Of a stretch of DNA of 64,000 nucleotides, positions 1 through 64,000 are shown one piece after another (positions within the stretch are counted from its first letter, which is position 1; each line of letters opens with the position of its first letter). The notes below the pieces were generated by a model, which saw nothing but the letters and a program-made list of their open reading frames with translations, ran no database searches and was not told where the DNA came from. This stretch comes from Saprospira sp. CCB-QB6 (GTDB lineage Bacteria; Bacteroidota; Bacteroidia; Chitinophagales; Saprospiraceae). Position numbers and translations under genes: made by a program. The DNA is taken from positions 2,497,501 through 2,561,500 of the forward strand of contig NZ_CP116808.1 in the NCBI RefSeq assembly GCF_028464065.1. Reading direction: 5' to 3'.

Positions 1-681
1 GGTGTAATTACCCACATTGAGCGTAACATTATAATTATTGATGGGGTAAGTGACTACCCAAGTATAATTGGCTACATATTGATTTTTGAAGACCGAGCGG
101 AGTTGTCCGTTAGAGACCGACATAAGATTGGGGGGGACGATAGTACGAATCCGCATACTATCGGGTTCATCGGAGAGGTGGTCTTTATTCGGCCACCAAA
201 GGCTAGCGCCAATGCCCTCGCAAGAGACAGTTAGCCAGGGATTGCCCGCTTCATCTTTTCGCCAGATAAAACCACCATCCCAAGGGGGATTCTGGGCTTG
301 AATCGGGCTGCCATGATAGTAAATGGTAATGGCATCTGTACTGCCTTCGGCTTGCATACTTCCAAAATCGACAAAAAAAGCATTGCCTTTACGATGGAAA
401 TCCAGTTTTTGACTCCCATGTAAAATGCTGTCAATCTTCATATTTTCAAAAAGATCGAGTTGAATCATATTGAAGCCTTGTAGCACCTTGTAGTGAATAC
501 TGTTCATCCCTTGGATGGACTTATTATCAAAATCAATTTTGAGGTAAAGATCATAGAATTTGACATCATAACAAGAGCGTAGAGGACTTAATCCCCCCCG
601 CAGACTATCGGCTGAAGAAAATTGCCCTTTTGCATAAAAAGCTGTCACAAATAAAAGAAGTAGCGGGAGTATGTTTTTCAT
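1..681 (-). CDS. M1-family metallopeptidase, N-terminal part (runs off the window)
   Basis: The reading frame starts with ATG at 681 and stays open to base 1, giving 227 residues. It begins with a signal peptide (MKNILPLLLLFVTAFYAKGQ). It then shows the N-terminal beta-domain signature of aminopeptidase-N-like enzymes: a stretch like LRSCYDVKFYDLYLKIDF, then WWPNKDHLSDEPDSM, then IVPPNLMSVSNGQL, and finally NNYNVTLNVGNYT at the window edge. In this family these residues lead into the catalytic domain carrying HEXXH, which lies outside the window, so activity cannot be judged. It is probably an exported or periplasmic peptidase. It is transcribed divergently from the cargo gene at 987. Confidence 0.85.
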   Translation of the reverse strand, partial: MKNILPLLLLFVTAFYAKGQFSSADSLRGGLSPLRSCYDVKFYDLYLKIDFDNKSIQGMNSIHYKVLQGFNMIQLDLFENMKIDSILHGSQKLDFHRKGNAFFVDFGSMQAEGSTDAITIYYHGSPIQAQNPPWDGGFIWRKDEAGNPWLTVSCEGIGASLWWPNKDHLSDEPDSMRIRTIVPPNLMSVSNGQLRSVFKNQYVANYTWVVTYPINNYNVTLNVGNYT

Positions 682-986
682 ACCTTTTGGAAATTGGCGG
701 TTTTTACAGAATTTTCATAAAGAATAGCGTCATTTTTGCCATTTAAAAGCGGGTAAAATTTACGCCAGAATATTGATGTTCAGTTGTATATAGCGTTTTC
801 TATGTCTAAGTTTCTGTTAAAAAATAAACGAACTCTCTAAGAAAAGACTAAATTTGCTGTTCTAGTTTAAGTAATCTTAATAAGCTTTGGGCAAAGATAA
901 GCCCTTTGAAGATTACCCTATTATTTACCAAGTTCAGCATTTCCTCCCACTTATTGTGTGGCTTGAACTTAAAAATAAGCAAGCTT
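682..986. other. Divergent intergenic region (305 bp)
   Basis: AT-rich spacer between the leftward peptidase gene and the rightward cargo gene. It has no GC-rich repeat, no convincing hairpin and no ORF of coding character. It presumably carries both promoters, but no clean TAnnTTTG box with a matched TTTG was found; TAAGCTTTG near 881 is one base too long. Confidence 0.4.
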
Positions 987-3041
987 ATGAATTGGACAAA
1001 TACATTGTCTTTAATCGGGGCGTTTTGCCTCTTTTTTATGCCCCTAATGGGCCAGAAAACAGTAGAATTTCGCATCTCGCAAGTTTATTCCAATGTAGAT
1101 GATATGGATGGCTGGGGTGCCGGCGACTCTGACCCACAATGGGATTTTGAAATTACTGATGCCTTTGGAACTAGCGATGATGATAGCCGAGAGTTTGGCG
1201 GAACAAACTGCCCCGGCTGGCGAACCATCAATAATACGTTCTTTTCTCAAGCTTATGATTGTGAAATTCCCTCTTTTACCTTCATTTGGCGAGGCTTTGA
1301 AGACGATGGAGCTGGCTCTGATGCCAATACGGGCTATAGAACAATTAACATTCCCGCTGCTAGCCTAAATCTGAATCAAACTACTTTTACTACCCTTAAT
1401 ACCTATACCGCCACGGCTAGTGGGGACCCTTGTGGCAGTGGAAGTACAGTGACATGGCGCATTACGCTCCAATACCGAATTACTGGAGGCAGTCTTTGCC
1501 ATGATGAATGTAGCGATCCTTATGTGTTGCCTACGGCTCCCGAATATGAATGCGCAGCAACACAATCTACAATGTCTTTAAATGTTCCTATCCGTGCCCG
1601 AGAACCCGCTGATGCTTCTCAAAATAGCTATAGCACAGCAGGTATCTCTTGCGATATTGATGGTAGCTCTCCCGAAGATGTTTGGGTGCGCACGACTATT
1701 CCCGATTCTTCTGGAGGTGTAGTCATTCAATTCGAAAATAATGGCGGCTGTTCGGGCTTTGCTTGCTTTACCAATATTACTTATGCCTGGTACACTAGCT
1801 CTAACGGAAGCTGCTCTGGCCTAGAATACCGCGGCTGCGATGCTGTTTCTTGCTTCTTTGGCTGTAATGATGGCGAAATCCGAGTAGATGGCCGAGCCAA
1901 TGAAGATGTCTGGGTCCGCATCTGGGAAGAAGATGACCAAGGTTTCGATATCACAATCAATCAAATTCGCCCTATCGCTCCCGCAGATCGCTGCTACACC
2001 GCCATGCCTTTATCGTCTCTGGGCTGTAATTATCAAGCTACTTCTGAGAGCTCTGGTGCCTATGCCGAACCCGATATTAGCTCTTGGACCGCAGGAGCTC
2101 ACCCCGGCGGCCTTTGCCAAGATGGCGATAGCGACCCTCTCACTAATACGGTTTGGTCTTCTAATGAAAATATGGTCTGGTATACCTTCGACCATAGCGG
2201 TGGCCCCTTCAATATTGCCGTAGATAATATGCTCTGTACCGGTGGCGCCGCCGCCGCTCAACTTGGCGTTTTCTCCAATTCGGGTACCGCCGCCTCGCCT
2301 AGCTGTGACCTCGCTAGCGAAACAGGCTACGGCTGCTCGGTAGGTGTTGGCGCCGTTCAATTGAGTATCGCCTCTTTGCCTCCCGGCAATTTCGTTTTGG
2401 TGGTAGATGGCAATGCCGGCGCCCAATGCGATTGGGTCTTCCGCGAAACTATCAATGGGCCCCTACTTCCTATCCGCCTCAAAGAGTTTGATGCCCAATA
2501 TCAAGAGGCAAATAATAGCGCCGAACTGGCCTGGGAACTAGAGTTCGAAGAGAATCAAGAGGGCTTCCTCATCCAACGCTCTTTCAATGCCATTGACTTT
2601 GAAGATCTTGATTTTGTGCCCGCCTACGGCCAAGAGGATGCCGCTAGTCAATACGAGTATGTAGACCAAGACCTTCCCAATGCACAGGTACTTTATTACC
2701 GCCTCCGCCAAGAAATGACCGACGGCAGCTACCGCCATACGAACATCAAATCGATTACGCCGATCCAAGAATCTGGCGTCTCTTTAGTCCAAGAACTCTA
2801 CCCCAACCCGACTAGAGATGCAATCAATATTCCCTTTCATACCATAAATTCCGACGAAATTACAATCCAAATTTATGATATGAATGGCCGCCTACTCAAA
2901 GAGGTGATGCAAAGCCAACAGTTTGATGCTGGCTACCATCTCGAACAAGTAGATATTTCCGATCTCGCCAATGGCATTTATGTGCTGCGCTTCTCCGCCG
3001 GCCAAAATACCGCCATGAAACGTTTTGTGGTCCAAAAATAA
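987..3041 (+). CDS. Secreted T9SS cargo protein with C-terminal sorting domain
   Basis: A 684-residue protein if started at the ATG at 987. The frame is open upstream to a TTG at 906, but only the 987 start gives a normal signal peptide (MNWTNTLSLIGAFCLFFMPL, cut near MGQ). The body is rich in Cys, Asp, Gly and aromatic residues, typical of an extracellular protein, with two similar halves of C-x-n-x-W character. Residues about 515-600 resemble the fibronectin-like module that often precedes the sorting signal. The last ~80 residues are a type A T9SS sorting domain (LYPNPTRDAINIPF, then NGRLLKEV, then ANGIYVLRF, ending KRFVVQK). The protein would cross the outer membrane through the type IX system. 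The specific role is unknown. Confidence 0.85.
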   Translation: MNWTNTLSLIGAFCLFFMPLMGQKTVEFRISQVYSNVDDMDGWGAGDSDPQWDFEITDAFGTSDDDSREFGGTNCPGWRTINNTFFSQAYDCEIPSFTFIWRGFEDDGAGSDANTGYRTINIPAASLNLNQTTFTTLNTYTATASGDPCGSGSTVTWRITLQYRITGGSLCHDECSDPYVLPTAPEYECAATQSTMSLNVPIRAREPADASQNSYSTAGISCDIDGSSPEDVWVRTTIPDSSGGVVIQFENNGGCSGFACFTNITYAWYTSSNGSCSGLEYRGCDAVSCFFGCNDGEIRVDGRANEDVWVRIWEEDDQGFDITINQIRPIAPADRCYTAMPLSSLGCNYQATSESSGAYAEPDISSWTAGAHPGGLCQDGDSDPLTNTVWSSNENMVWYTFDHSGGPFNIAVDNMLCTGGAAAAQLGVFSNSGTAASPSCDLASETGYGCSVGVGAVQLSIASLPPGNFVLVVDGNAGAQCDWVFRETINGPLLPIRLKEFDAQYQEANNSAELAWELEFEENQEGFLIQRSFNAIDFEDLDFVPAYGQEDAASQYEYVDQDLPNAQVLYYRLRQEMTDGSYRHTNIKSITPIQESGVSLVQELYPNPTRDAINIPFHTINSDEITIQIYDMNGRLLKEVMQSQQFDAGYHLEQVDISDLANGIYVLRFSAGQNTAMKRFVVQK

Positions 3042-3060
3042 AAGATAACAATAATGGAAA

Positions 3061-3096
3061 AGCCCTAACTGCTAAGCTGCAATTAGGGCTTTTTCT
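3061..3096 (+). terminator. Rho-independent terminator after the cargo gene
   Basis: Stem AGCCCTAA (3061-3068) pairs with TTAGGGCT (3083-3090) and is followed by a T-run. An A-run lies to the left, so it could also act leftward. Confidence 0.8.
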
Positions 3097-3105
3097 TTTG
3101 ATTTT

Positions 3106-3218
3106 GGGGCCTCCCGCCTGCGGCGGGCGCTACGCTTCAGGGCTCGCAGGTCTGCTCGGCCCTGCGGCCTGACGGCCTTGGTCTGCGGCTGCGCCGCCCC
3201 CTTTCGCATCGCTAGGCC
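3106..3218 (+). repeat. GC-rich dispersed element, copy 1 (GGGGCCTCC type)
   Basis: Starts GGGGCCTCC and ends GCATCGCTAGGCC. Internal hairpins are CCGCCTGCGGCGG, the central slot GGCCTGACGGCC and CGGCTGCGCCG. It sits just behind the terminator of the preceding gene. This orientation, reading GGGGCC first, is called + for all copies below. Confidence 0.85.
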
Positions 3219-3250
3219 GTTTGGCCTTCCTGCGCTTTGGCTGTGTCCGC

Positions 3251-3706
3251 CTACTCTTTCCAATCTACCGATTGGGGGAGCTCGGGCGGACTTGGATTTT
3301 GCTTGGGCAAGTAAATACGCAAAACCCCAGCTTCATAACTAGCCGATAGCTGACTCGGAACAATATCCTGCATCGGCAAGGCAAATACCCGCTCAAATTG
3401 ATCGTAGGCAAATTCTCGATGCAAAAACTGCACTTCCCGAGAACCTAAGGCCCGTTGGGCCGACTGCCGCGCTGCTACCCGCAAAGCTCCCGATTTCCAC
3501 TCAATGACAAAGTCTTCTTGAGCAAAACCCGGAGCCGCCAATTCTAAAATATACTGATCCGATTGGACCAAGAAGTTGACCGCAGGCACCGCCTGCGCCT
3601 GCTTGGCCTGAAAAACAGACCACTCAAATAATTTACGAGTATATGGATCATCAAAGTACATGGGGAAGGCCGGCTGCTTACCCCCTAAAGGTGATGGTAG
3701 TTGCAT
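3251..3706 (-). CDS. Small heat shock protein, Hsp20/alpha-crystallin family
   Basis: A 151-residue ATP-independent holdase chaperone. The alpha-crystallin domain covers about residues 42-140: VNFLVQSDQYILELAAPGF, then EDFVIEW, FERVFALP, and the conserved end ASYEAGVLRIYLPK (variant of the family A-x-x-x-n-GVL motif). The C-terminal tail carries a short hydrophobic/Pro segment (PSPPELPQ) instead of a clear I-x-I motif. The length fits the family. It is monocistronic and convergent with the cargo gene at its left. The start is the only ATG near the domain (at 3706). It is cytoplasmic. Confidence 0.9.
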   Translation of the reverse strand: MQLPSPLGGKQPAFPMYFDDPYTRKLFEWSVFQAKQAQAVPAVNFLVQSDQYILELAAPGFAQEDFVIEWKSGALRVAARQSAQRALGSREVQFLHREFAYDQFERVFALPMQDIVPSQLSASYEAGVLRIYLPKQNPSPPELPQSVDWKE

Positions 3707-3879
3707 AGTATTTTACTTTTGTCTGCCCCTCGCTGGACCAAAAAAATACCAAGCCTAAAAAGCTGACGATCTGTCGGTTTATGATTAAATTTATATGTCT
3801 TTTTGACAGCTTTCTTTTTGCTATTTAAACAGATAGTAGGCTGTTTAACGTATTTTAGAGCATTCTTTCCGCCAAAACA

Positions 3880-6800
3880 ATGCTTATGAATCAAACGATC
3901 AAAACAACCTTAGTCCTACTTTGCTTAGGCTACTGGAGCAGCAGCCTCTACGCCCAAAATTGGGTCGACTTACTAGAAAATCCCGAAATTAACTTTAATC
4001 AGGTCCAACAAGCCTTTGAAAATGAATGGGGCAACCGCCCCTACGAAAGAGGAAAGGGCTGGAAACAATACAAACGTTGGGAGTTCTTTATGGAGGACCG
4101 CTCTTATCCACACGGTAAACGCCCCCGCCCCAATAAGGCCTGGGAGGAACATCTCGCCTTTAAAAATAAATATCGCCAAAGCCAAAACTGGGGCAGCCGC
4201 TCCGCCAACTGGCAAGCCTTAGGCCCTAATAACTGGACCAACCAAACGGGCTGGAACCCCGGCAATGGCCGTATCAATTGCACCGCCACCGATCCAAATA
4301 ATGCGAATGTCCTTTACGCAGGGGCCCCTTCTGGTGGTCTCTGGAAAAGCACAAATGGCGGCCAAACTTGGAGCTGTCTAACCGACCATCTACCCGTACT
4401 GGGTGTTTCCGCTATCCTTATAGATCCCAATAACACTAACCATATCTATATCGGTACAGGCGATGGCGATGGTTCAGACACTTATAGCATCGGTGTACTC
4501 GAATCTGTAGATGGTGGCCTCAACTGGTCCACTACAGGCCTGAGCTTTACAGGCCGCAATCGCCTCATCCGCAGAATGATTATGCACCCCACAAATAATC
4601 AGATTATTTTTGCCGCAACAAATAATGGTATCTACCGCACAACAGATGCTGGGACCAACTGGAGCAGAACCCAAACAGGCAGCATGCGAGATGTAGAGTT
4701 TAAACCCGGAGACCCTAACACCGTTTATGCCTGCACCGATGAGTTTTATAAGTCTACAGATGGCGGCCAAACGTTTAATAAAATTACAGTGGGCCTGCCC
4801 GCCGCCGCCGATGTAAATAGAGCGTCTATTGCCGTTTCTCCCGCCAATCCCAATTATATTTATATCCTTTTTGGAGCTAGCAGCGATGCCGGCTATTACG
4901 GGATCTATCGCTCAACAAATAGTGGCCAAAGTTTTAGCCTACAGTCTAATTCGCCAAATATTTTCACCTACGAAACCGATGGCAGCGGAACTGGTGGCCA
5001 AAGCTGGTACGATATGGCCCTAGCCGTTTCTCCTAGCGATGCGAATGAGGTCTACGCCGGCGGAATCAATGTCTGGAAGTCTAATGATGGCGGAGCCAAT
5101 TGGCGCTGCCAAACGCATTGGGTCCACCCCAATAACCTCGGCTATGTACATGCCGATATCCATACCCTAGATTTCTTCGGCTCTGTTTTGCACTGTGGCA
5201 GCGATGGCGGCTTTTCTACCTCCGCTGATACTGGCGCTAGCTGGACCTTTCGATCTACCGGAATGGAAATTACTCAGTTTTACCGCATCGGCGCCTCAGC
5301 CCAAAGTGCCTACCGCATAATTGGCGGTGCCCAAGATAATGGAACTAATTACCTAGAAAATGGAACTTGGCTGCACGCCCTAGGCGGCGATGGCATGGAG
5401 GCCGCTATCGATCCCTCTAACAGCCAAATTATGTATGGCTGTATCCAAAATGGCGCTTTAAGAAAAACTATTGATGGGGGCCAAAACTGGTCAAGCATCA
5501 AACCCGCTAATGCAAATGGAGGCGCTTGGATTACTCCCTACCAAATTAACGCTCTTGCCCCCAATGAGCTTTTTGCTGGCTATGAGGAGGTCTGGAAAAC
5601 AACTAATCGCGGAAATAGCTGGACCCAAATCTCTAATTTTGGTACAGGTGCCAATCTCCGCTACCTACATATTGCCCCTTCCAATGCAGATTATATCTAT
5701 ACGGGAACCTATGGGACGTTATACCGCACAATAGATGGTGGCCAAACTTGGACAACAATTACCCCCAACCTGCCCAATAATTCCGCCATTAAGTATGTCG
5801 CTATCCACCCCAATAATCCTAACCAAATTTGGCTAGCCCTCTCTGGCTATAATGCAGGCGAAAAGGTGTATACAACAAATGATGGCGGCCAAACTTGGTC
5901 CAATGCCTCCGCCAACCTACCCAATCTCCCCATCAATTGCATTACCTACCAAAATAACTCAAATAACGGGCTCTATGTAGGAACAGATGTCGGGATCTAT
6001 TATACAGACAGTACCCTCAGCAACTGGCAGTCTTATATGACAGGACTCCCCAATGTGCCCGTTTATGAACTGGAAATCCATTACGGGATAAATAAAATTA
6101 GAGCCGCAACCTATGGCCGAGGCGTTTGGGAGTCTGATTTATTTGCCATCGTTCCTATGCCACCTACCGCTAGCTTTATGTACACCAATGAATTGCTCTG
6201 TGCCTCCGATTCACTACAGTTTACCGACCTCTCTAGCAATGCTAGCCCCAACTGGCAATGGAGCTTCCCAGGAGGAAGCCCCTCTAACTCTACTTTGGCC
6301 AACCCCAAGGTGCATTATCCCACCTCTGGTACCTATACCGCTAGCCTGATTGTCCAAAATCAACATGGAGCCGATACGATACAACAACAAGTACAGGTCA
6401 ACTATGCCACACATCAACTCGACTTGGTCCTTGATTTTGATAATTATGCCTCAGAAACCTCTTGGGAGATTGTAGACCAAAATGGACAAATATTAACTAG
6501 CGGAGGCAGCTATACCGATGGCATGCCTAGCCAAATTGAAGCAGTCTGCCTCAATAATGGCTGCTTTAGCCTACATGTCTATGATAGCTATGGAGACGGT
6601 ATATGCTGCGATTATGGCAGTGGAAGTTATCAATTGATCGATGACCAAGGTAATATTCTCGTCAATAGTAATGGACAGTTTACTAGCCAAGAGACGAATG
6701 CCTTTTGCCTGAATCAAACTAGCCCGCTAGTGGCCGGTACAGCCCAAACAACAATCGCTGGCTGTGGACAAAGTACTGCTAGCCTCACCGCCTCGGCCTC

Positions 6801-7491
6801 TGGCGGAGATGGTAATTATAGCTACAGCCTAGATGGCGTGAATTTTCAAGCCAATGCCGTTTTTAACAACTTGGCTGCCGGAAACTATACGGTTTATATC
6901 CAAGATGGCCAAGGCCAACAAAGTAGCACCACTGCCCAAATTACAGAACGAGCAGCCCCCAACGCCCAAATTAGTAGCAGCAATACAACACTCTACCTAG
7001 ACCAAGGCGCTAGCATCCAATTACAGTCGGTCCTCTCTACTAATGCTACCCATTTCCAATGGGACTTAGGCGATGGCAACAGCAGCGGACAAGCTAGCCT
7101 GAGCCATAGCTATACCCAAACAGGCCAGTTTTGGGTGGTCCTTACTGCTCTCCGCGATAACTGTAGCGATCAAGATAGCCTCTTGCTTACGGTCGACCTA
7201 AGCAATGCCCTAAGAAGCACCGCATCAGAGGATTTTAAACTCGAACTTTTTCCCAATCCCATCAAAACAACTCTAGACTTTTCTCTCGAGCTCCCCAAAA
7301 ATCAAAACAAAATGGAAATCTTTATCCATAATGCTTTGGGCCAACTCATCTACTGGGAGGAAATCGAACAAGCTCAACCCCAACTCCAACGCCAAATTCA
7401 TCTCGGCAATCAAGCCAATGGAGCTTATATACTAAGCCTCAAAACGAATGACTTTAGCTATTCTAAACCCTTTATTAAAGCCACTCCTTAA
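3880..7491 (+). CDS. Large secreted BNR/PKD/SprB-repeat protein with T9SS sorting domain
   Basis: A 1203-residue exported protein with signal peptide MNQTIKTTLVLLCLGYWSS...YAQ; the ATG at 3886 is an equally good start. Residues ~130-750 form sialidase/VPS10-like BNR blades with repeated S-x-D-G-G-x-x-W motifs (STNGGQTWS, SVDGGLNWS, STDGGQTF, TNDGGQTWS). Residues ~761-845 are a PKD domain (WQWSFPGGSP). At ~850-945 is a YDSYGDGICC module seen in other secreted Bacteroidota proteins. At ~955-1025 is an SprB-type repeat, at ~1027-1110 a second PKD domain (FQWDLGDGNSSG), and the last ~85 residues are a sorting domain (LELFPNPIKTTLDF). The beta-propeller sialidase Asp-box motifs are structural, so a glycosidase activity is not implied. 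It is likely an adhesin or surface hydrolase. Confidence 0.88.
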   Translation: MLMNQTIKTTLVLLCLGYWSSSLYAQNWVDLLENPEINFNQVQQAFENEWGNRPYERGKGWKQYKRWEFFMEDRSYPHGKRPRPNKAWEEHLAFKNKYRQSQNWGSRSANWQALGPNNWTNQTGWNPGNGRINCTATDPNNANVLYAGAPSGGLWKSTNGGQTWSCLTDHLPVLGVSAILIDPNNTNHIYIGTGDGDGSDTYSIGVLESVDGGLNWSTTGLSFTGRNRLIRRMIMHPTNNQIIFAATNNGIYRTTDAGTNWSRTQTGSMRDVEFKPGDPNTVYACTDEFYKSTDGGQTFNKITVGLPAAADVNRASIAVSPANPNYIYILFGASSDAGYYGIYRSTNSGQSFSLQSNSPNIFTYETDGSGTGGQSWYDMALAVSPSDANEVYAGGINVWKSNDGGANWRCQTHWVHPNNLGYVHADIHTLDFFGSVLHCGSDGGFSTSADTGASWTFRSTGMEITQFYRIGASAQSAYRIIGGAQDNGTNYLENGTWLHALGGDGMEAAIDPSNSQIMYGCIQNGALRKTIDGGQNWSSIKPANANGGAWITPYQINALAPNELFAGYEEVWKTTNRGNSWTQISNFGTGANLRYLHIAPSNADYIYTGTYGTLYRTIDGGQTWTTITPNLPNNSAIKYVAIHPNNPNQIWLALSGYNAGEKVYTTNDGGQTWSNASANLPNLPINCITYQNNSNNGLYVGTDVGIYYTDSTLSNWQSYMTGLPNVPVYELEIHYGINKIRAATYGRGVWESDLFAIVPMPPTASFMYTNELLCASDSLQFTDLSSNASPNWQWSFPGGSPSNSTLANPKVHYPTSGTYTASLIVQNQHGADTIQQQVQVNYATHQLDLVLDFDNYASETSWEIVDQNGQILTSGGSYTDGMPSQIEAVCLNNGCFSLHVYDSYGDGICCDYGSGSYQLIDDQGNILVNSNGQFTSQETNAFCLNQTSPLVAGTAQTTIAGCGQSTASLTASASGGDGNYSYSLDGVNFQANAVFNNLAAGNYTVYIQDGQGQQSSTTAQITERAAPNAQISSSNTTLYLDQGASIQLQSVLSTNATHFQWDLGDGNSSGQASLSHSYTQTGQFWVVLTALRDNCSDQDSLLLTVDLSNALRSTASEDFKLELFPNPIKTTLDFSLELPKNQNKMEIFIHNALGQLIYWEEIEQAQPQLQRQIHLGNQANGAYILSLKTNDFSYSKPFIKATP

Positions 7492-7507
7492 AAAGAGACT
7501 GTTTTTT

Positions 7508-7623
7508 GGGGCCTCCCGCCTGCGGCGGGCGCTACGCTTTGGGGCTCGCAGGTCTGCTCGGCCCTGCGGCGCCTTCGGCGCCTTGGTCTGGCCCTTCGGG
7601 CCACCCCGCCGCATCGCTAGGCC
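7508..7623 (+). repeat. GC-rich dispersed element, copy 2 (GGGGCCTCC type)
   Basis: Begins 16 bp after the stop codon of the BNR gene, at the end of a T-run. The central slot hairpin is GGCGCCTTCGGCGCC and the third hairpin is GGCCCTTCGGGCC. It ends GCATCGCTAGGCC. Confidence 0.85.
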
Positions 7624-7682
7624 GCTCATCTTTTTCCCTTGCCCTAAACAGCTGTTTGCAGCCGCCTAGCTACTGGACCCCC

Positions 7683-8010
7683 AGAGCTAATCTGCAGATT
7701 ACAATTGGCGTTGGGAATTTCCCAGAGCTAATCTGCAGATTACAATTGGCGTTGGGAATTTCCCAGAGCTAATCTGCAGATTACAATTGGCGTTGGGAAT
7801 TTCCCAGAGCTAATCTGCAGATTACAATTGGCGTTGGGAATTTCCCAGAGCTAATCTGCAGATTACAATTGGCGTTGGGAATTTCCCAGAGCTAATCTGC
7901 GAATTACAATTGGCGTTGGGAATTTCCCAGAGCTAATCTGCAGATTACAATTGGCGTTGGGAATTTCCCAGAGCTAATCTGCAAATTACAATTAGCTTGG
8001 GGAGGGTGCA
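7683..8010. repeat. 41-bp tandem hairpin array A (8 units)
   Basis: Units start at 7683, 7724, 7765, 7806, 7847, 7888, 7929 and 7970, exactly 41 bp apart. Each unit holds the palindrome AATCTGCAGATT followed by ACAATTGGCGTT and the hairpin GGGAATTTCCC. The sixth and eighth units carry single changes in the first palindrome. The right edge joins a segment (GGAGGGTGCATAAGGCCC) that matches the junction of array C. The unit aligns to arrays B-D through ATCTGCA and ACAATT/ACATTT, but it is the most diverged. Confidence 0.95.
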
Positions 8011-8600
8011 TAAGGCCCTATCTTTTTTTCCTGGACCGACCCTACTACAAATCAGCTAGGCTCGCTTAGCAGCGAAATATTGGATAGGGTTGTATTTAAG
8101 CTCTTGTCGTTTTACCCTAGGGGCAAGCCCCTAGGCTAATAGTCATAGTCGCCCCCTCCTTCGAGGGGGCTTTTTGTTTGGCTCTATTGGTTAATTGGGC
8201 CCAGACGTAATTTTCTGTATTGGCCCTTAGGTACTAAGTTTATGTTTGAAGAGCAAGCGAATAATTGGTAGTTAAAGATTTTTTTTGCTTAACTGTTCAA
8301 GATCAGGAGGAAAGGCGAATCCCCTCGAAGGAGGGGATGATAGATTCTATAGCCTAGGGCCTTGGCCCTAGGGGGGAATTTATATCATATCGGCCTGTGG
8401 GTTGAAACCCACAGCAAAAAGGGAGGCCATGCTAGCCCTAATAAAATGGGCCGAAGGTTAAAACCTTCAGCCCATATACGTAGAGGAAAATAGCCAGTTC
8501 TAAGGCCAAAAGATTTAAATCAATGAGGGTTTTAACCCTCATTCTATAAAAACATTGCGAAGCAATAGCATCCTTGCTGTGGGTTTCAACCCACAGTATC
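8011..8600. repeat. Hairpin-string module, copy A
   Basis: About 590 bp with no ORF of coding quality but at least eight short palindromes: CCTAGGGGCAAGCCCCTAGG (8116), GCCCCCTCCTTCGAGGGGGC followed by TTTTT (8151), ATCCCCTCGAAGGAGGGGAT (8319), CCTAGGGCCTTGGCCCTAGG (8353), CTGTGGGTTGAAACCCACAG (8395), a GGGCCGAAGGTT/AACCTTCAGCCC stem (8448), ATGAGGGTTTTAACCCTCAT (8523) and CTGTGGGTTTCAACCCACAG (8577). The same order, reversed, is present at 28987-29604. The 8151 hairpin has the form of a rightward terminator. Confidence 0.9.
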
Positions 8601-8720
8601 GGCCTAGCGATGCGAAAGGGGGCGGCGGAGCCGCAGACCAAGGCCGTCAGGCCGCAGGGCCGAGCGAATAGCGAGCCCTGAAGCGTAGCGCCGACGAGCG
8701 TAGCGAGGCGGAGGCCCCAA
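8601..8720 (-). repeat. GC-rich dispersed element, copy 3
   Basis: Reverse orientation: starts GGCCTAGCGATG and ends GGCGGAGGCCCC. The central slot is GGCCGTCAGGCC. It closes the composite repeat (array A, module A) and abuts the 3' end of the following leftward gene. Confidence 0.85.
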
Positions 8721-8731
8721 AACAGCAAGAT

Positions 8732-10672
8732 TTAGCGCCAATTTTTCTTAATAAAAAGCCGTAATCGTTTGCATTGTTCGGCGGCGGCTGGCTGCTTGTT
8801 TTTTTGTTGTTGTTTGCGCCATTTATTCATATTGCGCAGTAGTTTGCGTTTAATTTTCCGCTGATAGGGGAGTTGGACAATCGTTGAGATGGCGGCCTCG
8901 AGATACTCGCTATGGGCTTGTTGTCGGTATTGCCAATCTAGGGCATAGCTGCGGCTAGCGGCCTTCCAAATGGCCAAAACATCTTGACTTTCTCGGCTTT
9001 GGCTCAGCCAATAATAGCATTGTCTGATAACGGAAAGGCTATCGCCTAGGGCGGCCAACTCCTCGATATTTTGTTCATAGTAGGCCAGTCCCTGAGCAAA
9101 ATTGCCTGCTCGGCAGGCCAGTCCCGCACGGCTCAGGCGGCACCAATGGCGAAGATCTTGAAAGCCGTATTGATCGGCTAAAGCCACCCAGCGATCGGCC
9201 CAGCGGTTGTAGTCTTCATTTTGGACCAAAGCGGGATAATAAGGGGCTTTGTTGTACCAGAGAATATACTCTGGGTAGAGGGCTTCATTGGGGGGATTTT
9301 GGAGATAGGGGCGGAGGTAGCGGCAAAAATAGTCCTCAAAATACTGATCGGCTTTTTCCCATTGGCCCATATTGCGGTATTTGGCCGAAAGGCTGAGGCC
9401 CATACTTTTGATGGTGGCGGTATCTTTTGTGCGTAGGGCTTGCTCGGTCCAATGCTCCAAAATCAGCAGAGAATCCGTCTGGCTAGGGGCATATTTTAGT
9501 TGGTAGGCATAGGGCAGATAGTGCTCCCATTGGAAGTAAAACTCATCTTGGCCCCAGCTTTCTAGATGCGTAAAAACCAGCTCTTCAAAGCAAGTCTGCA
9601 TAAAGTCGCGGGCATCGGCCTCTTGTTGGTAGAGGCGGCAAGTGCGGAGCAGATAGCTGCTGGCCTCTCTCCAGCGGGGTTTGGGGCAATACTTTTTGAG
9701 GTTTTTGTACCAGCTTTCGGCATAGGGCTTGGCCTCGGCCCAAGAATGCGACTCCATCATGGCCCAGCGGTAGGGCGAGCGGCTGGCATCCTCCCAAAGT
9801 TGGGGTAAATCGGCATTGGGCAGGTAAATATCCTCATAAAAAGCGATAGCGGGCTCCGGCTCCTCGAGTTGGATGAGCGTTTCCATGGCGCGCCAAAGTT
9901 GCACGGGCCGCAGGCGGTTCAAATCGCTTCTACCTACGGCTAAAATGCGTTTATAAAACTGAGAAAGCTGTTGATATTCTTCTAGGTCCTCATAGGTTTG
10001 GGCCAGTCGCCACTCTACATAATAAAGGGGATCATTGCGCTGCATTCTGATCTCAAAACAGCCTTCAAAATGATGTACGGCCTCCTCCAAATAATCTTCA
10101 TCAAAAAGGGCCATCCCCCAATGCGCTCGAATGCTAGCCTCATAATCTAGGGCATCTAGTTCAGGGGTTTCCTTGGCCCAAACAAGCAGGCTATCGCCAT
10201 AAGCATTAAAGTTTTGGATGCTGGGAAAGCGCTGTAGATAGGCCTCCCAATGCCATAAAAGCGTTTTTTTATCCCATTGCAGCATGCGCAGGAGTTCCGC
10301 ATCCAAATAATCTTGTTCGGCAGGACTTAGCCACTGTTTAAGGTAGTTGGCATAGGTCTTTGGGCGATGATAACAGACCGAAGATTCAAAGTCAGAAAGC
10401 AGTCGAATCGACAAAGCAGCCGAACTCAAAAGCTGAACATTGGATAATCCGAGCCGCTCAAGCTCCAACATCGACGCCCCCGCATGAATCAGGGCTTCCC
10501 AATCTACTTCACTGCAATAAACGGAACTTTGCCCCAGGCGAACAGACTGCAAAGGCTGGGCTTCGGCGCTTAGACTTAAAACTTTAGGGTCATCAGTCGG
10601 AAACTGATCTACTTTTTGGGCCTGTAGCGATAAAAAAAGTAGAAAAAAAGAGGACAAAAATAAATAACGCAT
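8732..10672 (-). CDS. Secreted TPR-like protein of unknown function
   Basis: 646 residues with an N-terminal signal peptide (MRYLFLSSFFLLFLSLQAQ). The rest is almost all helical and very rich in Trp, Tyr, Leu and Gln, with repeated ~34-residue helix pairs of TPR/Sel1-like spacing (for example ALFDEDYLEEAVHHFEGCFE and KYRNMGQWEKADQYFEDYF). The C-terminus ends in a basic helix (KRKIKRKLLRNMNKWRKQQQ). No catalytic motif is visible. It is probably a periplasmic scaffold or an orphan lineage-specific protein. The gene stands alone between a GC-rich repeat and the DUF3127 gene, with which it is divergent. Confidence 0.7.
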   Translation of the reverse strand: MRYLFLSSFFLLFLSLQAQKVDQFPTDDPKVLSLSAEAQPLQSVRLGQSSVYCSEVDWEALIHAGASMLELERLGLSNVQLLSSAALSIRLLSDFESSVCYHRPKTYANYLKQWLSPAEQDYLDAELLRMLQWDKKTLLWHWEAYLQRFPSIQNFNAYGDSLLVWAKETPELDALDYEASIRAHWGMALFDEDYLEEAVHHFEGCFEIRMQRNDPLYYVEWRLAQTYEDLEEYQQLSQFYKRILAVGRSDLNRLRPVQLWRAMETLIQLEEPEPAIAFYEDIYLPNADLPQLWEDASRSPYRWAMMESHSWAEAKPYAESWYKNLKKYCPKPRWREASSYLLRTCRLYQQEADARDFMQTCFEELVFTHLESWGQDEFYFQWEHYLPYAYQLKYAPSQTDSLLILEHWTEQALRTKDTATIKSMGLSLSAKYRNMGQWEKADQYFEDYFCRYLRPYLQNPPNEALYPEYILWYNKAPYYPALVQNEDYNRWADRWVALADQYGFQDLRHWCRLSRAGLACRAGNFAQGLAYYEQNIEELAALGDSLSVIRQCYYWLSQSRESQDVLAIWKAASRSYALDWQYRQQAHSEYLEAAISTIVQLPYQRKIKRKLLRNMNKWRKQQQKNKQPAAAEQCKRLRLFIKKNWR

Positions 10673-10694
10673 AGATTAATCGTTTTTATGGGCG

Positions 10695-10702
10695 TATCTT
10701 TG
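10695..10702 (+). promoter_or_regulatory. Candidate -7 box (TATCTTTG) for the DUF3127 gene
   Basis: Exact match to the Bacteroidota TAnnTTTG -7 consensus, 80 nt before the ATG at 10783. No good TTTG was found at the expected upstream distance, so the call is tentative. Confidence 0.35.
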
Positions 10703-10782
10703 GGCAAGCGGCTTGTCAAAATTACGGAAAATGCCGTTATTTGAGCACTTACTTTTTAGCGTAACAATTGAATCGAAATACT

Positions 10783-11148
10783 ATGGATGCCAATCTGATC
10801 TATGAAGGAAAGATCATTAAAATTGAAGATACTCAACAAGTCACAGACCGCTTTAAGAAGCGTGCCTTTGTTGTAGAAACAGACGAAAACTACTCACAGC
10901 TCATTCAAGCAGAACTTACACAGGAGAAATGCAGCTTGATTGACGACTATAAAGTTGGCGATGAGGTGCGTGTACATTTTAACATCCGTGGTCGCGAGTG
11001 GAATGGTCGTTATTTTACCAACCTCAACGCTTGGCGCCTAGAGCGTTTGGGCGCTCCTGCTGCCAATAACGCCCCCGTTGGCGATCTTCCTCCTCCTCCC
11101 GAAGAGGACACAGTAGGCGATGATTACGAAGATGATTTGCCCTTTTAA
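10783..11148 (+). CDS. DUF3127 family protein (OB-fold, SSB-like)
   Basis: 121 residues starting at ATG 10783 (MDANLIYEGKIIKIEDTQ); a TTG five codons upstream is less likely. The N-terminal ~90 residues match the Bacteroidota DUF3127 family: VTDRFKKRAFVVETDE, then QAELTQEKCSLIDDY, then VRVHFNIRGREWNGRYF and TNLNAWRLE. They are followed by an acidic tail (PPPPEEDTVGDDYEDDLPF) that recalls the acidic tip of single-stranded DNA-binding proteins ending in DDLPF. A role in binding nucleic acid and recruiting partners through the tail is an inference. It is monocistronic and ends in a strong terminator. Confidence 0.9.
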   Translation: MDANLIYEGKIIKIEDTQQVTDRFKKRAFVVETDENYSQLIQAELTQEKCSLIDDYKVGDEVRVHFNIRGREWNGRYFTNLNAWRLERLGAPAANNAPVGDLPPPPEEDTVGDDYEDDLPF

Positions 11149-11157
11149 TATAGAAAG

Positions 11158-11189
11158 AGACCTAGCTAGATTGGCTGGGTCTTTTTTTT
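11158..11189 (+). terminator. Rho-independent terminator of the DUF3127 gene
   Basis: Stem AGACCTAGC (11158-11166) pairs with GCTGGGTCT (11174-11182, one G-T pair), followed by seven T. The GC-rich element begins directly after the T-run. Confidence 0.85.
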
Positions 11190-11367
11190 GGGGCTGCCCC
11201 GCCTTTCAGGCGGGTCGGGCTGTTTACTTCGTCGAACTGGCGCCCCTTTGGGGCTGGTTGTCGCAGCTCGCTGATCGCTCGGCCCTGCGCCAGCAAGCTG
11301 GCTAGGTCTGGCGCTTCGCGCCACTGCTGTCCATCCCTCAGCCTGCGGCGGCTTCGCCGCCTGCTAG
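11190..11367 (+). repeat. GC-rich dispersed element, copy 4 (GGGGCTGCCCC type)
   Basis: Starts GGGGCTGCCCCGCC and contains CGGGTCGGGCTGT. The central slot hairpin is GCCAGCAAGCTGGC. It ends CCATCCCTCAGCCTGCGG plus a GGCGGCTTCGCCGCC hairpin and CTGCTAG. Confidence 0.85.
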
Positions 11368-11502
11368 ATGCAGAAGGGCCAAAAACTACAAAAAGATGAA
11401 TAGTAGCGATAAAAAAATTGTATAATCAAGCAGAGCATTGTATTTTGAGCCCAGTTTTTAACGCAGCCCAACGGAGTTAGGCTATAAACAGAAACAGCAA
11501 CT

Positions 11503-12489
11503 ATGGCAACAAGACAGATTCGTTTGCGCGATGCCTTGCGTGAAGCAATGGTAGAAGAGATGCGCCGAGATGAAAATGTATTCTTGATGGGCGAGGAAGT
11601 CGCTCAATATAATGGAGCATATAAGGTCAGCCAGGGCATGCTCGACGAATTTGGCGCAAAACGAGTAATTGATACGCCTATTGCAGAGTTAGGCTTTGCG
11701 GCTATTGGTACTGGGGCCGCTATGGCGGGTTTGCGTCCAATCGTAGAATTTATGACTTGGAACTTTGCGGTTTTGGCTTTTGACCAAATCGTCAACCATG
11801 CAGCAAAGATTTTGCATATGTCTGGCGGGCAGATTAAATGCCCCATCGTTTTCCGTGGCCCTTCTGGTGCTGCTGGACAATTGGCGCAGCAGCACTCTCA
11901 AACCTTTGAGAGCTGGATGGGCCAGGTTCCCGGCCTCAAAGTGATCTCTACCGTAGATCCCTATGATGCCAAAGGCCTTCTAAAAGCCGCTATTCGCGAT
12001 GAAGATCCAGTTTGTTTTATGGAGTCGGAATTGGCCTACTCGAATATGGGCGAAGTTCCCGAGGAGGAGTATATTCTTCCTATCGGTAAGGCGGCTGTCA
12101 AGCGAGAAGGAACCGATGTAACCATCGTTTCTTATAACAAAATGATGCTGGTGGCTCAAGCCGCTGCCGATGAATTGGCCAAAGAGGGCATCTCTGCGGA
12201 GGTAATCGATTTGAGAACTATTCGTCCTTTGGATATTGATACTATTGTAGCCTCTGTGAAAAAGACCAACCGCCTCGTTGTGGTCGATGAGTCTTGGCCT
12301 TATGCTTCTGTATCTTCAGAAATTGCTTATGTCATCCAGCGCCATGCTTTTGACTATCTAGATGCTCCCGTTATGCGGGTCAACTCTGCAGATACTTCTT
12401 TGGGCTATTCTTCTGTTTATGTAGATGAGTACATGCCCAATCCCGAGCGCGTAGTGAAAGCGGTAAAAGCCGTTCTGTACAAGCTCTAA
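11503..12489 (+). CDS. pdhB: Pyruvate dehydrogenase E1 component, beta subunit
   Basis: 328 residues, the normal length for the beta chain of heterotetrameric E1. With the alpha chain (not in this window) it decarboxylates pyruvate on thiamine diphosphate and passes the acetyl group to E2. The TPP-facing region shows NVFLMGEEVAQYNGAYKVSQG, with the conserved Glu, and DTPIAELGFAAIGTGAAMAG. The central MTWNFAVLAFDQIVNHAAK and GPSGAAGQLAQQHSQTFESW are family hallmarks. The C-terminal transketolase domain has VVVDESWPYASVSSEIAY. It is monocistronic with its own terminator. The annotation favours pyruvate over branched-chain substrates by overall similarity only. Confidence 0.93.
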   Translation: MATRQIRLRDALREAMVEEMRRDENVFLMGEEVAQYNGAYKVSQGMLDEFGAKRVIDTPIAELGFAAIGTGAAMAGLRPIVEFMTWNFAVLAFDQIVNHAAKILHMSGGQIKCPIVFRGPSGAAGQLAQQHSQTFESWMGQVPGLKVISTVDPYDAKGLLKAAIRDEDPVCFMESELAYSNMGEVPEEEYILPIGKAAVKREGTDVTIVSYNKMMLVAQAAADELAKEGISAEVIDLRTIRPLDIDTIVASVKKTNRLVVVDESWPYASVSSEIAYVIQRHAFDYLDAPVMRVNSADTSLGYSSVYVDEYMPNPERVVKAVKAVLYKL

Positions 12490-12517
12490 ACAAGACTACA
12501 ATTTGTAGATGAACTAT

Positions 12518-12544
12518 AAAGGCTCCCTAGGGAGCCTTTTTTTT
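12518..12544 (+). terminator. Rho-independent terminator of pdhB
   Basis: Palindrome AAAGGCTCCCTAGGGAGCC followed by an eight-T run, 30 bp after the stop codon. Confidence 0.88.
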
Positions 12545-12602
12545 AGCCGAAGTTTTCGCTTTCATCAAAAGCTTCCCTAACTTTCTAGAAAATACACTAG
12601 CT

Positions 12603-12992
12603 ATGAACTACCTCAAATCAAGTCTATTGTTGTTGGCCCTTTCGCTTTTTGTGGCCTGTAGTGGCAATAGCATCAATTATGCAGAAAAACTAGAAGGCAA
12701 ATGGGAATTGAGCAATGTGAGTGCTATTCTCAAAGCGGGATATGGCGGGAATTATGATTTTGAAGCCCTCAATGCGGCCTATCTCAAGTTTAATGCAGAT
12801 GGCCGCTACGAGAGCAAAATCGATCAGCTCGAAAATAAGGGCTATTGGGAAGTGGCCCAAGATGGCCGCTCTATCCAACTCAAAGCCGATAGCCTCCCCT
12901 TTGATGATAAACTAAAGCTTCGCTTCGAAAATGAGCGCAGCATTTTTATCTATAATAATGGTAAAGAGTATCAGTTTAAAAAGTTGAACTAA
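12603..12992 (+). CDS. Small lipoprotein, lipocalin-like (unknown function)
   Basis: 129 residues with a lipobox ending LALSLFVAC (Cys19) and CSGNS after it. The mature part looks like one small beta-barrel domain of the lipocalin-like DUF type common in Bacteroidota: LEGKWELSNV at the start, AYLKFNADGRYESKI, then KGYWEVAQDGRSIQLKAD, and a FIYNNGKEYQFKKL strand at the end. It is probably anchored in a membrane. It is a single gene, convergent with porD and sharing a terminator with it. Confidence 0.75.
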   Translation: MNYLKSSLLLLALSLFVACSGNSINYAEKLEGKWELSNVSAILKAGYGGNYDFEALNAAYLKFNADGRYESKIDQLENKGYWEVAQDGRSIQLKADSLPFDDKLKLRFENERSIFIYNNGKEYQFKKLN

Positions 12993-13000
12993 TGCAAGCA

Positions 13001-13037
13001 AAAAAAAGGGCTGCCGAATCTTCGGCAGCCCTTTTTG
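13001..13037. terminator. Bidirectional terminator between the lipoprotein gene and porD
   Basis: An 11-bp perfect stem GGGCTGCCGAA/TTCGGCAGCCC (13008-13031) is flanked by an A-run on the left and a T-run on the right, so it serves both convergent genes. Confidence 0.88.
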
Positions 13038-13047
13038 CATTTGGGCC

Positions 13048-13953
13048 CTAGGGTTGGGTCAGCACTTGATAATCGGAGGCATGCGTACCATCTAATTTGA
13101 CCATACAGTCGTAGATTTTTCGCTTGGTCCTAAAATCAGCCACCTCAAACACATTGAGAATTTCCTCCCTTTTGCTATTAGTGAAAATTTGCATCAGCAA
13201 CATACTGGGATAAGCGGCATTTACCGCTTTGATGCTGACTAAGGCCTCTTCCATGGCTTTAATCCCATCCGCTCGGCTATCTTCTTGGCTCAGGCGGTCT
13301 AGGCCCAGAAGATAATATTTATACATGGCACGGCGCATAGGCTTAACCCGTACATTGAGTAGGTTTTCAATCAGCCAATAACGACTTTGATTTCCGTCAT
13401 TAACAGTCCATCCTTTAGCGGTTCCTCTCGGCACGGCATTTAGAATATCTTGGGCCTTGTTGAGGTACTTCTCTCCGCCCAATTCCTCAAAAGAGTCATG
13501 ATCTAGCCCCAAAGTAATATAAGCATAAAAGGCAATTGTAGAGGTCAGATTAGAGGTGAAGCTCCCCTCAGCAAAGTCAAGTACTTCAAATTCTCCATAA
13601 TTGAAGTAGAAGTCTTTATCTAGGTACTGAAAAAGGACCGAATTATAACCACTCTTATAAATCGGCCGGCTAGCCTGTACCGTCAACTGCGCCTTAAAAC
13701 TAGTTTGCGAAATTTCCTCATCTACTGTCAAGATGATGTTCATCTCAATTCGCTCTTCGGGCTCGTATTCCTGATCCGTCCATTTTCGGTTATTGACAAA
13801 CTCCTCTAGGGCCGTTTTCAAACTTTTAAACACCTTGGGGTCGGCTGTTTGCAGCTTGGGGGTGTTAATGGTTACCGAGCTACGGATCTCTTGGCTCCAG
13901 GCCTGTGTTAGCCCAAAAACTAAGGCCAAAGAAAGCAATAATTTTCGCATCAT
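13048..13953 (-). CDS. porD: DUF4835 family protein (PorD-type, T9SS-associated)
   Basis: 301 residues with signal peptide MMRKLLLSLALVFGLTQAWSQ. It matches the Bacteroidota DUF4835 family along its length: ITVDEEISQ-type early strand, SRPIYKSGYNSVLFQYLDKDF, FNYGEFEVLDF, then TSTIAFYAYITLGLDHDSFEELGG, KGWTVNDGNQSRYWLIENLL and a C-terminal FEVADFRTKRKIYD. The family is periplasmic or outer-membrane and is annotated in some databases as PorD of the type IX secretion system. It lies 6 bp downstream of coaBC, an order kept across many Bacteroidota. Confidence 0.85.
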   Translation of the reverse strand: MMRKLLLSLALVFGLTQAWSQEIRSSVTINTPKLQTADPKVFKSLKTALEEFVNNRKWTDQEYEPEERIEMNIILTVDEEISQTSFKAQLTVQASRPIYKSGYNSVLFQYLDKDFYFNYGEFEVLDFAEGSFTSNLTSTIAFYAYITLGLDHDSFEELGGEKYLNKAQDILNAVPRGTAKGWTVNDGNQSRYWLIENLLNVRVKPMRRAMYKYYLLGLDRLSQEDSRADGIKAMEEALVSIKAVNAAYPSMLLMQIFTNSKREEILNVFEVADFRTKRKIYDCMVKLDGTHASDYQVLTQP

Positions 13954-13959
13954 ATTAGA

Positions 13960-15201
13960 CTAAAATTGGGCAGTTAGCTCCTTAGCATTTTCGGCTTTTT
14001 TTTGGAGCAACTTGCAGATTTTTGCCGCAATATCCTCCGCGACTTCCAGCTTAGATTTTAGCTCATGCTCTTCAATCTCTAGCTGTCGATCAATAAAAGT
14101 GACCTTGTTGGTGTCATGGCCAAAACCAGCACCTTGATCACGGAGGCTATTGAGGACGATAAAGTCAAAGTTCTTTTTCTCCAGCTTTTTGCTGGCATTT
14201 TTTCTAAAGTTCTGTGTTTCTAAAGCAAAACCTACCATACATTGCTGATCGGTTTTGATTTTTCCCAATTCTTGGGCAATGTCTTTGGTTCGACAAAGAT
14301 CAATGCGCATGGGATCTCCATCTTTTTTCTTGATCTTTTCACAAGCTACATGTTCTGGAGTATAATCGGCCACTGCCGCAGCCAAAACCGCAATATGCGC
14401 TTGAGGAAAAGCTGAAATGGCCGCTTCATACATCTCCTGAGCCGATTTTACATCAATAATTTTAACGGCAGGATGCTTGGGCTTCACCTTTACTGGACCA
14501 GAAATTAGGGTGACATCGGCCCCTAGTTTGGCCAAAGTATCCGCAATGGCCGTTCCCATTTTTCCCGTAGAATGGTTCGTAATATAACGAACGGGATCAA
14601 TGGCTTCAACGGTGGGGCCAGAGGTCAAAATAGCTCTTAGTCCCTTCAGCGGCTGTGGTCCTTGTTGCATAAAATGCAGCTCCAAGGCTTCCACAATATG
14701 TTCTGGCTCTGCCATGCGGCCCTTGCCCACCAATCCACTAGCTAGCTCACCCTCTTCGGCATCAATCAAAATGTTGCCATAACTCTTGAGCTTTTCAATA
14801 TTGGCCAAGGTCGCTGGATGCGTAAACATATCGAGGTCCATGGCTGGCGCAAAGAAAACGGGGCAGCGACTAGAAAGGTAGGTCGCCAAAACCATATTAT
14901 TACAAAACCCATTGGCCATAGCCGCCAAAGTATTGGCCGTAGCGGGCGCAACTAACATGGCATCAGCCCAAAGCCCAAGCTCTACATGGTTGTTCCAGCC
15001 CTCCTCAGAAGTTACAGAACTATAGACAGAACGTTTCGATAGGGTCGAAAGTGTTAGGGGCGTAATAAATTTAGTAGCGGCATCGGTCATCACAATTTGT
15101 ACCTCGGCACCGGCCTTAATGAGTAATCTCGTGAGGCTTGCCGTTTTGTAGGCGGCAATGCTGCCCGTTACGGCCAAAAGTATTTTTTTACCAGTCAACA
15201 T
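13960..15201 (-). CDS. coaBC: Bifunctional phosphopantothenoylcysteine decarboxylase / phosphopantothenate-cysteine ligase
   Basis: 413 residues. It makes 4'-phosphopantetheine for coenzyme A: CoaB joins phosphopantothenate and cysteine, and CoaC decarboxylates the product using FMN. The CoaC flavoprotein half (1-180) starts GKKILLAVTGSIAAYKTASL and has the active-site region NHVELGLWADAMLVAPATANT and FAPAMDLDMF (PAMN-type motif with Asp in place of Asn). The CoaB half (~190-400) starts LRAILTSGPTVEAIDPVRYI, followed by NHSTGKMG and AAVADYTPE. It forms an operon with the DUF4835 gene and is separated from rpoZ by a strong terminator. Confidence 0.95.
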   Translation of the reverse strand: MLTGKKILLAVTGSIAAYKTASLTRLLIKAGAEVQIVMTDAATKFITPLTLSTLSKRSVYSSVTSEEGWNNHVELGLWADAMLVAPATANTLAAMANGFCNNMVLATYLSSRCPVFFAPAMDLDMFTHPATLANIEKLKSYGNILIDAEEGELASGLVGKGRMAEPEHIVEALELHFMQQGPQPLKGLRAILTSGPTVEAIDPVRYITNHSTGKMGTAIADTLAKLGADVTLISGPVKVKPKHPAVKIIDVKSAQEMYEAAISAFPQAHIAVLAAAVADYTPEHVACEKIKKKDGDPMRIDLCRTKDIAQELGKIKTDQQCMVGFALETQNFRKNASKKLEKKNFDFIVLNSLRDQGAGFGHDTNKVTFIDRQLEIEEHELKSKLEVAEDIAAKICKLLQKKAENAKELTAQF

Positions 15202-15282
15202 AAAAAAGCGTTTTGGAGCGCAAGCTTCTGTCTGTATGCGCTCGGTCTATAAATGTTGGGGGAGGAGGGGAGAAGACTTTTT

Positions 15283-15432
15283 GGGGCTGCCCCTACGGCC
15301 CTTTGGGCCTGCGGGTCGGGCTGTTTCGCAGCTCGCTGATCGCTCGGCCCTTCGCCAGCAAGCTGGCTCGGTCTGGCCCTGCGGGCCACTGCTGTCCATC
15401 CCTCAGCCTGCGGCGGCTTCGCCGCCTGCTAG
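15283..15432 (+). repeat. GC-rich dispersed element, copy 5 (GGGGCTGCCCC type)
   Basis: The central slot is GCCAGCAAGCTGGC, the same stem as copy 4. The end is CCATCCCTCAGCCTGCGG with a GGCGGCTTCGCCGCC hairpin. It lies between coaBC and the rpoZ terminator. Confidence 0.85.
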
Positions 15433-15460
15433 GTCCCAAAAAAGCTTGACCTAGGGGCAT

Positions 15461-15521
15461 AAAAAAACAGTTGGAGAAGTCTATGCCATAGGCTAATCAA
15501 AATAATAGACTTTTCCAACTG
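15461..15521 (-). terminator. Terminator of the bamD-rpoZ operon
   Basis: A long stem, CAGTTGGAGAAGTCTAT (15468-15484) against ATAGACTTTTCCAACTG (15505-15521), is followed on the minus strand by seven T (15461-15467). It separates bamD-rpoZ from coaBC-porD. Confidence 0.85.
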
Positions 15522-15560
15522 CTAATCCCCCTATCTTAGGGGCCAGAAATATCGCATAAC

Positions 15561-15905
15561 TTATGCTTCTTCCTCTTCTTCTTCACGTAGGCGGTACTCC
15601 AATTCATCATTCATAAACTCATTAAGAGCAATGATTGCGGGATTGGGAAGACGCTCATAAAACTTAGAGATTTCGATCTGCTCTTTGTTTTCGTGCACCT
15701 CTTCTAGGGTGTCCGTAGCAGAGGCAAACTCCTCTAGTTTAGAGTGTAGTTCTCTTTTGAGTTCTACAGAAATTTGGCGCGAACGGCTACCAATTACATT
15801 GAGAGACTCATAAATGTTGCCGCCGCCTTTTGATGACATCAAAAAAACGTTACGGGCTTCGATGTAAGGATTGATTCCTTGTGCGCGCTCTTTAATTTCA
15901 CTCAT
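15561..15905 (-). CDS. rpoZ: RNA polymerase omega subunit, Bacteroidota type
   Basis: 114 residues. The segment NPYIEARNVFLMSSKGGGNIYESLNVIGSRSRQIS corresponds to the omega-fold core, where other bacteria have the ALIAAKRARQL region, and ends in an acidic tail (EYRLREEEEEEA). Omega helps fold and hold the beta-prime subunit. Identification rests on the family signature of Bacteroidota omega-like proteins and on the conserved position between bamD and coaBC. The start overlaps the last 8 bp of bamD, which suggests translational coupling. Confidence 0.85.
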   Translation of the reverse strand: MSEIKERAQGINPYIEARNVFLMSSKGGGNIYESLNVIGSRSRQISVELKRELHSKLEEFASATDTLEEVHENKEQIEISKFYERLPNPAIIALNEFMNDELEYRLREEEEEEA

Positions 15906-16710
15906 TTCGCAATCTTTTTATTCGCTGCTTACTAATGTTAATCATACTACTAACCTCTGAGGCATAGCGGCTATCGCCATGTTTGCGCTCAAAGATTTTT
16001 GCTTTTTCTATCACCTCTTCAAAGCGTTCCGCTTGTTTAGACAAGATACTTTTTTCGGCATAGCCAAAAGAAGACTTGATAATCATGTAGCGGATATAGG
16101 GGGCTTCTTGAGTATCTGGGAAATCTAGCAAAAGGTTGTCAAAACTATGGACGGCGGCTTGGTAATGGCTGCGCTTGTAGTAGCCTTTGGCGGCCTCTAG
16201 CGCTTTGGTTTCCAATTTGGCCCGTAATAAATCAATTTGTTCGTTACACAGACTCACTCTATCGCTGAGGGGGTACATGTTGACAAAAAATTGATAACCT
16301 TCAATAGCTTCTTCGGTATCTTCTTGAGTCAGTCGAAAATTTGGTGATAATTTTCGGCTAGATTCGGCGGCCAAAAAGAGGGCTTCCTCTGCAAATTCAG
16401 AGTTGGGGAAGGTGTTGTAGAACTGGCGAAAATAATAAGAAGAGAAGGTAAAGTTTCTCATTCTATGGTGTGTACTCGCATAGTAGTAATACACCTTTTC
16501 TGCTTTTCCACTTCCCCGAACAAGGCCCATGAGGTCCTCTAAGAGGTATTGTGCTTTTTGGTAATCTCCGGCTTCGTAAAAGGCTACGGCTTTCTCATAG
16601 CGATAGTCGAGGTCGGGGTTCATCCGAATTTTATCAATGTTTTCCCTTTGGCAGGCAAAACTGAGGAGGATGAAGAGGAGGCTATAAAGGCCTACTTTTA
16701 GTTTTAACAT
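15898..16710 (-). CDS. bamD: Outer membrane assembly lipoprotein BamD
   Basis: 270 residues with lipobox LLSFAC (Cys20), so membrane anchored in the periplasm. TPR units follow: DYRYEKAVAFYEAGDYQKAQ, then VYYYYASTHHRMRNFTFSSYYF, FVNMYPLSDRVSLCNEQIDLL, and YYKRSHYQAAVHSFDNLLLDFPDT. These are the five-TPR layout of BamD, which works with BamA in inserting beta-barrels. The length fits. A CAAATATA sequence (TATATTTG on the minus strand) lies only about 6 nt before the start, so a very short leader is possible. Confidence 0.92.
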   Translation of the reverse strand: MLKLKVGLYSLLFILLSFACQRENIDKIRMNPDLDYRYEKAVAFYEAGDYQKAQYLLEDLMGLVRGSGKAEKVYYYYASTHHRMRNFTFSSYYFRQFYNTFPNSEFAEEALFLAAESSRKLSPNFRLTQEDTEEAIEGYQFFVNMYPLSDRVSLCNEQIDLLRAKLETKALEAAKGYYKRSHYQAAVHSFDNLLLDFPDTQEAPYIRYMIIKSSFGYAEKSILSKQAERFEEVIEKAKIFERKHGDSRYASEVSSMINISKQRIKRLRNE

Positions 16711-16812
16711 AACTGCAAATATAAGCTTTTTCTAAGATTATCAAGGCCCTAGGATTATTTATTTTGGCCAACTACAGCCTATAGAACGAGTCTAAAGGCT
16801 AAAAGGCAGGGT

Positions 16813-17133
16813 TTAGAGGCCCATTTCTAGGTTCATCTTGGCATTTTTGAGTTCGGATAGGCTGTGGGCGTCTCCAGTTTTTTGGGCTAGGGCGATGCCT
16901 TCTTCGTAGATATTCATGGCCAATTCCTCTTCTTCATTTTCGATAAGGAGGGCGGCATAGTGGTAATAAAGGCCCATATATTCGGGCGTATCTTTATGGA
17001 TAGCGGCATATTGTTGCAGGGCCAATTCTTGTTCTGCTTGTTTCTCGTATTCTTTGGCGAGGGCAAAGCGGAGGAAAGCGTCTTGGGGTTTTTGGCCCAG
17101 GAGCTGTTGAAGTTGTTCTAGTCGTTTTGACAT
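16813..17133 (-). CDS. Small TPR protein
   Basis: 106 residues, cytoplasmic, made of three tetratricopeptide units: DAFLRFALAKEYEKQAEQELALQQY, YMGLYYHYAALLIENEEEELAMNIY and a C-terminal capping helix (HSLSELKNAKMNLEMGL). Such short TPR proteins are common next to unrelated housekeeping genes in Bacteroidota. No enzymatic motif is present. It lies about 100 bp upstream of bamD on the same strand, with no clear terminator between them. Confidence 0.8.
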   Translation of the reverse strand: MSKRLEQLQQLLGQKPQDAFLRFALAKEYEKQAEQELALQQYAAIHKDTPEYMGLYYHYAALLIENEEEELAMNIYEEGIALAQKTGDAHSLSELKNAKMNLEMGL

Positions 17134-17153
17134 GGCAAATCCTAATTTTTGCG

Positions 17154-17161
17154 CAAAGATA
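17154..17161 (-). promoter_or_regulatory. Candidate -7 box (TATCTTTG) for the small TPR gene
   Basis: Exact TAnnTTTG match on the minus strand, 20 nt before the ATG at 17133, followed by GC as in many Bacteroidota promoters. No matched upstream TTTG was verified. Confidence 0.4.
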
Positions 17162-17248
17162 GTTTTTTATCGGGCGAGGCCCAAAGCTTTTATAGTTGGG
17201 CCTTGGACTTTCTTCCTCTGGCTCAAGGCCCAAGGGGCCTTTTTGATT

Positions 17249-17370
17249 GGCCTAGCGATGTGGAGGGGGGCGGCGCAGCCGCAGACCGAGGCAGCTTGCT
17301 GCCGAAGGGCCGAGCGAATAGCGAGCCCCGCAACGTAGCGCCGAGGAGCGAAGCGAGGCGGAGGCCCCAA
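17249..17370 (-). repeat. GC-rich dispersed element, copy 6
   Basis: Reverse orientation, GGCCTAGCGATG to GGCGGAGGCCCC. The central slot stem is GGCAGCTTGCTGCC. Confidence 0.85.
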
Positions 17371-17427
17371 AACCAAAGAGAAAAGAATTCTAAGGCCTTA
17401 AAAGTCTGCATTCTGCATATAAAAGCC

Positions 17428-17435
17428 TAATTTTG
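17428..17435 (+). promoter_or_regulatory. Candidate -7 box (TAATTTTG) for the cystathionine beta-synthase gene
   Basis: Exact TAnnTTTG match followed by CG, 37 nt before the ATG, between GC-rich copy 6 and the gene. The -33 element is not clear. Confidence 0.42.
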
Positions 17436-17472
17436 CGCCCTTAAAGCGTTCATTTTAATCAAAAAAAAGGAA

Positions 17473-18840
17473 ATGGCAAGCTACTATAATAACATTCTAG
17501 AAACCATTGGCAACACGCCATTGGTCAAGCTCAACAAAATTGTAAAAGAGATCCCTGCCACGATTTTGGCGAAGGTAGAAACCACCAATCCGGGTAATTC
17601 GGTCAAGGACCGCATGGCGTTAAAGATGGTGGAAGATGCGGAAAAGGCGGGTTTGCTTAAGCCTGGAGGGACCATTATTGAGTGTACTTCTGGAAATACG
17701 GGAATGGGGATTGCGATTGCGGCGGTGGTCAAGGGATACAAGTGTATTTTTACGACAACGGATAAGCAATCTAAGGAGAAAGTGGATATTTTGCGGGCTG
17801 TAGGGGCCGAGGTGATTGTTTGTCCGACCAATGTGGGGCCAGAAGATCCTCGTTCGTATTATTCTGTAGCCGAGCGATTGAGTAAAGAAATTCCCAATTC
17901 ATTTTGGTGTAATCAATATGACAACCTCTCTAATCGTCTAGCGCATTATGAGAGCACGGGGCCTGAGATTTGGGAACAAACGGAGGGTAAAATTACGCAC
18001 TTTGTGGTAGGCGTGGGTACTGGAGGAACGATTTCGGGAGTTGGCCGCTACCTCAAGGAGCAAAATCCCAATATTAAAATTTGGGGAATTGATCCTTATG
18101 GATCTGTTTTCAAGAAGTACCATGAAACAGGGGTATTTGATGAAAAAGAGATTTATCCTTATGTAACAGAGGGGATTGGAGAGGATATTTTGCCCAAGAA
18201 TGTAGATTTTGAGATCATTGATCATTTTGAGAAAGTGACGGATAAAGATGCGGCTATTGGGACCAGAGAATTGGCTCGTCAAGAGGGAATCATGGTGGGG
18301 AACTCTGCGGGTTCGGCCATTATGGGCATCAAGCAATTGGCTAGTGAGCTAAAAGAAGATGATGTAGTCGTTGTGCTTTTCCATGATCATGGTAGTCGTT
18401 ATGTAGGCAAAATGTTCAATGATGAGTGGATGCGTGAGCGTGGCTTTTTGGATGATGAGCTCAAGGTAAAAGACCTTATTGCGAAGAAAGACAATTCGGA
18501 TTTCTTCACTCTAAAGAGTAGTCAGACAGTAAAAGAAGCTTTACAATTTATGAAAGCGCATGATCTTTCTCAGTTGCCATTGGTGGATACAGCAGGAGAA
18601 ATTGTGGGAGCGATTACAGAAACCTTGGTGCTTAGCTGTTTGCTTGAAAACCCTATGAGCAATAGCGAGCGTCCTTTGAGTGAAATTATGGCGGAGCCTT
18701 TCCCTACGGTAGATTTAGAGCTATCGGTAAAGAAAGTAGGTGGTTATTTCAACCATAAAATTCCTGCGGTTATTGCTGTAGATAAGGCGGGAATTCCCCA
18801 TATCATTACCAAATATGATATGATTCAGACTATTGGCTAA
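17473..18840 (+). CDS. Cystathionine beta-synthase-like PLP enzyme with CBS domain pair
   Basis: 455 residues. The N-terminal ~325 residues are a fold-type II PLP domain: LETIGNTPLVKLN at the start, NPGNSVKDRMALKM with the PLP lysine, ECTSGNTGMGIA holding the cofactor, and GVGTGGTISGVGRYLK for the phosphate. The C-terminal ~120 residues form a Bateman (CBS) pair: SQTVKEALQFMKAHDLSQLPLVD and VDLELSVKKVGGYFNHKIPAVIAVDK. This architecture is that of cystathionine beta-synthase (serine + homocysteine to cystathionine), but cysteine synthase activity cannot be excluded. An A-rich stretch with AAGG precedes the ATG. It ends in a terminator shared with the convergent operon. Confidence 0.9.
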   Translation: MASYYNNILETIGNTPLVKLNKIVKEIPATILAKVETTNPGNSVKDRMALKMVEDAEKAGLLKPGGTIIECTSGNTGMGIAIAAVVKGYKCIFTTTDKQSKEKVDILRAVGAEVIVCPTNVGPEDPRSYYSVAERLSKEIPNSFWCNQYDNLSNRLAHYESTGPEIWEQTEGKITHFVVGVGTGGTISGVGRYLKEQNPNIKIWGIDPYGSVFKKYHETGVFDEKEIYPYVTEGIGEDILPKNVDFEIIDHFEKVTDKDAAIGTRELARQEGIMVGNSAGSAIMGIKQLASELKEDDVVVVLFHDHGSRYVGKMFNDEWMRERGFLDDELKVKDLIAKKDNSDFFTLKSSQTVKEALQFMKAHDLSQLPLVDTAGEIVGAITETLVLSCLLENPMSNSERPLSEIMAEPFPTVDLELSVKKVGGYFNHKIPAVIAVDKAGIPHIITKYDMIQTIG

Positions 18841-18860
18841 TAGCAGTAGTTTGTTAAAAT

Positions 18861-18897
18861 AAAAAAGAGGATGATCGTTTAGATCATCCTCTTTTTT
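18861..18897. terminator. Bidirectional terminator between the CBS gene and the sugar transferase operon
   Basis: Perfect stem GAGGATGATC/GATCATCCTC (18867-18891) with an A-run and a T-run on its two sides. The stop codon of the leftward gene lies inside the A/T flank. Confidence 0.88.
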
Positions 18898-20314
18898 ATT
18901 TGCCTTCTCCTTTTACGATAACGAGAACGGTATGGAAGAGAATTTTGATATCGAGAGCTAGGGAGATATTTTCGATATAGAGAATATCGTATTTGAGGCG
19001 TTGAATCATTTCATCTACATTGGAGGCATAGCCATATTTAACTTGGCCCCAAGAGGTAATGCCTGGTCGTACTCTTTGGAGGTGGCGAACATGTGGTGCT
19101 TTTTTGGCAATTTGGTCAATATAAAATTGTCGTTCGGGCCGGGGGCCAACCAGCGACATATCTCCTTTAAGGACATTCCAAAATTGTGGCAATTCATCTA
19201 AGCGATATTTGCGCATGACTCGGCCCCAGGGGGTACAGCGGTCATCGGCATCTGTAGAAAGTTGTGGGCCATGCTGTTCAGCATCGGTATACATAGAGCG
19301 GAACTTATAGATAAAAAAGGGTTGTCCCGCTCGGCCTACTCGCTCTTGCAAATAAAAGATAGGGCCAGAAGAGGAAAGGCGAACTCGCAGGGCGATATAG
19401 GCATAGAGTGGAGCAAAAATGAGCAGAAAAAGGCTAGAAGAGAATATATCAATCGCTCTTTTGAGTACCGCAAACCAAAGGGGCATAAACTTAGGCGAAA
19501 TCTCAATTAGGGCGGCATCATAAACATTGCTCATCTTCACCTTGCCCAAAAGAATTTCATACATCTCTGGACTTACCTTGATCAGCAGTGGTCGGCCCGC
19601 CAAGGCATTGAGTAAAAAGCTCAATTGTTGTTGTTCATCTGCTTCTAAGGCCAAAATAACCTCTTGGACCTCTTGTTCGTGTAATACTTGCTCTAGTTCT
19701 TCTACTTGGCCTAAATAGGGTAGCCCATAGTTTAGGGGCTGCTCATTTAATGCTAAAGCACCTACAAATTCATAATAGCCTGCTGTTTGGCCTTCTTCTA
19801 TTTCGGCATAGAGCTGGGCTGCTCGTTCTCGGCTACCGATGAGTAGGGTTTTGAAACGAATATCGCCTCTTTGGACTCGCGAATGGGCTCTGCCCAAAAG
19901 AAACATACGGGCCAAGAAGGTCAAGATAAATTGAAAGCCGAATAGCGCTCCAAAAGAAGCATAATAGGCCCGATAGCCTTCGCTATAATTAGGTAGGTCA
20001 TTGAGTAAAATACTAAAAAAGAGAATGAGGCTGCCCAAGAAAACGCTAGCTAACGTACGGAGAAACTCTGTAGTTCTCGACATTCGGTAGATGTTGCGAT
20101 AACTATCTGTTAGCGCATATAATAAGATCCAAGCAGGAGGTAGTGCTAGAAACCCAAAAATAAAATTGGGATCTTTCCATAGCCAGTCCCAATGAAAGGG
20201 CGCAATTTGTTCTAGGGCTATTTTTCGGAAGACAAAAAATAGGCACCAAGCAAAAGTAGCTGTTAAGTAATCGAGTAAAATATAGAGCCAGAGCCCTAAG
20301 GCTTGCTTTTTCAT
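18896..20314 (-). CDS. Polyprenyl-phosphate sugar-1-phosphate transferase (exopolysaccharide initiation)
   Basis: 472 residues. The N-terminal half has four or five membrane helices and a degenerate nucleotide-binding region (FKTLLIGSRERAAQLYAEI). The C-terminal ~190 residues are the catalytic bacterial sugar-transferase domain: VGRAGQPFFIYKFRSMYTDAE, RKYRLDELPQFWNVLKGD, MSLVGPRPERQFY and the end segment RVRPGITSWGQVKYGYASNV. The enzyme moves a sugar-1-phosphate from a nucleotide sugar to undecaprenyl phosphate at the inner membrane, the first step of polysaccharide repeat assembly. It is the last gene of a three-gene operon with the oxidoreductase and lipoprotein upstream. Confidence 0.92.
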   Translation of the reverse strand: MKKQALGLWLYILLDYLTATFAWCLFFVFRKIALEQIAPFHWDWLWKDPNFIFGFLALPPAWILLYALTDSYRNIYRMSRTTEFLRTLASVFLGSLILFFSILLNDLPNYSEGYRAYYASFGALFGFQFILTFLARMFLLGRAHSRVQRGDIRFKTLLIGSRERAAQLYAEIEEGQTAGYYEFVGALALNEQPLNYGLPYLGQVEELEQVLHEQEVQEVILALEADEQQQLSFLLNALAGRPLLIKVSPEMYEILLGKVKMSNVYDAALIEISPKFMPLWFAVLKRAIDIFSSSLFLLIFAPLYAYIALRVRLSSSGPIFYLQERVGRAGQPFFIYKFRSMYTDAEQHGPQLSTDADDRCTPWGRVMRKYRLDELPQFWNVLKGDMSLVGPRPERQFYIDQIAKKAPHVRHLQRVRPGITSWGQVKYGYASNVDEMIQRLKYDILYIENISLALDIKILFHTVLVIVKGEGK

Positions 20315-20350
20315 TGCGCCAAACTTATGAGAAGGAGGAGGGGGCCTGCC

Positions 20351-21232
20351 TTAATAATGTAGAATCTTGATATTATCTAGGTAAACTTTGGGATGTGTAT
20401 TCTCTTCAAAATCACTAACTGCAGAACGTAAAATGAGGGTGTAACGAGCTGCATTTAAAGTGAAAATATCTTCGGTAAGATCAAAGTAGATTTTTTTCCA
20501 ACCATCAGATGGATTTACTCCGCCTTTGATGAAGATTTCATCAGGTAAGCCATTATCATAATGAGCAATGAGGCCCACTGAAATGACCTCATCTGTTTTG
20601 TAGTGCATTTCCAAAAAAACAGGGGTGGCCGTATTGGGAAGTTGCAAATCAGAAATGCGGAAGGAGCTGCCTACATAGCATTCCCAATTAGCTGTGTCTA
20701 AGATCATTTGGCCAGAATAGTCCCCCTCAAAAACATCCTCGTTTTGTTTGTCAAGGTAGCTGTCAGGATAATCATCACGGTCTTCACCAAAGGCAACTCC
20801 AGCATTTTCAAAATCTTCTACAATGAAAAATTCTACCTCATCATTGTATTGAAAATTGGGGTAAACTGTATCTATTCGCCCTGCTTCTAGTTCCATATTG
20901 ACCACATAAGGATCAAAGAAGGGGTAAATAATGCGATTCGTCGATATCCCATCGCTGGGTACACCTGCATAAATACTCACATTGTAGTTAGGCCCCTCAC
21001 CAAGAATGGCGGGTAGGGTGGTGGGGAGGTTGGTAGCTCCTAACATTTGCCCATCTACCGCAATCCAAGCATCTTCAAATTGATGCTGGCTGCTGCCCTC
21101 TACATAGGGATCGCCTGGCGTATGTTGTATAGAGGGTACAGAAACATAGGCGGGAATAGCCACTTGACGATCTTTACTACAAGCACTAAAAAGGAGAAGG
21201 CCAAAAAGGAATAGACTCAGTTTTTTCATCAT
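20351..21232 (-). CDS. Lipoprotein of unknown function in the polysaccharide operon
   Basis: 293 residues with lipobox FGLLLFSAC (Cys18, or Cys17 from the second Met). The Ser-Lys-Asp after the Cys resembles the Bacteroidota surface-lipoprotein export signal. The mature part is beta-rich: an early segment VSVPSIQHTPGDPYVEGSSQHQFEDAWIAVDGQ, a middle region with DPYVVNMELEAGRIDTVYP, and a C-terminal jelly-roll-like domain (VFLEMHYKTDEVISVGL, DGWKKIYFDLTEDIF, ARYTLILRS, VYLDNIKILHY). That end resembles carbohydrate-binding modules. It lies 4 bp from the oxidoreductase gene and 36 bp from the sugar transferase gene, so a link to surface glycans is likely. Confidence 0.8.
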   Translation of the reverse strand: MMKKLSLFLFGLLLFSACSKDRQVAIPAYVSVPSIQHTPGDPYVEGSSQHQFEDAWIAVDGQMLGATNLPTTLPAILGEGPNYNVSIYAGVPSDGISTNRIIYPFFDPYVVNMELEAGRIDTVYPNFQYNDEVEFFIVEDFENAGVAFGEDRDDYPDSYLDKQNEDVFEGDYSGQMILDTANWECYVGSSFRISDLQLPNTATPVFLEMHYKTDEVISVGLIAHYDNGLPDEIFIKGGVNPSDGWKKIYFDLTEDIFTLNAARYTLILRSAVSDFEENTHPKVYLDNIKILHY

Positions 21233-21236
21233 TTTT

Positions 21237-22241
21237 CTAAAATTGTTCTTGTATAGCTTGGCGATGTGCCGAGATAGCCGCTAAGATTTGATAGGCTAGC
21301 TCTAATGCTTTAACGCCATCTTCTAAGCTAACCGTTGGCTCTGTATCCTCCAAAATGCTTTTGGCGAAGAGCTCCAACTCTGTTTTGATGGCATTGACAG
21401 CCTGCGTTTCGGGCTGATCCACTAACAAATAACGCTCTCCCTGCGGAGTTTCTAGGGCCATGAGGCGATCTGCTTCACTTACACCCTCTGGGCTATCATA
21501 TAGGCGGATGAGCTCGCTCTTTTTCTCCAAAAAGTCCATACTGATGTAGGCATCCGATTGGAAAAGGCGAAACTTACGCATACTTTTCATAGAGATGCGA
21601 CTAGCCGTGATATTGGCTACTGCACGGTTCTCAAATTCTATCCGAGCATTGGCAATGTCTTCAGCTGGGCTAACAATGGCTACGCCACTAGCCTGTACCG
21701 AACGCACTGGCGAGTTGACCAACTTGAGCAAAATGTCTAGATCATGAATCATGAGGTCCAAAACAACAGAAACATCATTGCCTCTAGGATTGAAGGGAGC
21801 CAAACGATGCGCCTCGATAAACATAGGCGAAATATCCTGATCTGCCATGGCCAAAAAGGCGGGATTAAAACGCTCTACAAAACCTACTTGCCCCTTGATG
21901 CCGGCTTCCTGTGCTAGGGCCAAAAGGGCTTTGCCCTCTTCTAATGTTTGTGTGATGGGCTTTTCTACAAAGATGTGTTTGCCCGCCGCAATAGCTTTTT
22001 TAGCCATTTCAAAATGGCTGCTGGTGGGCGTTACGATATCTACCACATCTACGGCCGCAATCAATTCCTCTACATCCGTATAGGCGTTTAGGCCCAATTC
22101 TTCAGCAATGCTGGCTGCCCGCTCGGCTTGCGGCTCATAAAAACCCACTAGCTCATAAACATCAGGCAATAGTTGCAAACATTTGAGGTGTATTTTTCCA
22201 AGATGGCCCGCACCCAAGAGGCCAATTTTTAGCTTCTGCAT
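21237..22241 (-). CDS. Gfo/Idh/MocA family oxidoreductase
   Basis: 334 residues from the ATG at 22241 (MQKLKIGLLGAGHLGKIH); an upstream TTG in frame adds nine unlikely residues. The N-terminal Rossmann fold has GLLGAGHLG for NAD(P) and the family motif GKHIFVEKPIT with the substrate Lys. The C-terminal domain has GFVERFNPAFL and DLMIHDLDILLKLV, where His is the usual catalytic-site residue. It would oxidise or reduce a sugar or nucleotide sugar; the substrate is unknown. It is first in an operon with a lipoprotein and a sugar transferase, which points to sugar-nucleotide supply for polysaccharide. Confidence 0.9.
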   Translation of the reverse strand: MQKLKIGLLGAGHLGKIHLKCLQLLPDVYELVGFYEPQAERAASIAEELGLNAYTDVEELIAAVDVVDIVTPTSSHFEMAKKAIAAGKHIFVEKPITQTLEEGKALLALAQEAGIKGQVGFVERFNPAFLAMADQDISPMFIEAHRLAPFNPRGNDVSVVLDLMIHDLDILLKLVNSPVRSVQASGVAIVSPAEDIANARIEFENRAVANITASRISMKSMRKFRLFQSDAYISMDFLEKKSELIRLYDSPEGVSEADRLMALETPQGERYLLVDQPETQAVNAIKTELELFAKSILEDTEPTVSLEDGVKALELAYQILAAISAHRQAIQEQF

Positions 22242-22265
22242 CCTTTTAGTATTTATAGTTTGGCC

Positions 22266-22273
22266 CAAAGATA
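22266..22273 (-). promoter_or_regulatory. Candidate -7 box (TATCTTTG) for the polysaccharide operon
   Basis: Exact TAnnTTTG match on the minus strand followed by GG, 24 nt before the ATG at 22241. No verified -33 partner. Confidence 0.42.
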
Positions 22274-22329
22274 CTAAAACGCAGCGCTCTTATTGCTAAA
22301 CTTATTCAGCTCCTTTTTTAGAATTTCTT

Positions 22330-22480
22330 GGGGCTGCCCCTCGCTTCGCTCGGGTCGGGCTGTGTCGTGGCTCGCTGCTCGCTCGGCCCTGCAGTTTTTT
22401 CGCTACGCTCAAAAACTTGGGTCTGCGGCTGCGCCGCCCCACTATCCATCCCTCAGCCTGCGGCCCTTCGGGCCTGTAGG
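22330..22480 (+). repeat. GC-rich dispersed element, copy 7 (GGGGCTGCCCC type)
   Basis: The central slot is unusual: a long imperfect stem beginning AGTTTTTT and ending AAAAACTT around CGCTACGCTC. The end is CCATCCCTCAGCCTGCGG, a CCCTTCGGG hairpin and CTGTAGG. It faces copy 8, 150 bp away, in inverted orientation. Confidence 0.85.
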
Positions 22481-22631
22481 ACCGTATAAATGGTATTCGT
22501 CGCTGCGCTCCTCATTCGCTAATATGTCCCCGCCCACCCTCCCCTCTACGGGATTCCTTAGGGAATCCCTTCGGGGAGTTTGGGCCATTTGTTTGGTCCA
22601 TTTACAGCAGACAGGCGGCTTTGCCGCCGCA

Positions 22632-22830
22632 GGCCTAGCGATGTGCAGCAGGGCGGCGCAGCCGCAGACCAAGGCCGTCAGGCCGCAGGGCCGAGCGACC
22701 CGACCAACGGGAGCCGACGCAGCGAAGCAAGTAATAGCGAGCTGCGACAACCAGCCTCGAAGAGGCGCCAGTTCGATGACCGAAGGGAATAAACGTAGCG
22801 CCGACGACCGAAGGGAGGCGGAGGCCCCAA
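22632..22830 (-). repeat. GC-rich dispersed element, copy 8 (long form)
   Basis: About 200 bp, longer than usual. After the normal start GGCCTAGCGATG, GGCCGTCAGGCC slot and GGGCCGAGCGA it gains GAGCTGCGACAACCAGCC and GTTCGATGACCGAAGGG segments also seen in copies 11, 14 and 17. It then ends GGCGGAGGCCCC. With copy 7 it makes an inverted pair in the gap between the operon at 22241 and PorP/SprF. Confidence 0.85.
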
Positions 22831-22867
22831 AAAAAAAGGCCCCTGCAAGCAGCGACCTTTTAAGCAA

Positions 22868-23851
22868 TTAAAGCGTTCCTTTTCGTTCTCCAGAAGAGGA
22901 GGGCAAAGAGGGAATATCTGGACCAGCTTGGCCCGCAACCCCATAAAGGGTTTGGCCGGCAAAGTCATAGCCAAAATTGACCTCCGTAGCGCCTACACTA
23001 TAATTTTGGAAATTATTGGTGGCCACATCAAAAGAGAGCAAAAGTGGCATCTGCTTGTCAAAAACAAAGCGAGCTTGGAAAGACAAAAAGCCTGGCGATC
23101 GGTAAAAAACGCCAAAGCCCAATTGGTCGCCCAAGAAAGTGGCCTTAATTCCGCCATCAATCTGTGGGCGGGGCCCTTGGGTATAGCGGACCATAATAGA
23201 GGGCTCTAGGCTCATTTCTTTGTCATCAAAGAAAAACTTGTAGCCAGCCGTTACAAAATAGTGGCGATAATTATAGCCAATAGGATCGCGGCCCGTGGCA
23301 TTGCTGCCTGCAAAATCCAACTTAGATTGGATGAGGTTGGGGGCCGAGGCCCCAATAAAAAAGTTGCGGGCATAGAAGTAGAGGCCAAACTCGGCATCTC
23401 CAGTAGTTACGGCCTCGCTACCGCTATTGATCGCATTGTCATTATCATCGACAAAAGTAATCTCGCTCGTATTGATGCGTTGGCGGACAATTCGACCAGC
23501 TAGGCCCATCGATAGGCGCATATCATCGCCCACAGGCAAATGAAAAGCATAAGAACCCTTCATCCCAAAGCGGCGAGAGGGGCCCGTCACATCAGAAAAA
23601 ATTAAGCCGCCCACCCCATGCGATTGGCCAATAAGTCCCTGATAATTGACCCCAAAAGTTTGGGGCGCTCCTGGAAAAGCCACCCATTGCCAACGATGGA
23701 AGACCTGTATAGAGTGAATCCCTCTAGAGCCTGCCACAGCAGGGTTAATCAGGTAGCTATTGTTATTGTATTGCGCAAAAAGAGGCTCTTGCTGGGCCTG
23801 CGCCTGCCAGCCCAAAAGCAGCAGCGATAGCGTAAAGAAAAAATGTTTCAT
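22868..23851 (-). CDS. PorP/SprF family type IX secretion outer membrane protein
   Basis: 327 residues with signal peptide MKHFFFTLSLLLLGWQAQAQ. It shows the family start QEPLFAQYNNNSYLINPAVAGSRG and IHSIQVFHRWQWVAFPGAPQTF, then alternating beta-barrel strands to FGYDFAGQTLYG near the end. PorP/SprF proteins are outer membrane barrels that help secrete or hold a partner adhesin. Here the partner is very likely the 1560-residue protein encoded 50 bp upstream on the same strand, a gene pairing common in Bacteroidota. The usual family length is about 300-340 residues. Confidence 0.92.
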   Translation of the reverse strand: MKHFFFTLSLLLLGWQAQAQQEPLFAQYNNNSYLINPAVAGSRGIHSIQVFHRWQWVAFPGAPQTFGVNYQGLIGQSHGVGGLIFSDVTGPSRRFGMKGSYAFHLPVGDDMRLSMGLAGRIVRQRINTSEITFVDDNDNAINSGSEAVTTGDAEFGLYFYARNFFIGASAPNLIQSKLDFAGSNATGRDPIGYNYRHYFVTAGYKFFFDDKEMSLEPSIMVRYTQGPRPQIDGGIKATFLGDQLGFGVFYRSPGFLSFQARFVFDKQMPLLLSFDVATNNFQNYSVGATEVNFGYDFAGQTLYGVAGQAGPDIPSLPSSSGERKGTL

Positions 23852-23901
23852 AAGCTATGATTTTAGTAGCGGGCGCCCCGAAGGGCGCCACACTTAAACT
23901 A

Positions 23902-26900
23902 TTAACGGATAATGGTCACCGTACCTTTAAAGAGGACAGGATTGGCTTGAGAGGGATATTTTACCTGTAGTACATAATAGTAGGTAGCATCAGGTAAATT
24001 GGAACCCGTACGGAAGTCCGTACCATCCCAGCTATTGTCATAAGCCTCTTTGCGGTAGACCAATTGGCCCCAACGGTTGTAAACCTCCAAATCGCCTTCT
24101 AGCAATTCCAAACAAGGAATTTCCCAAAGGTCATTGACGCCATCATTGTTGGGCGTGAAACCAGAATGCTGGGCCACACAAGCGCCAACATTAACCGTCA
24201 CGCTATCGTAGTCTACACAATCATTAGCATCACGAACCTCTAGACTATAAGTAGTGGTCTCAATCGGGAAGCCAATTGTTGTGGCTTGAGTGGGATTATT
24301 GAGGCCCGTCATGGGCGTCCAAAGGTAAGAAGTAATGTTTCCTTGGCTGCCTGTACCATCTAGGGTAACAGCTTCCCCCACCAAGATTTCAAAACCAGCA
24401 TCACTAGTAGCAACCGCATCTACAGCTTGGAAAATAGCGGCAATGCTATCGGCAGAACAACCCAAAGCATCTGTAATGACCACTTTCCAGTCGTCGCCAG
24501 AAGCCAAGTTGAGGCCTAGGCTAGCAAAACCACCACTATAAAGAGCTTGCTGGCTAGTCGTTTGGCCATTGATGGTAATCGTTGCGGTATATAGGTTGTT
24601 GGGACCAGCCGCTGCGGGCAAACCGCCAGTCAGTTCTAAGAACAAAATGGCATTGCCTTGCCCATCACAGTCATAACTGACCGAATCAGATCCGCCATTG
24701 ATTAGGATGGGTGTATAGCTAGCATTGCTACAGATGTTACCGCAGTTGGTCGCATTCCAAGCAAAGGTATCCGTCAAGCTTTCTTGACAATCTTCAATGT
24801 CTTCCACAAAGACCTGCCAGATGTCGCCATCAGCTACGGTAAAGCTATAAGTTACCGAACCGCCAATGTTGCCCGCTACTGGGGTATTCAAGACATTATC
24901 TCCAGTGCTTACTCCTGTAATGGTCAAGCTATAATCAGAGCCATCAAAGAAAGGCGTACCTCCTGTAATATCAATAGTGACCTCTGCGGTACCATCTAGA
25001 TTACAATTGTAGCTAGAAGGCGTAATGGCCAAAGGCACCGAATCACAGCTAATAGGACAGTTCGTACTATTAAAGATATAGGTACTGCTGAGGGTATCCG
25101 TACAGCCATTATCGTCAATGACCGTAACGGTCCAGTTGTCACCATCATTAACCAAGAAGGACAAGTAGCTGCTGCCACCAATAGTCCCTGCAATCTGAGC
25201 GTTACTGTAGGTTTGTCCAAATACAGTAGAACCAGAAACACTTACCGTATAATTAGAACCAAAGATAGAAGGGGCTCCACCACCCAAGCTAACCTCTACT
25301 AAAGCACTGCCTGTAGGGAAGCAGCTGTAGCCAGAACTAGCTACTACTGGATTCGCTACACAGAAATCAGGACAGTTGGTTTGGTCATAAGTAAAGAGAT
25401 GACTTGTAGTATCGCTACAAGCACCGCTATCACTTACGATTAAGCTCCAAACATCGCCATCAGCTACATCAAAGCTAAATGAAATGGCGCTAGAGTTGCC
25501 TGAACCAGCCACGGTATAACTACCGTTTTGTCCAGCCACAGAAGATCCACTAAGTACAATCGTGTAGTTAGAACCATTCTGAGCGGGATAACCTCCATTG
25601 ATGAGGACGGTTGCTGTAGCCGCATTACCTCCAGCCTGACATTGATAGATGGTGCTATCAATTGGGCTAGGCATGAAGCGGATGGGATCGCTCAAACAAG
25701 GGTCATTACAAGGACTCGCATTGACGCTAGATTGGGCTGTACAGTTGACCCCATCATTGATATAAATATCATAAACATCGGCTCCCAAAATAGGAAAGCT
25801 AACCGTTTGGTTGGCTAAGGCTTGTCCCTGAATCGTATCGCCAAAGCTATTGACCAATAGATAATCATAACTGCTACCATTATAGGCAGGCAAACCACCT
25901 GAAAGCGTCAGGCTAATTGTACAGTTGTTGGGATCATAACCCGTAACAATATTCAAGGGTTGTAGGAAGACCACAGGGGCCCCATTTTCCATACTCGCAC
26001 TAGAACAGGTCAAATCTCCCCAGCTAACGGTCTCATCTGCTACCGCAGATACATAGTAAACTTGGTTGAAGAGCGGATTGCCCATGCTGCCCGAGTTGTT
26101 GGTATTATTGACAAAATAAGCCGAGCTATCTCGGGTAGAGTCAATATACATAAAGCCAATATTGGCAATAGTATCGGGAATAGGGAAGCTGTTATGCAAC
26201 ATAAAGCCTACTTCCAAACAGCCAGGCACTACAGAAGTAGTTTGGCCCAAAGGATCTAGCATAACAGAAGGGAAAATGCTGTCTCCATAGCAAATATAAG
26301 CGGTGTCCATGCTGTTGTAGGCAATAGTATCGCCTTGCTCGGTCTCATACTGAGAGTCGCCAGCATAGACCTCAATTTCCTCAATGTATTCAATGATGTA
26401 TTGTCCCTGATCACCAGGAGAACCACCGTCTAACTGAAGGGCGTAAACGGTACCAGGCACCAAACAACAAAGGCTAATCGTACTTCCGTTAAAATCCGTG
26501 TTGCCAGAAGCAATGGGCGTTAGTGCGCCACCATTGGCGGCCCCTGTAGTCGTGTAGGTAGCAGGCTGCAAACCGCCATAACAATCCGTGCCATTGAGCA
26601 AAGGATAGATGGCATAGTTCAAACGGTTGAGGTTGGTATAGGCTCTCAAGCGAATCTCTACTACTCCAGAAGGAGGAACGGTAAAGTAGTGCCATACCGT
26701 CTGATCTGCGCGATTAGCAGGGTTCGGGTCAGATACAGGCTCTCCAGCTAGGCGCTCAATACAAGCGCGTTGGTTGCTTCCCGCTACTGCTTGGAAGGGG
26801 AGAGGAGGCTGACCAATTAACTGCACCGGAATCTCATAGAAGGGATCAGGTAGCGTAAGGCAAAGAATATCATTGGGTGGAGGGTTCTCCAAAGGCTCCG

Positions 26901-28584
26901 TTACCGAAGGATCATAGGCCCAAACTCCAATAAACTGGTCATTGAAGGGGTTGAGTCCACTAACAGGATCCGCCATAGCATAGTACTCATAACCTGGCTC
27001 CATACACTCTCTGTAGACAATGGCGCTTTCTTGAGCATTTCCCAAAACACCATTTCGGCCCCCATCTGCTGCATCGAGGTTGGTTAAGTTGGCACAAGAG
27101 AAATCGCCAGGAGTACCCGGCGCAAAGCGAGGATCTGGTCCAAAAAAGGCCAAGTTCTCACTAAATACAGAACCTGTATAATCTGTTTCTACATAAGCAC
27201 GGCCACTATTGGGCGCAGTAAAATGCATCCAAACCGATTCATTGACCGTGCTGTTATTGGTCGCATTATGATCGTAATCATAAGCATGGTAGTTCTCTGG
27301 ATTGGAGTTGGTATGGGCCGAGCCCGTTTCTCCATAATCATTCCCCCCATCAAAAGCACAGTCAAAGTCTAGGGTAATGCTAGCCGCTGAACCCGCTCCA
27401 GAGGAAACAGCAGCTGTACCCAAGGTAATTTGAGGTGCAGTACAGGGAATGTCTTCTGGATTGGGCGGAGAGGATCCTCCCAAATCGTTAATCCGAACCT
27501 GTACCCAACCTCTTTCTCCTGCATCATCAGAAGTGAGCTGTACATAATAGACCTCCCCAGGATGCAGCTTTTGGTAACTCACGCCCCCTACAGGGTCACA
27601 AGCATCAAATTCAATTTCTGCCTCAGGATCTAACCCCAAACCATCTGTTCCATCCGAAAATTCTAAATGCGAAAGGTATTCAAATTTGTCTTTTACTTGG
27701 GCGCCTGTGTTGAGGTTATTCCCTACCGTACAACCATAGCCATCTGCAGCATGATAAAACTGCATATAGGTCCCGATTTCCGTTCCGCTAAGGTCCGTAG
27801 TAATTTCTACTTCCCCAGAAGCTGGAGCCGTAAAAGCAAACCAAACAGAACCATTGTCCGTCACATCACTAGCATTGGGCTCATTGGGCTCTAAAGTAAC
27901 TGTGGGACACCAACCATAGGTATAGGTTTGGTTCAAATTGAGCATGGGCGCCGCACAAATAGCATCAGGCAAATAAGTAACGGGCAAGGCAAAGTGCTCT
28001 ACCTCCAAAACTAAGGTATAACTTTGGTTCCCACAGCCATCTGTAGCCGTTGCCGTAAAGCTTTGCGTATTTACTCCCCCTACAGCAGGCACGGCAATTC
28101 CCCCAACTTGATTCCCCGTTTGTAGGTCCTCATCAAAGGTGGTTCCCGTCAAACTGTAGTTAAAGCCCAAAATGTCATTCTCATAGGCCCGCCAATCAAT
28201 ATTGATGAGGCTAGGCACATCGGCAGGACAGATATACTCCTGATTGAAGAAAATACCATCATTGGGTCTCAAATCGCCACTAGGTGCATTAACGGTCCAA
28301 GGACCATTGTCCCCATTCCGAAATCCATAGTTAAAGTCGCCCAACACCCCAATAGCCGCGGGGTTGTTGTTCACTAGGCCAATGGTGTTATCCGTGGCCA
28401 AAAATTCAAAGACAAAATCACTGTCTCCATTCAAAAAGCCGTCACAATCTACATTGTTGGCCACAGACATACTCACTACTCTTACCTCAATTCGGCCTTG
28501 CGACCAAGCCAAAAATGGCAGGCAGAGAAAGAGGACTACAGCTAGCCAGCTTTTCCGCTTAGGTATAGTGTAAAATAATCTCAT
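23902..28584 (-). CDS. Giant gliding-associated adhesin with CHU_C-type C-terminal domain
   Basis: 1560 residues with a long signal peptide (MRLFYTIPKRKSWLAVVLFL...AWSQ). The N-terminal ~750 residues hold several jelly-roll-like regions with S-V-W-x-x-F-x-A-P motifs (GSVWFAFTAPASG, ESVWMHFTAPNSG, TVWHYFTVPPSG), each followed by acidic Asp-Gly-Asn loops. Residues ~900-1420 are five Cys-containing repeats of ~105 residues, each with a G-D-x-W-x-V-x-V-x-D-x-x-x-C motif (for example DGDNWTVTVIDDNGC), like SprB repeats. The last ~95 residues are the gliding-motility-associated CHU_C domain (GFTPNNDGVNDLWEI, then VYNRWGQLVY, then NLPDATYYYVL). It is probably secreted by T9SS and held by the PorP/SprF protein encoded downstream. 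It is likely a surface adhesin or motility filament. Confidence 0.92.
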   Translation of the reverse strand: MRLFYTIPKRKSWLAVVLFLCLPFLAWSQGRIEVRVVSMSVANNVDCDGFLNGDSDFVFEFLATDNTIGLVNNNPAAIGVLGDFNYGFRNGDNGPWTVNAPSGDLRPNDGIFFNQEYICPADVPSLINIDWRAYENDILGFNYSLTGTTFDEDLQTGNQVGGIAVPAVGGVNTQSFTATATDGCGNQSYTLVLEVEHFALPVTYLPDAICAAPMLNLNQTYTYGWCPTVTLEPNEPNASDVTDNGSVWFAFTAPASGEVEITTDLSGTEIGTYMQFYHAADGYGCTVGNNLNTGAQVKDKFEYLSHLEFSDGTDGLGLDPEAEIEFDACDPVGGVSYQKLHPGEVYYVQLTSDDAGERGWVQVRINDLGGSSPPNPEDIPCTAPQITLGTAAVSSGAGSAASITLDFDCAFDGGNDYGETGSAHTNSNPENYHAYDYDHNATNNSTVNESVWMHFTAPNSGRAYVETDYTGSVFSENLAFFGPDPRFAPGTPGDFSCANLTNLDAADGGRNGVLGNAQESAIVYRECMEPGYEYYAMADPVSGLNPFNDQFIGVWAYDPSVTEPLENPPPNDILCLTLPDPFYEIPVQLIGQPPLPFQAVAGSNQRACIERLAGEPVSDPNPANRADQTVWHYFTVPPSGVVEIRLRAYTNLNRLNYAIYPLLNGTDCYGGLQPATYTTTGAANGGALTPIASGNTDFNGSTISLCCLVPGTVYALQLDGGSPGDQGQYIIEYIEEIEVYAGDSQYETEQGDTIAYNSMDTAYICYGDSIFPSVMLDPLGQTTSVVPGCLEVGFMLHNSFPIPDTIANIGFMYIDSTRDSSAYFVNNTNNSGSMGNPLFNQVYYVSAVADETVSWGDLTCSSASMENGAPVVFLQPLNIVTGYDPNNCTISLTLSGGLPAYNGSSYDYLLVNSFGDTIQGQALANQTVSFPILGADVYDIYINDGVNCTAQSSVNASPCNDPCLSDPIRFMPSPIDSTIYQCQAGGNAATATVLINGGYPAQNGSNYTIVLSGSSVAGQNGSYTVAGSGNSSAISFSFDVADGDVWSLIVSDSGACSDTTSHLFTYDQTNCPDFCVANPVVASSGYSCFPTGSALVEVSLGGGAPSIFGSNYTVSVSGSTVFGQTYSNAQIAGTIGGSSYLSFLVNDGDNWTVTVIDDNGCTDTLSSTYIFNSTNCPISCDSVPLAITPSSYNCNLDGTAEVTIDITGGTPFFDGSDYSLTITGVSTGDNVLNTPVAGNIGGSVTYSFTVADGDIWQVFVEDIEDCQESLTDTFAWNATNCGNICSNASYTPILINGGSDSVSYDCDGQGNAILFLELTGGLPAAAGPNNLYTATITINGQTTSQQALYSGGFASLGLNLASGDDWKVVITDALGCSADSIAAIFQAVDAVATSDAGFEILVGEAVTLDGTGSQGNITSYLWTPMTGLNNPTQATTIGFPIETTTYSLEVRDANDCVDYDSVTVNVGACVAQHSGFTPNNDGVNDLWEIPCLELLEGDLEVYNRWGQLVYRKEAYDNSWDGTDFRTGSNLPDATYYYVLQVKYPSQANPVLFKGTVTIIR

Positions 28585-28853
28585 AAAAAGATATTATTTG
28601 TTAATAAATGACTTTAAGGCAGCAAAAAGCAAGCAGTGGGTTAGGCTGCTTGCTTTTTGTTTTGCAGGATGCGGACATCCAAAGTCTATTTGACTGAGCT
28701 AAGTTAAGAAAAAATTAAACTTTAGACAGAAAATAGTTCGTCTTTCCCCCGCTCTAATCCCTTATTCTACTAGGATTCTTCAAGGCTGCCGAATTCTAAA
28801 TAGCAAGAGGATCTCAAAGGAGTGGGCAAAGGATGTTTTTTAGTCTTTTTTTT
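28585..28853. other. Adhesin upstream region
   Basis: About 270 bp of AT-rich DNA holding the 28624 hairpin and no ORF of coding character. The promoter of the adhesin operon should lie here. It begins a 1.66-kb stretch without protein genes that runs to 30242. Confidence 0.5.
28624..28660. terminator. Terminator-like hairpin ahead of the adhesin gene
   Basis: Perfect 13-bp stem AAAAAGCAAGCAG (28624-28636) against CTGCTTGCTTTTT (28645-28657), about 40 bp upstream of the adhesin start. No gene ends nearby on the minus strand, so it may sit in the adhesin leader as an attenuator, or stop transcription from the repeat module. Confidence 0.7.
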
Positions 28854-28986
28854 GGGGCCCGCGGCCAGCTAGCCTTTGGCTAGCTTGGCCGCCGCTATGC
28901 TGCGGGGCTCACAGGTCTGTTCGGCCCTTCAGCCGCCTGCGGCGGCTTCGGTCTGGCCTTCGGCCACCCCTCCGCAGCGCTGGGCC
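28854..28986 (+). repeat. GC-rich dispersed element, copy 9 (GGGGCCCGC variant)
   Basis: Starts GGGGCCCGCGGCC with the hairpin CTAGCCTTTGGCTAG. The central slot is GCCGCCTGCGGCGGC. It ends GCAGCGCTGGGCC, the variant end shared with copy 16. Confidence 0.85.
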
Positions 28987-29604
28987 AATTCTGTGGGTTG
29001 ACACCCACAGTAAATGCGGTATTGCTTCGCAATCTTTTATAGAATGAGGGGAAAACCCCTTCATTAAGCTAACCCTTTTGGCCTTTTATCTATCTCGTCT
29101 TAGTTAATTGCCCCTTTTCTAGTTATGGGCTGAAGGGTTTAGCCTTCGGCCCATTTTATTAGGGCTTGCATGGCCGCCCTTTTTGCTGTGGGTTTCAACC
29201 CACAGGTCGATAGGATATAAATTTTACCCCTAGGGCCAAGGCCCTAGGCTATAGAATCTGTCATCCCCTCCTGCGAGGGGATTTGTCTTTACCCCTGAGC
29301 TTTAACAGTTAAGCAAACAAGATCTTCAATAAACTGCTTTCTCTTGCTCTTCAAACATAAGATTTAGGACCTAAGGAGCCAATACAGAAAATGCCGTCTG
29401 GGCCTAGTTGATCAATAGTGCTAAACAAAAAGCCCCCTCGAAGGAGGGGGCGACTATGACTATTAGCCTAGGGGCTTGCCCCTAGGGTAAAATGACAAGG
29501 GCTTAAATACAACCGCATCCAATATTTCGCTGCTAAGCCAAGCTAGCTAATTTGTAATAGGGGCGGTCCAGAAAAAAAATATAGGGCCTTAGACAGCTCC
29601 CCCT
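28987..29604. repeat. Hairpin-string module, copy B (inverted relative to copy A)
   Basis: Reversed and complemented it follows the order of 8011-8600: CTGTGGGTTG/CACCCACAG stem, ATTGCTTCGCAAT, GAGGGGAAAACCCCTT, a GGGCTGAAGGG/CCTTCGGCCC stem, CTGTGGGTTTCAACCCACAG (29190), CCTAGGGCCAAGGCCCTAGG (29234), ATCCCCTCCTGCGAGGGGAT (29263), GCCCCCTCGAAGGAGGGGGC and CCTAGGGGCTTGCCCCTAGG. The intervening sequence is similar but diverged, while the stems keep complementarity. It contains no credible ORF. Confidence 0.9.
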
Positions 29605-30048
29605 AGCTAAATGTAACGATACGGATGCCTCTGGCTTGGGGCCGGAGCTAAATGTAAGGATACAGATGCCTCTGGCTTGGGGCCGGAGCTAAATGTAACG
29701 ATGCAGACGCCTCTGGCCTGGGGCCGGAGCTAAATGTAACGATACAGACGCCTCTGGCCTGGGGCCAGAGCTAAATGTATTGATGCAGATGCCTCTGGCT
29801 TGGGGCCGGAGCTAAATGTAAGGATGCAGATGGCTGTGGCGCAACGCCACAGTTAAATGTAAAGATGCAGATGGCTGTGGCGCAACGCCACAGTTAAATG
29901 TAAGGATGCAGATGGCTGTGGCGCAACGCCACAGTTAAATGTAAAGATGCAGACGGCTGTGGCGCAACGCCACAGTTAAATGTAAAGATGCAGACGGCTG
30001 TGGCGCAACGCCACAGTTAAATGTAAAGATGCAGATGGCTGTGGCTTG
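29605..30048. repeat. 41-bp tandem hairpin array B (11 units)
   Basis: Units start every 41 bp from 29605 to 30015. The constant part reads AGCTAAATGTAA followed by GATGCAGATG-like bases. The first six units carry a CTCTGGC/GCCGGAG or GCCAGAG hairpin; the last five carry the perfect CTGTGGCGCAACGCCACAG. The switch is abrupt at about 29840. Confidence 0.95.
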
Positions 30049-30076
30049 CTGGAATTTAGTAGCTCCATATATCCAT

Positions 30077-30220
30077 CCTACAGGCCCGAAGGGCCGCAGG
30101 CTGAGGGATGGGCAGCAGTGGCGCGCAGCGCCAGACCAAGGCGGCTTTGCCGCCGCAGGGCCGAGCGAATAGCGAGCTGCGAGACAGCCCGACCCGAGCC
30201 GCAGGCGAGGGGCAGCCCCA
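30077..30220 (-). repeat. GC-rich dispersed element, copy 10
   Basis: Reverse orientation of the GGGGCTGCCCC type. The outer end has CCTACAGGCCCGAAGGGCC, the central slot is GGCGGCTTTGCCGCC, and it ends CGAGGGGCAGCCCC. It is joined to array B by ATATATCCATCCTA, the flank also seen next to arrays C and D. Confidence 0.85.
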
Positions 30221-30242
30221 AAAACAGCAGCAGAACAGAACC

Positions 30243-30752
30243 CTAGCTTAAAAACTGTTTTTCTAAGCTAGTTTGAGCAAACTGCTCGGCTAATAACTGT
30301 TCGAGAAACTGCTGGTCCAACTCGTCAAAGGCGGCCTTTTCGGTACTATCCACATCAAAAACGGCGATCAATTGGCCCTGCGGGTCAAAAACGGGCAGAA
30401 CAATCTCTGAATTGGTTCGGCTATCGCAGGCAAGGTGTTCGGGATCGGCATGTACATCCTGAATCAGTTGCGTTTGGGCCAAGCGAGCCGCCCGTCCACA
30501 AATGCCGCGATCTAAACCAATATGTAAACAGCCCAAGGTGCCTTGATAAGGGCCAACAATAAGGGCGCCCTCATGCATACAGTAAAAGCCCACCCAAAAA
30601 TAGTAGGGTAAATGCGTCTTGAGGATACAGTTTATCGTACTCATTTTAAGGACCATTTGGCTTTCCCCCTCTAAAACCGCTTTAATTTCGCTTAGGGCAG
30701 CGCTGTAGGCCTGCTCTTTTTCTGTTTTATTCATTAAATTTGTAGACTCCAT
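30243..30752 (-). CDS. Free methionine-(R)-sulfoxide reductase (GAF domain)
   Basis: 169 residues, one GAF domain. The enzyme reduces free methionine-R-sulfoxide with thioredoxin as donor. Its three conserved cysteines are at positions 75, 85 and 109, the same 10- and 24-residue spacing as Cys84/94/118 of the E. coli enzyme, within GPYQGTLGCLHI, RGICGRAA and HLACDSRTNSEIVLPVFD. A start at the internal Met7 (ATG at 30734) is also possible. It is cytoplasmic and monocistronic, and divergent from the DUF4476-like gene. Confidence 0.93.
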   Translation of the reverse strand: MESTNLMNKTEKEQAYSAALSEIKAVLEGESQMVLKMSTINCILKTHLPYYFWVGFYCMHEGALIVGPYQGTLGCLHIGLDRGICGRAARLAQTQLIQDVHADPEHLACDSRTNSEIVLPVFDPQGQLIAVFDVDSTEKAAFDELDQQFLEQLLAEQFAQTSLEKQFLS

Positions 30753-30790
30753 TTTATCCTTATGATTTAGAACTAATAAAAAAACAACTT

Positions 30791-31927
30791 ATGAAAGTAC
30801 AGCATTACTTAATACTCCTATTCCTTTTGTTGGGGGGCCAAACTTGGGCCCAATCCGATTTGCTCATTCAGAGCGCCGACAATTATGAATTTTATGTGGG
30901 CATAGATGGCCGCAAGCAGTCAGAACAAGCCTCGGCCAGTGTTCGTTTGCGCAACTTTGTAGAAGGCAATTACTTTCTACGTATCGAATTTACAGATAAA
31001 AAGTTGGGCCTATTAAAACAAAATGTAGTTTTGGACAAAGGCTTCTGTTCGGTCTATAAGATCGTCAAAATCAATGATCGAATGGTTTTGAAATCAGAAG
31101 ATCGTCTACCGATTAGTGCAGGGGGAGCCGCTGCTTTAGATTTGGCCTATAGTAAAGAAGGAGTTGGTCCAGCTACGGCCAGCAAAGCCCCTCAGGGCAA
31201 CAAAGGCGAGGGCAAGCGATTTGGAGGCTATGAGGTAAATAACAACTCTACAGAGATTGATGAATCGCAATATCCCAAAACCATTACGACTATCCGCTAT
31301 AAATTAGAGGACAAAGATGAGGGGGGACAAGAAGTGGTAGAGCTCAAAGAAATTGAGATCCAAACCATAGTAGAGCGTGGAGGCCAAAAGATGCTTCGTC
31401 GCAGCAAAGAGAAACGAGAAAAAGTGACTGCCTTTACGAGCTTGCCCATGCAACCCGCCCTTTATGATAGCCTCTTTTCTATTTGTTTTGATGCAGAGAA
31501 CAGCTATGAACAGGCCCTAAGTTTGTTTCAGGGCGCTTGTTTGACGCCCAACCAAAGTAGCCGGTTGTTGGCTATGCTCAGCAATGATGAAGCGGCCAAA
31601 TTGCCTCAACAAGCCCAGTTGCGTTGCGCCTATCCGCCCAACTGCAAGTTTGAGCTGGCTAGCCTAGCTAGCGAAACGGATATCGTTCAGGTAGAACAAG
31701 AAGTTGTGGAGGAAGCCAAAGAAGAGGTAGCCGTAGAAATAGAAGAAAAACCCAAGACTGCCGCCGAGCTCAAAGCAGAACTCAAAGCGGCCAAGAAAGC
31801 AGAGAAAGCCCGTAAAAAGGCCGAGAAAAAAGCAGCCAAAGAAAAACGCAAAGCAGAGAAGGCAGCCGCCAAGGCCGCAGCCAAAGAAGCCAAGCGCAAG
31901 GCCAAAGAAGCGAAAAAGAATAAATAG
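30791..31927 (+). CDS. Secreted DUF4476-like protein with Lys/Ala-rich tail
   Basis: 378 residues with signal peptide MKVQHYLILLFLLLGGQTWAQ. Residues ~22-110 form a beta-rich domain (FYVGIDGRKQSEQASASVRL, then GNYFLRIEFTDKK). Residues ~215-290 resemble the helical DUF4476 domain of Bacteroidota (YDSLFSICFDAENSYEQALS, LTPNQSSRLLAML, KLPQQAQLRCAYPPNCKFEL). The last ~65 residues are almost only Lys, Ala, Glu and Arg (for example ELKAAKKAEKARKKAEKKA), like histone-H1 or AlgP tails. That is odd for an exported protein and may bind polyanions such as DNA or LPS. The DUF4476 call is by motif only. Confidence 0.78.
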   Translation: MKVQHYLILLFLLLGGQTWAQSDLLIQSADNYEFYVGIDGRKQSEQASASVRLRNFVEGNYFLRIEFTDKKLGLLKQNVVLDKGFCSVYKIVKINDRMVLKSEDRLPISAGGAAALDLAYSKEGVGPATASKAPQGNKGEGKRFGGYEVNNNSTEIDESQYPKTITTIRYKLEDKDEGGQEVVELKEIEIQTIVERGGQKMLRRSKEKREKVTAFTSLPMQPALYDSLFSICFDAENSYEQALSLFQGACLTPNQSSRLLAMLSNDEAAKLPQQAQLRCAYPPNCKFELASLASETDIVQVEQEVVEEAKEEVAVEIEEKPKTAAELKAELKAAKKAEKARKKAEKKAAKEKRKAEKAAAKAAAKEAKRKAKEAKKNK

Positions 31928-31990
31928 ACTTGAACTATTTGCGCCTTTCTGCTCTTTGATTAGCAGCCAAATTAAAGAATTAGACTACAG

Positions 31991-32018
31991 AGAACTGCCC
32001 AATTGGGCAGTTCTTGTT
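31991..32018 (+). terminator. Hairpin between the DUF4476-like gene and mutS2
   Basis: Perfect 22-base palindrome made of GAACTGCCCAA and its complement TTGGGCAGTTC (31992-32013), followed by only a broken T-run (TTGTTTG). It may be a weak terminator. Confidence 0.6.
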
Positions 32019-32047
32019 TGTAGAACAGCAGTTATTCAACCTTTGTC

Positions 32048-34450
32048 ATGAACTTAGCACCGAAAGACCTTTATCAGAAACTAGAATTTGATAAGGTCGT
32101 AGAACGACTACAAGCCTACTGCCTCGGAGAGCTGGGGCAGGCCTATTTTGCCGAACTTAGCCTGAGCCAAAACCCTCAAGAGATAGAGCGATCTTTGCAA
32201 GAATCTTTTGAGTTTTTGCAAAGCTATGAACACAATCACAATATTCCCCTGCGGGTCTATCACAGCATAGAAGCCGACTTGAAAATGCTCCGAATTGAGG
32301 GCTATGTGCTTTCGGTAGAGAGCCTTCGGAATATTGCCAGCATTTTGCTTTGTACAGAAGCCCTTTTCCGCTTCTTTGATCCCAAAACAGAGCGCCGAGA
32401 ACTCTATCCACATCTCTTTGATATTTTACGTCCCCTACAGTTTGAGCCCGAATTGCTCAAGTCAATTAACCAAGTGGTTGATGAAGAAGGGAATATCCGC
32501 CCAGATGCCTCACCCGAATTGCAGCGCATTGCTCGGATGCAGGGCTCTAAGCGGCAAGAAATGGACAAAAGATTTCGACAGACAGCAGGTTTTTACCAAA
32601 GTAAAAATTGGTTGGCCGACTCTGTAGAAACGGTCCGTAATGGCCGCCGAGTACTAGCCGTACAAGCCGAATACAAGCGACAGTTAAGAGGGATTTTACA
32701 TGATGAGTCGGCTTCTGGCCGCACGGTCTACATTGAGCCCGATGAGGTGATTGATTTGAACAATGACCTCTTTGATCTGGAACAAGAATACAAAAGAGAG
32801 ATTTTCCGCATTCTAAGAGACTTGAGCGCCTTGCTCCGTCCCTATGTAGATGATCTCCGAGATTTTCAGGACCTGATGCTTCGCTTTGATGTGATCCAAG
32901 CCAAAACACAATTGGCCTACAAACTCAATGCAACTAAGCCTTTGCTGCGCCCCACTCCCTTTTATAAGATTGAAAAGGCCTATCATCCGCTTTTGCTGCT
33001 GAAGAATAAGGAACAGGGCGAGCCCGTGGTCCCTTTCAGTCTAAGCTTTGAGAAAGATGAGCGCATTTTATTGCTCAGTGGACCAAATGCTGGGGGAAAA
33101 TCAATTACGCTCAAGGCCCTTGGCCTTTTGCAGATGATGTTGCAGGCCGGTCTTCTTCTCCCTATCGCCGAGGGCAGCGAAATGGGCGTCTTTGAGCAAA
33201 TCTTTGCCGATATCGGAGACCAGCAGTCTTTGGAAGATGAGCTGAGTACCTATAGCTCTAGATTGGAAAATGCCCGCTACTTTATTAAACATGCCAATGC
33301 TAATACTCTGGTCTTGATTGATGAGTTTGGTTCTGGTACCGACCCCCAAATGGGAGGCGCCATCGCCGAGGCCATTTTGCGAGAACTCAATAAGGCAAAG
33401 GTCTATGGCTTGATTACTACGCACTACGCCAATCTCAAAAGTTTCGCTTTTAACCAAAGGGGCCTAGTCAATGGCCATATGGTGTTTGATATGAATAGCC
33501 TGGCCCCCACCTACCAAATGCGAATGGGCCAACCCGGTAGCTCTTACGCCTTCGAAATTGCCGAAAAAACGGGCTTGCCCTTCAAAGTGGTAGAATACGC
33601 CAAGCGAAAAGTGGGTAAAAAGGTGCATAACTATGAGCAAATGCTCGCTGACTTGCAAAGAGAGCGACAAGAACTCAAGAAAAAGGAAGTAGAGGTGGCA
33701 GAGCAGCAGCGACAGCTGGACCAGCTCATTAAGAATTATAATTATGCGCAAAAGGAGCTGGAATTTGGGCGCAAAAAACTCAAGTTGCAGGTCCGTGAAC
33801 AAGAAATGTTGGCCCTACAACAAGATCGCCAAGATCTTAAGGATGCCCTCAAGGAACTACGAGAGGCCGAAAACAAAGCCAATGCCCGCGCTAAAGCGGA
33901 GGCCCTCTTGGCCCAAAACCGAGAGCAACAAGCCGAGCTAACCGAAAAAGTCGATGATATTAAAGAGAATATTTATCAGGCTTATCATCAGCAGGTGAAG
34001 GGCGAAATTGTGGTGGGTTCTCAGGTCCGTTTGCGAGCGGGTGGCATGCTGGGCGTGGTCCGAGAAATCAAAAAGAAGGAGGCGCTGGTAGAGCTAGAAC
34101 ACATTAGTTTGAGCGTGAAACTGCGCGACCTCATCTTGGTAGAAGGCGCCTTTGAAAAGCAGCAGGCGAGCACGGTACAAACCAAATTGCACAGCCAACC
34201 CCAAGTCTTTGATGCTAAAATTGACATTCGGGGAATGCGTTACGAGGATGCCATCGAACGCCTACAAGTTTTTCTGGACAAAGCCCTGATGTCAAACGCC
34301 TATGAAGTGGAGATTATTCACGGAAAAGGCTCTGGCGTTTTGCGGCGGGCCGTACAGAAAAAACTACGGGAGTATCCCAATGTAAAGGACAGCTTTTTTG
34401 CAGCCCCTCAACAAGGGGGGGACGGCAAAACCATTGTTCAGTTTGAGTAA
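32048..34450 (+). CDS. mutS2: MutS2 family ATPase/endonuclease
   Basis: 800 residues, the usual size. The clamp/lever region (1-300) includes ASPELQRIARMQGSKRQEMDKR. The ATPase domain has Walker A GPNAGGKSITLKALGL (residues ~344-359), the signature region STYSSRLENARYF and Walker B LVLIDEFGSGTDPQMGGAIAEA. A coiled coil follows (~520-640), and the C-terminal Smr nuclease domain shows FDAKIDIRGMRYEDAIERL and the HGKGSGVLRRAV motif. MutS2 acts on recombination intermediates and, in some bacteria, on collided ribosomes; it is not mismatch repair. It ends in a strong terminator. Confidence 0.96.
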   Translation: MNLAPKDLYQKLEFDKVVERLQAYCLGELGQAYFAELSLSQNPQEIERSLQESFEFLQSYEHNHNIPLRVYHSIEADLKMLRIEGYVLSVESLRNIASILLCTEALFRFFDPKTERRELYPHLFDILRPLQFEPELLKSINQVVDEEGNIRPDASPELQRIARMQGSKRQEMDKRFRQTAGFYQSKNWLADSVETVRNGRRVLAVQAEYKRQLRGILHDESASGRTVYIEPDEVIDLNNDLFDLEQEYKREIFRILRDLSALLRPYVDDLRDFQDLMLRFDVIQAKTQLAYKLNATKPLLRPTPFYKIEKAYHPLLLLKNKEQGEPVVPFSLSFEKDERILLLSGPNAGGKSITLKALGLLQMMLQAGLLLPIAEGSEMGVFEQIFADIGDQQSLEDELSTYSSRLENARYFIKHANANTLVLIDEFGSGTDPQMGGAIAEAILRELNKAKVYGLITTHYANLKSFAFNQRGLVNGHMVFDMNSLAPTYQMRMGQPGSSYAFEIAEKTGLPFKVVEYAKRKVGKKVHNYEQMLADLQRERQELKKKEVEVAEQQRQLDQLIKNYNYAQKELEFGRKKLKLQVREQEMLALQQDRQDLKDALKELREAENKANARAKAEALLAQNREQQAELTEKVDDIKENIYQAYHQQVKGEIVVGSQVRLRAGGMLGVVREIKKKEALVELEHISLSVKLRDLILVEGAFEKQQASTVQTKLHSQPQVFDAKIDIRGMRYEDAIERLQVFLDKALMSNAYEVEIIHGKGSGVLRRAVQKKLREYPNVKDSFFAAPQQGGDGKTIVQFE

Positions 34451-34458
34451 AAACAGAA

Positions 34459-34491
34459 ACAGTCTACATGCAGTTGTAGGCTGTTTTTTTT
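34459..34491 (+). terminator. Rho-independent terminator of mutS2
   Basis: Stem ACAGTCTACA (34459-34468) against TGTAGGCTGT (34475-34484, one G-T pair), then seven T. The GC-rich element begins at the next base. Confidence 0.86.
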
Positions 34492-34701
34492 GGGGCCTCC
34501 GCAGCGAAGCTGCGGCGCTACGTTTATTCCCTTCGGTCATCGAACTGCGGCCTAAAGGCCTTGTTGTCGCAGCTCGCTGCTGTTTTGGGGCCTCCCGCCT
34601 TTGGCGGGCGCTACGTTTCGCAGCTCGCTGATCGCTCGGCCCTGCGGCGGCAAAGCCGCCTGGGTCTGGCGCTTCGCGCCACTGCTGCCCATCGCTAGGC
34701 C
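34492..34701 (+). repeat. GC-rich dispersed element, copy 11 (nested double copy)
   Basis: A first GGGGCCTCCGC start with GCTACG and the GTCATCGAACTGCGG segment runs to about 34584. There a second complete start GGGGCCTCCCGCC follows, with central slot GGCGGCAAAGCCGCC and end CATCGCTAGGCC. One element appears inserted into, or duplicated within, another. Confidence 0.85.
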
Positions 34702-34712
34702 ATTTGGGCCAA

Positions 34713-34744
34713 AGAAAAGGGCGGCTAGCACAGCTAGCCGCCCT
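34713..34744 (-). terminator. Terminator of the SMI1/KNR4 gene
   Basis: Perfect stem AGGGCGGCTAGC/GCTAGCCGCCCT (34718-34744); on the minus strand it is followed by TTTCTTT. Confidence 0.8.
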
Positions 34745-34763
34745 CCACAGGAAGAGTTTGGAC

Positions 34764-35414
34764 CTATTCTTTGACCACTTCAAAGCCTTCTAGGTCATCA
34801 TTTTCGCTATCGTGCCAGAAGCTATGCTGGCTATCGTCGCTTACCCCATTGAGGCGTTGTTTTTGGATAATTCCGCCCATTCTTTCCGAGTAGCGGTAGT
34901 GGCCTTCTTCTAAGTGGCGCACATATCGGCTGATCCAGGCCTCAAAAGAGGGGGCCAGCAGAATGCGTTCGGCAGAATCGCGGGGCATATAGATAATTTG
35001 GCCCAAATTGCCTTGGCGACTAGGGGCAAAATCCATAAAAATAAAGCTACCTGCTTTATCGGTAGTGAGTGGAAGCCAGTAGGGGTTCCACCACTCCATC
35101 CGAATGCCATCTTGAGGCTCAGATTCTAGATCATCAAATGCACCTTCATCAAATTGATGGCGGAGTTGGGCCCAGATGCTGAGCATTTGCTCTAGCGGAA
35201 GAAGAATATGTGTATCAATTAGGCCCTCTTCAGATTCTGAGTATTGGCCATCATGGATGCGATAAAATTCCTTAAAGGCTTGGGGCAGTTCAGAGCGGAT
35301 GGCCCTTTCGACGGGCTCAAAATGTTCTTCTTCTGCTCCTCCATTCAAATCATCAAGCAGTAGGTTAGCATAACGGTCGATCCATGCTTCGAAGCGTTCC
35401 CAAATTTCTTTCAT
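34764..35414 (-). CDS. SMI1/KNR4 family protein
   Basis: 216 residues, cytoplasmic. It has the SUKH-fold layout: ERFEAWIDRYANLLLDDLNG, then PVERAIRSELPQAFKEFYRIHDGQ (the hallmark L-P-x-x-F/Y-x-x-x-Y-x-x-H-x-G), then the W-W-N-P-x-W-L-P-L/GSFIFMDFAP segment and a final SFEAWISRYVRHLE. The C-terminal ~40 residues are an acidic extension. The family includes immunity proteins of contact-dependent toxins and proteins of unknown role; no toxin gene lies next to it. Single gene. Confidence 0.88.
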   Translation of the reverse strand: MKEIWERFEAWIDRYANLLLDDLNGGAEEEHFEPVERAIRSELPQAFKEFYRIHDGQYSESEEGLIDTHILLPLEQMLSIWAQLRHQFDEGAFDDLESEPQDGIRMEWWNPYWLPLTTDKAGSFIFMDFAPSRQGNLGQIIYMPRDSAERILLAPSFEAWISRYVRHLEEGHYRYSERMGGIIQKQRLNGVSDDSQHSFWHDSENDDLEGFEVVKE

Positions 35415-35494
35415 AACTAAAGTTGCAGTAAATATTTAAGCAGTAGGCTAAAGGGGCCGGAGCAGTTGGCCAAGCGTTTCCTAGGCCGATGAGC

Positions 35495-35611
35495 GGCCTA
35501 GTGATGTGCAAGGGGGCGGCAAAGCCGCAGACCAAAGCCGCCGAAGGCGGCGCAGGGCCGAGCAGAACTGCGAGCCCTGAAACGTAACGGCCGCCGCAGG
35601 CGGCAGGCCCC
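35495..35611 (-). repeat. GC-rich dispersed element, copy 12
   Basis: Reverse orientation, GGCCTAGTGATG to CAGGCCCC. The central slot is GCCGCCGAAGGCGGC and the outer hairpin is GCCGCCGCAGGCGGC. Confidence 0.85.
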
Positions 35612-35655
35612 TAAAAAATAGAGCACAAAGTTAAAGATTTATTCAGGGAATCCCA

Positions 35656-36450
35656 CTAATTCAGCTGAATATCCACTGAGCTGCTCTCTGTGGTATTGCC
35701 CACGGCATCAATAATGCGCAAAAAGTAGCGGTAGTTACCCGTAGAGAGGGTGTTGGGGATGGGATAGGACCAGTTAAAGGTATAGGTAGTTCCCGTGTTG
35801 AGCGGGATTTCCACTTCTTGGGCCAATTGGATATTTCCAGAAGGCGATTCGTAGCGAAGTTCGAGTTTTCCGCCATCTAGGTCCATATTGTCTAAAGCCT
35901 GGCCCTCAAAAAAGATTTGGCTGCCACGGTTGGCCGTTGTACTGCCTTGGGGGCTATTGAGGCGGATTTCGGGGGCAATGCTATCTTGGCTAGAAATCAG
36001 TTTGATGCTATAAGCTGTGCTGCCTCCTGTTTCGTTGCCTGCTGCATCGAGTAGGCGGAGCTGAAAATGGTAATTGCCGGCCCAGGCATCTGCTGGGGGA
36101 ACATAAAAGAGTTCTAAATCTTGGTTGCTGCCGCTTAGATCGATTAGCTCAAGGACCGACCAACTTTCTAGGTAGGGGCTACGGTGGCCATGGCAATCAA
36201 AATTGGCGTGAATGTCTACTTTGAGTTGAGAGAGCTCTTCATTATCAATGAGCCCCAAATTCATTTTTAGGGTATCATCTGTACGAAGATGAATGACATT
36301 ATCGGGTTCTAGTTGGCCGCAAATCGTGTCGGAAAGGAGCTGGGGGGTAAAGCTATAAATATTGAGAATAGGGGCCCGAAGATCACTTTGGGCAGTTTGG
36401 CAGGCCTGCAAAAGGAAGAGGCTGAGGAAGAAAAGGAAAAAGCGTTTCAT
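35656..36450 (-). CDS. DUF4625-like lipoprotein divergent from a TonB receptor
   Basis: 264 residues with lipobox FLSLFLLQAC (Cys17). Two Ig-like domains follow. The first has INYS-type strands and the His-containing motif DIHANFDCHGHRS, which in DUF4625-like proteins is a plausible metal site, then YHFQLRLLDAAGNET. The second starts APEIRLNSPQG and ends TGNYRYFLRIIDAVGNTTE. It is divergent from a TonB receptor gene, with a 17-bp palindrome in the shared promoter region. Together this suggests a metal or metallophore uptake unit, but the substrate is not shown by the sequence. Confidence 0.8.
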   Translation of the reverse strand: MKRFFLFFLSLFLLQACQTAQSDLRAPILNIYSFTPQLLSDTICGQLEPDNVIHLRTDDTLKMNLGLIDNEELSQLKVDIHANFDCHGHRSPYLESWSVLELIDLSGSNQDLELFYVPPADAWAGNYHFQLRLLDAAGNETGGSTAYSIKLISSQDSIAPEIRLNSPQGSTTANRGSQIFFEGQALDNMDLDGGKLELRYESPSGNIQLAQEVEIPLNTGTTYTFNWSYPIPNTLSTGNYRYFLRIIDAVGNTTESSSVDIQLN

Positions 36451-36493
36451 GTTTTAACAAACTTTAAGCGAGATAAGGGGTTAAAGTTAGCGC

Positions 36494-36497
36494 TTTG
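36494..36497 (+). promoter_or_regulatory. Candidate -33 TTTG for the TonB receptor
   Basis: A TTTG motif directly left of the palindrome and 25 nt before the -7 box, longer than the ~19 nt usual in Bacteroidota. Confidence 0.3.
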
Positions 36498-36514
36498 CTG
36501 CAACAATGTTGCAG
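36498..36514. promoter_or_regulatory. 17-bp perfect palindrome, candidate Fur/Zur-type operator
   Basis: CTGCAACAATGTTGCAG is an 8+1+8 inverted repeat. It lies between a TTTG and a TACTTTTG box of the rightward promoter and ~50 bp from the start of the leftward lipoprotein gene, so one dimeric repressor could block both. The size and AT-poor symmetric half-sites resemble operators of metal regulators. Which regulator binds is an inference. Confidence 0.6.
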
Positions 36515-36522
36515 TAGAGCTG

Positions 36523-36530
36523 TACTTTTG
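36523..36530 (+). promoter_or_regulatory. Candidate -7 box (TACTTTTG) for the TonB receptor
   Basis: Exact TAnnTTTG match, 29 nt before the ATG at 36560, just downstream of the palindrome. Confidence 0.5.
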
Positions 36531-36559
36531 TGGGAGCTTAACAAGATGAAGCCTTAATT

Positions 36560-38926
36560 ATGCGCAATTTATACTTTTTACTTTGTTTTTGGCCTGTTTT
36601 CGTTTGGGGTCAAAATTATCAGATTCATGGCGAGGTTTACGATTATGAGAGCCATGAGTTGGTTATAGGGCTACCCGTTCTCCTTTTGCCAGATAGTATG
36701 GCCCAATTGACTAATTTTGAGGGACATTTTCATTTTGAGTTAGCAGCTGATTTGGGGGATAGTATTGATCTGCAGGCTTTTGGACAGGAGGGGAGTTTTG
36801 TGCAGCGCACTATCGTTTTGGGGGTAGAAAAAGACATTCATATTCATTTATATTTAGCTGCAGATGCGAATTGTTTGCGCTGTCAAGAGGTGGATGTCGT
36901 TTTGGTACAGGAGCAAGATTTGGGGCCTAAGCCGCAGCCCTCTCAAGAGTTGTTGAATGCGGATGATATCCGAGAGAATTTAGCGGGCAACTTAGCCAAT
37001 ACCTTAGCCGAAATTCCAGGGGTTTCGGCTCTTTCGGTAGGGGTGGGGATGGCCAAGCCGATTATTCGGGGACAGATGGGCAATCGGGTACAATTGCTAG
37101 AGGGCAATCTGGCCCAAGAAGGGCAACAGTGGGGCAACGATCACGGCTTAGCCATTGATGCTTTGAGTGTTGATCGCATAGAGTTGAGTAAGGGCGCAAG
37201 TAGTTTGCGCTATGGCTCTGATGCTTTGGGCGGAAGTATTCGCTTGCTGCCAACTAAGGTCGCTCCACACAATAGTTGGCAGGGACAAGTCTTGCTTTTA
37301 GGCAAAAGCAATAATGAGCATTGGGGGCTAAACCTGCAATTGGGCCGCAACTGGCACAACTACTTTTGGCAACTGCAATATAGTGAACAGCGCTATGGCG
37401 ACTATCGAGTGCCCGCCGATGAATTTGTCTATCAAGGCTTTGTTTTGCCTTTGTATGAACAACGCTTGAAGAATACGGCAGGGCAGGAGCGTTCGGGCAA
37501 GTTGATCTTGGGCAAACTCTGGAAAAAAGGGAGTTTGCGTTGGACCAACAGCCTATATCAGATGAAGGGCGGTTTATTTTCTGGGGCGATGGGGATTCCC
37601 AGAGCCTATGAGTTACAGCCCGATGGCAACTGGCGAGATATTGATTTTCCCTCCCAATCTATTCGACACCTCAAGTCTTTTCTCAATTTTAATTATCAGC
37701 TGACGGAGCGGGATGCCTTGTATATTGATTTAGGTTGGCAGCAGAATTTGCGTCAAGAGTTTGCTTTTCCACATTTGCACAACCGCCCAGCCGATGCTAA
37801 TGACCGCTTGGCCTTAGCGCTCAATTTGGCTACTTTTTCGGGCCGTGTAGAGCTGCGGCAAGACTACAAAGCTTGGGCACTAGCTTATGGTATTTCGGGC
37901 CAGCAACAAAGGAATGAAAGAGGTGGCTTCGACTTTTTGATTCCCGCTTTTGTGCAGAGCAAGCTAGGCGCTTTTGCCTTGGGCCATTGGGTAAATAAAG
38001 AGGAGCGTTTGGGCCTTGATTTTGGCTTGCGTCTAGATTATCAACAAATGCAGTCTACTGCTTTTGCGCAATACTTTGATGTCGATGGGCAAAATATTAG
38101 CTTGGGGGCTGGGGCCTTGGAACGACAGTTTTGGGGGAGCTCGGCCAGTGTTGGACTTTGGAGAAAACTGAATGCTTGGTCTAATTTACAAGCACAACTC
38201 AGCAAAAGTTTTCGCCCCCCGCATCCCGTAGAGTTATTGAGTGATGGGGTGCACCACGGTAGTTTTCGCCACGAAAAGGGCGACAGTAGCTTAGGCCCCG
38301 AATCTGGCTATCAATTAGATGCGAGCTGGAGCTGGCGCAAGGGCAATTTTGGCCTTTTGGCCGAGGCCTATGCGCATTATTTTGATGGCTATTTGTACTT
38401 ATCGCCCGCCCCTCGCTTTTCGCCCTTACCCGATGCGGGCCAATTGTATGAATATGAGCAGCAGGATGCTTTGTTTTCGGGCCTAGAACTGCGCTATGAT
38501 TATCGCTATAAAGGCGTTAAGTGGAAGCAGTCTTTGGAGTATTTATATAGCTATGGGCTAGAAACGGCTTTGCCCCTGCCTTTTTCTCCGCCCTTTTCTG
38601 TTCGCTCTCAATTGGCTTGGGGCAAAGATTGGAGGCCCAAAAAGGGGCTGAAGCATTTGGAACTGGCCTTGGGACATCGTTATTGGGCCGCTCAAAATCA
38701 AGTGGCTCGAAATGAGAAGCGCACGCCTGCAGCTTCTCTTTGGGATCTGCGTCTAGATTTGGATTTTGTTTGGGGCAAGCAGCCTTTGTCTGTCCGATTA
38801 TTGGCCCAAAACCTATTCAATACGCCTTATTTGGCCCATTTGAGCCGCTATCGACAGCTAGAGTTGCCCGAACAGGGCCGCAACCTACAACTGCAAATTT
38901 CGCTTCCGATTATTGTCCGAGATTAA
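36560..38926 (+). CDS. TonB-dependent outer membrane receptor (probable metal uptake)
   Basis: 788 residues with signal peptide MRNLYFLLCFWPVFVWGQ. The N-terminal carboxypeptidase-regulatory-like domain (~19-100) has IHGEVYDYESHELVIGLPVL and TNFEGHFHFEL. A plug domain (~130-240) follows: NLAGNLANTLAEIPGVSALS, AKPIIRGQMGNRVQLLEGN, ALSVDRIELSKGASSLRYGS and DALGGSIRLLP. A 22-strand barrel to the end includes LSKSFRPPHPVELLSDGVHHG, ending in LQLQISLPIIV. The plug contains WGNDHGLAIDALS, a form typical of siderophore or metal receptors. It is divergent from a His-containing DUF4625-like lipoprotein. The substrate (zinc, copper or another metal) is open. Confidence 0.9.
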   Translation: MRNLYFLLCFWPVFVWGQNYQIHGEVYDYESHELVIGLPVLLLPDSMAQLTNFEGHFHFELAADLGDSIDLQAFGQEGSFVQRTIVLGVEKDIHIHLYLAADANCLRCQEVDVVLVQEQDLGPKPQPSQELLNADDIRENLAGNLANTLAEIPGVSALSVGVGMAKPIIRGQMGNRVQLLEGNLAQEGQQWGNDHGLAIDALSVDRIELSKGASSLRYGSDALGGSIRLLPTKVAPHNSWQGQVLLLGKSNNEHWGLNLQLGRNWHNYFWQLQYSEQRYGDYRVPADEFVYQGFVLPLYEQRLKNTAGQERSGKLILGKLWKKGSLRWTNSLYQMKGGLFSGAMGIPRAYELQPDGNWRDIDFPSQSIRHLKSFLNFNYQLTERDALYIDLGWQQNLRQEFAFPHLHNRPADANDRLALALNLATFSGRVELRQDYKAWALAYGISGQQQRNERGGFDFLIPAFVQSKLGAFALGHWVNKEERLGLDFGLRLDYQQMQSTAFAQYFDVDGQNISLGAGALERQFWGSSASVGLWRKLNAWSNLQAQLSKSFRPPHPVELLSDGVHHGSFRHEKGDSSLGPESGYQLDASWSWRKGNFGLLAEAYAHYFDGYLYLSPAPRFSPLPDAGQLYEYEQQDALFSGLELRYDYRYKGVKWKQSLEYLYSYGLETALPLPFSPPFSVRSQLAWGKDWRPKKGLKHLELALGHRYWAAQNQVARNEKRTPAASLWDLRLDLDFVWGKQPLSVRLLAQNLFNTPYLAHLSRYRQLELPEQGRNLQLQISLPIIVRD

Positions 38927-38930
38927 AGGG

Positions 38931-38966
38931 AAAGGCCCCAAATGCACTAGCGTTTGGGGCCTTTGT
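38931..38966. terminator. Bidirectional terminator between the TonB receptor and gldN
   Basis: Stem AAAGGCCCCAAA (38931-38942) against TTTGGGGCCTTT (38953-38964) with short A/T flanks; it serves both convergent genes. Confidence 0.85.
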
Positions 38967-38972
38967 TTGGAC

Positions 38973-39791
38973 CTAATTCCCATAAAAGTCATGTTCATAA
39001 TTAGCCATTTTACCCTTGATTTTTTCGGCCTGTAGCAGGCGGTCTGTACCGCTATAAATATCTTGTAGGCGGAGGTCGCGCAGATTACTTTCTTTAGTGA
39101 TGTAGCTAGAAAATTGGCGGGCTTCAAAAACATCGGCCCAAGACAATTGCCCAGCATCCTGAAAGCGGTTGGGGGCCGCTGTTTGGCCCAAAACGGGGCG
39201 CAATTCGTCAAAATGAAACCAAAACATAGGACTGGCCATCAAAAAGTTGCCATTGTCGTCATAGATATTGCGGATGGGGGCAATGCCTAGAATCTGCGTT
39301 TTGAGTTGCCCATCTTTTTTGTCTACATAAGCCACTTCTTTAAGACGGAAACGAGTCACATCTTTGGGATTGATACGAGTTTTGACCACCTCCCAATTAT
39401 CGCCCATACAGCCCCCGTCTAGGTCCATCACAAAAAAAGTATCAATTTTATAGACATAGCTCATGGCCTCTGAATAATCCATGCGAACAGAAAAATCTTC
39501 ATTGTAAGCACTCAATTTTTGGTCTTCTAGGGCCTGAATGAGCAGATCAATCAGGGGGCGGTTTTCATTGGCAAAATGCTGGTTTTGCAGCTCGCCCAAC
39601 TCAATTTCTCTCCAGATGCGCTTTTCCCAAAGTACATCTCTTTCTTGCAGCTCTGGCCGATGGATCACTGGCCGTTCTCCCCAAGTTTTCTGATAAATGC
39701 CATCTCGAGGCAGGCTGGCTTCTTGGGCAAAATTGTTTTGGACCAAAACAAAGATAAGGGCAAGGCTAAGATAAAGGTGGATCGTATTCAT
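38973..39791 (-). CDS. gldN: Gliding motility / T9SS protein GldN (PorN)
   Basis: 272 residues with signal peptide MNTIHLYLSLALIFVLVQNNFAQ. The family start LPRDGIYQKTWGERPVIHRPELQERDVLWEKRIWREIEL is followed by QNQHFANENRPLIDLLIQAL, a mid-region with KIDTFFVMDLDGG and the C-terminal MASPMFWFHFDELRPVLG. GldN joins GldK in the periplasmic ring of the type IX translocon. The genes normally found upstream (gldK, gldL, gldM) are not beside it in this window. Its upstream flank is a composite non-coding repeat, so it seems to be transcribed alone. Confidence 0.88.
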   Translation of the reverse strand: MNTIHLYLSLALIFVLVQNNFAQEASLPRDGIYQKTWGERPVIHRPELQERDVLWEKRIWREIELGELQNQHFANENRPLIDLLIQALEDQKLSAYNEDFSVRMDYSEAMSYVYKIDTFFVMDLDGGCMGDNWEVVKTRINPKDVTRFRLKEVAYVDKKDGQLKTQILGIAPIRNIYDDNGNFLMASPMFWFHFDELRPVLGQTAAPNRFQDAGQLSWADVFEARQFSSYITKESNLRDLRLQDIYSGTDRLLQAEKIKGKMANYEHDFYGN

Positions 39792-39900
39792 AAGGCTAAT
39801 TTTTTAAGATGGTAGAAGCACCGCTTGGCTGCTTTTGTCTCTTTATGCCCCCTCTTTTTAAAGGTTAGCCTTTGGGGCAAATTATTTTTATTGTTTATTT

Positions 39901-40155
39901 GGGGCTGCCCCTTCCGCCGGGTTGAAACCCAGCGCAAAGCGGTATCGCTTTGCGAAGCTATACAAAATGAGGGTTGAAACCCTCATGAATTATCGGTCGG
40001 GTCGGGCTGTTTACTTCGTCGAACTGGCGCCCCTGCGGGGCTGGTTGTCGCAGCTCGCTGATCGCTCGGCCCTTCGGCGCTTTCAGCGCCTCGGTCTGGC
40101 GCCTGCGGCGGCCCTGCTGTCCATCCCTCAGCCTGCGGGCCTTCGGCCCTCTAGG
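39901..40155 (+). repeat. GC-rich dispersed element, copy 13, interrupted by hairpin-module units
   Basis: The GGGGCTGCCCC start (39901) is separated from CGGGTCGGGCTGT by ~80 bp. Those bases hold GGGTTGAAACCC, an AAGCGGTATCGCTTTG stem and GAGGGTTGAAACCCTC, units found elsewhere in modules A and B. The rest is normal: the TTTACTTCGTCGAACTGG segment, central slot GGCGCTTTCAGCGCC and end CCATCCCTCAGCCTGCGG. Confidence 0.85.
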
Positions 40156-40242
40156 GTGGATATGTGGACCTGTGAGTTTTAAGCCGCAGTCAGATGAGGA
40201 GCTCATAAGCCCATCCTTTATTGTTTTAGGGCTTGCAGCTTA

Positions 40243-40570
40243 AAGGCCAGAGGCATCTGCATTGATACATTTAGCTCCGGGGATTCCCCAGAGGCGTCTG
40301 CATCGTTACATTTAGCTCCGGGGATTCCCCAGAGGCATCTGTATCGTTACATTTAGCTCCGGGGATTCCCCAGAGGCGTCTGCATCGTTACATTTAGCTA
40401 GGGGGAATCCCCCAAGGCATCTGCATCGATACATTTAGCTAGGGGGAATCCCCCAAGGCATCTGCATCGATACATTTAGCTAGGGGGAATCCCCCAAGGC
40501 ATCTGCATTGATACATTTAGCTAGGGGGAATCCCCCAAGACATCTGCATTGATACATTTAGCTAGGGGGA
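40243..40570. repeat. 41-bp tandem hairpin array C (8 units)
   Basis: Units lie exactly 41 bp apart (ATCTGCAT-type core at 40254 through 40541). The first three carry the hairpin GGGGATTCCCC flanked by CTCC/AGAG; the remaining units carry GGGGGAATCCCCC. The constant core reads catctgcatcgatacattta (lower case marks variable use of cat/cgt and gat/gtt). Confidence 0.95.
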
Positions 40571-40998
40571 GCTGTATAAGGCCCTATCTTTTTTTTATGG
40601 ACTTGACCTACTACAAGTTAGCTAGCTTGGCTTAGAATTGAAATTTTGGATGCGTTCGTATTTTTTGTCTAAGATGCTGCAGCCTAAAGGCCGCAGCCAA
40701 TCTTGTTGGGCCATCATTTTTCTCGCCGCAGGAGCTTAAAAGCCCCTGCTTCCATGATAGAAAACAGGGGCTTAAGTTTTTCAGGTCTTGTGGCTTTTAA
40801 GCTGCAAGCCATGAGACAATAAAAAGCTAGCTAATTGGGGTCTAATCTGGCTACGGGTTTTAACCCGCAGGTTTATATATCCATCCTACAGGCCCTAGGG
40901 GGGGGAATTTATATCCTTTTTGCTGTGGGTTGAAACCCACAGCAAAAAGGAAGGCCATACAAAACCTAATAAAGAGGGCCGAAGGCCCTTCGGCCCTC
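40571..40998. repeat. Hairpin-string module, copy C (shorter, diverged)
   Basis: Begins with the same junction as copy A (TATAAGGCCCTATC then a T-run and GGAC). It has GCTTAAAAGCCCC and CGGGTTTTAACCCG type stems, CTGTGGGTTGAAACCCACAG (40923-40942) and a GAGGGCCGAA/TTCGGCCCTC stem (40974-40998). The last stem is followed on the minus strand by TTTATT and could end the leftward gene at 41004. Large parts of modules A and B are missing and replaced by sequence that pairs with itself. Confidence 0.82.
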
Positions 40999-41003
40999 AG
41001 CTT

Positions 41004-41567
41004 CTAATAATCAATATCATACAGCTTCATATCCCGACTACTTTTGGCTTCATCATTAACTAAGCAGAAATAATAAGTCGTATCTGCCAAATCAAAAAAG
41101 CCATATTCATAGAGATTATACTTAAAGGCGTTGGGGCTATTCGGATAAGGAAAAGCCTCCCTTTGGCCCTCCTGAACTAATATAATTTCATCGCTCCAAG
41201 CCTCCTTAATAATTAGGTCTCCCTTTTGGGCCTTCCTCCAAAATTTTAGGGTATCCCCAGCAGGAGGTAAGATCAGTTGTTTAGGCGTCCCAAAGGAGTC
41301 TATCACAATAAAATGAATAGAGCTACTAAACTGCCCTAGGCGTCCCTTCTTTTTAGCTAAGAGTATCCCCTTAAAATGAATTTTGTTAATCACCAACTGT
41401 TCACAATCCTCCCTACTGATTAGATAATCCCAACGGCCCAACAAAAAGAAAAGCAGAGCGGCTACAATAGCGATTACAATAATGGCTATTGTAAGAAAGG
41501 AATAGATGTTATACACCCAATCAAGGAGCTTGTTAATGATTTTGAATGGTTTTTTAGTTGAGGACAT
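41004..41567 (-). CDS. Membrane protein of unknown function
   Basis: 187 residues. There is one strong membrane helix near the N-terminus (IAIIVIAIVAALLFFLLG, residues ~27-44) after a basic cytoplasmic start (MSSTKKPFKIINKLLDW). A soluble domain with beta strands follows (IHFIVIDSFGTPKQLILPPAGD, GDLIIKEAWSDEIILVQE, YYFCLVNDEAKSS). I do not recognise a family. Its start overlaps the end of the next gene upstream by 14 bp, so the two are probably translated together. The region is more AT-rich than its neighbours. Confidence 0.65.
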   Translation of the reverse strand: MSSTKKPFKIINKLLDWVYNIYSFLTIAIIVIAIVAALLFFLLGRWDYLISREDCEQLVINKIHFKGILLAKKKGRLGQFSSSIHFIVIDSFGTPKQLILPPAGDTLKFWRKAQKGDLIIKEAWSDEIILVQEGQREAFPYPNSPNAFKYNLYEYGFFDLADTTYYFCLVNDEAKSSRDMKLYDIDY

Positions 41568-42093
41568 ATTGTTTGTTTGATATTATACTACGATCACTCC
41601 TTTCTGGACGAAAAGGCCAAGGCAGCTCCTCCGACAGCTTAAGTTTTAAGGTAAAGCGTGAAATAGAACCTCCATGCTCATAGAGATAGTATTTCTTCTC
41701 TTTTTCTGAGGTCCATTCTAAGTCGAAATAAAATTTCTTATCTGCGAATACCTTGGCTAAAGAATGGCCAAAACTCGTACAGTCTTTACAACTGCTTTCC
41801 TCCTCACAGATCGGAATAACATCATAAACTTGATAAATAGAATCATTGGAGCTATTCTCTTTGACAAAGGCTATGTAAAAAAGTGGCTGTTGTTTTATCT
41901 GTTCCCAGCGTTCTTCTGAGTTATATTTTAGCCCCTCTTCCTCTAGATTGAAATCAATATAAACATAAACATTCATGCTGCTTGGAGTAAACCTAGGATA
42001 ATATATAAACAAGCTCCTTGTACTATCCTGCTGCGCCTGAGCTAGCCAACTAAAAGAGAGCGAAAAAAATAGAATTAAAAGGTAGTTATTCAT
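41554..42093 (-). CDS. Secreted protein of unknown function
   Basis: 179 residues with a clear signal peptide (MNNYLLILFFSLSFSWLAQAQ) and four Cys in a short stretch (ICEEESSCKDCTS). The mature part is beta-rich (SMNVYVYIDFNLEEEGL, PLFYIAFVKENS, KFYFDLEWTSEKEKKYYLYE). I do not recognise a family. It overlaps the following membrane-protein gene by 14 bp and so forms a two-gene unit. The pair lies between composite repeat C and GC-rich copy 14, which would fit a lineage-specific insertion. Confidence 0.65.
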   Translation of the reverse strand: MNNYLLILFFSLSFSWLAQAQQDSTRSLFIYYPRFTPSSMNVYVYIDFNLEEEGLKYNSEERWEQIKQQPLFYIAFVKENSSNDSIYQVYDVIPICEEESSCKDCTSFGHSLAKVFADKKFYFDLEWTSEKEKKYYLYEHGGSISRFTLKLKLSEELPWPFRPERSDRSIISNKQYVLN

Positions 42094-42292
42094 TGCTGGG
42101 GGATTTAACTAATTGATATTATCTATCTGTCGTACATGTTAATTTATAGATAAGGTTTAAGAATGAATAAATATAGCTTTTTTGCAGGAAATGTTTATTG
42201 ATATAAAAGAGATTTGACAAAGTTTAAGTTTATCTATAGCCTTGGCATTTAGTGCCGAAGCGGAAAGCTAAGAGAATGACAACTGTTGAGCG

Positions 42293-42506
42293 GCTTAGGG
42301 ATGGACAGCAGTGGCCGTCAGGCCAGACCGAGCCGCTGAAAGCGGCGAAGGGCCGAGCGATCAGCGAGCTGCGGAACGTAGCGCCGCAAGGCAAAGCCGC
42401 AGCGGAGGCCCCAAAACAGCAGCGAGCTGCGACAACAAGGCCTTTAGGCCGCAGTTCGACGACCAAAGGGAGTAAACGTAGCGCCTGCCGTAGGCAGGAG
42501 GCCCCA
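42293..42506 (-). repeat. GC-rich dispersed element, copy 14 (long form)
   Basis: Reverse orientation. The outer end CTTAGGGATGGACAGCAGTGG is that of the GGGGCTGCCCC type, but the other end is GGAGGCCCC of the GGGGCCTCC type, so it is a hybrid. The central slot is GCCGCTGAAAGCGGC. The GCAGTTCGACGACCAAAGGG segment is shared with copies 8, 11 and 17. Confidence 0.82.
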
Positions 42507-42594
42507 AAACATGGGCAAAAAAAATCCTTTGCTAAAATATTGGGTCAATTAGGGTTGAACTTGTATATTGTTTTTCTAACAAATAGAAATCGTT

Positions 42595-43425
42595 ATGAAA
42601 CAAATCCTCTTTATTTTTTTGCTGAGTTTCAGCTTACAATGGGCTTCGGCCAACAATAATGACTTGCCCCCTGCGGAAGTGGGGATTGCCACCTTTTACG
42701 ATGACAGTTTTCATGGTCGGAAAACTGCTTGTAGTGGAGAGACTTATGATAAAACGAAATTGACGGCGGCGCATAAAACCTTGCCTTGTGGGACGGTTAT
42801 TCGGGTGACGCATGCGGGCAATAAGAAATCGGTGACTGTTCGGGTGATTGATCGTGGGCCATATATTGCGGGTCAGATTGTGTCTTTATCTAAGGCTGCG
42901 GCGGAAGAGATTGGCTTATTGGCGGATGGTCAGGCCAAGGTAAAAGTGGAGGTAGTGAGTGCTCAGCAGAGCAGTGCCAAGGCGGTAAAAAAGGAGGCGG
43001 CAGCGCCAAAAGCGGAGGCAAAAGTAGCGCAAAAGGCGGCGGCTCGTCAGCTAGCGCCAGCCTCTAAGCCAGCGGTAAAGAGTACACAGGCAGATGGTTT
43101 GAACATCATCAAAGAGGCCTCGGCTTTGGATAAGGGGGGCTTGTATAAGATGCAGGTCTTGAAATTGGAGCCCAAGGGATTTGGGGTACAGGTTGCGGGT
43201 TATAGCGACTATGAGTCGGTAGTGCAGCAGGTGGCTGTTTTGCAGAAAAATTGGTTTAAGGGGGCATTAGTTTATGCGGATGAGTTGAATGGCAAGCCCT
43301 ATTACAAGATTATTATGGGGCCATTTTTCACTAAGGCAGAGGCGGAGAGTTATCGGAAGAACTTGCAGAAAAAGTATAATTTGAAAGGGGCCTTTGTTGT
43401 CGAGTTAGACAAATTGGACAAATAA
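42595..43425 (+). CDS. RlpA-like septal ring protein with SPOR domain
   Basis: 276 residues with signal peptide MKQILFIFLLSFSLQWASA. Residues ~28-120 are a double-psi beta-barrel of the RlpA family: VGIATFYDDSFHGRKTACSGETY, LTAAHKTLPCGTVIRVTH and VTVRVIDRGPYIAGQIVSLS. A Lys/Ala-rich linker (~125-180) leads to a C-terminal SPOR domain (~190-276), which binds denuded peptidoglycan at division sites. RlpA proteins are lytic transglycosylases or their inactive relatives, and the Asp in IDRGPY is kept. It is followed by its own terminator before mscS. Confidence 0.9.
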   Translation: MKQILFIFLLSFSLQWASANNNDLPPAEVGIATFYDDSFHGRKTACSGETYDKTKLTAAHKTLPCGTVIRVTHAGNKKSVTVRVIDRGPYIAGQIVSLSKAAAEEIGLLADGQAKVKVEVVSAQQSSAKAVKKEAAAPKAEAKVAQKAAARQLAPASKPAVKSTQADGLNIIKEASALDKGGLYKMQVLKLEPKGFGVQVAGYSDYESVVQQVAVLQKNWFKGALVYADELNGKPYYKIIMGPFFTKAEAESYRKNLQKKYNLKGAFVVELDKLDK

Positions 43426-43445
43426 GAACCTATATATTTTAGTGG

Positions 43446-43471
43446 AAGGGCGGCTTTGGCCGCCTTTTTTT
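43446..43471 (+). terminator. Rho-independent terminator of the rlpA gene
   Basis: GGCGGC (43449-43454) pairs with GCCGCC (43459-43464), then seven T. A GTG-initiated extension of the next ORF would read through this hairpin, which argues for the ATG at 43484. Confidence 0.85.
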
Positions 43472-43483
43472 GATTCTAGCGAT

Positions 43484-44392
43484 ATGTTTGAGCAAATATT
43501 GGTGTATTGGAAGCACTATTTGGGACAGGATTGGAATGATTGGCAGATCAAGTTGGCTTTATCGGTTGTTTTGTGGCTGTTATTTAGTCTGCTCAAGCGC
43601 TTGTTAAAAAACTCAGTAGCTAGGCGATTGAAGGCCAATCCCGTGGCTAGGTACAATTGGAACAAGGGAATTTCCTATATCCTCAATGGGCTATTATTAT
43701 TGTCCTTGGCTTTTTTGTGGGCCAATCAGTTTGAGTCCTTTGCCACCTTTTTGGGCTTATTATCGGCGGGTTTGGCCATTGCGTTTAGGGATCCGATTGT
43801 GAACATGGCGGGTTGGTATTACATCGTCTTTAGGAAGCCCTTTAAGGTAGGGGATCGGATACAGGTGGGGGATAAGACGGGAGATGTGATAGACATCAAG
43901 TTATTTGATTTTGTGATGTTGGAATTGGGGAACTGGGTGCATAGTGATCAGAGCACGGGCCGTTTGTTGTCTATTCCTAATATGCGAGTTTTCAATACGG
44001 ATATAGCTAATTACAATGCGACCTTAGACTTCATTTGGAATGAGTTGGAGTTGGATATTACCTTTGACAGCAATTGGGTTAAGGCCAAGGAGATCTTGAC
44101 AGAGATCCTTAACCAAAAGGCGCCTACATATTATGAGCAAGCTAGGGAGAATTTGCGGAACATGAGTGGGGAGTATTTGATTTACTATAATAAATTGACG
44201 CCAATCGTTTATACTTCGGTAGAGCGGGAGGGGATACGGTTTTCCTTGCGTTATCTTTGTCCACCTAAACAGCGACGGGGTTCGGCCCAGCAAATTTGGG
44301 AGAGCATCTTAATTGCATTTGCGGAGGCGGAAGATATTGATTGGGCATATCCTAGCCAGCGCATAATAGGTTGGCCAGAAAAAGAAAAATAA
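43484..44392 (+). CDS. Small-conductance mechanosensitive channel (MscS family)
   Basis: 302 residues from the ATG at 43484. There are three membrane helices (~20-40, 58-78 and ~90-115), the last being the pore helix with G/A packing (FATFLGLLSAGLAIAFRDPIVNMAGW). A beta domain (FKVGDRIQVGDKTGDVIDIKLF) and a cytoplasmic vestibule follow. MscS channels release solutes on hypo-osmotic shock. The size is close to E. coli MscS (286). It is a single gene behind the rlpA terminator. Confidence 0.92.
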   Translation: MFEQILVYWKHYLGQDWNDWQIKLALSVVLWLLFSLLKRLLKNSVARRLKANPVARYNWNKGISYILNGLLLLSLAFLWANQFESFATFLGLLSAGLAIAFRDPIVNMAGWYYIVFRKPFKVGDRIQVGDKTGDVIDIKLFDFVMLELGNWVHSDQSTGRLLSIPNMRVFNTDIANYNATLDFIWNELELDITFDSNWVKAKEILTEILNQKAPTYYEQARENLRNMSGEYLIYYNKLTPIVYTSVEREGIRFSLRYLCPPKQRRGSAQQIWESILIAFAEAEDIDWAYPSQRIIGWPEKEK

Positions 44393-44520
44393 GGCTTAGG
44401 GGCTTAACTTTTCAGCGGAAAAAAATTAAATAAAAGTCGAAAATTCAGCGGAAAAAGAATATCTTTAAAGCACTCAACGACAAAATACTTCCTCGACTAA
44501 CCATAAAACGCATTCTACTC

Positions 44521-45306
44521 ATGCAGAAAGTAGTAATCACTGGCTATAAAGATGTTGCTTGCCAAAAAAAGACAGGTAATGCGATTGCCTTGCAAGTTAA
44601 CCCTCAAGAATTACAGCTCGACTATAATATCTCTTATGGGGATAAAGGGGGGAGTGGTGGAGACACCAAGACCTCTGAAAATGCGGGTGGAGAATCTGCT
44701 CCTATTCCTGGTGCAGCTAACTATGAGACGCCTGATTTAACGATTGAGACTGTAGTGGATGCTACGGGGGTTTTGCCCGATCCAGGTGGATTGCCTACGA
44801 GTATAGGTGGGGCAGTGATGGCGGCCATTAAATTTGCTACAGGAACGCCAACGGTAGAAGATTATATTAAGAAGTTAAAAGATACCTGTTATTATTATGT
44901 AGAAGAAACGCATGGTCCTCCTTACCTAACGGTAACTTGGGGGTCAGTTTTGCCTTCTCAGTCTACTAATATTGTTTCTTCAAAAGGGGTATATAAGTGT
45001 CAGCTACAGAGCTTGACGGTTAAGTATGTATTATTTAGTGCGCAGGGGCATCCTGTACGGGCGGAGTTGACTTTAAAGTTTAAGGGGGTTGAAGATCCTG
45101 AGGCTCGTGCAAAAGGTAACTCTCCTGACTTGAGTCACTTTATTGAGATTAAGCATGGAGACAATTTGCCTAAGCTTTGTGAAGATATTTATGGTAGTCC
45201 TGAGTTTTTTATGGCTGTGGCCAGAATCAATGACTTACCTTCTGTTTATGCGATTGAGCCAGGCATGCGCCTGCTCTTTCCTCCATTAGATAAGGCTTCT
45301 CGATAG
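44521..45306 (+). CDS. Contractile injection system tube/LysM baseplate protein (orphan)
   Basis: 261 residues. The N-terminal ~200 residues match the CIS tube-protein family (Afp7/Pvc7-like): AIALQVNPQELQLDYNISYGD, then PPYLTVTWGSVL, YKCQLQSLTVKYVLFSAQGHPVRAELTLKF, and a Gly/Ser insert in between. The C-terminal ~50 residues are a LysM domain (HFIEIKHGDNLPKLCEDIYGSPEFF, ending YAIEPGMRLLFPPL). In phage-tail-like injection systems this protein joins the tube to the baseplate hub. No sheath, tube, spike or ATPase gene lies within this window. Saprospira grandis is known for rod-shaped rhapidosomes, which may be the related particle. Confidence 0.85.
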   Translation: MQKVVITGYKDVACQKKTGNAIALQVNPQELQLDYNISYGDKGGSGGDTKTSENAGGESAPIPGAANYETPDLTIETVVDATGVLPDPGGLPTSIGGAVMAAIKFATGTPTVEDYIKKLKDTCYYYVEETHGPPYLTVTWGSVLPSQSTNIVSSKGVYKCQLQSLTVKYVLFSAQGHPVRAELTLKFKGVEDPEARAKGNSPDLSHFIEIKHGDNLPKLCEDIYGSPEFFMAVARINDLPSVYAIEPGMRLLFPPLDKASR

Positions 45307-45324
45307 TTATCAAAGAGGAGTATT

Positions 45325-45363
45325 AAAAAGGGCTGCTGGATAAATTATCCAGCAGCCCTTTTT
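45325..45363. terminator. Bidirectional terminator between the CIS protein and VWA genes
   Basis: 14-bp stem GGGCTGCTGGATAA/TTATCCAGCAGCCC (45330-45358) flanked by an A-run and a T-run. Confidence 0.88.
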
Positions 45364-45377
45364 AGTTGTTGTTTGAT

Positions 45378-47105
45378 TTAGGGAGTGTTTCGCACGGATT
45401 GGGCCTCTAGGAGTAAGGCTTTTCTGGCATTTTGGGTGGTGATGTAATTATAACTTCCCTCTCCCCAAAGGGCAATTTCTTGCAGATTATTCTTTACATA
45501 ATCATATTCCTTTTCTGAAAAGTAGAAAATGCTGAGTTGTATGTCTCTGCGAGCACTCTTGCGAATTAAGCGCTCCGTTTTTTTGTCAATACTAAAGTTG
45601 CCATCGGTAGCCATAATAATGCGGTTATTGCCTCCTTCAATAAAGCTTTCGCGAGCGAGGAGATAGGCCTTATTAAGGCCCAAATCGGCATTACTACTGC
45701 TGCGGACTTGCAGCTTTTCTAAAATGCCAATAATTTTTTCTTGTTCTTGGCCAGAAATAGGGGGAAGAAGCAGCTCTGCTTTATCAGAATAGGCAATAAT
45801 GGAGATATTGTCTTCTTTGCGCATTAGCGATAATAGTTGGGTCAAAGAGTTTTTTAGCAGTGGGAGTTTCTCTTCATCGCCCATAGAAGAGGAAATATCA
45901 ATAAGGAAAATCAAGTTATTAGCGGCAAAGCCCTCTAAACTAGGATCTCCTACTTGAGGCATCTGCATTTTAATCTTAGCCAAACTATCTGCCCGAGTAA
46001 TACTATCTTGTCTATTTTTTTCTAGCTGGGCCAATACCCAAGTAGGATCTGCAATGCTATCTTTTCGCAGCGAGTCAAACGCAGGATGATTGGGGTATTT
46101 AAGCTCAAAAATAGGAGGGAGCTCATCCGCGATGAGTTTAGGCTCTGTAGTATAATGCAACATCTTATTATAGAGCGCCGTCAGGCCATTTCCGTAGCGG
46201 TTGTAGTGACTAAGCATATCTCTATAGTAATGAAAGTCAGCCCCCAAAGGCTTATTTTGATATTTTGTTTGGGCTAGATAAGATCGAGCATCGGCAAGGA
46301 GTAACTCTGCTCGGTTAATCATTTGCTCATAATAATCGCGCAGAATTTCTTCGTCCTTGGGAATGCTTCCTAAATATTGCTCTTTGTCTTTTTTTAGCTT
46401 AAAAATTAAGTTCTCAAAATACATGCAGTTGGCCTTAAAGCCAGCACTCCGATCTTTAGCTCTTACCCCGCGACTAATCCGACGCCCTTCCTGCCAAAGA
46501 TCTTCTAGCTCTGAAAGAATATTAGCATATAATTGATTTCGTACTGGAACTTTATAATGATTAAAGCTAGCATCTAAACGCCAATATAACTTCTCTTCTA
46601 AAGCATAAGCATCATAGTACAACAACTCAATACGCTCCAAATATTTATAGCCCTGTAATAATTTTTCATCAGAACGATAGCGCCCCGACTCTAAGTACTG
46701 CGCCAAAGCCTCATAAATTTCTTCTAGTTCTTCTATCAGTTTGTGATATTGACCGATTAACTCCAATGGTTTTCCCCGCTCTTTAGGTGGAATATAAAAG
46801 TTGTCATCATAGAGCTTGACATAAAGATCTCGAGGTAAAATGGGAAAGTAATCGTAGTTCCTTAAAATGATTCTTTGCTCAAAAGCAATCTCTTTTTCAC
46901 CCTGCTCTATATACTCATTAAAGGCCATATTCAAGTAGGCAAAATCACTTTCCATGATATGTAAGGCATGCACCAACTCATTGCTATAAATCACATAGTT
47001 GTTGTAAGCCTCATGGGTCTGTGTCGACATGAGTTCGCCCTGTGCCTTGACTTCAAAAGAAGAAAGACAAAATAACAGGAAAATATAAAAAAATGATGTT
47101 CTCAT
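45378..47105 (-). CDS. Secreted protein with C-terminal von Willebrand factor A domain
   Basis: 575 residues with signal peptide MRTSFFYIFLLFCLSSFEVKAQ. Residues ~25-370 are helical, with many Tyr and Glu and no recognised family. Residues ~390-570 are a VWA domain with a complete MIDAS: LIFLIDISSSMGDEEK (D-x-S-x-S), a conserved Thr region replaced by SSSNADLGLNKAY, and IIMATDGNFS with the final Asp. It likely binds a metal-dependent protein partner outside the inner membrane. Single gene; its function is unknown. Confidence 0.85.
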   Translation of the reverse strand: MRTSFFYIFLLFCLSSFEVKAQGELMSTQTHEAYNNYVIYSNELVHALHIMESDFAYLNMAFNEYIEQGEKEIAFEQRIILRNYDYFPILPRDLYVKLYDDNFYIPPKERGKPLELIGQYHKLIEELEEIYEALAQYLESGRYRSDEKLLQGYKYLERIELLYYDAYALEEKLYWRLDASFNHYKVPVRNQLYANILSELEDLWQEGRRISRGVRAKDRSAGFKANCMYFENLIFKLKKDKEQYLGSIPKDEEILRDYYEQMINRAELLLADARSYLAQTKYQNKPLGADFHYYRDMLSHYNRYGNGLTALYNKMLHYTTEPKLIADELPPIFELKYPNHPAFDSLRKDSIADPTWVLAQLEKNRQDSITRADSLAKIKMQMPQVGDPSLEGFAANNLIFLIDISSSMGDEEKLPLLKNSLTQLLSLMRKEDNISIIAYSDKAELLLPPISGQEQEKIIGILEKLQVRSSSNADLGLNKAYLLARESFIEGGNNRIIMATDGNFSIDKKTERLIRKSARRDIQLSIFYFSEKEYDYVKNNLQEIALWGEGSYNYITTQNARKALLLEAQSVRNTP

Positions 47106-47482
47106 AGGCGATGGGGGGACAGCTTAAAGCCTTTCTGGCTTTAATTTACAAACTCATTTAAACTGATGTTCTCATATACGCTCTAGCCACTTAAACTTAA
47201 TTAGAGCTAAATGAACTCTATAGGATTCGGCTAATTTTTTCAAGTAAAGACTAAAGTCCCTATAAATGAAAATAATATTTTTGAGCAGAATAATAGACTG
47301 CCAGTTCTCCCTATAAATAACGCCATCAATGCAATAAGCAAGAGGATGAAGAAATAGAGCATCGAGAAGATAAAACAGCCCAAAAACTAAGAACAATTGC
47401 TTTTAAATGAGTTGCTCAACAGAGGCTTACCTAAAAGTTAGGGCAAGCAGTTTAATAAAAAAGAAAAAACCAGACCAGAGCC
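47106..47482. other. Intergenic region between the VWA gene and mutA (377 bp)
   Basis: AT-rich, with no GC-rich repeat. A 12-base ATGAGAACATCA sequence at the VWA start codon recurs about 70 bp upstream, perhaps a remnant of a partial duplication. An open frame of 74 residues here begins with TTG and lacks a ribosome-binding site, so it is not called as a gene. Confidence 0.4.
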
Positions 47483-48568
47483 TTAGGCTTTCTCTAAAAA
47501 CTGTTCCCAACTCGCCTTAATTAAAATTTGGCTGTATGTTTCAATATAATAAGCCCCCGCAGCAGGATCCTGAACTTCATTAAGATGACTTTCTAACTGC
47601 AATAAATGTTGCACATTACGAGCAATCCGACGAGCAAAAGGACGCTGCTCTGCCGTTCCCAATATAGGCAACTCTAAACTATGTACCTGCCCCACAGCCG
47701 CAGCCAAGGCCTGCGTACTATTCGCAATCATCTGCCAATACAAGTCTTTTTTACGCTCTGCCACCGCAGCCTGCGCATGTATCCATGGCCAAACGACTTT
47801 CTCCAATCCCTGAGCCTCCAATACGCCCAACCAAAGCCGCTTAAATGCCCGAATTGCAGCAATAGAACGGAAGTAGTTTTCCTCCAACTCAAAGTTAATC
47901 TGAAAATAATGCTGTGCATCCCAAGGCGGAGCCCCCGCAGCACGCAATTCCTCAAATGCAAACTTAATCTCCATCAAAGCATCAGATAAGGCCGTAATCG
48001 CCCCATCTTTTAAGGAAATATTGATCTGAAAAGCCCGCAACTTGGGATAGGTGCCACCATACAATTGTTGCCAAGATAAGGCCTGAAAACTATTACCCGC
48101 CAATAACAAATCTAAATCCGAAGAGTAACTAAAACGACCTAACTCTCGCAAATAATCCTCTGCAAAAATACCTAAGGCCTCGCCCTGCATCTTTAAGCTA
48201 ATCATGTTCAAATGAACGCCCTGCAAAACTTCTTTTATATCCTTGCCCTTGCCCTTCTGAAAATCCAAAATAAGCATGTTCGCCCCGCCATTTAATGCTT
48301 CGGCTACCGCTTTTTGACTAGCCGCCAAATCGCCAGCTACCTCAATTTTTTCCGCAATAGCCCAAGTTTTAGGCGCATCTAACTGGGGCAAAACCAAGGG
48401 CTCCACTTCTCCCTTCCGATAAAAAGGCGAAATGCTGTAAGCCGCCTCAATACTCTGTTGAAGACTCTCTAATGGCTTTCCCTTGAGAAATTTTTCAATG
48501 CTGGCTTTCCATTCTTCTGTACTTAGGCCCTCAAATTCAGCCCAATTTATTTTATTCTTTAAAGACAT
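47483..48568 (-). CDS. mutA: Methylmalonyl-CoA mutase small subunit (stand-alone)
   Basis: 361 residues, shorter than the ~620 usual for full-length small subunits. It shows the family beginning INWAEFEGLSTEEWKASIEKFLKG and IEAAYSISPFYRKGEVEPL, a TIM-barrel-like core, and the substrate-domain signature QIEVDGDL-type segment replaced by AVGQVHSLELPILG with FARRIARNVQHLLQLESHLNEVQDPAAGAYYIE near the end. It lacks the cobalamin-binding domain; that is expected only for the non-catalytic subunit, but the truncation is more extreme. The large subunit normally follows it directly, and it is absent here. It may pair with a mutB elsewhere to convert methylmalonyl-CoA to succinyl-CoA. Confidence 0.82.
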   Translation of the reverse strand: MSLKNKINWAEFEGLSTEEWKASIEKFLKGKPLESLQQSIEAAYSISPFYRKGEVEPLVLPQLDAPKTWAIAEKIEVAGDLAASQKAVAEALNGGANMLILDFQKGKGKDIKEVLQGVHLNMISLKMQGEALGIFAEDYLRELGRFSYSSDLDLLLAGNSFQALSWQQLYGGTYPKLRAFQINISLKDGAITALSDALMEIKFAFEELRAAGAPPWDAQHYFQINFELEENYFRSIAAIRAFKRLWLGVLEAQGLEKVVWPWIHAQAAVAERKKDLYWQMIANSTQALAAAVGQVHSLELPILGTAEQRPFARRIARNVQHLLQLESHLNEVQDPAAGAYYIETYSQILIKASWEQFLEKA

Positions 48569-48770
48569 AGTAGATAGTGCGTTTCGGTGGGGGATTTCGT
48601 CGGGGGAATAAAGTCTTTATGCTTTTTACAACATTTAAAAAGGGGACTCTAGCCACTAATTTAAGGATTAGTCTTTTAAGATTCTAAATTCTTAGTTCTA
48701 ACTTTTAAACTGTCCTTTTCTTGTCCCTATTTAATGCGGAAAAAAAGGATGTTTTATCTTTTTATAATTT
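48569..48770. other. Upstream region of mutA
   Basis: About 200 bp, AT-rich, with nothing recognised. The promoter of mutA should be here but no TAnnTTTG box was confirmed. GC-rich copy 15 follows. Confidence 0.35.
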
Positions 48771-48890
48771 GGGGCTGCCCCGCCCTGCGGGCGGGTCGGG
48801 CTGTGTCGGGGCTCGCAGGGCTGCTCGGCCCTTCGGCGCTTGCAGCGCCTCGGTCTGGCCCTGCGGGCCACTGCTGTCCATCCCTCAGCC
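48771..48890 (+). repeat. GC-rich dispersed element, copy 15 (GGGGCTGCCCC type)
   Basis: Starts GGGGCTGCCCCGCC. The central slot is GGCGCTTGCAGCGCC. It ends CCATCCCTCAGCC and lacks the last hairpin, a truncated 3' end. Confidence 0.85.
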
Positions 48891-49126
48891 AGATTTAATT
48901 GCGCTGCTTTGACCATAATTAGCTATGAATTTTTGGCCAGGTCAGCTATTTTTTTTCGCTATGACCGAGAAAAATAAGGCCGACCAGCGGGAAATTGCTG
49001 CAAAGATAAAAGGGAGTGCGTTTAAATTTGGCTATTGCCTGCGAGCCTTTGGCTCTGCAAAGCCGCAAATAAGTAAGCCCAAGCACTTTTCAAGCTTTTT
49101 GCCACTCAAAGCCAAAACTTCTTTTG
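48891..49126. other. Upstream region of asd (no gene seen)
   Basis: AT-rich, with short open frames of no coding character. It holds a TTTTTG (49096-49101) upstream of the -7 box called next. Confidence 0.35.
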
Positions 49127-49134
49127 TACTTTTG
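49127..49134 (+). promoter_or_regulatory. Candidate -7 box (TACTTTTG) for asd
   Basis: Exact TAnnTTTG match, 29 nt before the ATG. TTTTTG lies 25 nt upstream, the same spacing as in the TonB receptor promoter. Confidence 0.45.
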
Positions 49135-49163
49135 GCTTCTTCTCAGTTGCAAAATATAAAAGC

Positions 49164-50156
49164 ATGAAATTAGCCCTTGTCGGTGCCACCGGAATGGTCG
49201 GCCAAGTGATGTTGAAACTCATCGAAGAACGCAATTTGCCCATTAGTGAGCTCTTACCCGTAGCCTCTGCCCGCTCCAAAGGCAAAACGGTCCGCTTTAA
49301 GGGCCAAGATGTTCCCGTCCTCCTCGCCGAAGAAGCCCTCGCCAAAAAACCAAATTTGGCCCTTTTCTCTGCCGGCGGAAGCACTTCTCTAGAGCTAGCC
49401 CCAAAATTTGCCGCTATCGGCTGTAAGGTGATCGATAATTCTTCTGCCTTCCGTATGGACCAAGATAAACCCCTCATTGTTCCTGAGGTGAATCTGGACC
49501 AACTCACAGCCGATGACTTTATTATCGCTAATCCGAACTGCTCTACTATTCAGTTGTTGTTGGCCCTTTGGCCCCTAGAAAAACAGTATGGCTTAGAACG
49601 AGTTCTGGTTTCTACCTATCAGTCTATGACGGGAACAGGCATGAAGGCCCTCCAACAATATCAAGAGGAATTACAGGGCCAACAACCCGAAAACCCCGCT
49701 TATCCTCACCCTATTTTTGAAAACTGTCTGCCCCATTGCGATGTTTTTGTAGAAGATGGTTATACTAAGGAGGAGATAAAGTTGTTGAACGAAAGCCGTA
49801 AAATCATGAATTTGCCCGAACTTCGTCTCAGCGCTACGGCGGTCCGCGTACCTGTTATGGGCGGCCATTCCGAAGCCGTAAACATTGCCCTGAAAACGCC
49901 CTTTGAACTCGCTGATATTCGCGAATTGTTGGCCCAATCTCCAGGCGTGATTGTCCAAGATAATCCCAGCGAAAATATCTATCCCATGCCACTATCGGCC
50001 AAGGGAAAAGATGAGGTTTTTGTAGGCCGCATCCGCCGTGATTTTTCTCAGAAAAATGGCTTGCATCTTTGGATCGTTGCCGATAACTTACACAAGGGCG
50101 CAGCCACCAATGCCCTGCAAATTGCAGAAGCGCTAATTGAAAAGGGCTGGCTATAA
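49164..50156 (+). CDS. asd: Aspartate-semialdehyde dehydrogenase
   Basis: 330 residues. It reduces aspartyl phosphate to the semialdehyde with NADPH, the branch point to lysine, threonine, methionine and the cell wall. The N-terminal GATGMVGQVMLKL binds NADP. The catalytic Cys126 lies in NPNCSTIQLL, with the conserved NSSAFRM upstream and GHSEAVNIAL (His) downstream. The end is NLHKGAATNALQIAEALI. The length matches the short asd family. It is cytoplasmic and followed by a GC-rich repeat before the next gene. Confidence 0.95.
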   Translation: MKLALVGATGMVGQVMLKLIEERNLPISELLPVASARSKGKTVRFKGQDVPVLLAEEALAKKPNLALFSAGGSTSLELAPKFAAIGCKVIDNSSAFRMDQDKPLIVPEVNLDQLTADDFIIANPNCSTIQLLLALWPLEKQYGLERVLVSTYQSMTGTGMKALQQYQEELQGQQPENPAYPHPIFENCLPHCDVFVEDGYTKEEIKLLNESRKIMNLPELRLSATAVRVPVMGGHSEAVNIALKTPFELADIRELLAQSPGVIVQDNPSENIYPMPLSAKGKDEVFVGRIRRDFSQKNGLHLWIVADNLHKGAATNALQIAEALIEKGWL

Positions 50157-50167
50157 ATGGTCCAGAA

Positions 50168-50310
50168 GGCCCAGCGCTGCGGAGGGGTGGCCGAAGGCCA
50201 GACCGAGCAAAACGAGCGTAAGCGAAGTTTTGTGAAGGGCCGAGCAGCCCTGCGAGCCCCGTAGCATAGCGGCGGCCAACCTAGGCGAAGCCTAGCCGGC
50301 CGCGGGCCCC
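50168..50310 (-). repeat. GC-rich dispersed element, copy 16 (GGGGCCCGC variant)
   Basis: Reverse orientation, GGCCCAGCGCTGCGG to GCGGGCCCC. It carries the CTAGGCGAAGCCTAG hairpin. The central slot is an imperfect AAAACGAGCG/CGAAGTTTT stem, a different kind from most copies. Confidence 0.83.
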
Positions 50311-50347
50311 AAAAAAAACAGAACAACAGCAAAATCAAAAGTAAAAA

Positions 50348-51121
50348 ATGAAAGTACTATCCTACAATGTAAATGGGCTGAGAGCTGCAATTCGGAAAGG
50401 TTTTGTGGATTGGGTGAAGGAAAATGACATTGATATTATTGGCTTGCAAGAAGCCAAGGCTTTGCGTGAACAAGTGGATTTGGAAGAGCTGCAAGCAGCT
50501 GGTTATGAGCATATTTATTGGCATGCGGCCGAGAAAAAAGGCTATAGTGGGGTGGTCGTTTTGTCTAAGGTAAAGGCCGATTTGGAAGTGCAGGGCATGG
50601 GCATCGAGCGTTTTGATAAAGAGGGCCGTGTTTTGCGTCTAGATTTTGGCGATTGGACCCTGTTGAACTGCTACTTTCCTTCGGGTACATCGGGCTCGGT
50701 CCGCCAAGAGGTCAAATATGATTTTTTGGATAGTATTTATGATTGGGTGCAGGAATTGAAAAAAGAGCGGCCCAAAATTTTGCTGCAGGGCGATTATAAT
50801 ATTGCCCATGAAGAAATTGATATTCATGATCCCAAACGGAACAAAAAAACCTCTGGCTTTTTGCCTGAGGAGCGGGCTTGGATGAGCAAATGGCTAAAAG
50901 AAGGCGGCTTTGTGGATAGTTTTAGACAGCAACAGCCCGAAGAGCAAAAATTTAGCTGGTGGAGCATGCGCTCCAAAACCGCCAGGGCCAATAACAAAGG
51001 CTGGCGCATCGATTATCAGTGCGTTTCAGAAGCTCTGGCCCCTGCCATCAAAGGCGCCGAATTGTTGAATGATGCGGTACATTCTGACCATTGTCCCTGC
51101 TTGATTGAGCTGGATGTATAA
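50348..51121 (+). CDS. xth: Exodeoxyribonuclease III (AP endonuclease family)
   Basis: 257 residues. It cuts abasic sites and degrades 3' ends in base-excision repair. The EEP fold shows [13 protein letters not shown] with the conserved Asn, the metal Glu in IIGLQEAKA, a central [13 protein letters not shown], the catalytic [18 protein letters not shown] (Asp/Asn) and the final [11 protein letters not shown] with Asp and His. The size agrees with ExoA/XthA. It is probably transcribed with ruvB, whose ATG is 17 bp downstream. Confidence 0.94.
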
Positions 51122-51138
51122 CCCTTTTTTTGATAACT

Positions 51139-52164
51139 ATGCGTAACGAACACCTCGATCCCACCAACGATAATTTCTCAGAACAAGAGAATAATATAGA
51201 GAAGGCGCTAAGGCCCCAACTCTTACAGGATTTTACGGGCCAGCCCAAATTGGTCGAAAATCTACAAATCTTTATTCAAGCCGCCAAAAGAAGGGGCGAA
51301 GCCTTGGACCATGTGCTCTTGCACGGCCCTCCCGGCCTCGGAAAAACCACCCTCTCACTGATTATCGCCAATGAGCTGGAAACCGAAATTAAGATTACTT
51401 CGGGGCCCGTGCTCGAAAAACCCGGCGATCTAGCGGGCCTATTGACCAACCTGGAAGAAGGGGATGTCCTTTTTATTGACGAAATTCATCGCCTCAATAC
51501 GGTGGTGGAGGAGTATCTCTACTCGGCTATGGAGGATTATCGCATCGATATTATGCTGGATACGGGACCCAATGCCCGAACCATCCAAATTCAACTCAAC
51601 CCCTTCACTTTGGTGGGCGCAACTACCCGAAAAGGCTTGCTCACTGCCCCTATGCGCGCCCGTTTTGGCATCGATTGCCTGCTCGATTATTACGATTTGG
51701 CTACCCTCATCAAGATTATCAAGCGCTCGGCCCAAATTCTACAAGTGCCCATTACCGAGGATGGCGCCAACGAAATCGGCCGCCGCTCTAGAGGTACACC
51801 CCGTATCGCCAACGCCCTGCTCCGAAGAGTCCGCGATTTTGCCGAAATCAAAGGAAATGGAACCATCGATGCCACTATCGCCGCCTATGGCCTCGATGCC
51901 CTACAGGTCGATAGCCAAGGCCTAGACGAAATGGATAACAAGATTCTGCGTGTGATGATCGAACACTTTAAAGGTGGACCAGTCGGCCTAACCACTATCG
52001 CTACCGCCGTGGGCGAAGATGCCGGCACGATCGAAGATGTACACGAGCCTTACCTGATCCAACAAGGCTACCTTAAACGCACACCCAGAGGCCGATCGGT
52101 TACCTATAAGGCTTATCAACACCTCAATTTAGCCGCCCCCGGAGAAGAAGGGGAACTCTTTTAA
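51139..52164 (+). CDS. ruvB: Holliday junction branch-migration ATPase RuvB
   Basis: 341 residues from the ATG at 51139; a TTG three codons upstream is less likely. It begins with the family [20 protein letters not shown]. Walker [11 protein letters not shown] covers residues ~62-71, followed by [15 protein letters not shown], Walker [12 protein letters not shown], the sensor region [13 protein letters not shown] and a C-terminal winged helix ([17 protein letters not shown]). RuvB drives branch migration with RuvA (not in this window). It follows xth by 17 bp. Confidence 0.96.
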
Positions 52165-52178
52165 TGTGATTCTATTTT

Positions 52179-52394
52179 GGGGCCTCCGCAGCAAAGCTGC
52201 GGCGCTACGCTTTGGGGCTCGCAGGTCTGCTCGGCCCTGCGCAGGCTACGCCTGCTAGGTCTGGCCTACGGCCACCCCGCCGCATCGCTAGGCCAGGCGC
52301 TTCGCGCCACTGCTACACATCGGTTACTCCCTTTGGTCGTCGAACTGCGGCCTAAAGGCCTTGTTGTGGCCAGGCGCTTCGCGCCTTCTGGACC
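52179..52394 (+). repeat. GC-rich dispersed element, copy 17 (long form)
   Basis: Starts GGGGCCTCCGC with CAGCAAAGCTG. The central slot is GCAGGCTACGCCTGC and the next hairpin is GGCCTACGGCC. After the normal end GCATCGCTAGGCC it continues with CGCTTCGCG and the GTCGTCGAACTGCGGCC segment shared with copies 8, 11 and 14. Confidence 0.84.
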
Positions 52395-52418
52395 AAATTC
52401 AATTAGACTATAATATAA

Positions 52419-53036
52419 ATGTCAAACTTAGCATTTTCTTATCAAGATACTTTAATAGAAGCGGGCTGCGATGAAGCAGGCCGCGGCTGCTTGGCGGGGC
52501 CAGTTTTTGCCGCCGCCGTGATTTTAGATCCCAAAATGGACCTAAGCGAACTCAATGACTCCAAAAAGCTGAGTGCCAAAAAACGAGAAGAGCTCCGAGA
52601 AATTATCGAAGAGGGCGCACTAGCTTGGGCCGTGGCCCAGTTGAGCCCTGCAGAAATTGATAAACATAATATATTACAAGCTTCTTTTTTGGCTATGCAT
52701 CGGGCCTTGGACCAATTAACCACAACAGCCGAACTCTTATTGATTGATGGCAATCGCTTCCGCCCCTACAAAGAGATTCCACATCATTGCATGATTAAAG
52801 GCGATGGCCGTTTTTTAAGTATTGCGGCAGCAAGCATTTTGGCAAAAACACATCGAGATGAATATATGCTCGAACAGGCCAAAAAATATCCAGAATATGG
52901 CTGGAAAAGCAATAAGGGATACCCCACAAAAGCCCACCGGGCCGCTATTGCTCAATATGGCGCAACGCCCTTACACCGAAAAAGCTTTCGCTTATTGCCC
53001 GAAGCAGAACAGAAAAAACTGTCATTTGAAGATTAA
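52419..53036 (+). CDS. rnhB: Ribonuclease HII
   Basis: 205 residues. It cuts the RNA strand of RNA/DNA hybrids and removes single ribonucleotides. The motif CDEAGRGCLAGPVFAAAVIL holds the catalytic Asp18 and Glu19. Further family segments are DSKKLSAKKREELRE, ILQASFLAMHRAL, LLIDGNRF with the third Asp, and DGRFLSIAAASILAK with AKTHRDEYM (fourth Asp). The length fits. It lies behind GC-rich copy 17 and about 200 bp ahead of the HU gene. Confidence 0.95.
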   Translation: MSNLAFSYQDTLIEAGCDEAGRGCLAGPVFAAAVILDPKMDLSELNDSKKLSAKKREELREIIEEGALAWAVAQLSPAEIDKHNILQASFLAMHRALDQLTTTAELLLIDGNRFRPYKEIPHHCMIKGDGRFLSIAAASILAKTHRDEYMLEQAKKYPEYGWKSNKGYPTKAHRAAIAQYGATPLHRKSFRLLPEAEQKKLSFED

Positions 53037-53234
53037 AAGAGCTATTCTGTCGAATAAAGTAGATTGAATAGCTTTTTAAGCTATTGATTTATAAGGGCTT
53101 ATTTAGCAGCGAATTAAAGGGTTTAGGCTAAAAAGGATAGGCTTTTATTCGCTTTTTATAAAAAAAATGCGACATTTGCCCACACTTTCAGAATATTACA
53201 AATTTCAAGAACCGCTTTAAATAGATAGGAGAGC

Positions 53235-53555
53235 ATGAGAAAAGCTGATTTGGTAGCTCGTATCGCCGAGAAAACAGAAATCCCCAAGGTTGATGTTTTG
53301 GTCACACTTGAAGAATTCTTCAAGCAAGTGAAAGATAGCATCGCAGAAGGCGAGAACGTCTACGTCCGCGGTTTCGGTAGTTTTATTGCTAAGAAACGTG
53401 CCCGCAAAGTGGGTCGTAACATTAAAGCAAACCGTGCCATTGAAATCCCCGCACACTATATCCCCGCTTTCAAGCCTGCAAAAGTATTTGTAGAGAAAGT
53501 TAAAACGACCTTGAAGGTAGAAGAAAAGGAGCAAGAAGAAGCTGTTTCTAAGTAG
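53235..53555 (+). CDS. HU-family DNA-binding protein
   Basis: 106 residues. Residues 1-90 are the HU/IHF fold: RKADLVARIAEKTEIPKVDV, the dimerising helix LEEFFKQVKDSIAEGE, and VYVRGFGSFIAKKRARKVGRN, with the beta-arm reaching RNIKANRAIEIPAHYIPAFKP. The last 16 residues are an acidic/Lys mix (VEEKEQEEAVSK) not found in typical 90-residue HU, which may reduce DNA affinity or bind partners. It is a nucleoid protein that bends DNA. It has its own long spacer (198 bp) and terminator, so it is monocistronic. Confidence 0.92.
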   Translation: MRKADLVARIAEKTEIPKVDVLVTLEEFFKQVKDSIAEGENVYVRGFGSFIAKKRARKVGRNIKANRAIEIPAHYIPAFKPAKVFVEKVKTTLKVEEKEQEEAVSK

Positions 53556-53587
53556 ACTAACTTCTTTAAGCAAGAATTTTTCGAAGA

Positions 53588-53645
53588 TGGACAAAACCTC
53601 TAACTAGCCAGCTTGTTGGCTAAAAGGGTTTTGTCCATTTTTTTT
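53588..53645 (+). terminator. Rho-independent terminator of the HU gene
   Basis: GGACAAAACC (53589-53598) pairs with GGTTTTGTCC (53627-53636) around an inner GCCAGCTTGTTGGC hairpin, then ATTTTTTTT. Confidence 0.85.
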
Positions 53646-53723
53646 AGGGGAAGCTCAGCCGTATCTGATTGGGCCAATTTATAGCCATAGTTAGGCAGAA
53701 TAAAGCCCAAAAAATAAAAAATT

Positions 53724-54617
53724 ATGAATGCAAAAACTTGGCAGTGGGCCGCCGTTACAATTGCCCTCTTGAGTTTTATTGGTTTGCTTGCAACGGGGAG
53801 AACAACCCCCAACAAAAAGAAAGTAGATGGTCAAGATCCTGAAACGGATAGTCTTACCTATACCGATGATGTTTTGATGGCAGGAGCTAGAGCTGCTTTA
53901 GACAGCAGCCAATTGGCCTATATGAATAGCCTAGAACAAGAGCTCAAAAAAGCTCAAGACCCTGAGCAAGAACTCTTGACCCTTAAGCTGATTTCTAGAA
54001 CATGGAATGAGTACAAAAATTTTGGAGCTGGGGGCTTTTATGCCGAAAAAGTAGCCCAACTAGCTCCCGAAGCCGAGGCTTGGAATATTGCAGGGAGTAC
54101 CTATGGCATTGCCTTCAATAAAGAGAAAGCCGATATGAAACTCCGACAGTTTTTGGCCCGCAAATCTATCTCAGCTTTTGAAAAAGCAATTGAAATGGCC
54201 CCCGATTCCGTTAATTACGCCATTAACGAGGCCCTTATGTATATAGACCTAGCTATGGTTGATGCTTCGGTCATGCCCATGACTGGTGCCCAGAAGTTAT
54301 TGGCCTTAGATAAAAAGTTTCCCAACAACCTGAAACTACAAATGCAAATGGGCCGCCTTTCACTCAATCGAACTGGAGATATCAAAAAAGCAATTCCCCG
54401 CTTTGAAAATGTGGTGGCTTTGGCCAAGAACGAAGAAGTTAGTGAAACCCTTCTACTCGAAGCCCATTTCTCTCTAGTTGAATGCTATAAGCGGCAAGAA
54501 AATGCGGAAAAAGTACTCGAACATTATGATGCTTGCATCGAATTGGCAAAAAATCGCCCCGATTTAGCCATAGAACTGAAAAAGGGTAAGCAGAATTATG
54601 AAAATAATAGAAAATAA
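53724..54617 (+). CDS. Membrane-anchored TPR protein
   Basis: 297 residues. An uncleaved N-terminal membrane helix (WQWAAVTIALLSFIGLLA) is followed by a basic/polar linker and, from ~60, helical repeats of TPR spacing: EAEAWNIAGSTYGIAFNKEKAD, ISAFEKAIEMAPDSVNYAINEALMYIDL, PNNLKLQMQMGRLSLNRTGDIKKAIPRFENV, and LLEAHFSLVECYKRQENAEKVLEHYDACI. It faces the periplasm. The same kind of protein stands before the small mS38-like gene and rng in other Bacteroidota. Function unknown. Confidence 0.85.
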   Translation: MNAKTWQWAAVTIALLSFIGLLATGRTTPNKKKVDGQDPETDSLTYTDDVLMAGARAALDSSQLAYMNSLEQELKKAQDPEQELLTLKLISRTWNEYKNFGAGGFYAEKVAQLAPEAEAWNIAGSTYGIAFNKEKADMKLRQFLARKSISAFEKAIEMAPDSVNYAINEALMYIDLAMVDASVMPMTGAQKLLALDKKFPNNLKLQMQMGRLSLNRTGDIKKAIPRFENVVALAKNEEVSETLLLEAHFSLVECYKRQENAEKVLEHYDACIELAKNRPDLAIELKKGKQNYENNRK

Positions 54618-54707
54618 GTAGTAGATTTGCAGCCCAATATGTTGGGGACCACCCAATATGAATTAAGAATTTTAACTTTTATTTAATTTTATAAAAAACT
54701 AACGCCT

Positions 54708-54803
54708 ATGCCATGTGGAAAAAAGCGTAAGAGACATAAGATTGCTACGCACAAAAGAAAGAAGCGCCTTCGTAAAAACCGTCACAAGAAGAAGAAGAAA
54801 TAA
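54708..54803 (+). CDS. 31-residue AURKAIP1/COX24-domain protein (mS38-like ribosomal protein)
   Basis: A very short gene, ATG at 54708 to TAA at 54801-54803. It encodes a basic peptide that starts MPCGKKRKRHKIATHKRKKR and goes on with a second block of Lys, Arg and His to a five-Lys end. It matches the small Bacteroidota family related to mitochondrial AURKAIP1/COX24 (mS38), a small-subunit ribosomal protein. It lies 90 bp after the TPR gene. A terminator about 90 bp later separates it from rng. Easily missed because of its size, but the family match is clear. Confidence 0.82.
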   Translation: MPCGKKRKRHKIATHKRKKRLRKNRHKKKKK

Positions 54804-54890
54804 TTTCTTTTTGTAGATGGATGGGCATGCTTCCTATCTATATAGAATTGTTGGCTAGTCTGCATACAGACTTTGCCTCACCAATATTTA

Positions 54891-54926
54891 GGGTAAGCTG
54901 GCTTTGTTCAACTTACCCTTTTTTTG
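54891..54926 (+). terminator. Rho-independent terminator after the small ribosomal-type gene
   Basis: GGGTAAG (54891-54897) pairs with CTTACCC around a GCTTTGTTC loop, then seven T. It ends the TPR/mS38 transcript. Confidence 0.82.
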
Positions 54927-55217
54927 TTGGCTCCACCGCCTAAGGAGCCGCAAAAATGACCACCCCTACCTGAGTGGTCCTACTGCCCGCCTTAATTAGC
55001 TGTTTGTTTATTTAAGCCTTACTCATAAAAATATCGTTTTTTATGAGCCTTTTATATATCTGGTCAAGCCACAAAAGAGTGACTGGCCTGCATCGAATTT
55101 TGCTCTAAACCCTCATTTAGAGCCTTGCTTTTTATCAAACAGAACGCCTTATGGGCTAAAAGCTTCCTGGCCAAACCTTGGCAAAAAAGAAGGGGAAGTC
55201 AATAAATATATATCATT
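54927..55217 (+). promoter_or_regulatory. Structured leader region of rng
   Basis: About 290 bp with no ORF of coding type but three clear hairpins: GACCAC/GTGGTC (54958-54979), CTCATAAAAA/TTTTTATGAG (55022-55047) and GCTCTAAA/TTTAGAGC (55102-55123). An RNase-E-like enzyme often regulates its own mRNA through such a leader, so autoregulation is a plausible inference. The transcription start is unknown. Confidence 0.55.
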
Positions 55218-56780
55218 TTGGAAAAAGAGTTAATCATCAGCTCGGGGGGCAAAGACACGAGAATTGCCCTACTTGAGGATAAAAAACTGGTGGAGCTCCA
55301 CTATCAAAAAACAGTCAATAGTTTGGCTGTTGGAGACATCTACCTTGGCCGAGTGAGCAAATTGCTGCCTGGCCTCAATGCGGCCTTTGTCAATATTGGC
55401 CAAAAAGGCAAAGATGCCTTTTTACACTATACCGACCTCGGTCCAAAACTTCGCTCGCTAATTAAATATTCTAATGGAGCAATTAGCGGAGGACAAGAAA
55501 GCCATCTACTCGATAATTTTAAGATGGAAGCCGATATCCCCAAAATGCCAAAGGGGAAAATTACTAATGTATTGAAGAAGGGCCAACTCATTATGGTCCA
55601 AGTACTCAAAGAACCTATCTCTACTAAAGGTCCCCGCCTCTGCTGTGAGGTAACTATCGCTAGCCGATATTTGGTCCTTAACCCCTTTAGCGAAACGATT
55701 GCCGTTTCTAAGAAAATCCAATCGGATGATGAACGCAACCGCCTAAAGGTCCTGATCGAAAGCCTACGTCCCAAAAACTTTGGCTTTATTGTACGCACTG
55801 CCGCTGAAGGCCGTAAAGTTGCCGATCTACATGAGGATATCCAACAACTGATGGCCAAATGGGAAGAGATCTATAAGCAGATGCACAATGCTAAAGGTCC
55901 CGTTAAGTGCCTGAGTGAACTGAACAAAACCCAAACGCTCATTCGCGATTTCTGGAATGATGACTATAGTCGTGTTATTGTAGATGATGAAGCCATTTAT
56001 GATGATGTAGTAGAAGAACTAAACAAGGTAACCGATGGCAAAAAGGATTTAGCAAAGCTGTATAACGGCCAACGTCCTTTATTTGACCAATACGGAATTA
56101 CCCGCCAAATTAAAGCTTCCTTTGGCAAAACAGCCACTATGTCAAGCGGAGCCTATATCGTTTTGGAACATACGGAGGCCATGCATGTGGTGGATGTGAA
56201 TAGTGGGCATAAAATGAGCAGCAATGATCAAGAAAAAAATGCCCTGCGCGTTAACCTAGAAGCCGCCGAAGAAGTCGCCCGCCAACTCCGACTCCGAGAT
56301 ATTGGAGGGATTATTATTATCGACTTTATTGATATGCGGCAGGCGCCTCACCGTAATGAGCTCTTTCAGCATATGCGAAATGCGATGAGTAACGATAAGG
56401 CGAAGCATACTATTTTGCCCCTGAGCAAGTTTGGTCTGATGCAAATTACCCGCGAGCGAGTGCGCCCTCAGGTGAATATCCAAACGACGGAAACTTGTCC
56501 TAGTTGCCAAGGAACGGGCAAGGTTCAACCTACTTTGCTCATCACAGACGATATCAAAAGAGATTTGGATTTTGTGATGAAGTCGCAAAAACCGAATAAG
56601 GTGACTTTATTGGTCCACCCTTTTGTTCAAGCCTATATCAAAAAAGGCTGGTTGCACAATCTGCAGATTAAATGGTGGAGAGAATACAAAAAATGGATTA
56701 ATGTGCGGGCCGACAATAACCTGCCCATTACTTCCTATAAGTTGTATAATGAAACGAATGACGAGATTCGTCTAAGCTAA
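55218..56780 (+). CDS. rng: Ribonuclease G/E
   Basis: 520 residues. It starts with TTG at 55218: an in-frame stop lies at 55203-55205, no ATG lies between, and the residues (EKELIISSGGKDTRIALLED) align with the known N-terminus of the family. The S1 domain (~35-130) has SLAVGDIYLGRVSKLLPGLNAAFV. The RNase-E/G catalytic part shows GFIVRTAAEG, SGAYIVLEHTEAMHVVDVNSG, the metal-binding Asp in GGIIIIDFIDM, and the Zn-link CPSCQGTGKV. It processes rRNA and decays mRNA. A bidirectional-looking terminator follows it directly. Confidence 0.94.
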   Translation: MEKELIISSGGKDTRIALLEDKKLVELHYQKTVNSLAVGDIYLGRVSKLLPGLNAAFVNIGQKGKDAFLHYTDLGPKLRSLIKYSNGAISGGQESHLLDNFKMEADIPKMPKGKITNVLKKGQLIMVQVLKEPISTKGPRLCCEVTIASRYLVLNPFSETIAVSKKIQSDDERNRLKVLIESLRPKNFGFIVRTAAEGRKVADLHEDIQQLMAKWEEIYKQMHNAKGPVKCLSELNKTQTLIRDFWNDDYSRVIVDDEAIYDDVVEELNKVTDGKKDLAKLYNGQRPLFDQYGITRQIKASFGKTATMSSGAYIVLEHTEAMHVVDVNSGHKMSSNDQEKNALRVNLEAAEEVARQLRLRDIGGIIIIDFIDMRQAPHRNELFQHMRNAMSNDKAKHTILPLSKFGLMQITRERVRPQVNIQTTETCPSCQGTGKVQPTLLITDDIKRDLDFVMKSQKPNKVTLLVHPFVQAYIKKGWLHNLQIKWWREYKKWINVRADNNLPITSYKLYNETNDEIRLS

Positions 56781-56782
56781 TA

Positions 56783-56816
56783 AAAAAGGCCTCAGCATTT
56801 GCTGAGGCCTTTTTTG
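56783..56816. terminator. Terminator of rng
   Basis: GGCCTCAGC (56788-56796) pairs with GCTGAGGCC (56801-56809), with an A-run left and seven T right. Confidence 0.88.
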
Positions 56817-56864
56817 TTGAGGGCCGAAGCCGCTTGGCTAAAAAGCAAAGCCTGAAGGGGGAGC

Positions 56865-56987
56865 GGCCTAGCGATGTGTAGGGGTGGCCGTAGGCCAGAC
56901 CCAGGCGGCAAAGCCGCCGCAGGGCCGAGCAGGCTTGCGAGCCCCGAAACGTAGCGCCGCAAGGCGAAGCCGCAGCGGAGGCCCCAA
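56865..56987 (-). repeat. GC-rich dispersed element, copy 18
   Basis: Reverse orientation, GGCCTAGCGATG to GGAGGCCCC. The central slot is GGCGGCAAAGCCGCC, the same stem as copy 11. Confidence 0.85.
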
Positions 56988-56995
56988 AATAGCCC

Positions 56996-58156
56996 CTATT
57001 TTTCAGGTATTTCGATCAATAATTCATCAAAGGCCTCTACCATGGCGGGCCAAGCATAACGTTTTTTAGCGGCTTGTAAATAGCTTTTGAATAGATCATT
57101 TTTGTCGTACTCAAAAAACTGCAAAATGGCATCGGCTACGGCCTTGGGGTTTTCGGGGGGGACCACATAACCAGCCTTGCCATGCGGCACGATCTCGGGC
57201 AAACCGCCCACCTCCGTGACCAACATGGGGCGCTCAAAATGATAGGCCAATTGCGAAATTCCGCTTTGGGTTGCGCGGCGATAAGGCTGCACCACCAAAT
57301 CGGCAGCGCTAAAAAATAGGCCTACCTCTTCTTCTGGAATAAAGTCGTTGTACAATTTTAAACGATCGCCCAGTTGCAGGCGCTCGATTTGTTGCCGAAA
57401 GGGGGCCTCATCCTCATAAAACTCCCCCGCCACCAAGGCCTTGATATTGTATTGGGCCAGACGAGGATCGCCCAAGGCCTCTAGCAAAATATCCAGCCCT
57501 TTATACTGCCGAATGAAGCCAAAAAAGAGCAAATACTTACCCTGAGGATCCAATTTCAACTGCGCTCTAGCCTCTTCTTTGGGCAATAAAGGCCCATAAC
57601 TGTCATAGACGGGATGCGGATGAAAATGCGCTGGCCGAGGCGCAGGCAAAAACTCTTTTATGTCTTGGACCACCTTTTTAGATAAGGCCATAAAGCCATC
57701 TAAAGGCCCCACAAAATAGCGATTGAAAAGCGCATCGCCTGGGCGGCTTTCGTGGGGAATGAGGTTGTGGACCAAGCCCAGTAGTTTGGTGTTGGGCGAG
57801 AATTTTTTGACCAGCCGCAAAACTGTCCCAAAACTAGGGCCCATAAAGGGCAGCCAATAAGAGACAATCAGGACATCGGGCTGGCTTTTGGCAATCTTTC
57901 GGCCCACACTCCACCAATTAAAAGGATTGATGGAGTTGAGGCAAACCTCAATATCCAAATCAGGCGCTTTGGCCGTAGAAAACTGGCTTTTGCCCGGAAA
58001 CAAAAAGCTGGGATACTGTAAACTAAAGCTATAAATCTTTACCTCTCGGCCCTCTTCTATAAAGGCCTTGGCGAGTCGCTCATTAAAAGCGGCCAGCCCG
58101 CCCCGAAGGGGGTGGGCTGGCCCAAGAATGGCAATTTTTTCTGCTTGCTTTATCAT
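56996..58156 (-). CDS. Glycosyltransferase family 4 enzyme
   Basis: 386 residues from the ATG at 58156 (MIKQAEKIAILGPAHPLRGG); the in-frame extension upstream overlaps the preceding gene and is unlikely. A GT-B fold is present: an N-terminal Rossmann domain with the glycine-rich GPAHPLRGGLAAFNERL, and a C-terminal nucleotide-sugar domain with LLFFGFIRQYKGLDILLEAL, then FSAADLVVQPYRRATQSGISQLAYHF and the EVGGLPEIVPHGKAGYVVPPEN motif. It retains sugar configuration. The acceptor is unknown, perhaps a surface polysaccharide. It lies 2 bp after the HhH gene, so they are co-transcribed. Confidence 0.92.
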   Translation of the reverse strand: MIKQAEKIAILGPAHPLRGGLAAFNERLAKAFIEEGREVKIYSFSLQYPSFLFPGKSQFSTAKAPDLDIEVCLNSINPFNWWSVGRKIAKSQPDVLIVSYWLPFMGPSFGTVLRLVKKFSPNTKLLGLVHNLIPHESRPGDALFNRYFVGPLDGFMALSKKVVQDIKEFLPAPRPAHFHPHPVYDSYGPLLPKEEARAQLKLDPQGKYLLFFGFIRQYKGLDILLEALGDPRLAQYNIKALVAGEFYEDEAPFRQQIERLQLGDRLKLYNDFIPEEEVGLFFSAADLVVQPYRRATQSGISQLAYHFERPMLVTEVGGLPEIVPHGKAGYVVPPENPKAVADAILQFFEYDKNDLFKSYLQAAKKRYAWPAMVEAFDELLIEIPEK

Positions 58157-58158
58157 GA

Positions 58159-58623
58159 TTAAGATTCGGCGATGAATTTTTTGGCTTGCTCTTGCCAATT
58201 GTAACGCTCTAGGCGATTTTGAAAGCCCGAGATTTTCTCATCGAGCTGGCTAATTTCTTCGGCACTGAGCGCCGCCAATTGCTGAAAACTATGAATGCCC
58301 TCTGCCGCTAGGCTTTCCGACATGACCTGACCAATGCCTTTAATTTGACAAAGGTCATCTTTGGCCGCAGCCTCTTCTTTGGGGGGAGTGGCCGCTTCTG
58401 TTTCTGCAACTTCTTCTTGGGGGGGAGCTTGCTGCTGCTCTGCCAATTGATCCAAACGCTTAGCTAAAACATCAGAAAGCTCATCAATGCGGCTTTCAAG
58501 GGTTTCTAGACGATCTTCAAGATGTCCATAAACACGATGCTCAAACTTTTGGAAAAGGTCCTCCATTTTCTCATAACGCTTCTGGAGATCCTTTCTAATC
58601 ATTTTTTTGGCCTTTTTAAACAT
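58159..58623 (-). CDS. Coiled-coil protein with helix-hairpin-helix domain
   Basis: 154 residues. Residues 1-70 are a long amphipathic coiled coil (KRYEKMEDLFQKFEHRVYGHLEDRL), then an acidic Gln/Pro/Glu linker (70-90). A C-terminal helix-hairpin-helix domain (~92-150) reads DDLCQIKGIGQVMSESLAAEGIHSFQQLA and ISGFQNRLERYNWQEQAKKF. This form of HhH is related to the one often misnamed as L21 or NADH dehydrogenase subunit E tails, and it probably mediates protein or nucleic-acid contacts. Co-transcribed with the glycosyltransferase and perhaps the barrel gene. Confidence 0.8.
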   Translation of the reverse strand: MFKKAKKMIRKDLQKRYEKMEDLFQKFEHRVYGHLEDRLETLESRIDELSDVLAKRLDQLAEQQQAPPQEEVAETEAATPPKEEAAAKDDLCQIKGIGQVMSESLAAEGIHSFQQLAALSAEEISQLDEKISGFQNRLERYNWQEQAKKFIAES

Positions 58624-58644
58624 GGGATTTTTGGTTTTTGAGGC

Positions 58645-59538
58645 CTAAAACTGCAAACCGACAAAAATCTGCAAGCTGAAGTTGCGGTCAAAATCATCTC
58701 GCAAAATGAAGTTGCGGTTATCGTCTAGAGCCTGTTGTTCTATATCATAATTATTATTCGTTATATCTAGGAGACCATAATAGGCTCTAGCCCCTACGCG
58801 CAACCCTTTCGTAAAGTAGTAAGATGCGCCAAAGTTGAGGCCCATATCAAAGTAGCGATAGGCCGGACCATCCTTTTTATCAAAGAAATAATAACCGCCC
58901 AAATCCGCAGGATAAGTAATGCTGCGCTGGTCCAATTGCCCCGTTCTCGTAAAATCACTATTGAGCTCGCCAGCCGCATCCCGCAAATAACTATGATCCA
59001 AATTGATCTCTACAAAGTCATCGCCTAAGCTGCTGCCCTCACTCAAGTCTCCATACTTTAATATACCTAATCCTCTGGAAGAGACCAAAAAAGAAAAGCT
59101 CGGACCAAAATCTAATTGCACTTTATCCTTAATCGGACGCACATAAAACAAGATCGGAACCTCTACATAACCATTGGTAATATTGACCGATTTTACTCTC
59201 GTTTGTCCCTCAAACGTCTCATTGAGCGAGGGAATACTGAGGTAAGCATTATCCGCCTCAAACCGATAACGACTCCCCCGCTGAGAAAATCCCAGCTCCG
59301 CAGCCAAACCAATATAATCATTGATCGGAACCTCCACGGTGGCCGAAATATGCACCTTGGTCGTCCAACTATAACCATCCAGACTTTCCCCCTGGGCATT
59401 CTCTTCCGCAGGCCCCATAATGGTCCCAATATTAGCCCCCGCCTTAAATCCAAAGCGAGCATCAATTTGCGCAAATAAGGCAGTCGAAAAAGCACTGCCC
59501 AAAAAACAGCATAACAGTAAGAAGTTTTTCATGATCAT
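58645..59538 (-). CDS. PorT-like outer membrane beta-barrel protein
   Basis: 297 residues with signal peptide MIMKNFLLLCCFLGSAFSTALFAQ (start at 59538 or the next Met, 59532). It is an eight-strand-type barrel: RFGFKAGANIGTI, PINDYIGLAAELGFSQRGSRY, VKSVNITNGYVEVPILFYVRPIKDKVQLDFGPSFSFL, and a final NFSLQIFVGLQF with the terminal aromatic residue of outer membrane proteins. This is the layout of the PorT family of Bacteroidota, but the role in T9SS is not shown for this paralog. It has 21 bp to the HhH gene, so it likely leads that operon. Confidence 0.85.
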   Translation of the reverse strand: MIMKNFLLLCCFLGSAFSTALFAQIDARFGFKAGANIGTIMGPAEENAQGESLDGYSWTTKVHISATVEVPINDYIGLAAELGFSQRGSRYRFEADNAYLSIPSLNETFEGQTRVKSVNITNGYVEVPILFYVRPIKDKVQLDFGPSFSFLVSSRGLGILKYGDLSEGSSLGDDFVEINLDHSYLRDAAGELNSDFTRTGQLDQRSITYPADLGGYYFFDKKDGPAYRYFDMGLNFGASYYFTKGLRVGARAYYGLLDITNNNYDIEQQALDDNRNFILRDDFDRNFSLQIFVGLQF

Positions 59539-59627
59539 GATTTTAGTTTAGGACCCTAAAGGTACTGCGAACAGATTTAAAATAGAATTTTTTTATAAAA
59601 GGCCTATTGCTTTCCCTTTTTTGATTT

Positions 59628-59769
59628 GGGGCTGCCCCTCGCTTCGCTCAGGTCGGGCCATTCCGCAGCTCGCTATTCGCTCGGCCCTGCGCGGGCTGCG
59701 CCCGCTGGGTCTGCCGCCTTCGGCGGCCCTGCTCCAGCCCCTCAGCCTGCGGGCCTTCGGCCCTCTAGG
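59628..59769 (+). repeat. GC-rich dispersed element, copy 19 (GGGGCTGCCCC type)
   Basis: The central slot is GCGGGCTGCGCCCGC. It ends CCCTCAGCCTGCGGGCC with the CCTTCGGCC hairpin and CTCTAGGATGGATATATGG, the same flank as array C. It leads into array D after ~90 bp. Confidence 0.85.
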
Positions 59770-59859
59770 ATGGATATATGGACCTGCAGCTTGCAACCCA
59801 CAACCAGATGAGGGGCCTATAAGCCCCCATTTTATTATCCCATATTTTATAGCTTAAAC

Positions 59860-60415
59860 GCCACAGTCGTCTGCATTGATACATTTAGCTGTGGCGTTGC
59901 GCCACAGTCGTCTGCATTGATACATTTAGCTGTGGCGTTGCGCCACAGTCGTCTGCATTGATACATTTAGCTGTGGCGTTGCGCCACAGTCGTCTGCATC
60001 CTTACATTTAGCTGTGGCGTTGCGCCACAGTCATCTGCATCCTTACATTTAGCTGTGGCGTTGCGCCACAGTCGTCTGCATCCTTACATTTAGCTGTGGC
60101 GTTGCGCCACAGTCATCTGCATCCTTACATTTAGCTGTGGCGTTGCGCCACAGTCGTCTGCATCGTTACATTTAGCTAGGGGGAATCCCCCAAGGCGTCT
60201 GCATCCTTACATTTAGCTAGGGGGAATCCCCCAAGGCGTCTGCATCGATACATTTAGCTAGGGGGATTCCCCCAAGGCATCTGCATCAATACATTTAACT
60301 AGGGGGATACCCCCAAGGCATCTGCATCCTTACATTTAGCTAGGGGGATTCCCCCAAGGCGTCTGCATCGATACATTTAACTAGGGGGAATCCCCCAAGG
60401 CATCTGCATCCTTAC
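59860..60415. repeat. 41-bp tandem hairpin array D (14 units)
   Basis: The largest array. The TCTGCAT core repeats from 59870 to 60403 at exactly 41-bp steps. The first seven inter-core segments carry CTGTGGCGTTGCGCCACAG and the last six carry GGGGGAATCCCCC or GGGGGATTCCCCC stems, so two hairpin types stand side by side. It ends at TTACAGGACC next to a terminator. Confidence 0.95.
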
Positions 60416-60448
60416 AGGACCGCCCAAATAACTCTTTTGTTAGCCCCC

Positions 60449-60487
60449 AAAAAAGAGGACCAACTGCATTTTGCAGTTGGTCCTCTT
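60449..60487 (-). terminator. Terminator of the FadL-like porin gene
   Basis: Stem AAGAGGACCAACTGCA/TGCAGTTGGTCCTCTT (60453-60487) over a TTT loop; on the minus strand it is followed by TTTT and marks the end of the transcript from 62041. Confidence 0.86.
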
Positions 60488-60511
60488 CATCAATAGGAGG
60501 GATAAGGAGAA

Positions 60512-62041
60512 TTAGAATCTAAACCCTAGGGTCATCATAAAAAGCCCAACAGTTTCGCTATTGCTCGTTCTGGGATTATTATAGATAGAAGTTGCATAAT
60601 AGGGAGAGTATTCAAAATCTCTGATGGTCCGCATATAGCTAAGATCAAAAAAGATATGTTCTTGGCGGAACCCAATCCCTGCCGAAATATCATGGCGCAA
60701 ATCATCTACCCCCTGCACTTGGTCCAAATAAGGAGAGCTTTGTAGGCGGTAGCCGGCTCTTAAGCGTAGGGTTTTGATGGCCAGTTCGCCCCCAACTCTT
60801 AGTCGGTAAGCGCCCTGATAAGTGTCTACAATTGCATTGTTTACCGCATCAATAAAGGCTTGGTCGCCTGCGGTGGCATTTTCATCAGAAGCTTGGAGGG
60901 CAAAGCTACTGCCTGCATAATTGAGATATTCGCCATCTATGCCCAAATAGCCCTTAATGGGGTCGGTTTTTCCACCAAAGGTATGTCCCATACTGAGGGC
61001 AAAAACCCAGGGAGAAAAGAAATCCTGTTTGTACTCTGCCGTAGGAGAGACCCAAGGTTCGGTAGCTGATGTTTCTCTAAGGGTATCATTCCAAACAACG
61101 GCCCCACTAAGTTCGGTATCTAGATTTTCGGTCAGGCTCATGGCTGTGGGGGTATGCATATTGAGTCCCACTCTTAGGCGTTTGTTGACCCGATAAATAA
61201 GGCCCAGTTTGAGGTTGATGCCTGTTCCTCGGACGGTACGGATTTCGTCAAAATTAAGCGATTTAAAGTCCATGTTTCCCGTGGGTTCTGTTTCGCTATA
61301 ACTTCTAAAATCTCTGAAGTTGAGGAAAGTAATGCCCAAGCTTCCACCAATATAGAGCTTGTTTTTGTAGTTACCTGCTAGGGCAATATTGAGTTCATTG
61401 ATGCCTCCAGATTGGCGGACCAGTTGGCTTTTTTGAATATAAGCGCGATTAGAATCGACTACCGAGCCTACATAATCGGTGCCGCCGCCTGGGTTATCAA
61501 TAAAGTAGGCATCCCAAGCGAGGCGTTCTTCAAAGGGGTCTAAATCATCGGGAACGGCATTGGCGGCATTGGCCTCTTGGGTGAAGTTAATAATGCGAGA
61601 GCCCGTAGAGGTTCCAGAAAAAGAATAGGTTCTGTTAAAAGAGGCGATTTTGCCGAAGCTAATACCAAAATTGACAAAGCGCCAATCTGTACTTTGTTCA
61701 TTGGCGAGGACTAGGCCCACTGAGCCCATATTAAAGCTCAGGCGGTTGTTGCTAGAGCGGGGGAGTGTACTATCGGCTAAAAACTGGCTTTTGATATTGG
61801 CGAATTGTAGGCCAGGGCTAATACTAAACTCAGCGCCTCGGTAAACGGCTAGTCCGGCGGGATTGCCATTGAGGCTGCTCATATCGGCTCCTAAGGCGCC
61901 TAGAGCGCCGCCAACGGCAAGGCTACGGGCAGTATTGGGTTGTATGCGTTCGGAAAAGAGCAGGGCATCGCTGCTCATTTGGGCCATAAGGGTCGTACTG
62001 AAGATGGAGAAAAATACGAAGAGACTAAATTTGTTCATCAT
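60512..62041 (-). CDS. FadL/OMPP1/TodX-like outer membrane transporter
   Basis: 509 residues with signal peptide MMNKFSLFVFFSIFSTTLMAQ. The plug-hatch start reads ALLFSERIQPNTARSLAVGGALGALGADMSSLNGNPAGLAVY, with the N-P-A-G loop of the FadL family. About 14 amphipathic strands follow (for example AEFSISPGLQF and LRAGYRLQSSPYLDQV), ending in MMTLGFRF with a terminal Phe. It likely passes hydrophobic compounds such as fatty acids across the outer membrane. Single gene. Its 5' neighbour region holds GC-rich copy 20. Confidence 0.88.
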   Translation of the reverse strand: MMNKFSLFVFFSIFSTTLMAQMSSDALLFSERIQPNTARSLAVGGALGALGADMSSLNGNPAGLAVYRGAEFSISPGLQFANIKSQFLADSTLPRSSNNRLSFNMGSVGLVLANEQSTDWRFVNFGISFGKIASFNRTYSFSGTSTGSRIINFTQEANAANAVPDDLDPFEERLAWDAYFIDNPGGGTDYVGSVVDSNRAYIQKSQLVRQSGGINELNIALAGNYKNKLYIGGSLGITFLNFRDFRSYSETEPTGNMDFKSLNFDEIRTVRGTGINLKLGLIYRVNKRLRVGLNMHTPTAMSLTENLDTELSGAVVWNDTLRETSATEPWVSPTAEYKQDFFSPWVFALSMGHTFGGKTDPIKGYLGIDGEYLNYAGSSFALQASDENATAGDQAFIDAVNNAIVDTYQGAYRLRVGGELAIKTLRLRAGYRLQSSPYLDQVQGVDDLRHDISAGIGFRQEHIFFDLSYMRTIRDFEYSPYYATSIYNNPRTSNSETVGLFMMTLGFRF

Positions 62042-62120
62042 TTATATTTTTTATGTGGTTCAATCTAAATTGTACTTCTAGGTCCTCTCAATTTTAGCGC
62101 CATCCTAAATAGGGTTAGGG

Positions 62121-62256
62121 AGGCGGCGGAGCCGCCTCGGCTGAGGGATGGACAGCAGTGGCCGTCAGGCCAGACCCAGCGGGCGAAGCCCGCGCAGGGC
62201 CGAGCGAGTAGCGAGCTGCGACACAGCCCGACCCGCCCGCAGGGCGGGGCAGCCCC
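62121..62256 (-). repeat. GC-rich dispersed element, copy 20
   Basis: Reverse orientation of the GGGGCTGCCCC type, with outer hairpin GGCGGCGGAGCCGCC. The central slot is GCGGGCGAAGCCCGC. It ends CGCAGGGCGGGGCAGCCCC. Confidence 0.85.
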
Positions 62257-62314
62257 AAAATACTTGGAATAGAAAAAAAAAGGAAAATAATCCAGTGGGC
62301 TGCTTAAAATAGGC

Positions 62315-62322
62315 TATTTTTG
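62315..62322 (+). promoter_or_regulatory. Candidate -7 box (TATTTTTG) for folD
   Basis: Exact TAnnTTTG match, 33 nt before the ATG at 62356. The -33 element is not clear. Confidence 0.42.
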
Positions 62323-62355
62323 GGGGCATTAAACCACCCTCAAAGAAATAGGTCC

Positions 62356-63252
62356 ATGCAACTTTTAGATGGTAAAGCCCTCTCTCAAAGTATTCAGTTA
62401 GAGCTCAAAGCAGAAGTAGAACAGCTCCTTGCCCAAGGCGGCCGTGCCCCTCATTTGGTGGCCGTATTGGTTGGCGAGCATCCGGCTTCGGCCAGCTATG
62501 TACGCAATAAAATGCGGGCTTGTGAAAGAGCTAATTTTCGTTCTAGTTTGAAGCAATTGGCGGCAGATATTAGCCAGGAAGAATTGTTGGCAGAAATAGC
62601 TGCGCTCAATCAAGATCCTGAAGTGGATGGCTATATTTTGCAGTTGCCATTGCCTGCTCATATAGATGAACACTTAGTGACGCAGGCGGTTGCGCCCGAG
62701 AAGGATGTAGATGGATTTCATCCCTATAATTTGGGACAAATGTTATTGGGCGAAGATTGTTATTTGCCAGCTACGCCCATGGGGATGATCACGCTTTTGG
62801 AGCGTTATGGGATCGAGACCGCGGGCAAAGAAGCGGTTGTGATTGGTCGCTCGAACATTGTGGGTCGTCCGATGAGTGTATTGCTTTCTCGCAAGCATCC
62901 GCAGGGCGATTGTACGGTGACGCTTTTACATAGTCGTAGCCGAGATATGGCTGAGCATTGTCGGCGGGCCGATATTATTGTGGCGGCTATTGGTCGAGCT
63001 AATTTCTTAACGGCTGATATGGTCAAAGAAGGGGCGATAATCTTGGATGTGGGCATCAATGCCGTAGATGATTCCAAGGCCAAAAGAGGGTACCGTTTGG
63101 TGGGAGATGTTGATTTTGATGCCTTAAAAGATAAAGTATCGGCGATGACGCCCGTGCCTGGAGGCGTTGGTCCAATGACCGTTGTTTCCTTATTGATGAA
63201 CTGCCTAAAAGCCTATAAAACAGGTGCAGGCAAAGCCCTAGAAAACCAGTAA
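62356..63252 (+). CDS. folD: Bifunctional methylenetetrahydrofolate dehydrogenase / methenyl-THF cyclohydrolase
   Basis: 298 residues from the ATG at 62356 (MQLLDGKALSQSIQLELKAE); a TTG-initiated extension of 12 codons is less likely. It interconverts one-carbon folates, supplying formyl-THF for purines. The YVRNKMRACERANF segment holds the catalytic Lys. It also has DGYILQLPLP, PEKDVDGFHPYNLGQ, the NADP-binding GRSNIVGRPMSVLL and the signature PVPGGVGPMTVV near the C-terminus. Cytoplasmic. It is likely co-transcribed with the penicillin acylase gene 3 bp downstream. Confidence 0.96.
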   Translation: MQLLDGKALSQSIQLELKAEVEQLLAQGGRAPHLVAVLVGEHPASASYVRNKMRACERANFRSSLKQLAADISQEELLAEIAALNQDPEVDGYILQLPLPAHIDEHLVTQAVAPEKDVDGFHPYNLGQMLLGEDCYLPATPMGMITLLERYGIETAGKEAVVIGRSNIVGRPMSVLLSRKHPQGDCTVTLLHSRSRDMAEHCRRADIIVAAIGRANFLTADMVKEGAIILDVGINAVDDSKAKRGYRLVGDVDFDALKDKVSAMTPVPGGVGPMTVVSLLMNCLKAYKTGAGKALENQ

Positions 63253-63255
63253 ACT

Positions 63256-64000
63256 ATGCGAATATTGAGTTTTGTGGCCGTATTGGTCCTTACTATATTT
63301 CTCTTTCTTTTTCTGAACTCCTCCGACTTTGCTTCTTCTCTAGTGGGGCGGATAACGAAAAAAGAAACCTTTATTCCCCCGATGGGGAAGCTATTGAGTC
63401 CGAGTTCGGGTTTTTGGCGCAATGCCGAACATGCAAATGGCCCATCTTTGCCCTCTTCTTTGCGTGATGGTTCGCTTAGCGCCCCAGTAGAATTGTTGTA
63501 TGATGAGCGCATGGTGCCGCACATCTTTGCAGACAATATGCAGGATGCCTTTTTTGCCCAGGGTTATGCTACGGCTAGCCTTCGACTTTGGCAGATGGAG
63601 TTTCAGACGCATGCTGTTTCTGGCCGTTTGGCAGAGGTTTTGGCCACCTCGGAAAAGATGCGAGAGGTTTTGCTTAAAATGGATCGTAAAAAGCGTAAAT
63701 CGGGCCTGCCTTTGGCGGCTAAAAAGACCGTAGAGCTTTGGAAGAAAGACCCCAAAACCTATGAGATCTTGCAGCGCTATGCCGATGGGGTCAATGCTTA
63801 TATTGATGATTTGTCTTATGCGGATTTGCCTTTAGAGTATAAGTTACTGAATTATCGTCCCGAAAAATGGACGGTGCTTAAATCAGCGCTTTTGCTCAAA
63901 GCCATGGCGGAGGATTTGACCGATAAAGACTATGATTTTGAGATGACCAATGCTTATAAATACTTTGGTCGAGATACCTTCAATATCTTTTATCCAGAAT
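63256..64000 (+). CDS. Penicillin acylase family protein, N-terminal part (runs off the window)
   Basis: 248 residues are visible from the ATG at 63256. An N-terminal membrane helix or uncleaved signal (ILSFVAVLVLTIFLFLFL) is followed by the family start of the alpha chain: PVELLYDERMVPHIFADN, then DAFFAQGYATASLRLWQMEFQ, which is the segment by which these Ntn-hydrolases are known. A basic region (KKRKSGLPLAAKKTVE) and YADGVNAYIDDLSYADLPLEY follow. The nucleophile Ser lies beyond the window. It could be an acyl-homoserine-lactone or beta-lactam acylase; the substrate is unknown. It is exported. Confidence 0.88.
   Translation, partial: MRILSFVAVLVLTIFLFLFLNSSDFASSLVGRITKKETFIPPMGKLLSPSSGFWRNAEHANGPSLPSSLRDGSLSAPVELLYDERMVPHIFADNMQDAFFAQGYATASLRLWQMEFQTHAVSGRLAEVLATSEKMREVLLKMDRKKRKSGLPLAAKKTVELWKKDPKTYEILQRYADGVNAYIDDLSYADLPLEYKLLNYRPEKWTVLKSALLLKAMAEDLTDKDYDFEMTNAYKYFGRDTFNIFYPE

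What the first reader, a model, noticed from the sequence alone, without database searches (positions are those of the whole stretch)
7683..60415. Four arrays share an exact 41-bp period with a constant core and a swappable self-complementary segment
Arrays A (8 units), B (11), C (8) and D (14) each repeat at exactly 41 bp. A ~20-nt core (ATCTGCAT..TACATTTAGC and its complement) is nearly fixed in B, C and D. The remaining ~19 nt differ between and within arrays, yet almost always form a perfect hairpin: CTGTGGCGTTGCGCCACAG, GGGGGAATCCCCC, GGGGATTCCCC, CTCTGGCCTGGGGCCAGAG or GGGAATTTCCC. A fixed unit length together with a changing palindrome suggests selection or a copying mechanism that acts on the hairpin. 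This fits no repeat class I know: there are no unique spacers as in CRISPR, and the units are not simple REP.
Basis: partly seen in the sequence, partly recalled or inferred. Interest (0 to 1): 0.9.

Follow-up and report, generated by a model that had tools for sequence, protein, structure and literature searches.

The report
Protein-linked 41-bp DNA repeat arrays
Saprospira bacteria and some more distant relatives carry tandem DNA arrays whose repeat unit is 41 or 42 bases long, about four turns of the double helix, and such arrays sit just upstream of the genes of an undescribed protein family, which points to an unknown protein-and-repeat system.

Summary
The four arrays are real and part of something larger. 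The window's genome has at least 39 such arrays of several repeat families; three S. grandis strains have them too, partly at the same loci with swapped units. The hairpin covaries but is not the constant feature. Two things are. (1) Unit length: 500 of 529 spacings are 41 bp, 27 are 42, 2 are 40. (2) Linkage to a ~325-aa protein family without a Pfam, NCBIfam or PDB match: 24 of 25 gene copies in four Saprospira genomes have an array, each time 5' of the gene. Of 396 Saprospirales genomes, 26 outside the genus have the family; at the best locus of each, 15 of 26 have a 41/42-bp array, 13 strictly 5', against 4 arrays of period 42 or 21 in 400 kb of control DNA. The window's arrays are orphan members. 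Most likely this is a cognate protein with a helically phased recognition array and orphan arrays in trans. Linkage is shown; binding and function are inferred.

The parts
7682..8001 (+). Array A: 8 units of 41 bp, core family F2 (TGCARATTACAATTRRC), hairpin TGGGAATTTCCCA; orphan array (no linked gene)
8005..8140 (+). Conserved tail right of array A (CTATCTTTTTTT..CTGGACC..CCCTACTAC...); dispersed in the genome, mostly next to arrays
   Evidence: 35 matches in this genome, with 40 of 78 candidates scored
29605..30055 (-). Array B: 11 units of 41 bp, core family F1; two hairpin types; orphan
29462..29591 (-). Tail module of array B
   Evidence: G000:2526962-2527091 minus
40247..40574 (+). Array C: 8 units of 41 bp, family F1; two hairpin types; orphan, between a 187-aa ORF and a gldN gene
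40573..40663 (+). Tail module of array C
   Evidence: G000:2538073-2538163 plus
59862..60416 (+). Array D: 13 full units plus one truncated, family F1; two hairpin types; orphan; no tail match listed

Best explanation
The arrays belong to a two-part chromosomal system of Saprospirales: a ~320-335-aa protein (N-terminal part of ~220 aa plus a swappable C-terminal part of ~90 aa) and a tandem array of 41- or 42-bp units, close to four turns of B-DNA. A unit has two halves of about two turns each, and either half can be replaced. Shown: the array sits 5' of the gene; similar proteins have similar units and dissimilar ones do not; in the four families tested (F1, F3, F4, L145/L155) a gene-linked array has same-family orphan arrays elsewhere in the genome; in one natural domain swap the array family follows the N-terminal part. 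Inferred: the N-terminal part, or a partner it recruits, recognises its unit as DNA, and the fixed length keeps successive sites on one face of the helix. The gene-linked array would then serve autoregulation, and orphan arrays such as the four in the window would be binding sites spread over the chromosome. Arrays change by unequal exchange and conversion, and hairpins are kept paired by selection, by template switching, or by both.
For: Linkage: 24 of 25 gene copies in four Saprospira genomes have an array, each on the 5' side. Distances are 111-382 bp except 512 (L154), 545 or 138 (L153, a copy in two open pieces) and 1525 bp (L149, long sequence with ORFs between). Of 16 copies fetched by protein alone, where no array was known, 15 have one. 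Outside the genus 15 of 26 loci have a 41/42-bp array, 13 strictly 5', one 3', one on both sides. 400 kb of other DNA from 5 such genomes has 4 arrays of period 42 or 21, and six rows of other periods between 59 and 192 (L207 rows at multiples of 21 not counted); at that density 15 of 26 has a binomial probability of about 3e-21. Length: in an open scan of lags 15-199 over up to 2 kb 5' of 51 gene copies, 38 have a periodic stretch; the strongest lag is 41 in 18, 42 in 12, and 82, 83, 84, 167 or 168 (multiples or 41/42 mixtures) in 7; in L148 a separate 196-bp repeat outscores its 41-bp array. Trans relation: for the L145/L155 paralogue, genomes with the gene (G000, G002) hold 1 linked and 4 orphan arrays each; genomes where it was not found (G001, G005) show one 39-40-bp match each. 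Co-divergence: unit similarity averages 0.74 when proteins are at least 80% identical (19 pairs), 0.45-0.50 below 60%, against 0.44 for shuffled units. Domain swap: L148 has 93% N-terminal but 53% C-terminal identity to L120; its C-terminal part is 79-81% identical to L117 and L150; its array is F1, like L120. Site-specific constraint: core positions 3, 4, 6, 7 and 11-18 have zero entropy in 116 F1 units of the window's genome while 5 and 8-10 vary; in the hairpin 22, 23, 26-32, 35 and 36 vary and 21, 24, 25, 33, 34, 37, 38 do not. Length compensation: the F1 core is one base longer than the F2 core and the rest one base shorter, total 41 in both.
Against: No binding, expression or function was tested. 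The N-terminal part is near neutral on average (in the genus pI 5.5-9.5, net charge -5 to +9) and the C-terminal part acidic, so nucleic-acid binding is not obvious. 11 of 26 loci outside the genus show no array at the threshold used (two have only 123 and 331 bp of 5' sequence), among them all 3 from family f3. One truncated copy in the genus (L147) has none. Family F2 (11 arrays in this genome, array A among them) has no gene-linked member among the nine copies. Gene absence against array absence was tested for one family only. Three proteins at 95-96% identity (L149, L150, L156) have unit similarity of only 0.57-0.81. Orphan-like arrays also occur without a gene in control DNA. The structure prediction failed (mean pLDDT 38).
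Confidence: 0.55

Rival explanations
1. Selfish gene-plus-repeat element that works like REP/RAYT: the protein makes or spreads arrays, the gene-linked array is the autonomous copy and orphan arrays are non-autonomous offspring.
For: Gene-linked masters with same-family orphans; a shared dispersed tail beside many orphans; a second copy of gene plus array in strain WHT only (L158 beside L157); terminator-like sites within 300 bp left of 9 of 29 arrays (no background measured); Y1 transposase genes 84 and 188 bp downstream of two gene copies, L148 and L156, so two of the seven Y1_Tnp genes in array-bearing genomes lie about 1.3 kb from an array.
Against: Positions are old: all 37 S. grandis loci with units had a flank match in another strain (a few may be repeats, as L075), and some also in the window's genome. 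No transposase, nuclease or other known domain. The plasmid and phage collections hold no relative of one query protein. Empty sites were not tested.
Confidence: 0.25
2. RNA-based pair that works like a type III toxin-antitoxin system: the array is transcribed into hairpin RNA units that bind or restrain the protein.
For: A tandem array 5' of the gene with a cognate sequence per paralogue; hairpins with covarying pairs; both strands of four three-unit stretches fold better than the mean of shuffles, as single-stranded DNA (z from -1.2 to -6.0; RNA parameters not run).
Against: A promoter-like TTGACA..TATAAC stretch lies between array and gene in most of the 13 genus copies printed, so the gene need not be read through the array. 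The unit length is held at 41/42 although RNA would not need helical phasing. In most of 11 arrays printed from other genera I see no GC-rich hairpin. Stem mismatches favour neither strand cleanly (71 A.C, 21 G.T). No match to a known toxin family in Pfam or NCBIfam, and only two weak single-member PADLOC hits.
Confidence: 0.12
3. Neutral palindromic minisatellites: slippage and template switching make and keep the arrays, and the gene link is incidental.
For: Fast turnover at orthologous loci, such as 7 recognised units against 1 and 1 (L079, L094, L087) and whole-array hairpin replacement at about 97% flank identity (L040 and L044, L072 and L093). Template switching can restore stems (PMC8794818, abstract and opening paragraphs seen). 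Two stem-kept loop inversions need three substitutions each (CCA/TGG in L086, TTT/AAA in L062).
Against: It does not explain the gene link and 5' position across five families, the 41/42 restriction, or zero-entropy core positions beside variable ones.
Confidence: 0.08

Closest known systems
REP/BIME elements with RAYT transposases
   Same: Short palindromic intergenic repeats in many chromosomal copies, tandem in BIME-2, a linked gene, and coevolution of gene and repeat (PMC2817692, passages seen, parts of the abstract among them)
   Different: No GTAG tag and no fixed CGTC tag, units all in direct orientation, 41/42-bp period, linked gene of an unrelated and unknown family; no array within about 1 kb of five Y1_Tnp genes
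Iteron-Rep plasmid origins (recalled, no call)
   Same: Direct repeats phased with the helix just 5' of the gene of a cognate protein of similar size
   Different: Chromosomal and multi-copy, with orphan arrays; units of four turns; no Rep domain in Pfam; no relative of the query protein in 72,556 plasmid records
Type III toxin-antitoxin (ToxIN-like; recalled, no call)
   Same: Tandem repeat array 5' of a gene, one array type per protein
   Different: Promoter-like stretch between array and gene, orphan arrays in the genome, no matching toxin family, near-fixed 41/42 length
CRISPR arrays
   Same: Tandem arrays with palindromic parts
   Different: No unique spacers: whole units repeat

Membership tests
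REP/BIME (RAYT-associated) | Conserved GTAG or CGTC tag at the foot of the palindrome | tested here: not met
   GTAG or CTAC in 0 of 236 F1 units, CGTC near the right foot in 80 of 236
REP/BIME (RAYT-associated) | Y1 transposase gene flanked by the repeats | tested here: not met
   0 of 5 Y1_Tnp stretches (three of this genome, two of WHT; about 1 kb each side) contain an array. Two of the five (L139, L140) lie about 1.3 kb from an array just outside the stretch, with the linked gene in between (L148, L156). Y1_Tnp is also in G003 and G004, where no array was found
REP/BIME (RAYT-associated) | Palindromic units between genes in many copies | tested here: met
   29 of 29 arrays of 3 or more units lie between ORFs of 150 aa or more; four overlap short ORFs of 89-126 aa
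Iteron-Rep origin | Helically phased direct repeats adjacent to the gene | tested here: met
   (length close to four turns; phasing itself not tested by experiment)
Iteron-Rep origin | Replication initiator domain | tested here: not met
   no Pfam, NCBIfam or PDB match for the protein
Type III toxin-antitoxin | Tandem array 5' of the gene | tested here: met
Type III toxin-antitoxin | Known type III endoribonuclease family | tested here: not met
   no match in Pfam or NCBIfam (2 proteins scanned); no such match in PADLOC (22 scanned)
Type III toxin-antitoxin | Array transcribed and processed into units | not testable with these tools
   no RNA data
CRISPR | Unique spacers between repeats | tested here: not met
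   whole units repeat

The most novel reading that the evidence does not exclude
A previously undescribed kind of bacterial chromosome system, comparable to eukaryotic satellite DNA with its binding protein: a protein family in which each paralogue reads its own satellite, with unit length locked to four helical turns and unit sequence free to change. It would mark dozens of chromosomal sites for nucleoid organisation, segregation or regulation, and protein and satellites would be replaced together over time.
Probability: 0.4. Interest if true: 0.95.

Novelty: categorically new. Interest (0 to 1): 0.87.

Why it matters
If true, bacteria have a satellite-DNA-and-protein pairing with one matched array type per paralogue. 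It gives many natural protein-DNA pairs differing in specificity, a natural domain swap, and gene-loss strains in which to test dependence. It would also explain a large class of intergenic repeats in these genomes and offer a bacterial model for concerted evolution of repeats with their binding proteins. Even if it proves to be a selfish element, it is a new gene-plus-repeat pair without a known enzyme.

Tried and rejected
RAYT/REP: Y1_Tnp genes exist, but five stretches round them carry no array; as a control this is weak, since two of the five lie about 1.3 kb from an array just outside the stretch. Strand-specific RNA pairing from wobble pairs: mixed. Convergent-gene bias of arrays: 11 convergent and 4 divergent gaps against 6 and 10 in background gaps, Fisher p 0.07; suggestive only. 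Second dyad half a period away: clear in F4, weaker in F1 and F3, about 20/21 in F2, mixed outside the genus. Loop inversion as proof of template switching: two 3-step cases, the others compatible with one substitution. Conserved partner gene: the largest recurring group of neighbours has 4 of the 44 gene loci examined. Rfam: no match in the window. Viral contigs: no exact match to the tail pattern. Structure prediction: two near-identical sequences only, mean pLDDT 38, so no fold search was made. Literature: searches for Saprospira grandis with repeat or genome sequence, Saprospira with tandem repeat, 41-bp with tandem repeat, intergenic and hairpin, palindromic tandem repeats with BIME, and minisatellite terms listed nothing that I recognised as these arrays; PMC3733652 and PMC12306157 contain no mention of Saprospira in the main text (passages only). 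That covers this open-access library only. Searches stopped with a script error and were redone.
Full report
OBSERVATION. The four arrays exist as described. Only lag 41 and its multiples pass the self-match threshold in the window over lags 10-199, and 20 shuffled windows gave 2 TRF rows in all against 7 in the real one. B, C and D share core F1 (TCTGYATNNNTACATTTARC); A has core F2 (TGCARATTACAATTRRC). 34 of 37 junction hairpins have a perfect central stem of at least 4 bp.

EXTENT IN THE GENUS. The window is C1:2497501-2561500 of a 4.24-Mb genome; the F1 pattern with up to two mismatches has 143 hits there (100 listed). The remaining genomes have 0-7 scattered hits. Two further genomes of the genus (G003, G004; 63% and 90% complete) gave no match to F1, tail, F2 or F4 DNA queries. 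The tail beside many arrays led to arrays with other cores: F2 and F3 in this genome, F4 in S. grandis. Over all parsed arrays 500 spacings are 41, 27 are 42 and 2 are 40. This genome has 13 F1, 11 F2 and 5 F3 arrays of three or more units, plus 6 gene-linked arrays found later and 4 orphans of the L145 family: at least 39. An exact tail pattern over one genome per GTDB species was found in Lewin and DSM 2844 only (the own genome may be left out there).

ANATOMY. A unit has two halves. In F1 one half is a core with zero entropy at 12 positions and a variable centre; the other is a 19-nt palindrome, of which some positions vary by paired substitutions and others are fixed. In 131 unique units 85.7% of stem cells are Watson-Crick, against 68.6% (maximum 71.6%) after shuffling, with double changes at four pairs. 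Relatedness of units inflates such counts. Arrays can be composite, F1 units followed by F2 units. Dyad centres are 20.5 bp apart in F1, F3 and F4 and about 20/21 in F2, the second dyad being weak in F1, F2 and F3. Length is kept across families, with a shorter core and longer remainder in F2.

EVOLUTION. Flank comparison shows four F1 loci shared by the three S. grandis strains; three of them have a counterpart in the window's genome by both flanks (L120, L098) or one (L123). At two loci the window species has F2 where S. grandis has F4, with 85-95% identical flanks (L111 with L072/L093, L115 with L080/L097). Hairpin types are replaced across whole arrays between strains with about 97% identical flanks (L040 and L044, L072 and L093), and the number of recognised units goes from 1 to 7 (L094 and L087 against L079). 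So position and length are stable while sequence turns over in concert.

THE LINKED PROTEIN. A flank search showed the same gene beside several arrays. It encodes about 325 aa; two members match no Pfam or NCBIfam family, the profile no PDB chain (best E 0.16), and 22 members only weak PADLOC and PHROG models (best PHROG E 0.0004, 3 of 22 members, function unknown). One query found no relative in the plasmid or phage collections. There are 9, 3, 9 and 4 copies in G000, G001, G002 and G005 (G002 shows ten rows because one copy is in two pieces) and none found in G003 or G004. Fetching copies by the protein and scanning periods 20-119 found 41-, 42- or 83-bp arrays in 18 of 19 loci; three of these were already known as array loci, so 16 were blind and 15 of those have an array. 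The exception is a truncated copy (L147). The array is 5' of the gene in every case (L136). Many of these arrays have unit sequences unlike F1-F4.

BEYOND THE GENUS. A profile search of 396 Saprospirales genomes found the family in 30, from 12 of 164 genera (at most five candidates scored per genome). At the best locus of each of the 26 genomes outside Saprospira, 15 have a 41/42-bp array, 13 strictly 5', one 3', one on both sides, in five families (f1, f8, f12, f16, f20); the 11 without include all three of f3 and the one of f14. I see no sequence shared with the Saprospira arrays, and in most of the 11 printed no GC-rich hairpin. 400 kb of other DNA from five such genomes held 4 arrays of period 42 or 21 (two of them 21-bp arrays in L207) and six rows of other periods between 59 and 192; with that density 15 of 26 has a binomial probability of about 3e-21, ignoring clustering of genes and arrays. 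The three control stretches with those arrays hold no homologue of the protein at E 1e-3. In an open scan of lags 15-199 over up to 2 kb 5' of 51 gene copies, the strongest lag in the genus was 41 in 12, 42 in 8, 83 in 2, 167 in 1, 196 in 1 (L148, a separate repeat that outscores its 41-bp array) and none in 1; outside it 41 in 6, 42 in 4, 84 in 2, 82 in 1, 168 in 1 and none in 12.

COGNATE PAIRING. Unit similarity follows protein identity (Spearman 0.35 over 561 non-independent pairs; mean 0.74 at 80% identity or more, near the shuffled level of 0.44 below 60%). L148 is a natural domain swap: N-terminal part 93% identical to L120, C-terminal part 79-81% identical to L117 and L150, array of the L120 family. 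Three copies lack the C-terminal part altogether and still have arrays (L146, L154, L160). For the L145/L155 class, two genomes with the gene have five arrays each, and two in which it was not found have one short match each.

MECHANISM. Shown: linkage, 5' position, length restriction, orphan arrays in trans, co-divergence, one association with the N-terminal part. Inferred: recognition of the unit as DNA, helical phasing as the reason for 41/42 bp, autoregulation through the linked array, and a chromosome-wide role of orphan arrays. A promoter-like TTGACA..TATAAC stretch between array and gene in most of the 13 genus copies printed fits an upstream control region. Against it: the N-terminal part is near neutral in charge, family F2 has no linked gene, and 11 of 26 loci outside the genus show no array. 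The function remains open.

COMPARISON. It works in part like REP-RAYT (a protein with dispersed repeats) and iteron-Rep (phased direct repeats 5' of a gene), but tested defining features of each are not met. I therefore rate it categorically new as a kind of system, with the mechanism at moderate confidence.

Noticed in passing
window 28860-28990, 40000-40160, 59625-59790 and other intergenic stretches: A second, much more numerous GC-rich palindromic repeat (GGGGCTGCCCCTCGCTTCGCTC...) fills intergenic regions; one flank query containing a stretch of this kind gave more than 1150 loose first-look candidates in each of four genomes (40 scored).
   Followed up: no
L207:2923-3196 and 16456-16598 (G263, another genus): Two tandem arrays of exactly 21 bp, half of the 42-bp unit, without a homologue of the linked protein in the 20-kb stretch.
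   Followed up: no
L203:11511-11864 and L206:6450-6639 (G169, another genus): 42-bp arrays without a homologue of the linked protein in the 20-kb stretch: orphan arrays may exist outside Saprospira too.
   Followed up: partly
L148:1445-1921 and L156 (188 bp downstream of the gene): An IS200-like Y1 transposase gene lies 84 and 188 bp downstream of the array-linked gene in two genomes, and a related ORF 813 bp upstream of it in L169.
   Followed up: partly
upstream of gene copies in L120, L148, L040, L157, L150, L155 and others: A conserved promoter-like region TTGACAtt..TATAACGTta preceded by an AAAAGTTATA motif, in L155 part of a long inverted repeat; less clear in L117, L144 and L146.
   Followed up: no
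L149:1..4901: The gene copy of Lewin at 3993176 is separated from its array by about 1.5 kb holding a 398-aa opposite-strand ORF, which looks like a later insertion.
   Followed up: no
G005:642800-647100 (L158) against G005:2826000-2831000 (L157): Strain WHT has a second copy of the gene with its array (93% DNA identity beside the array); Lewin and DSM 2844 showed one such close match each.
   Followed up: partly
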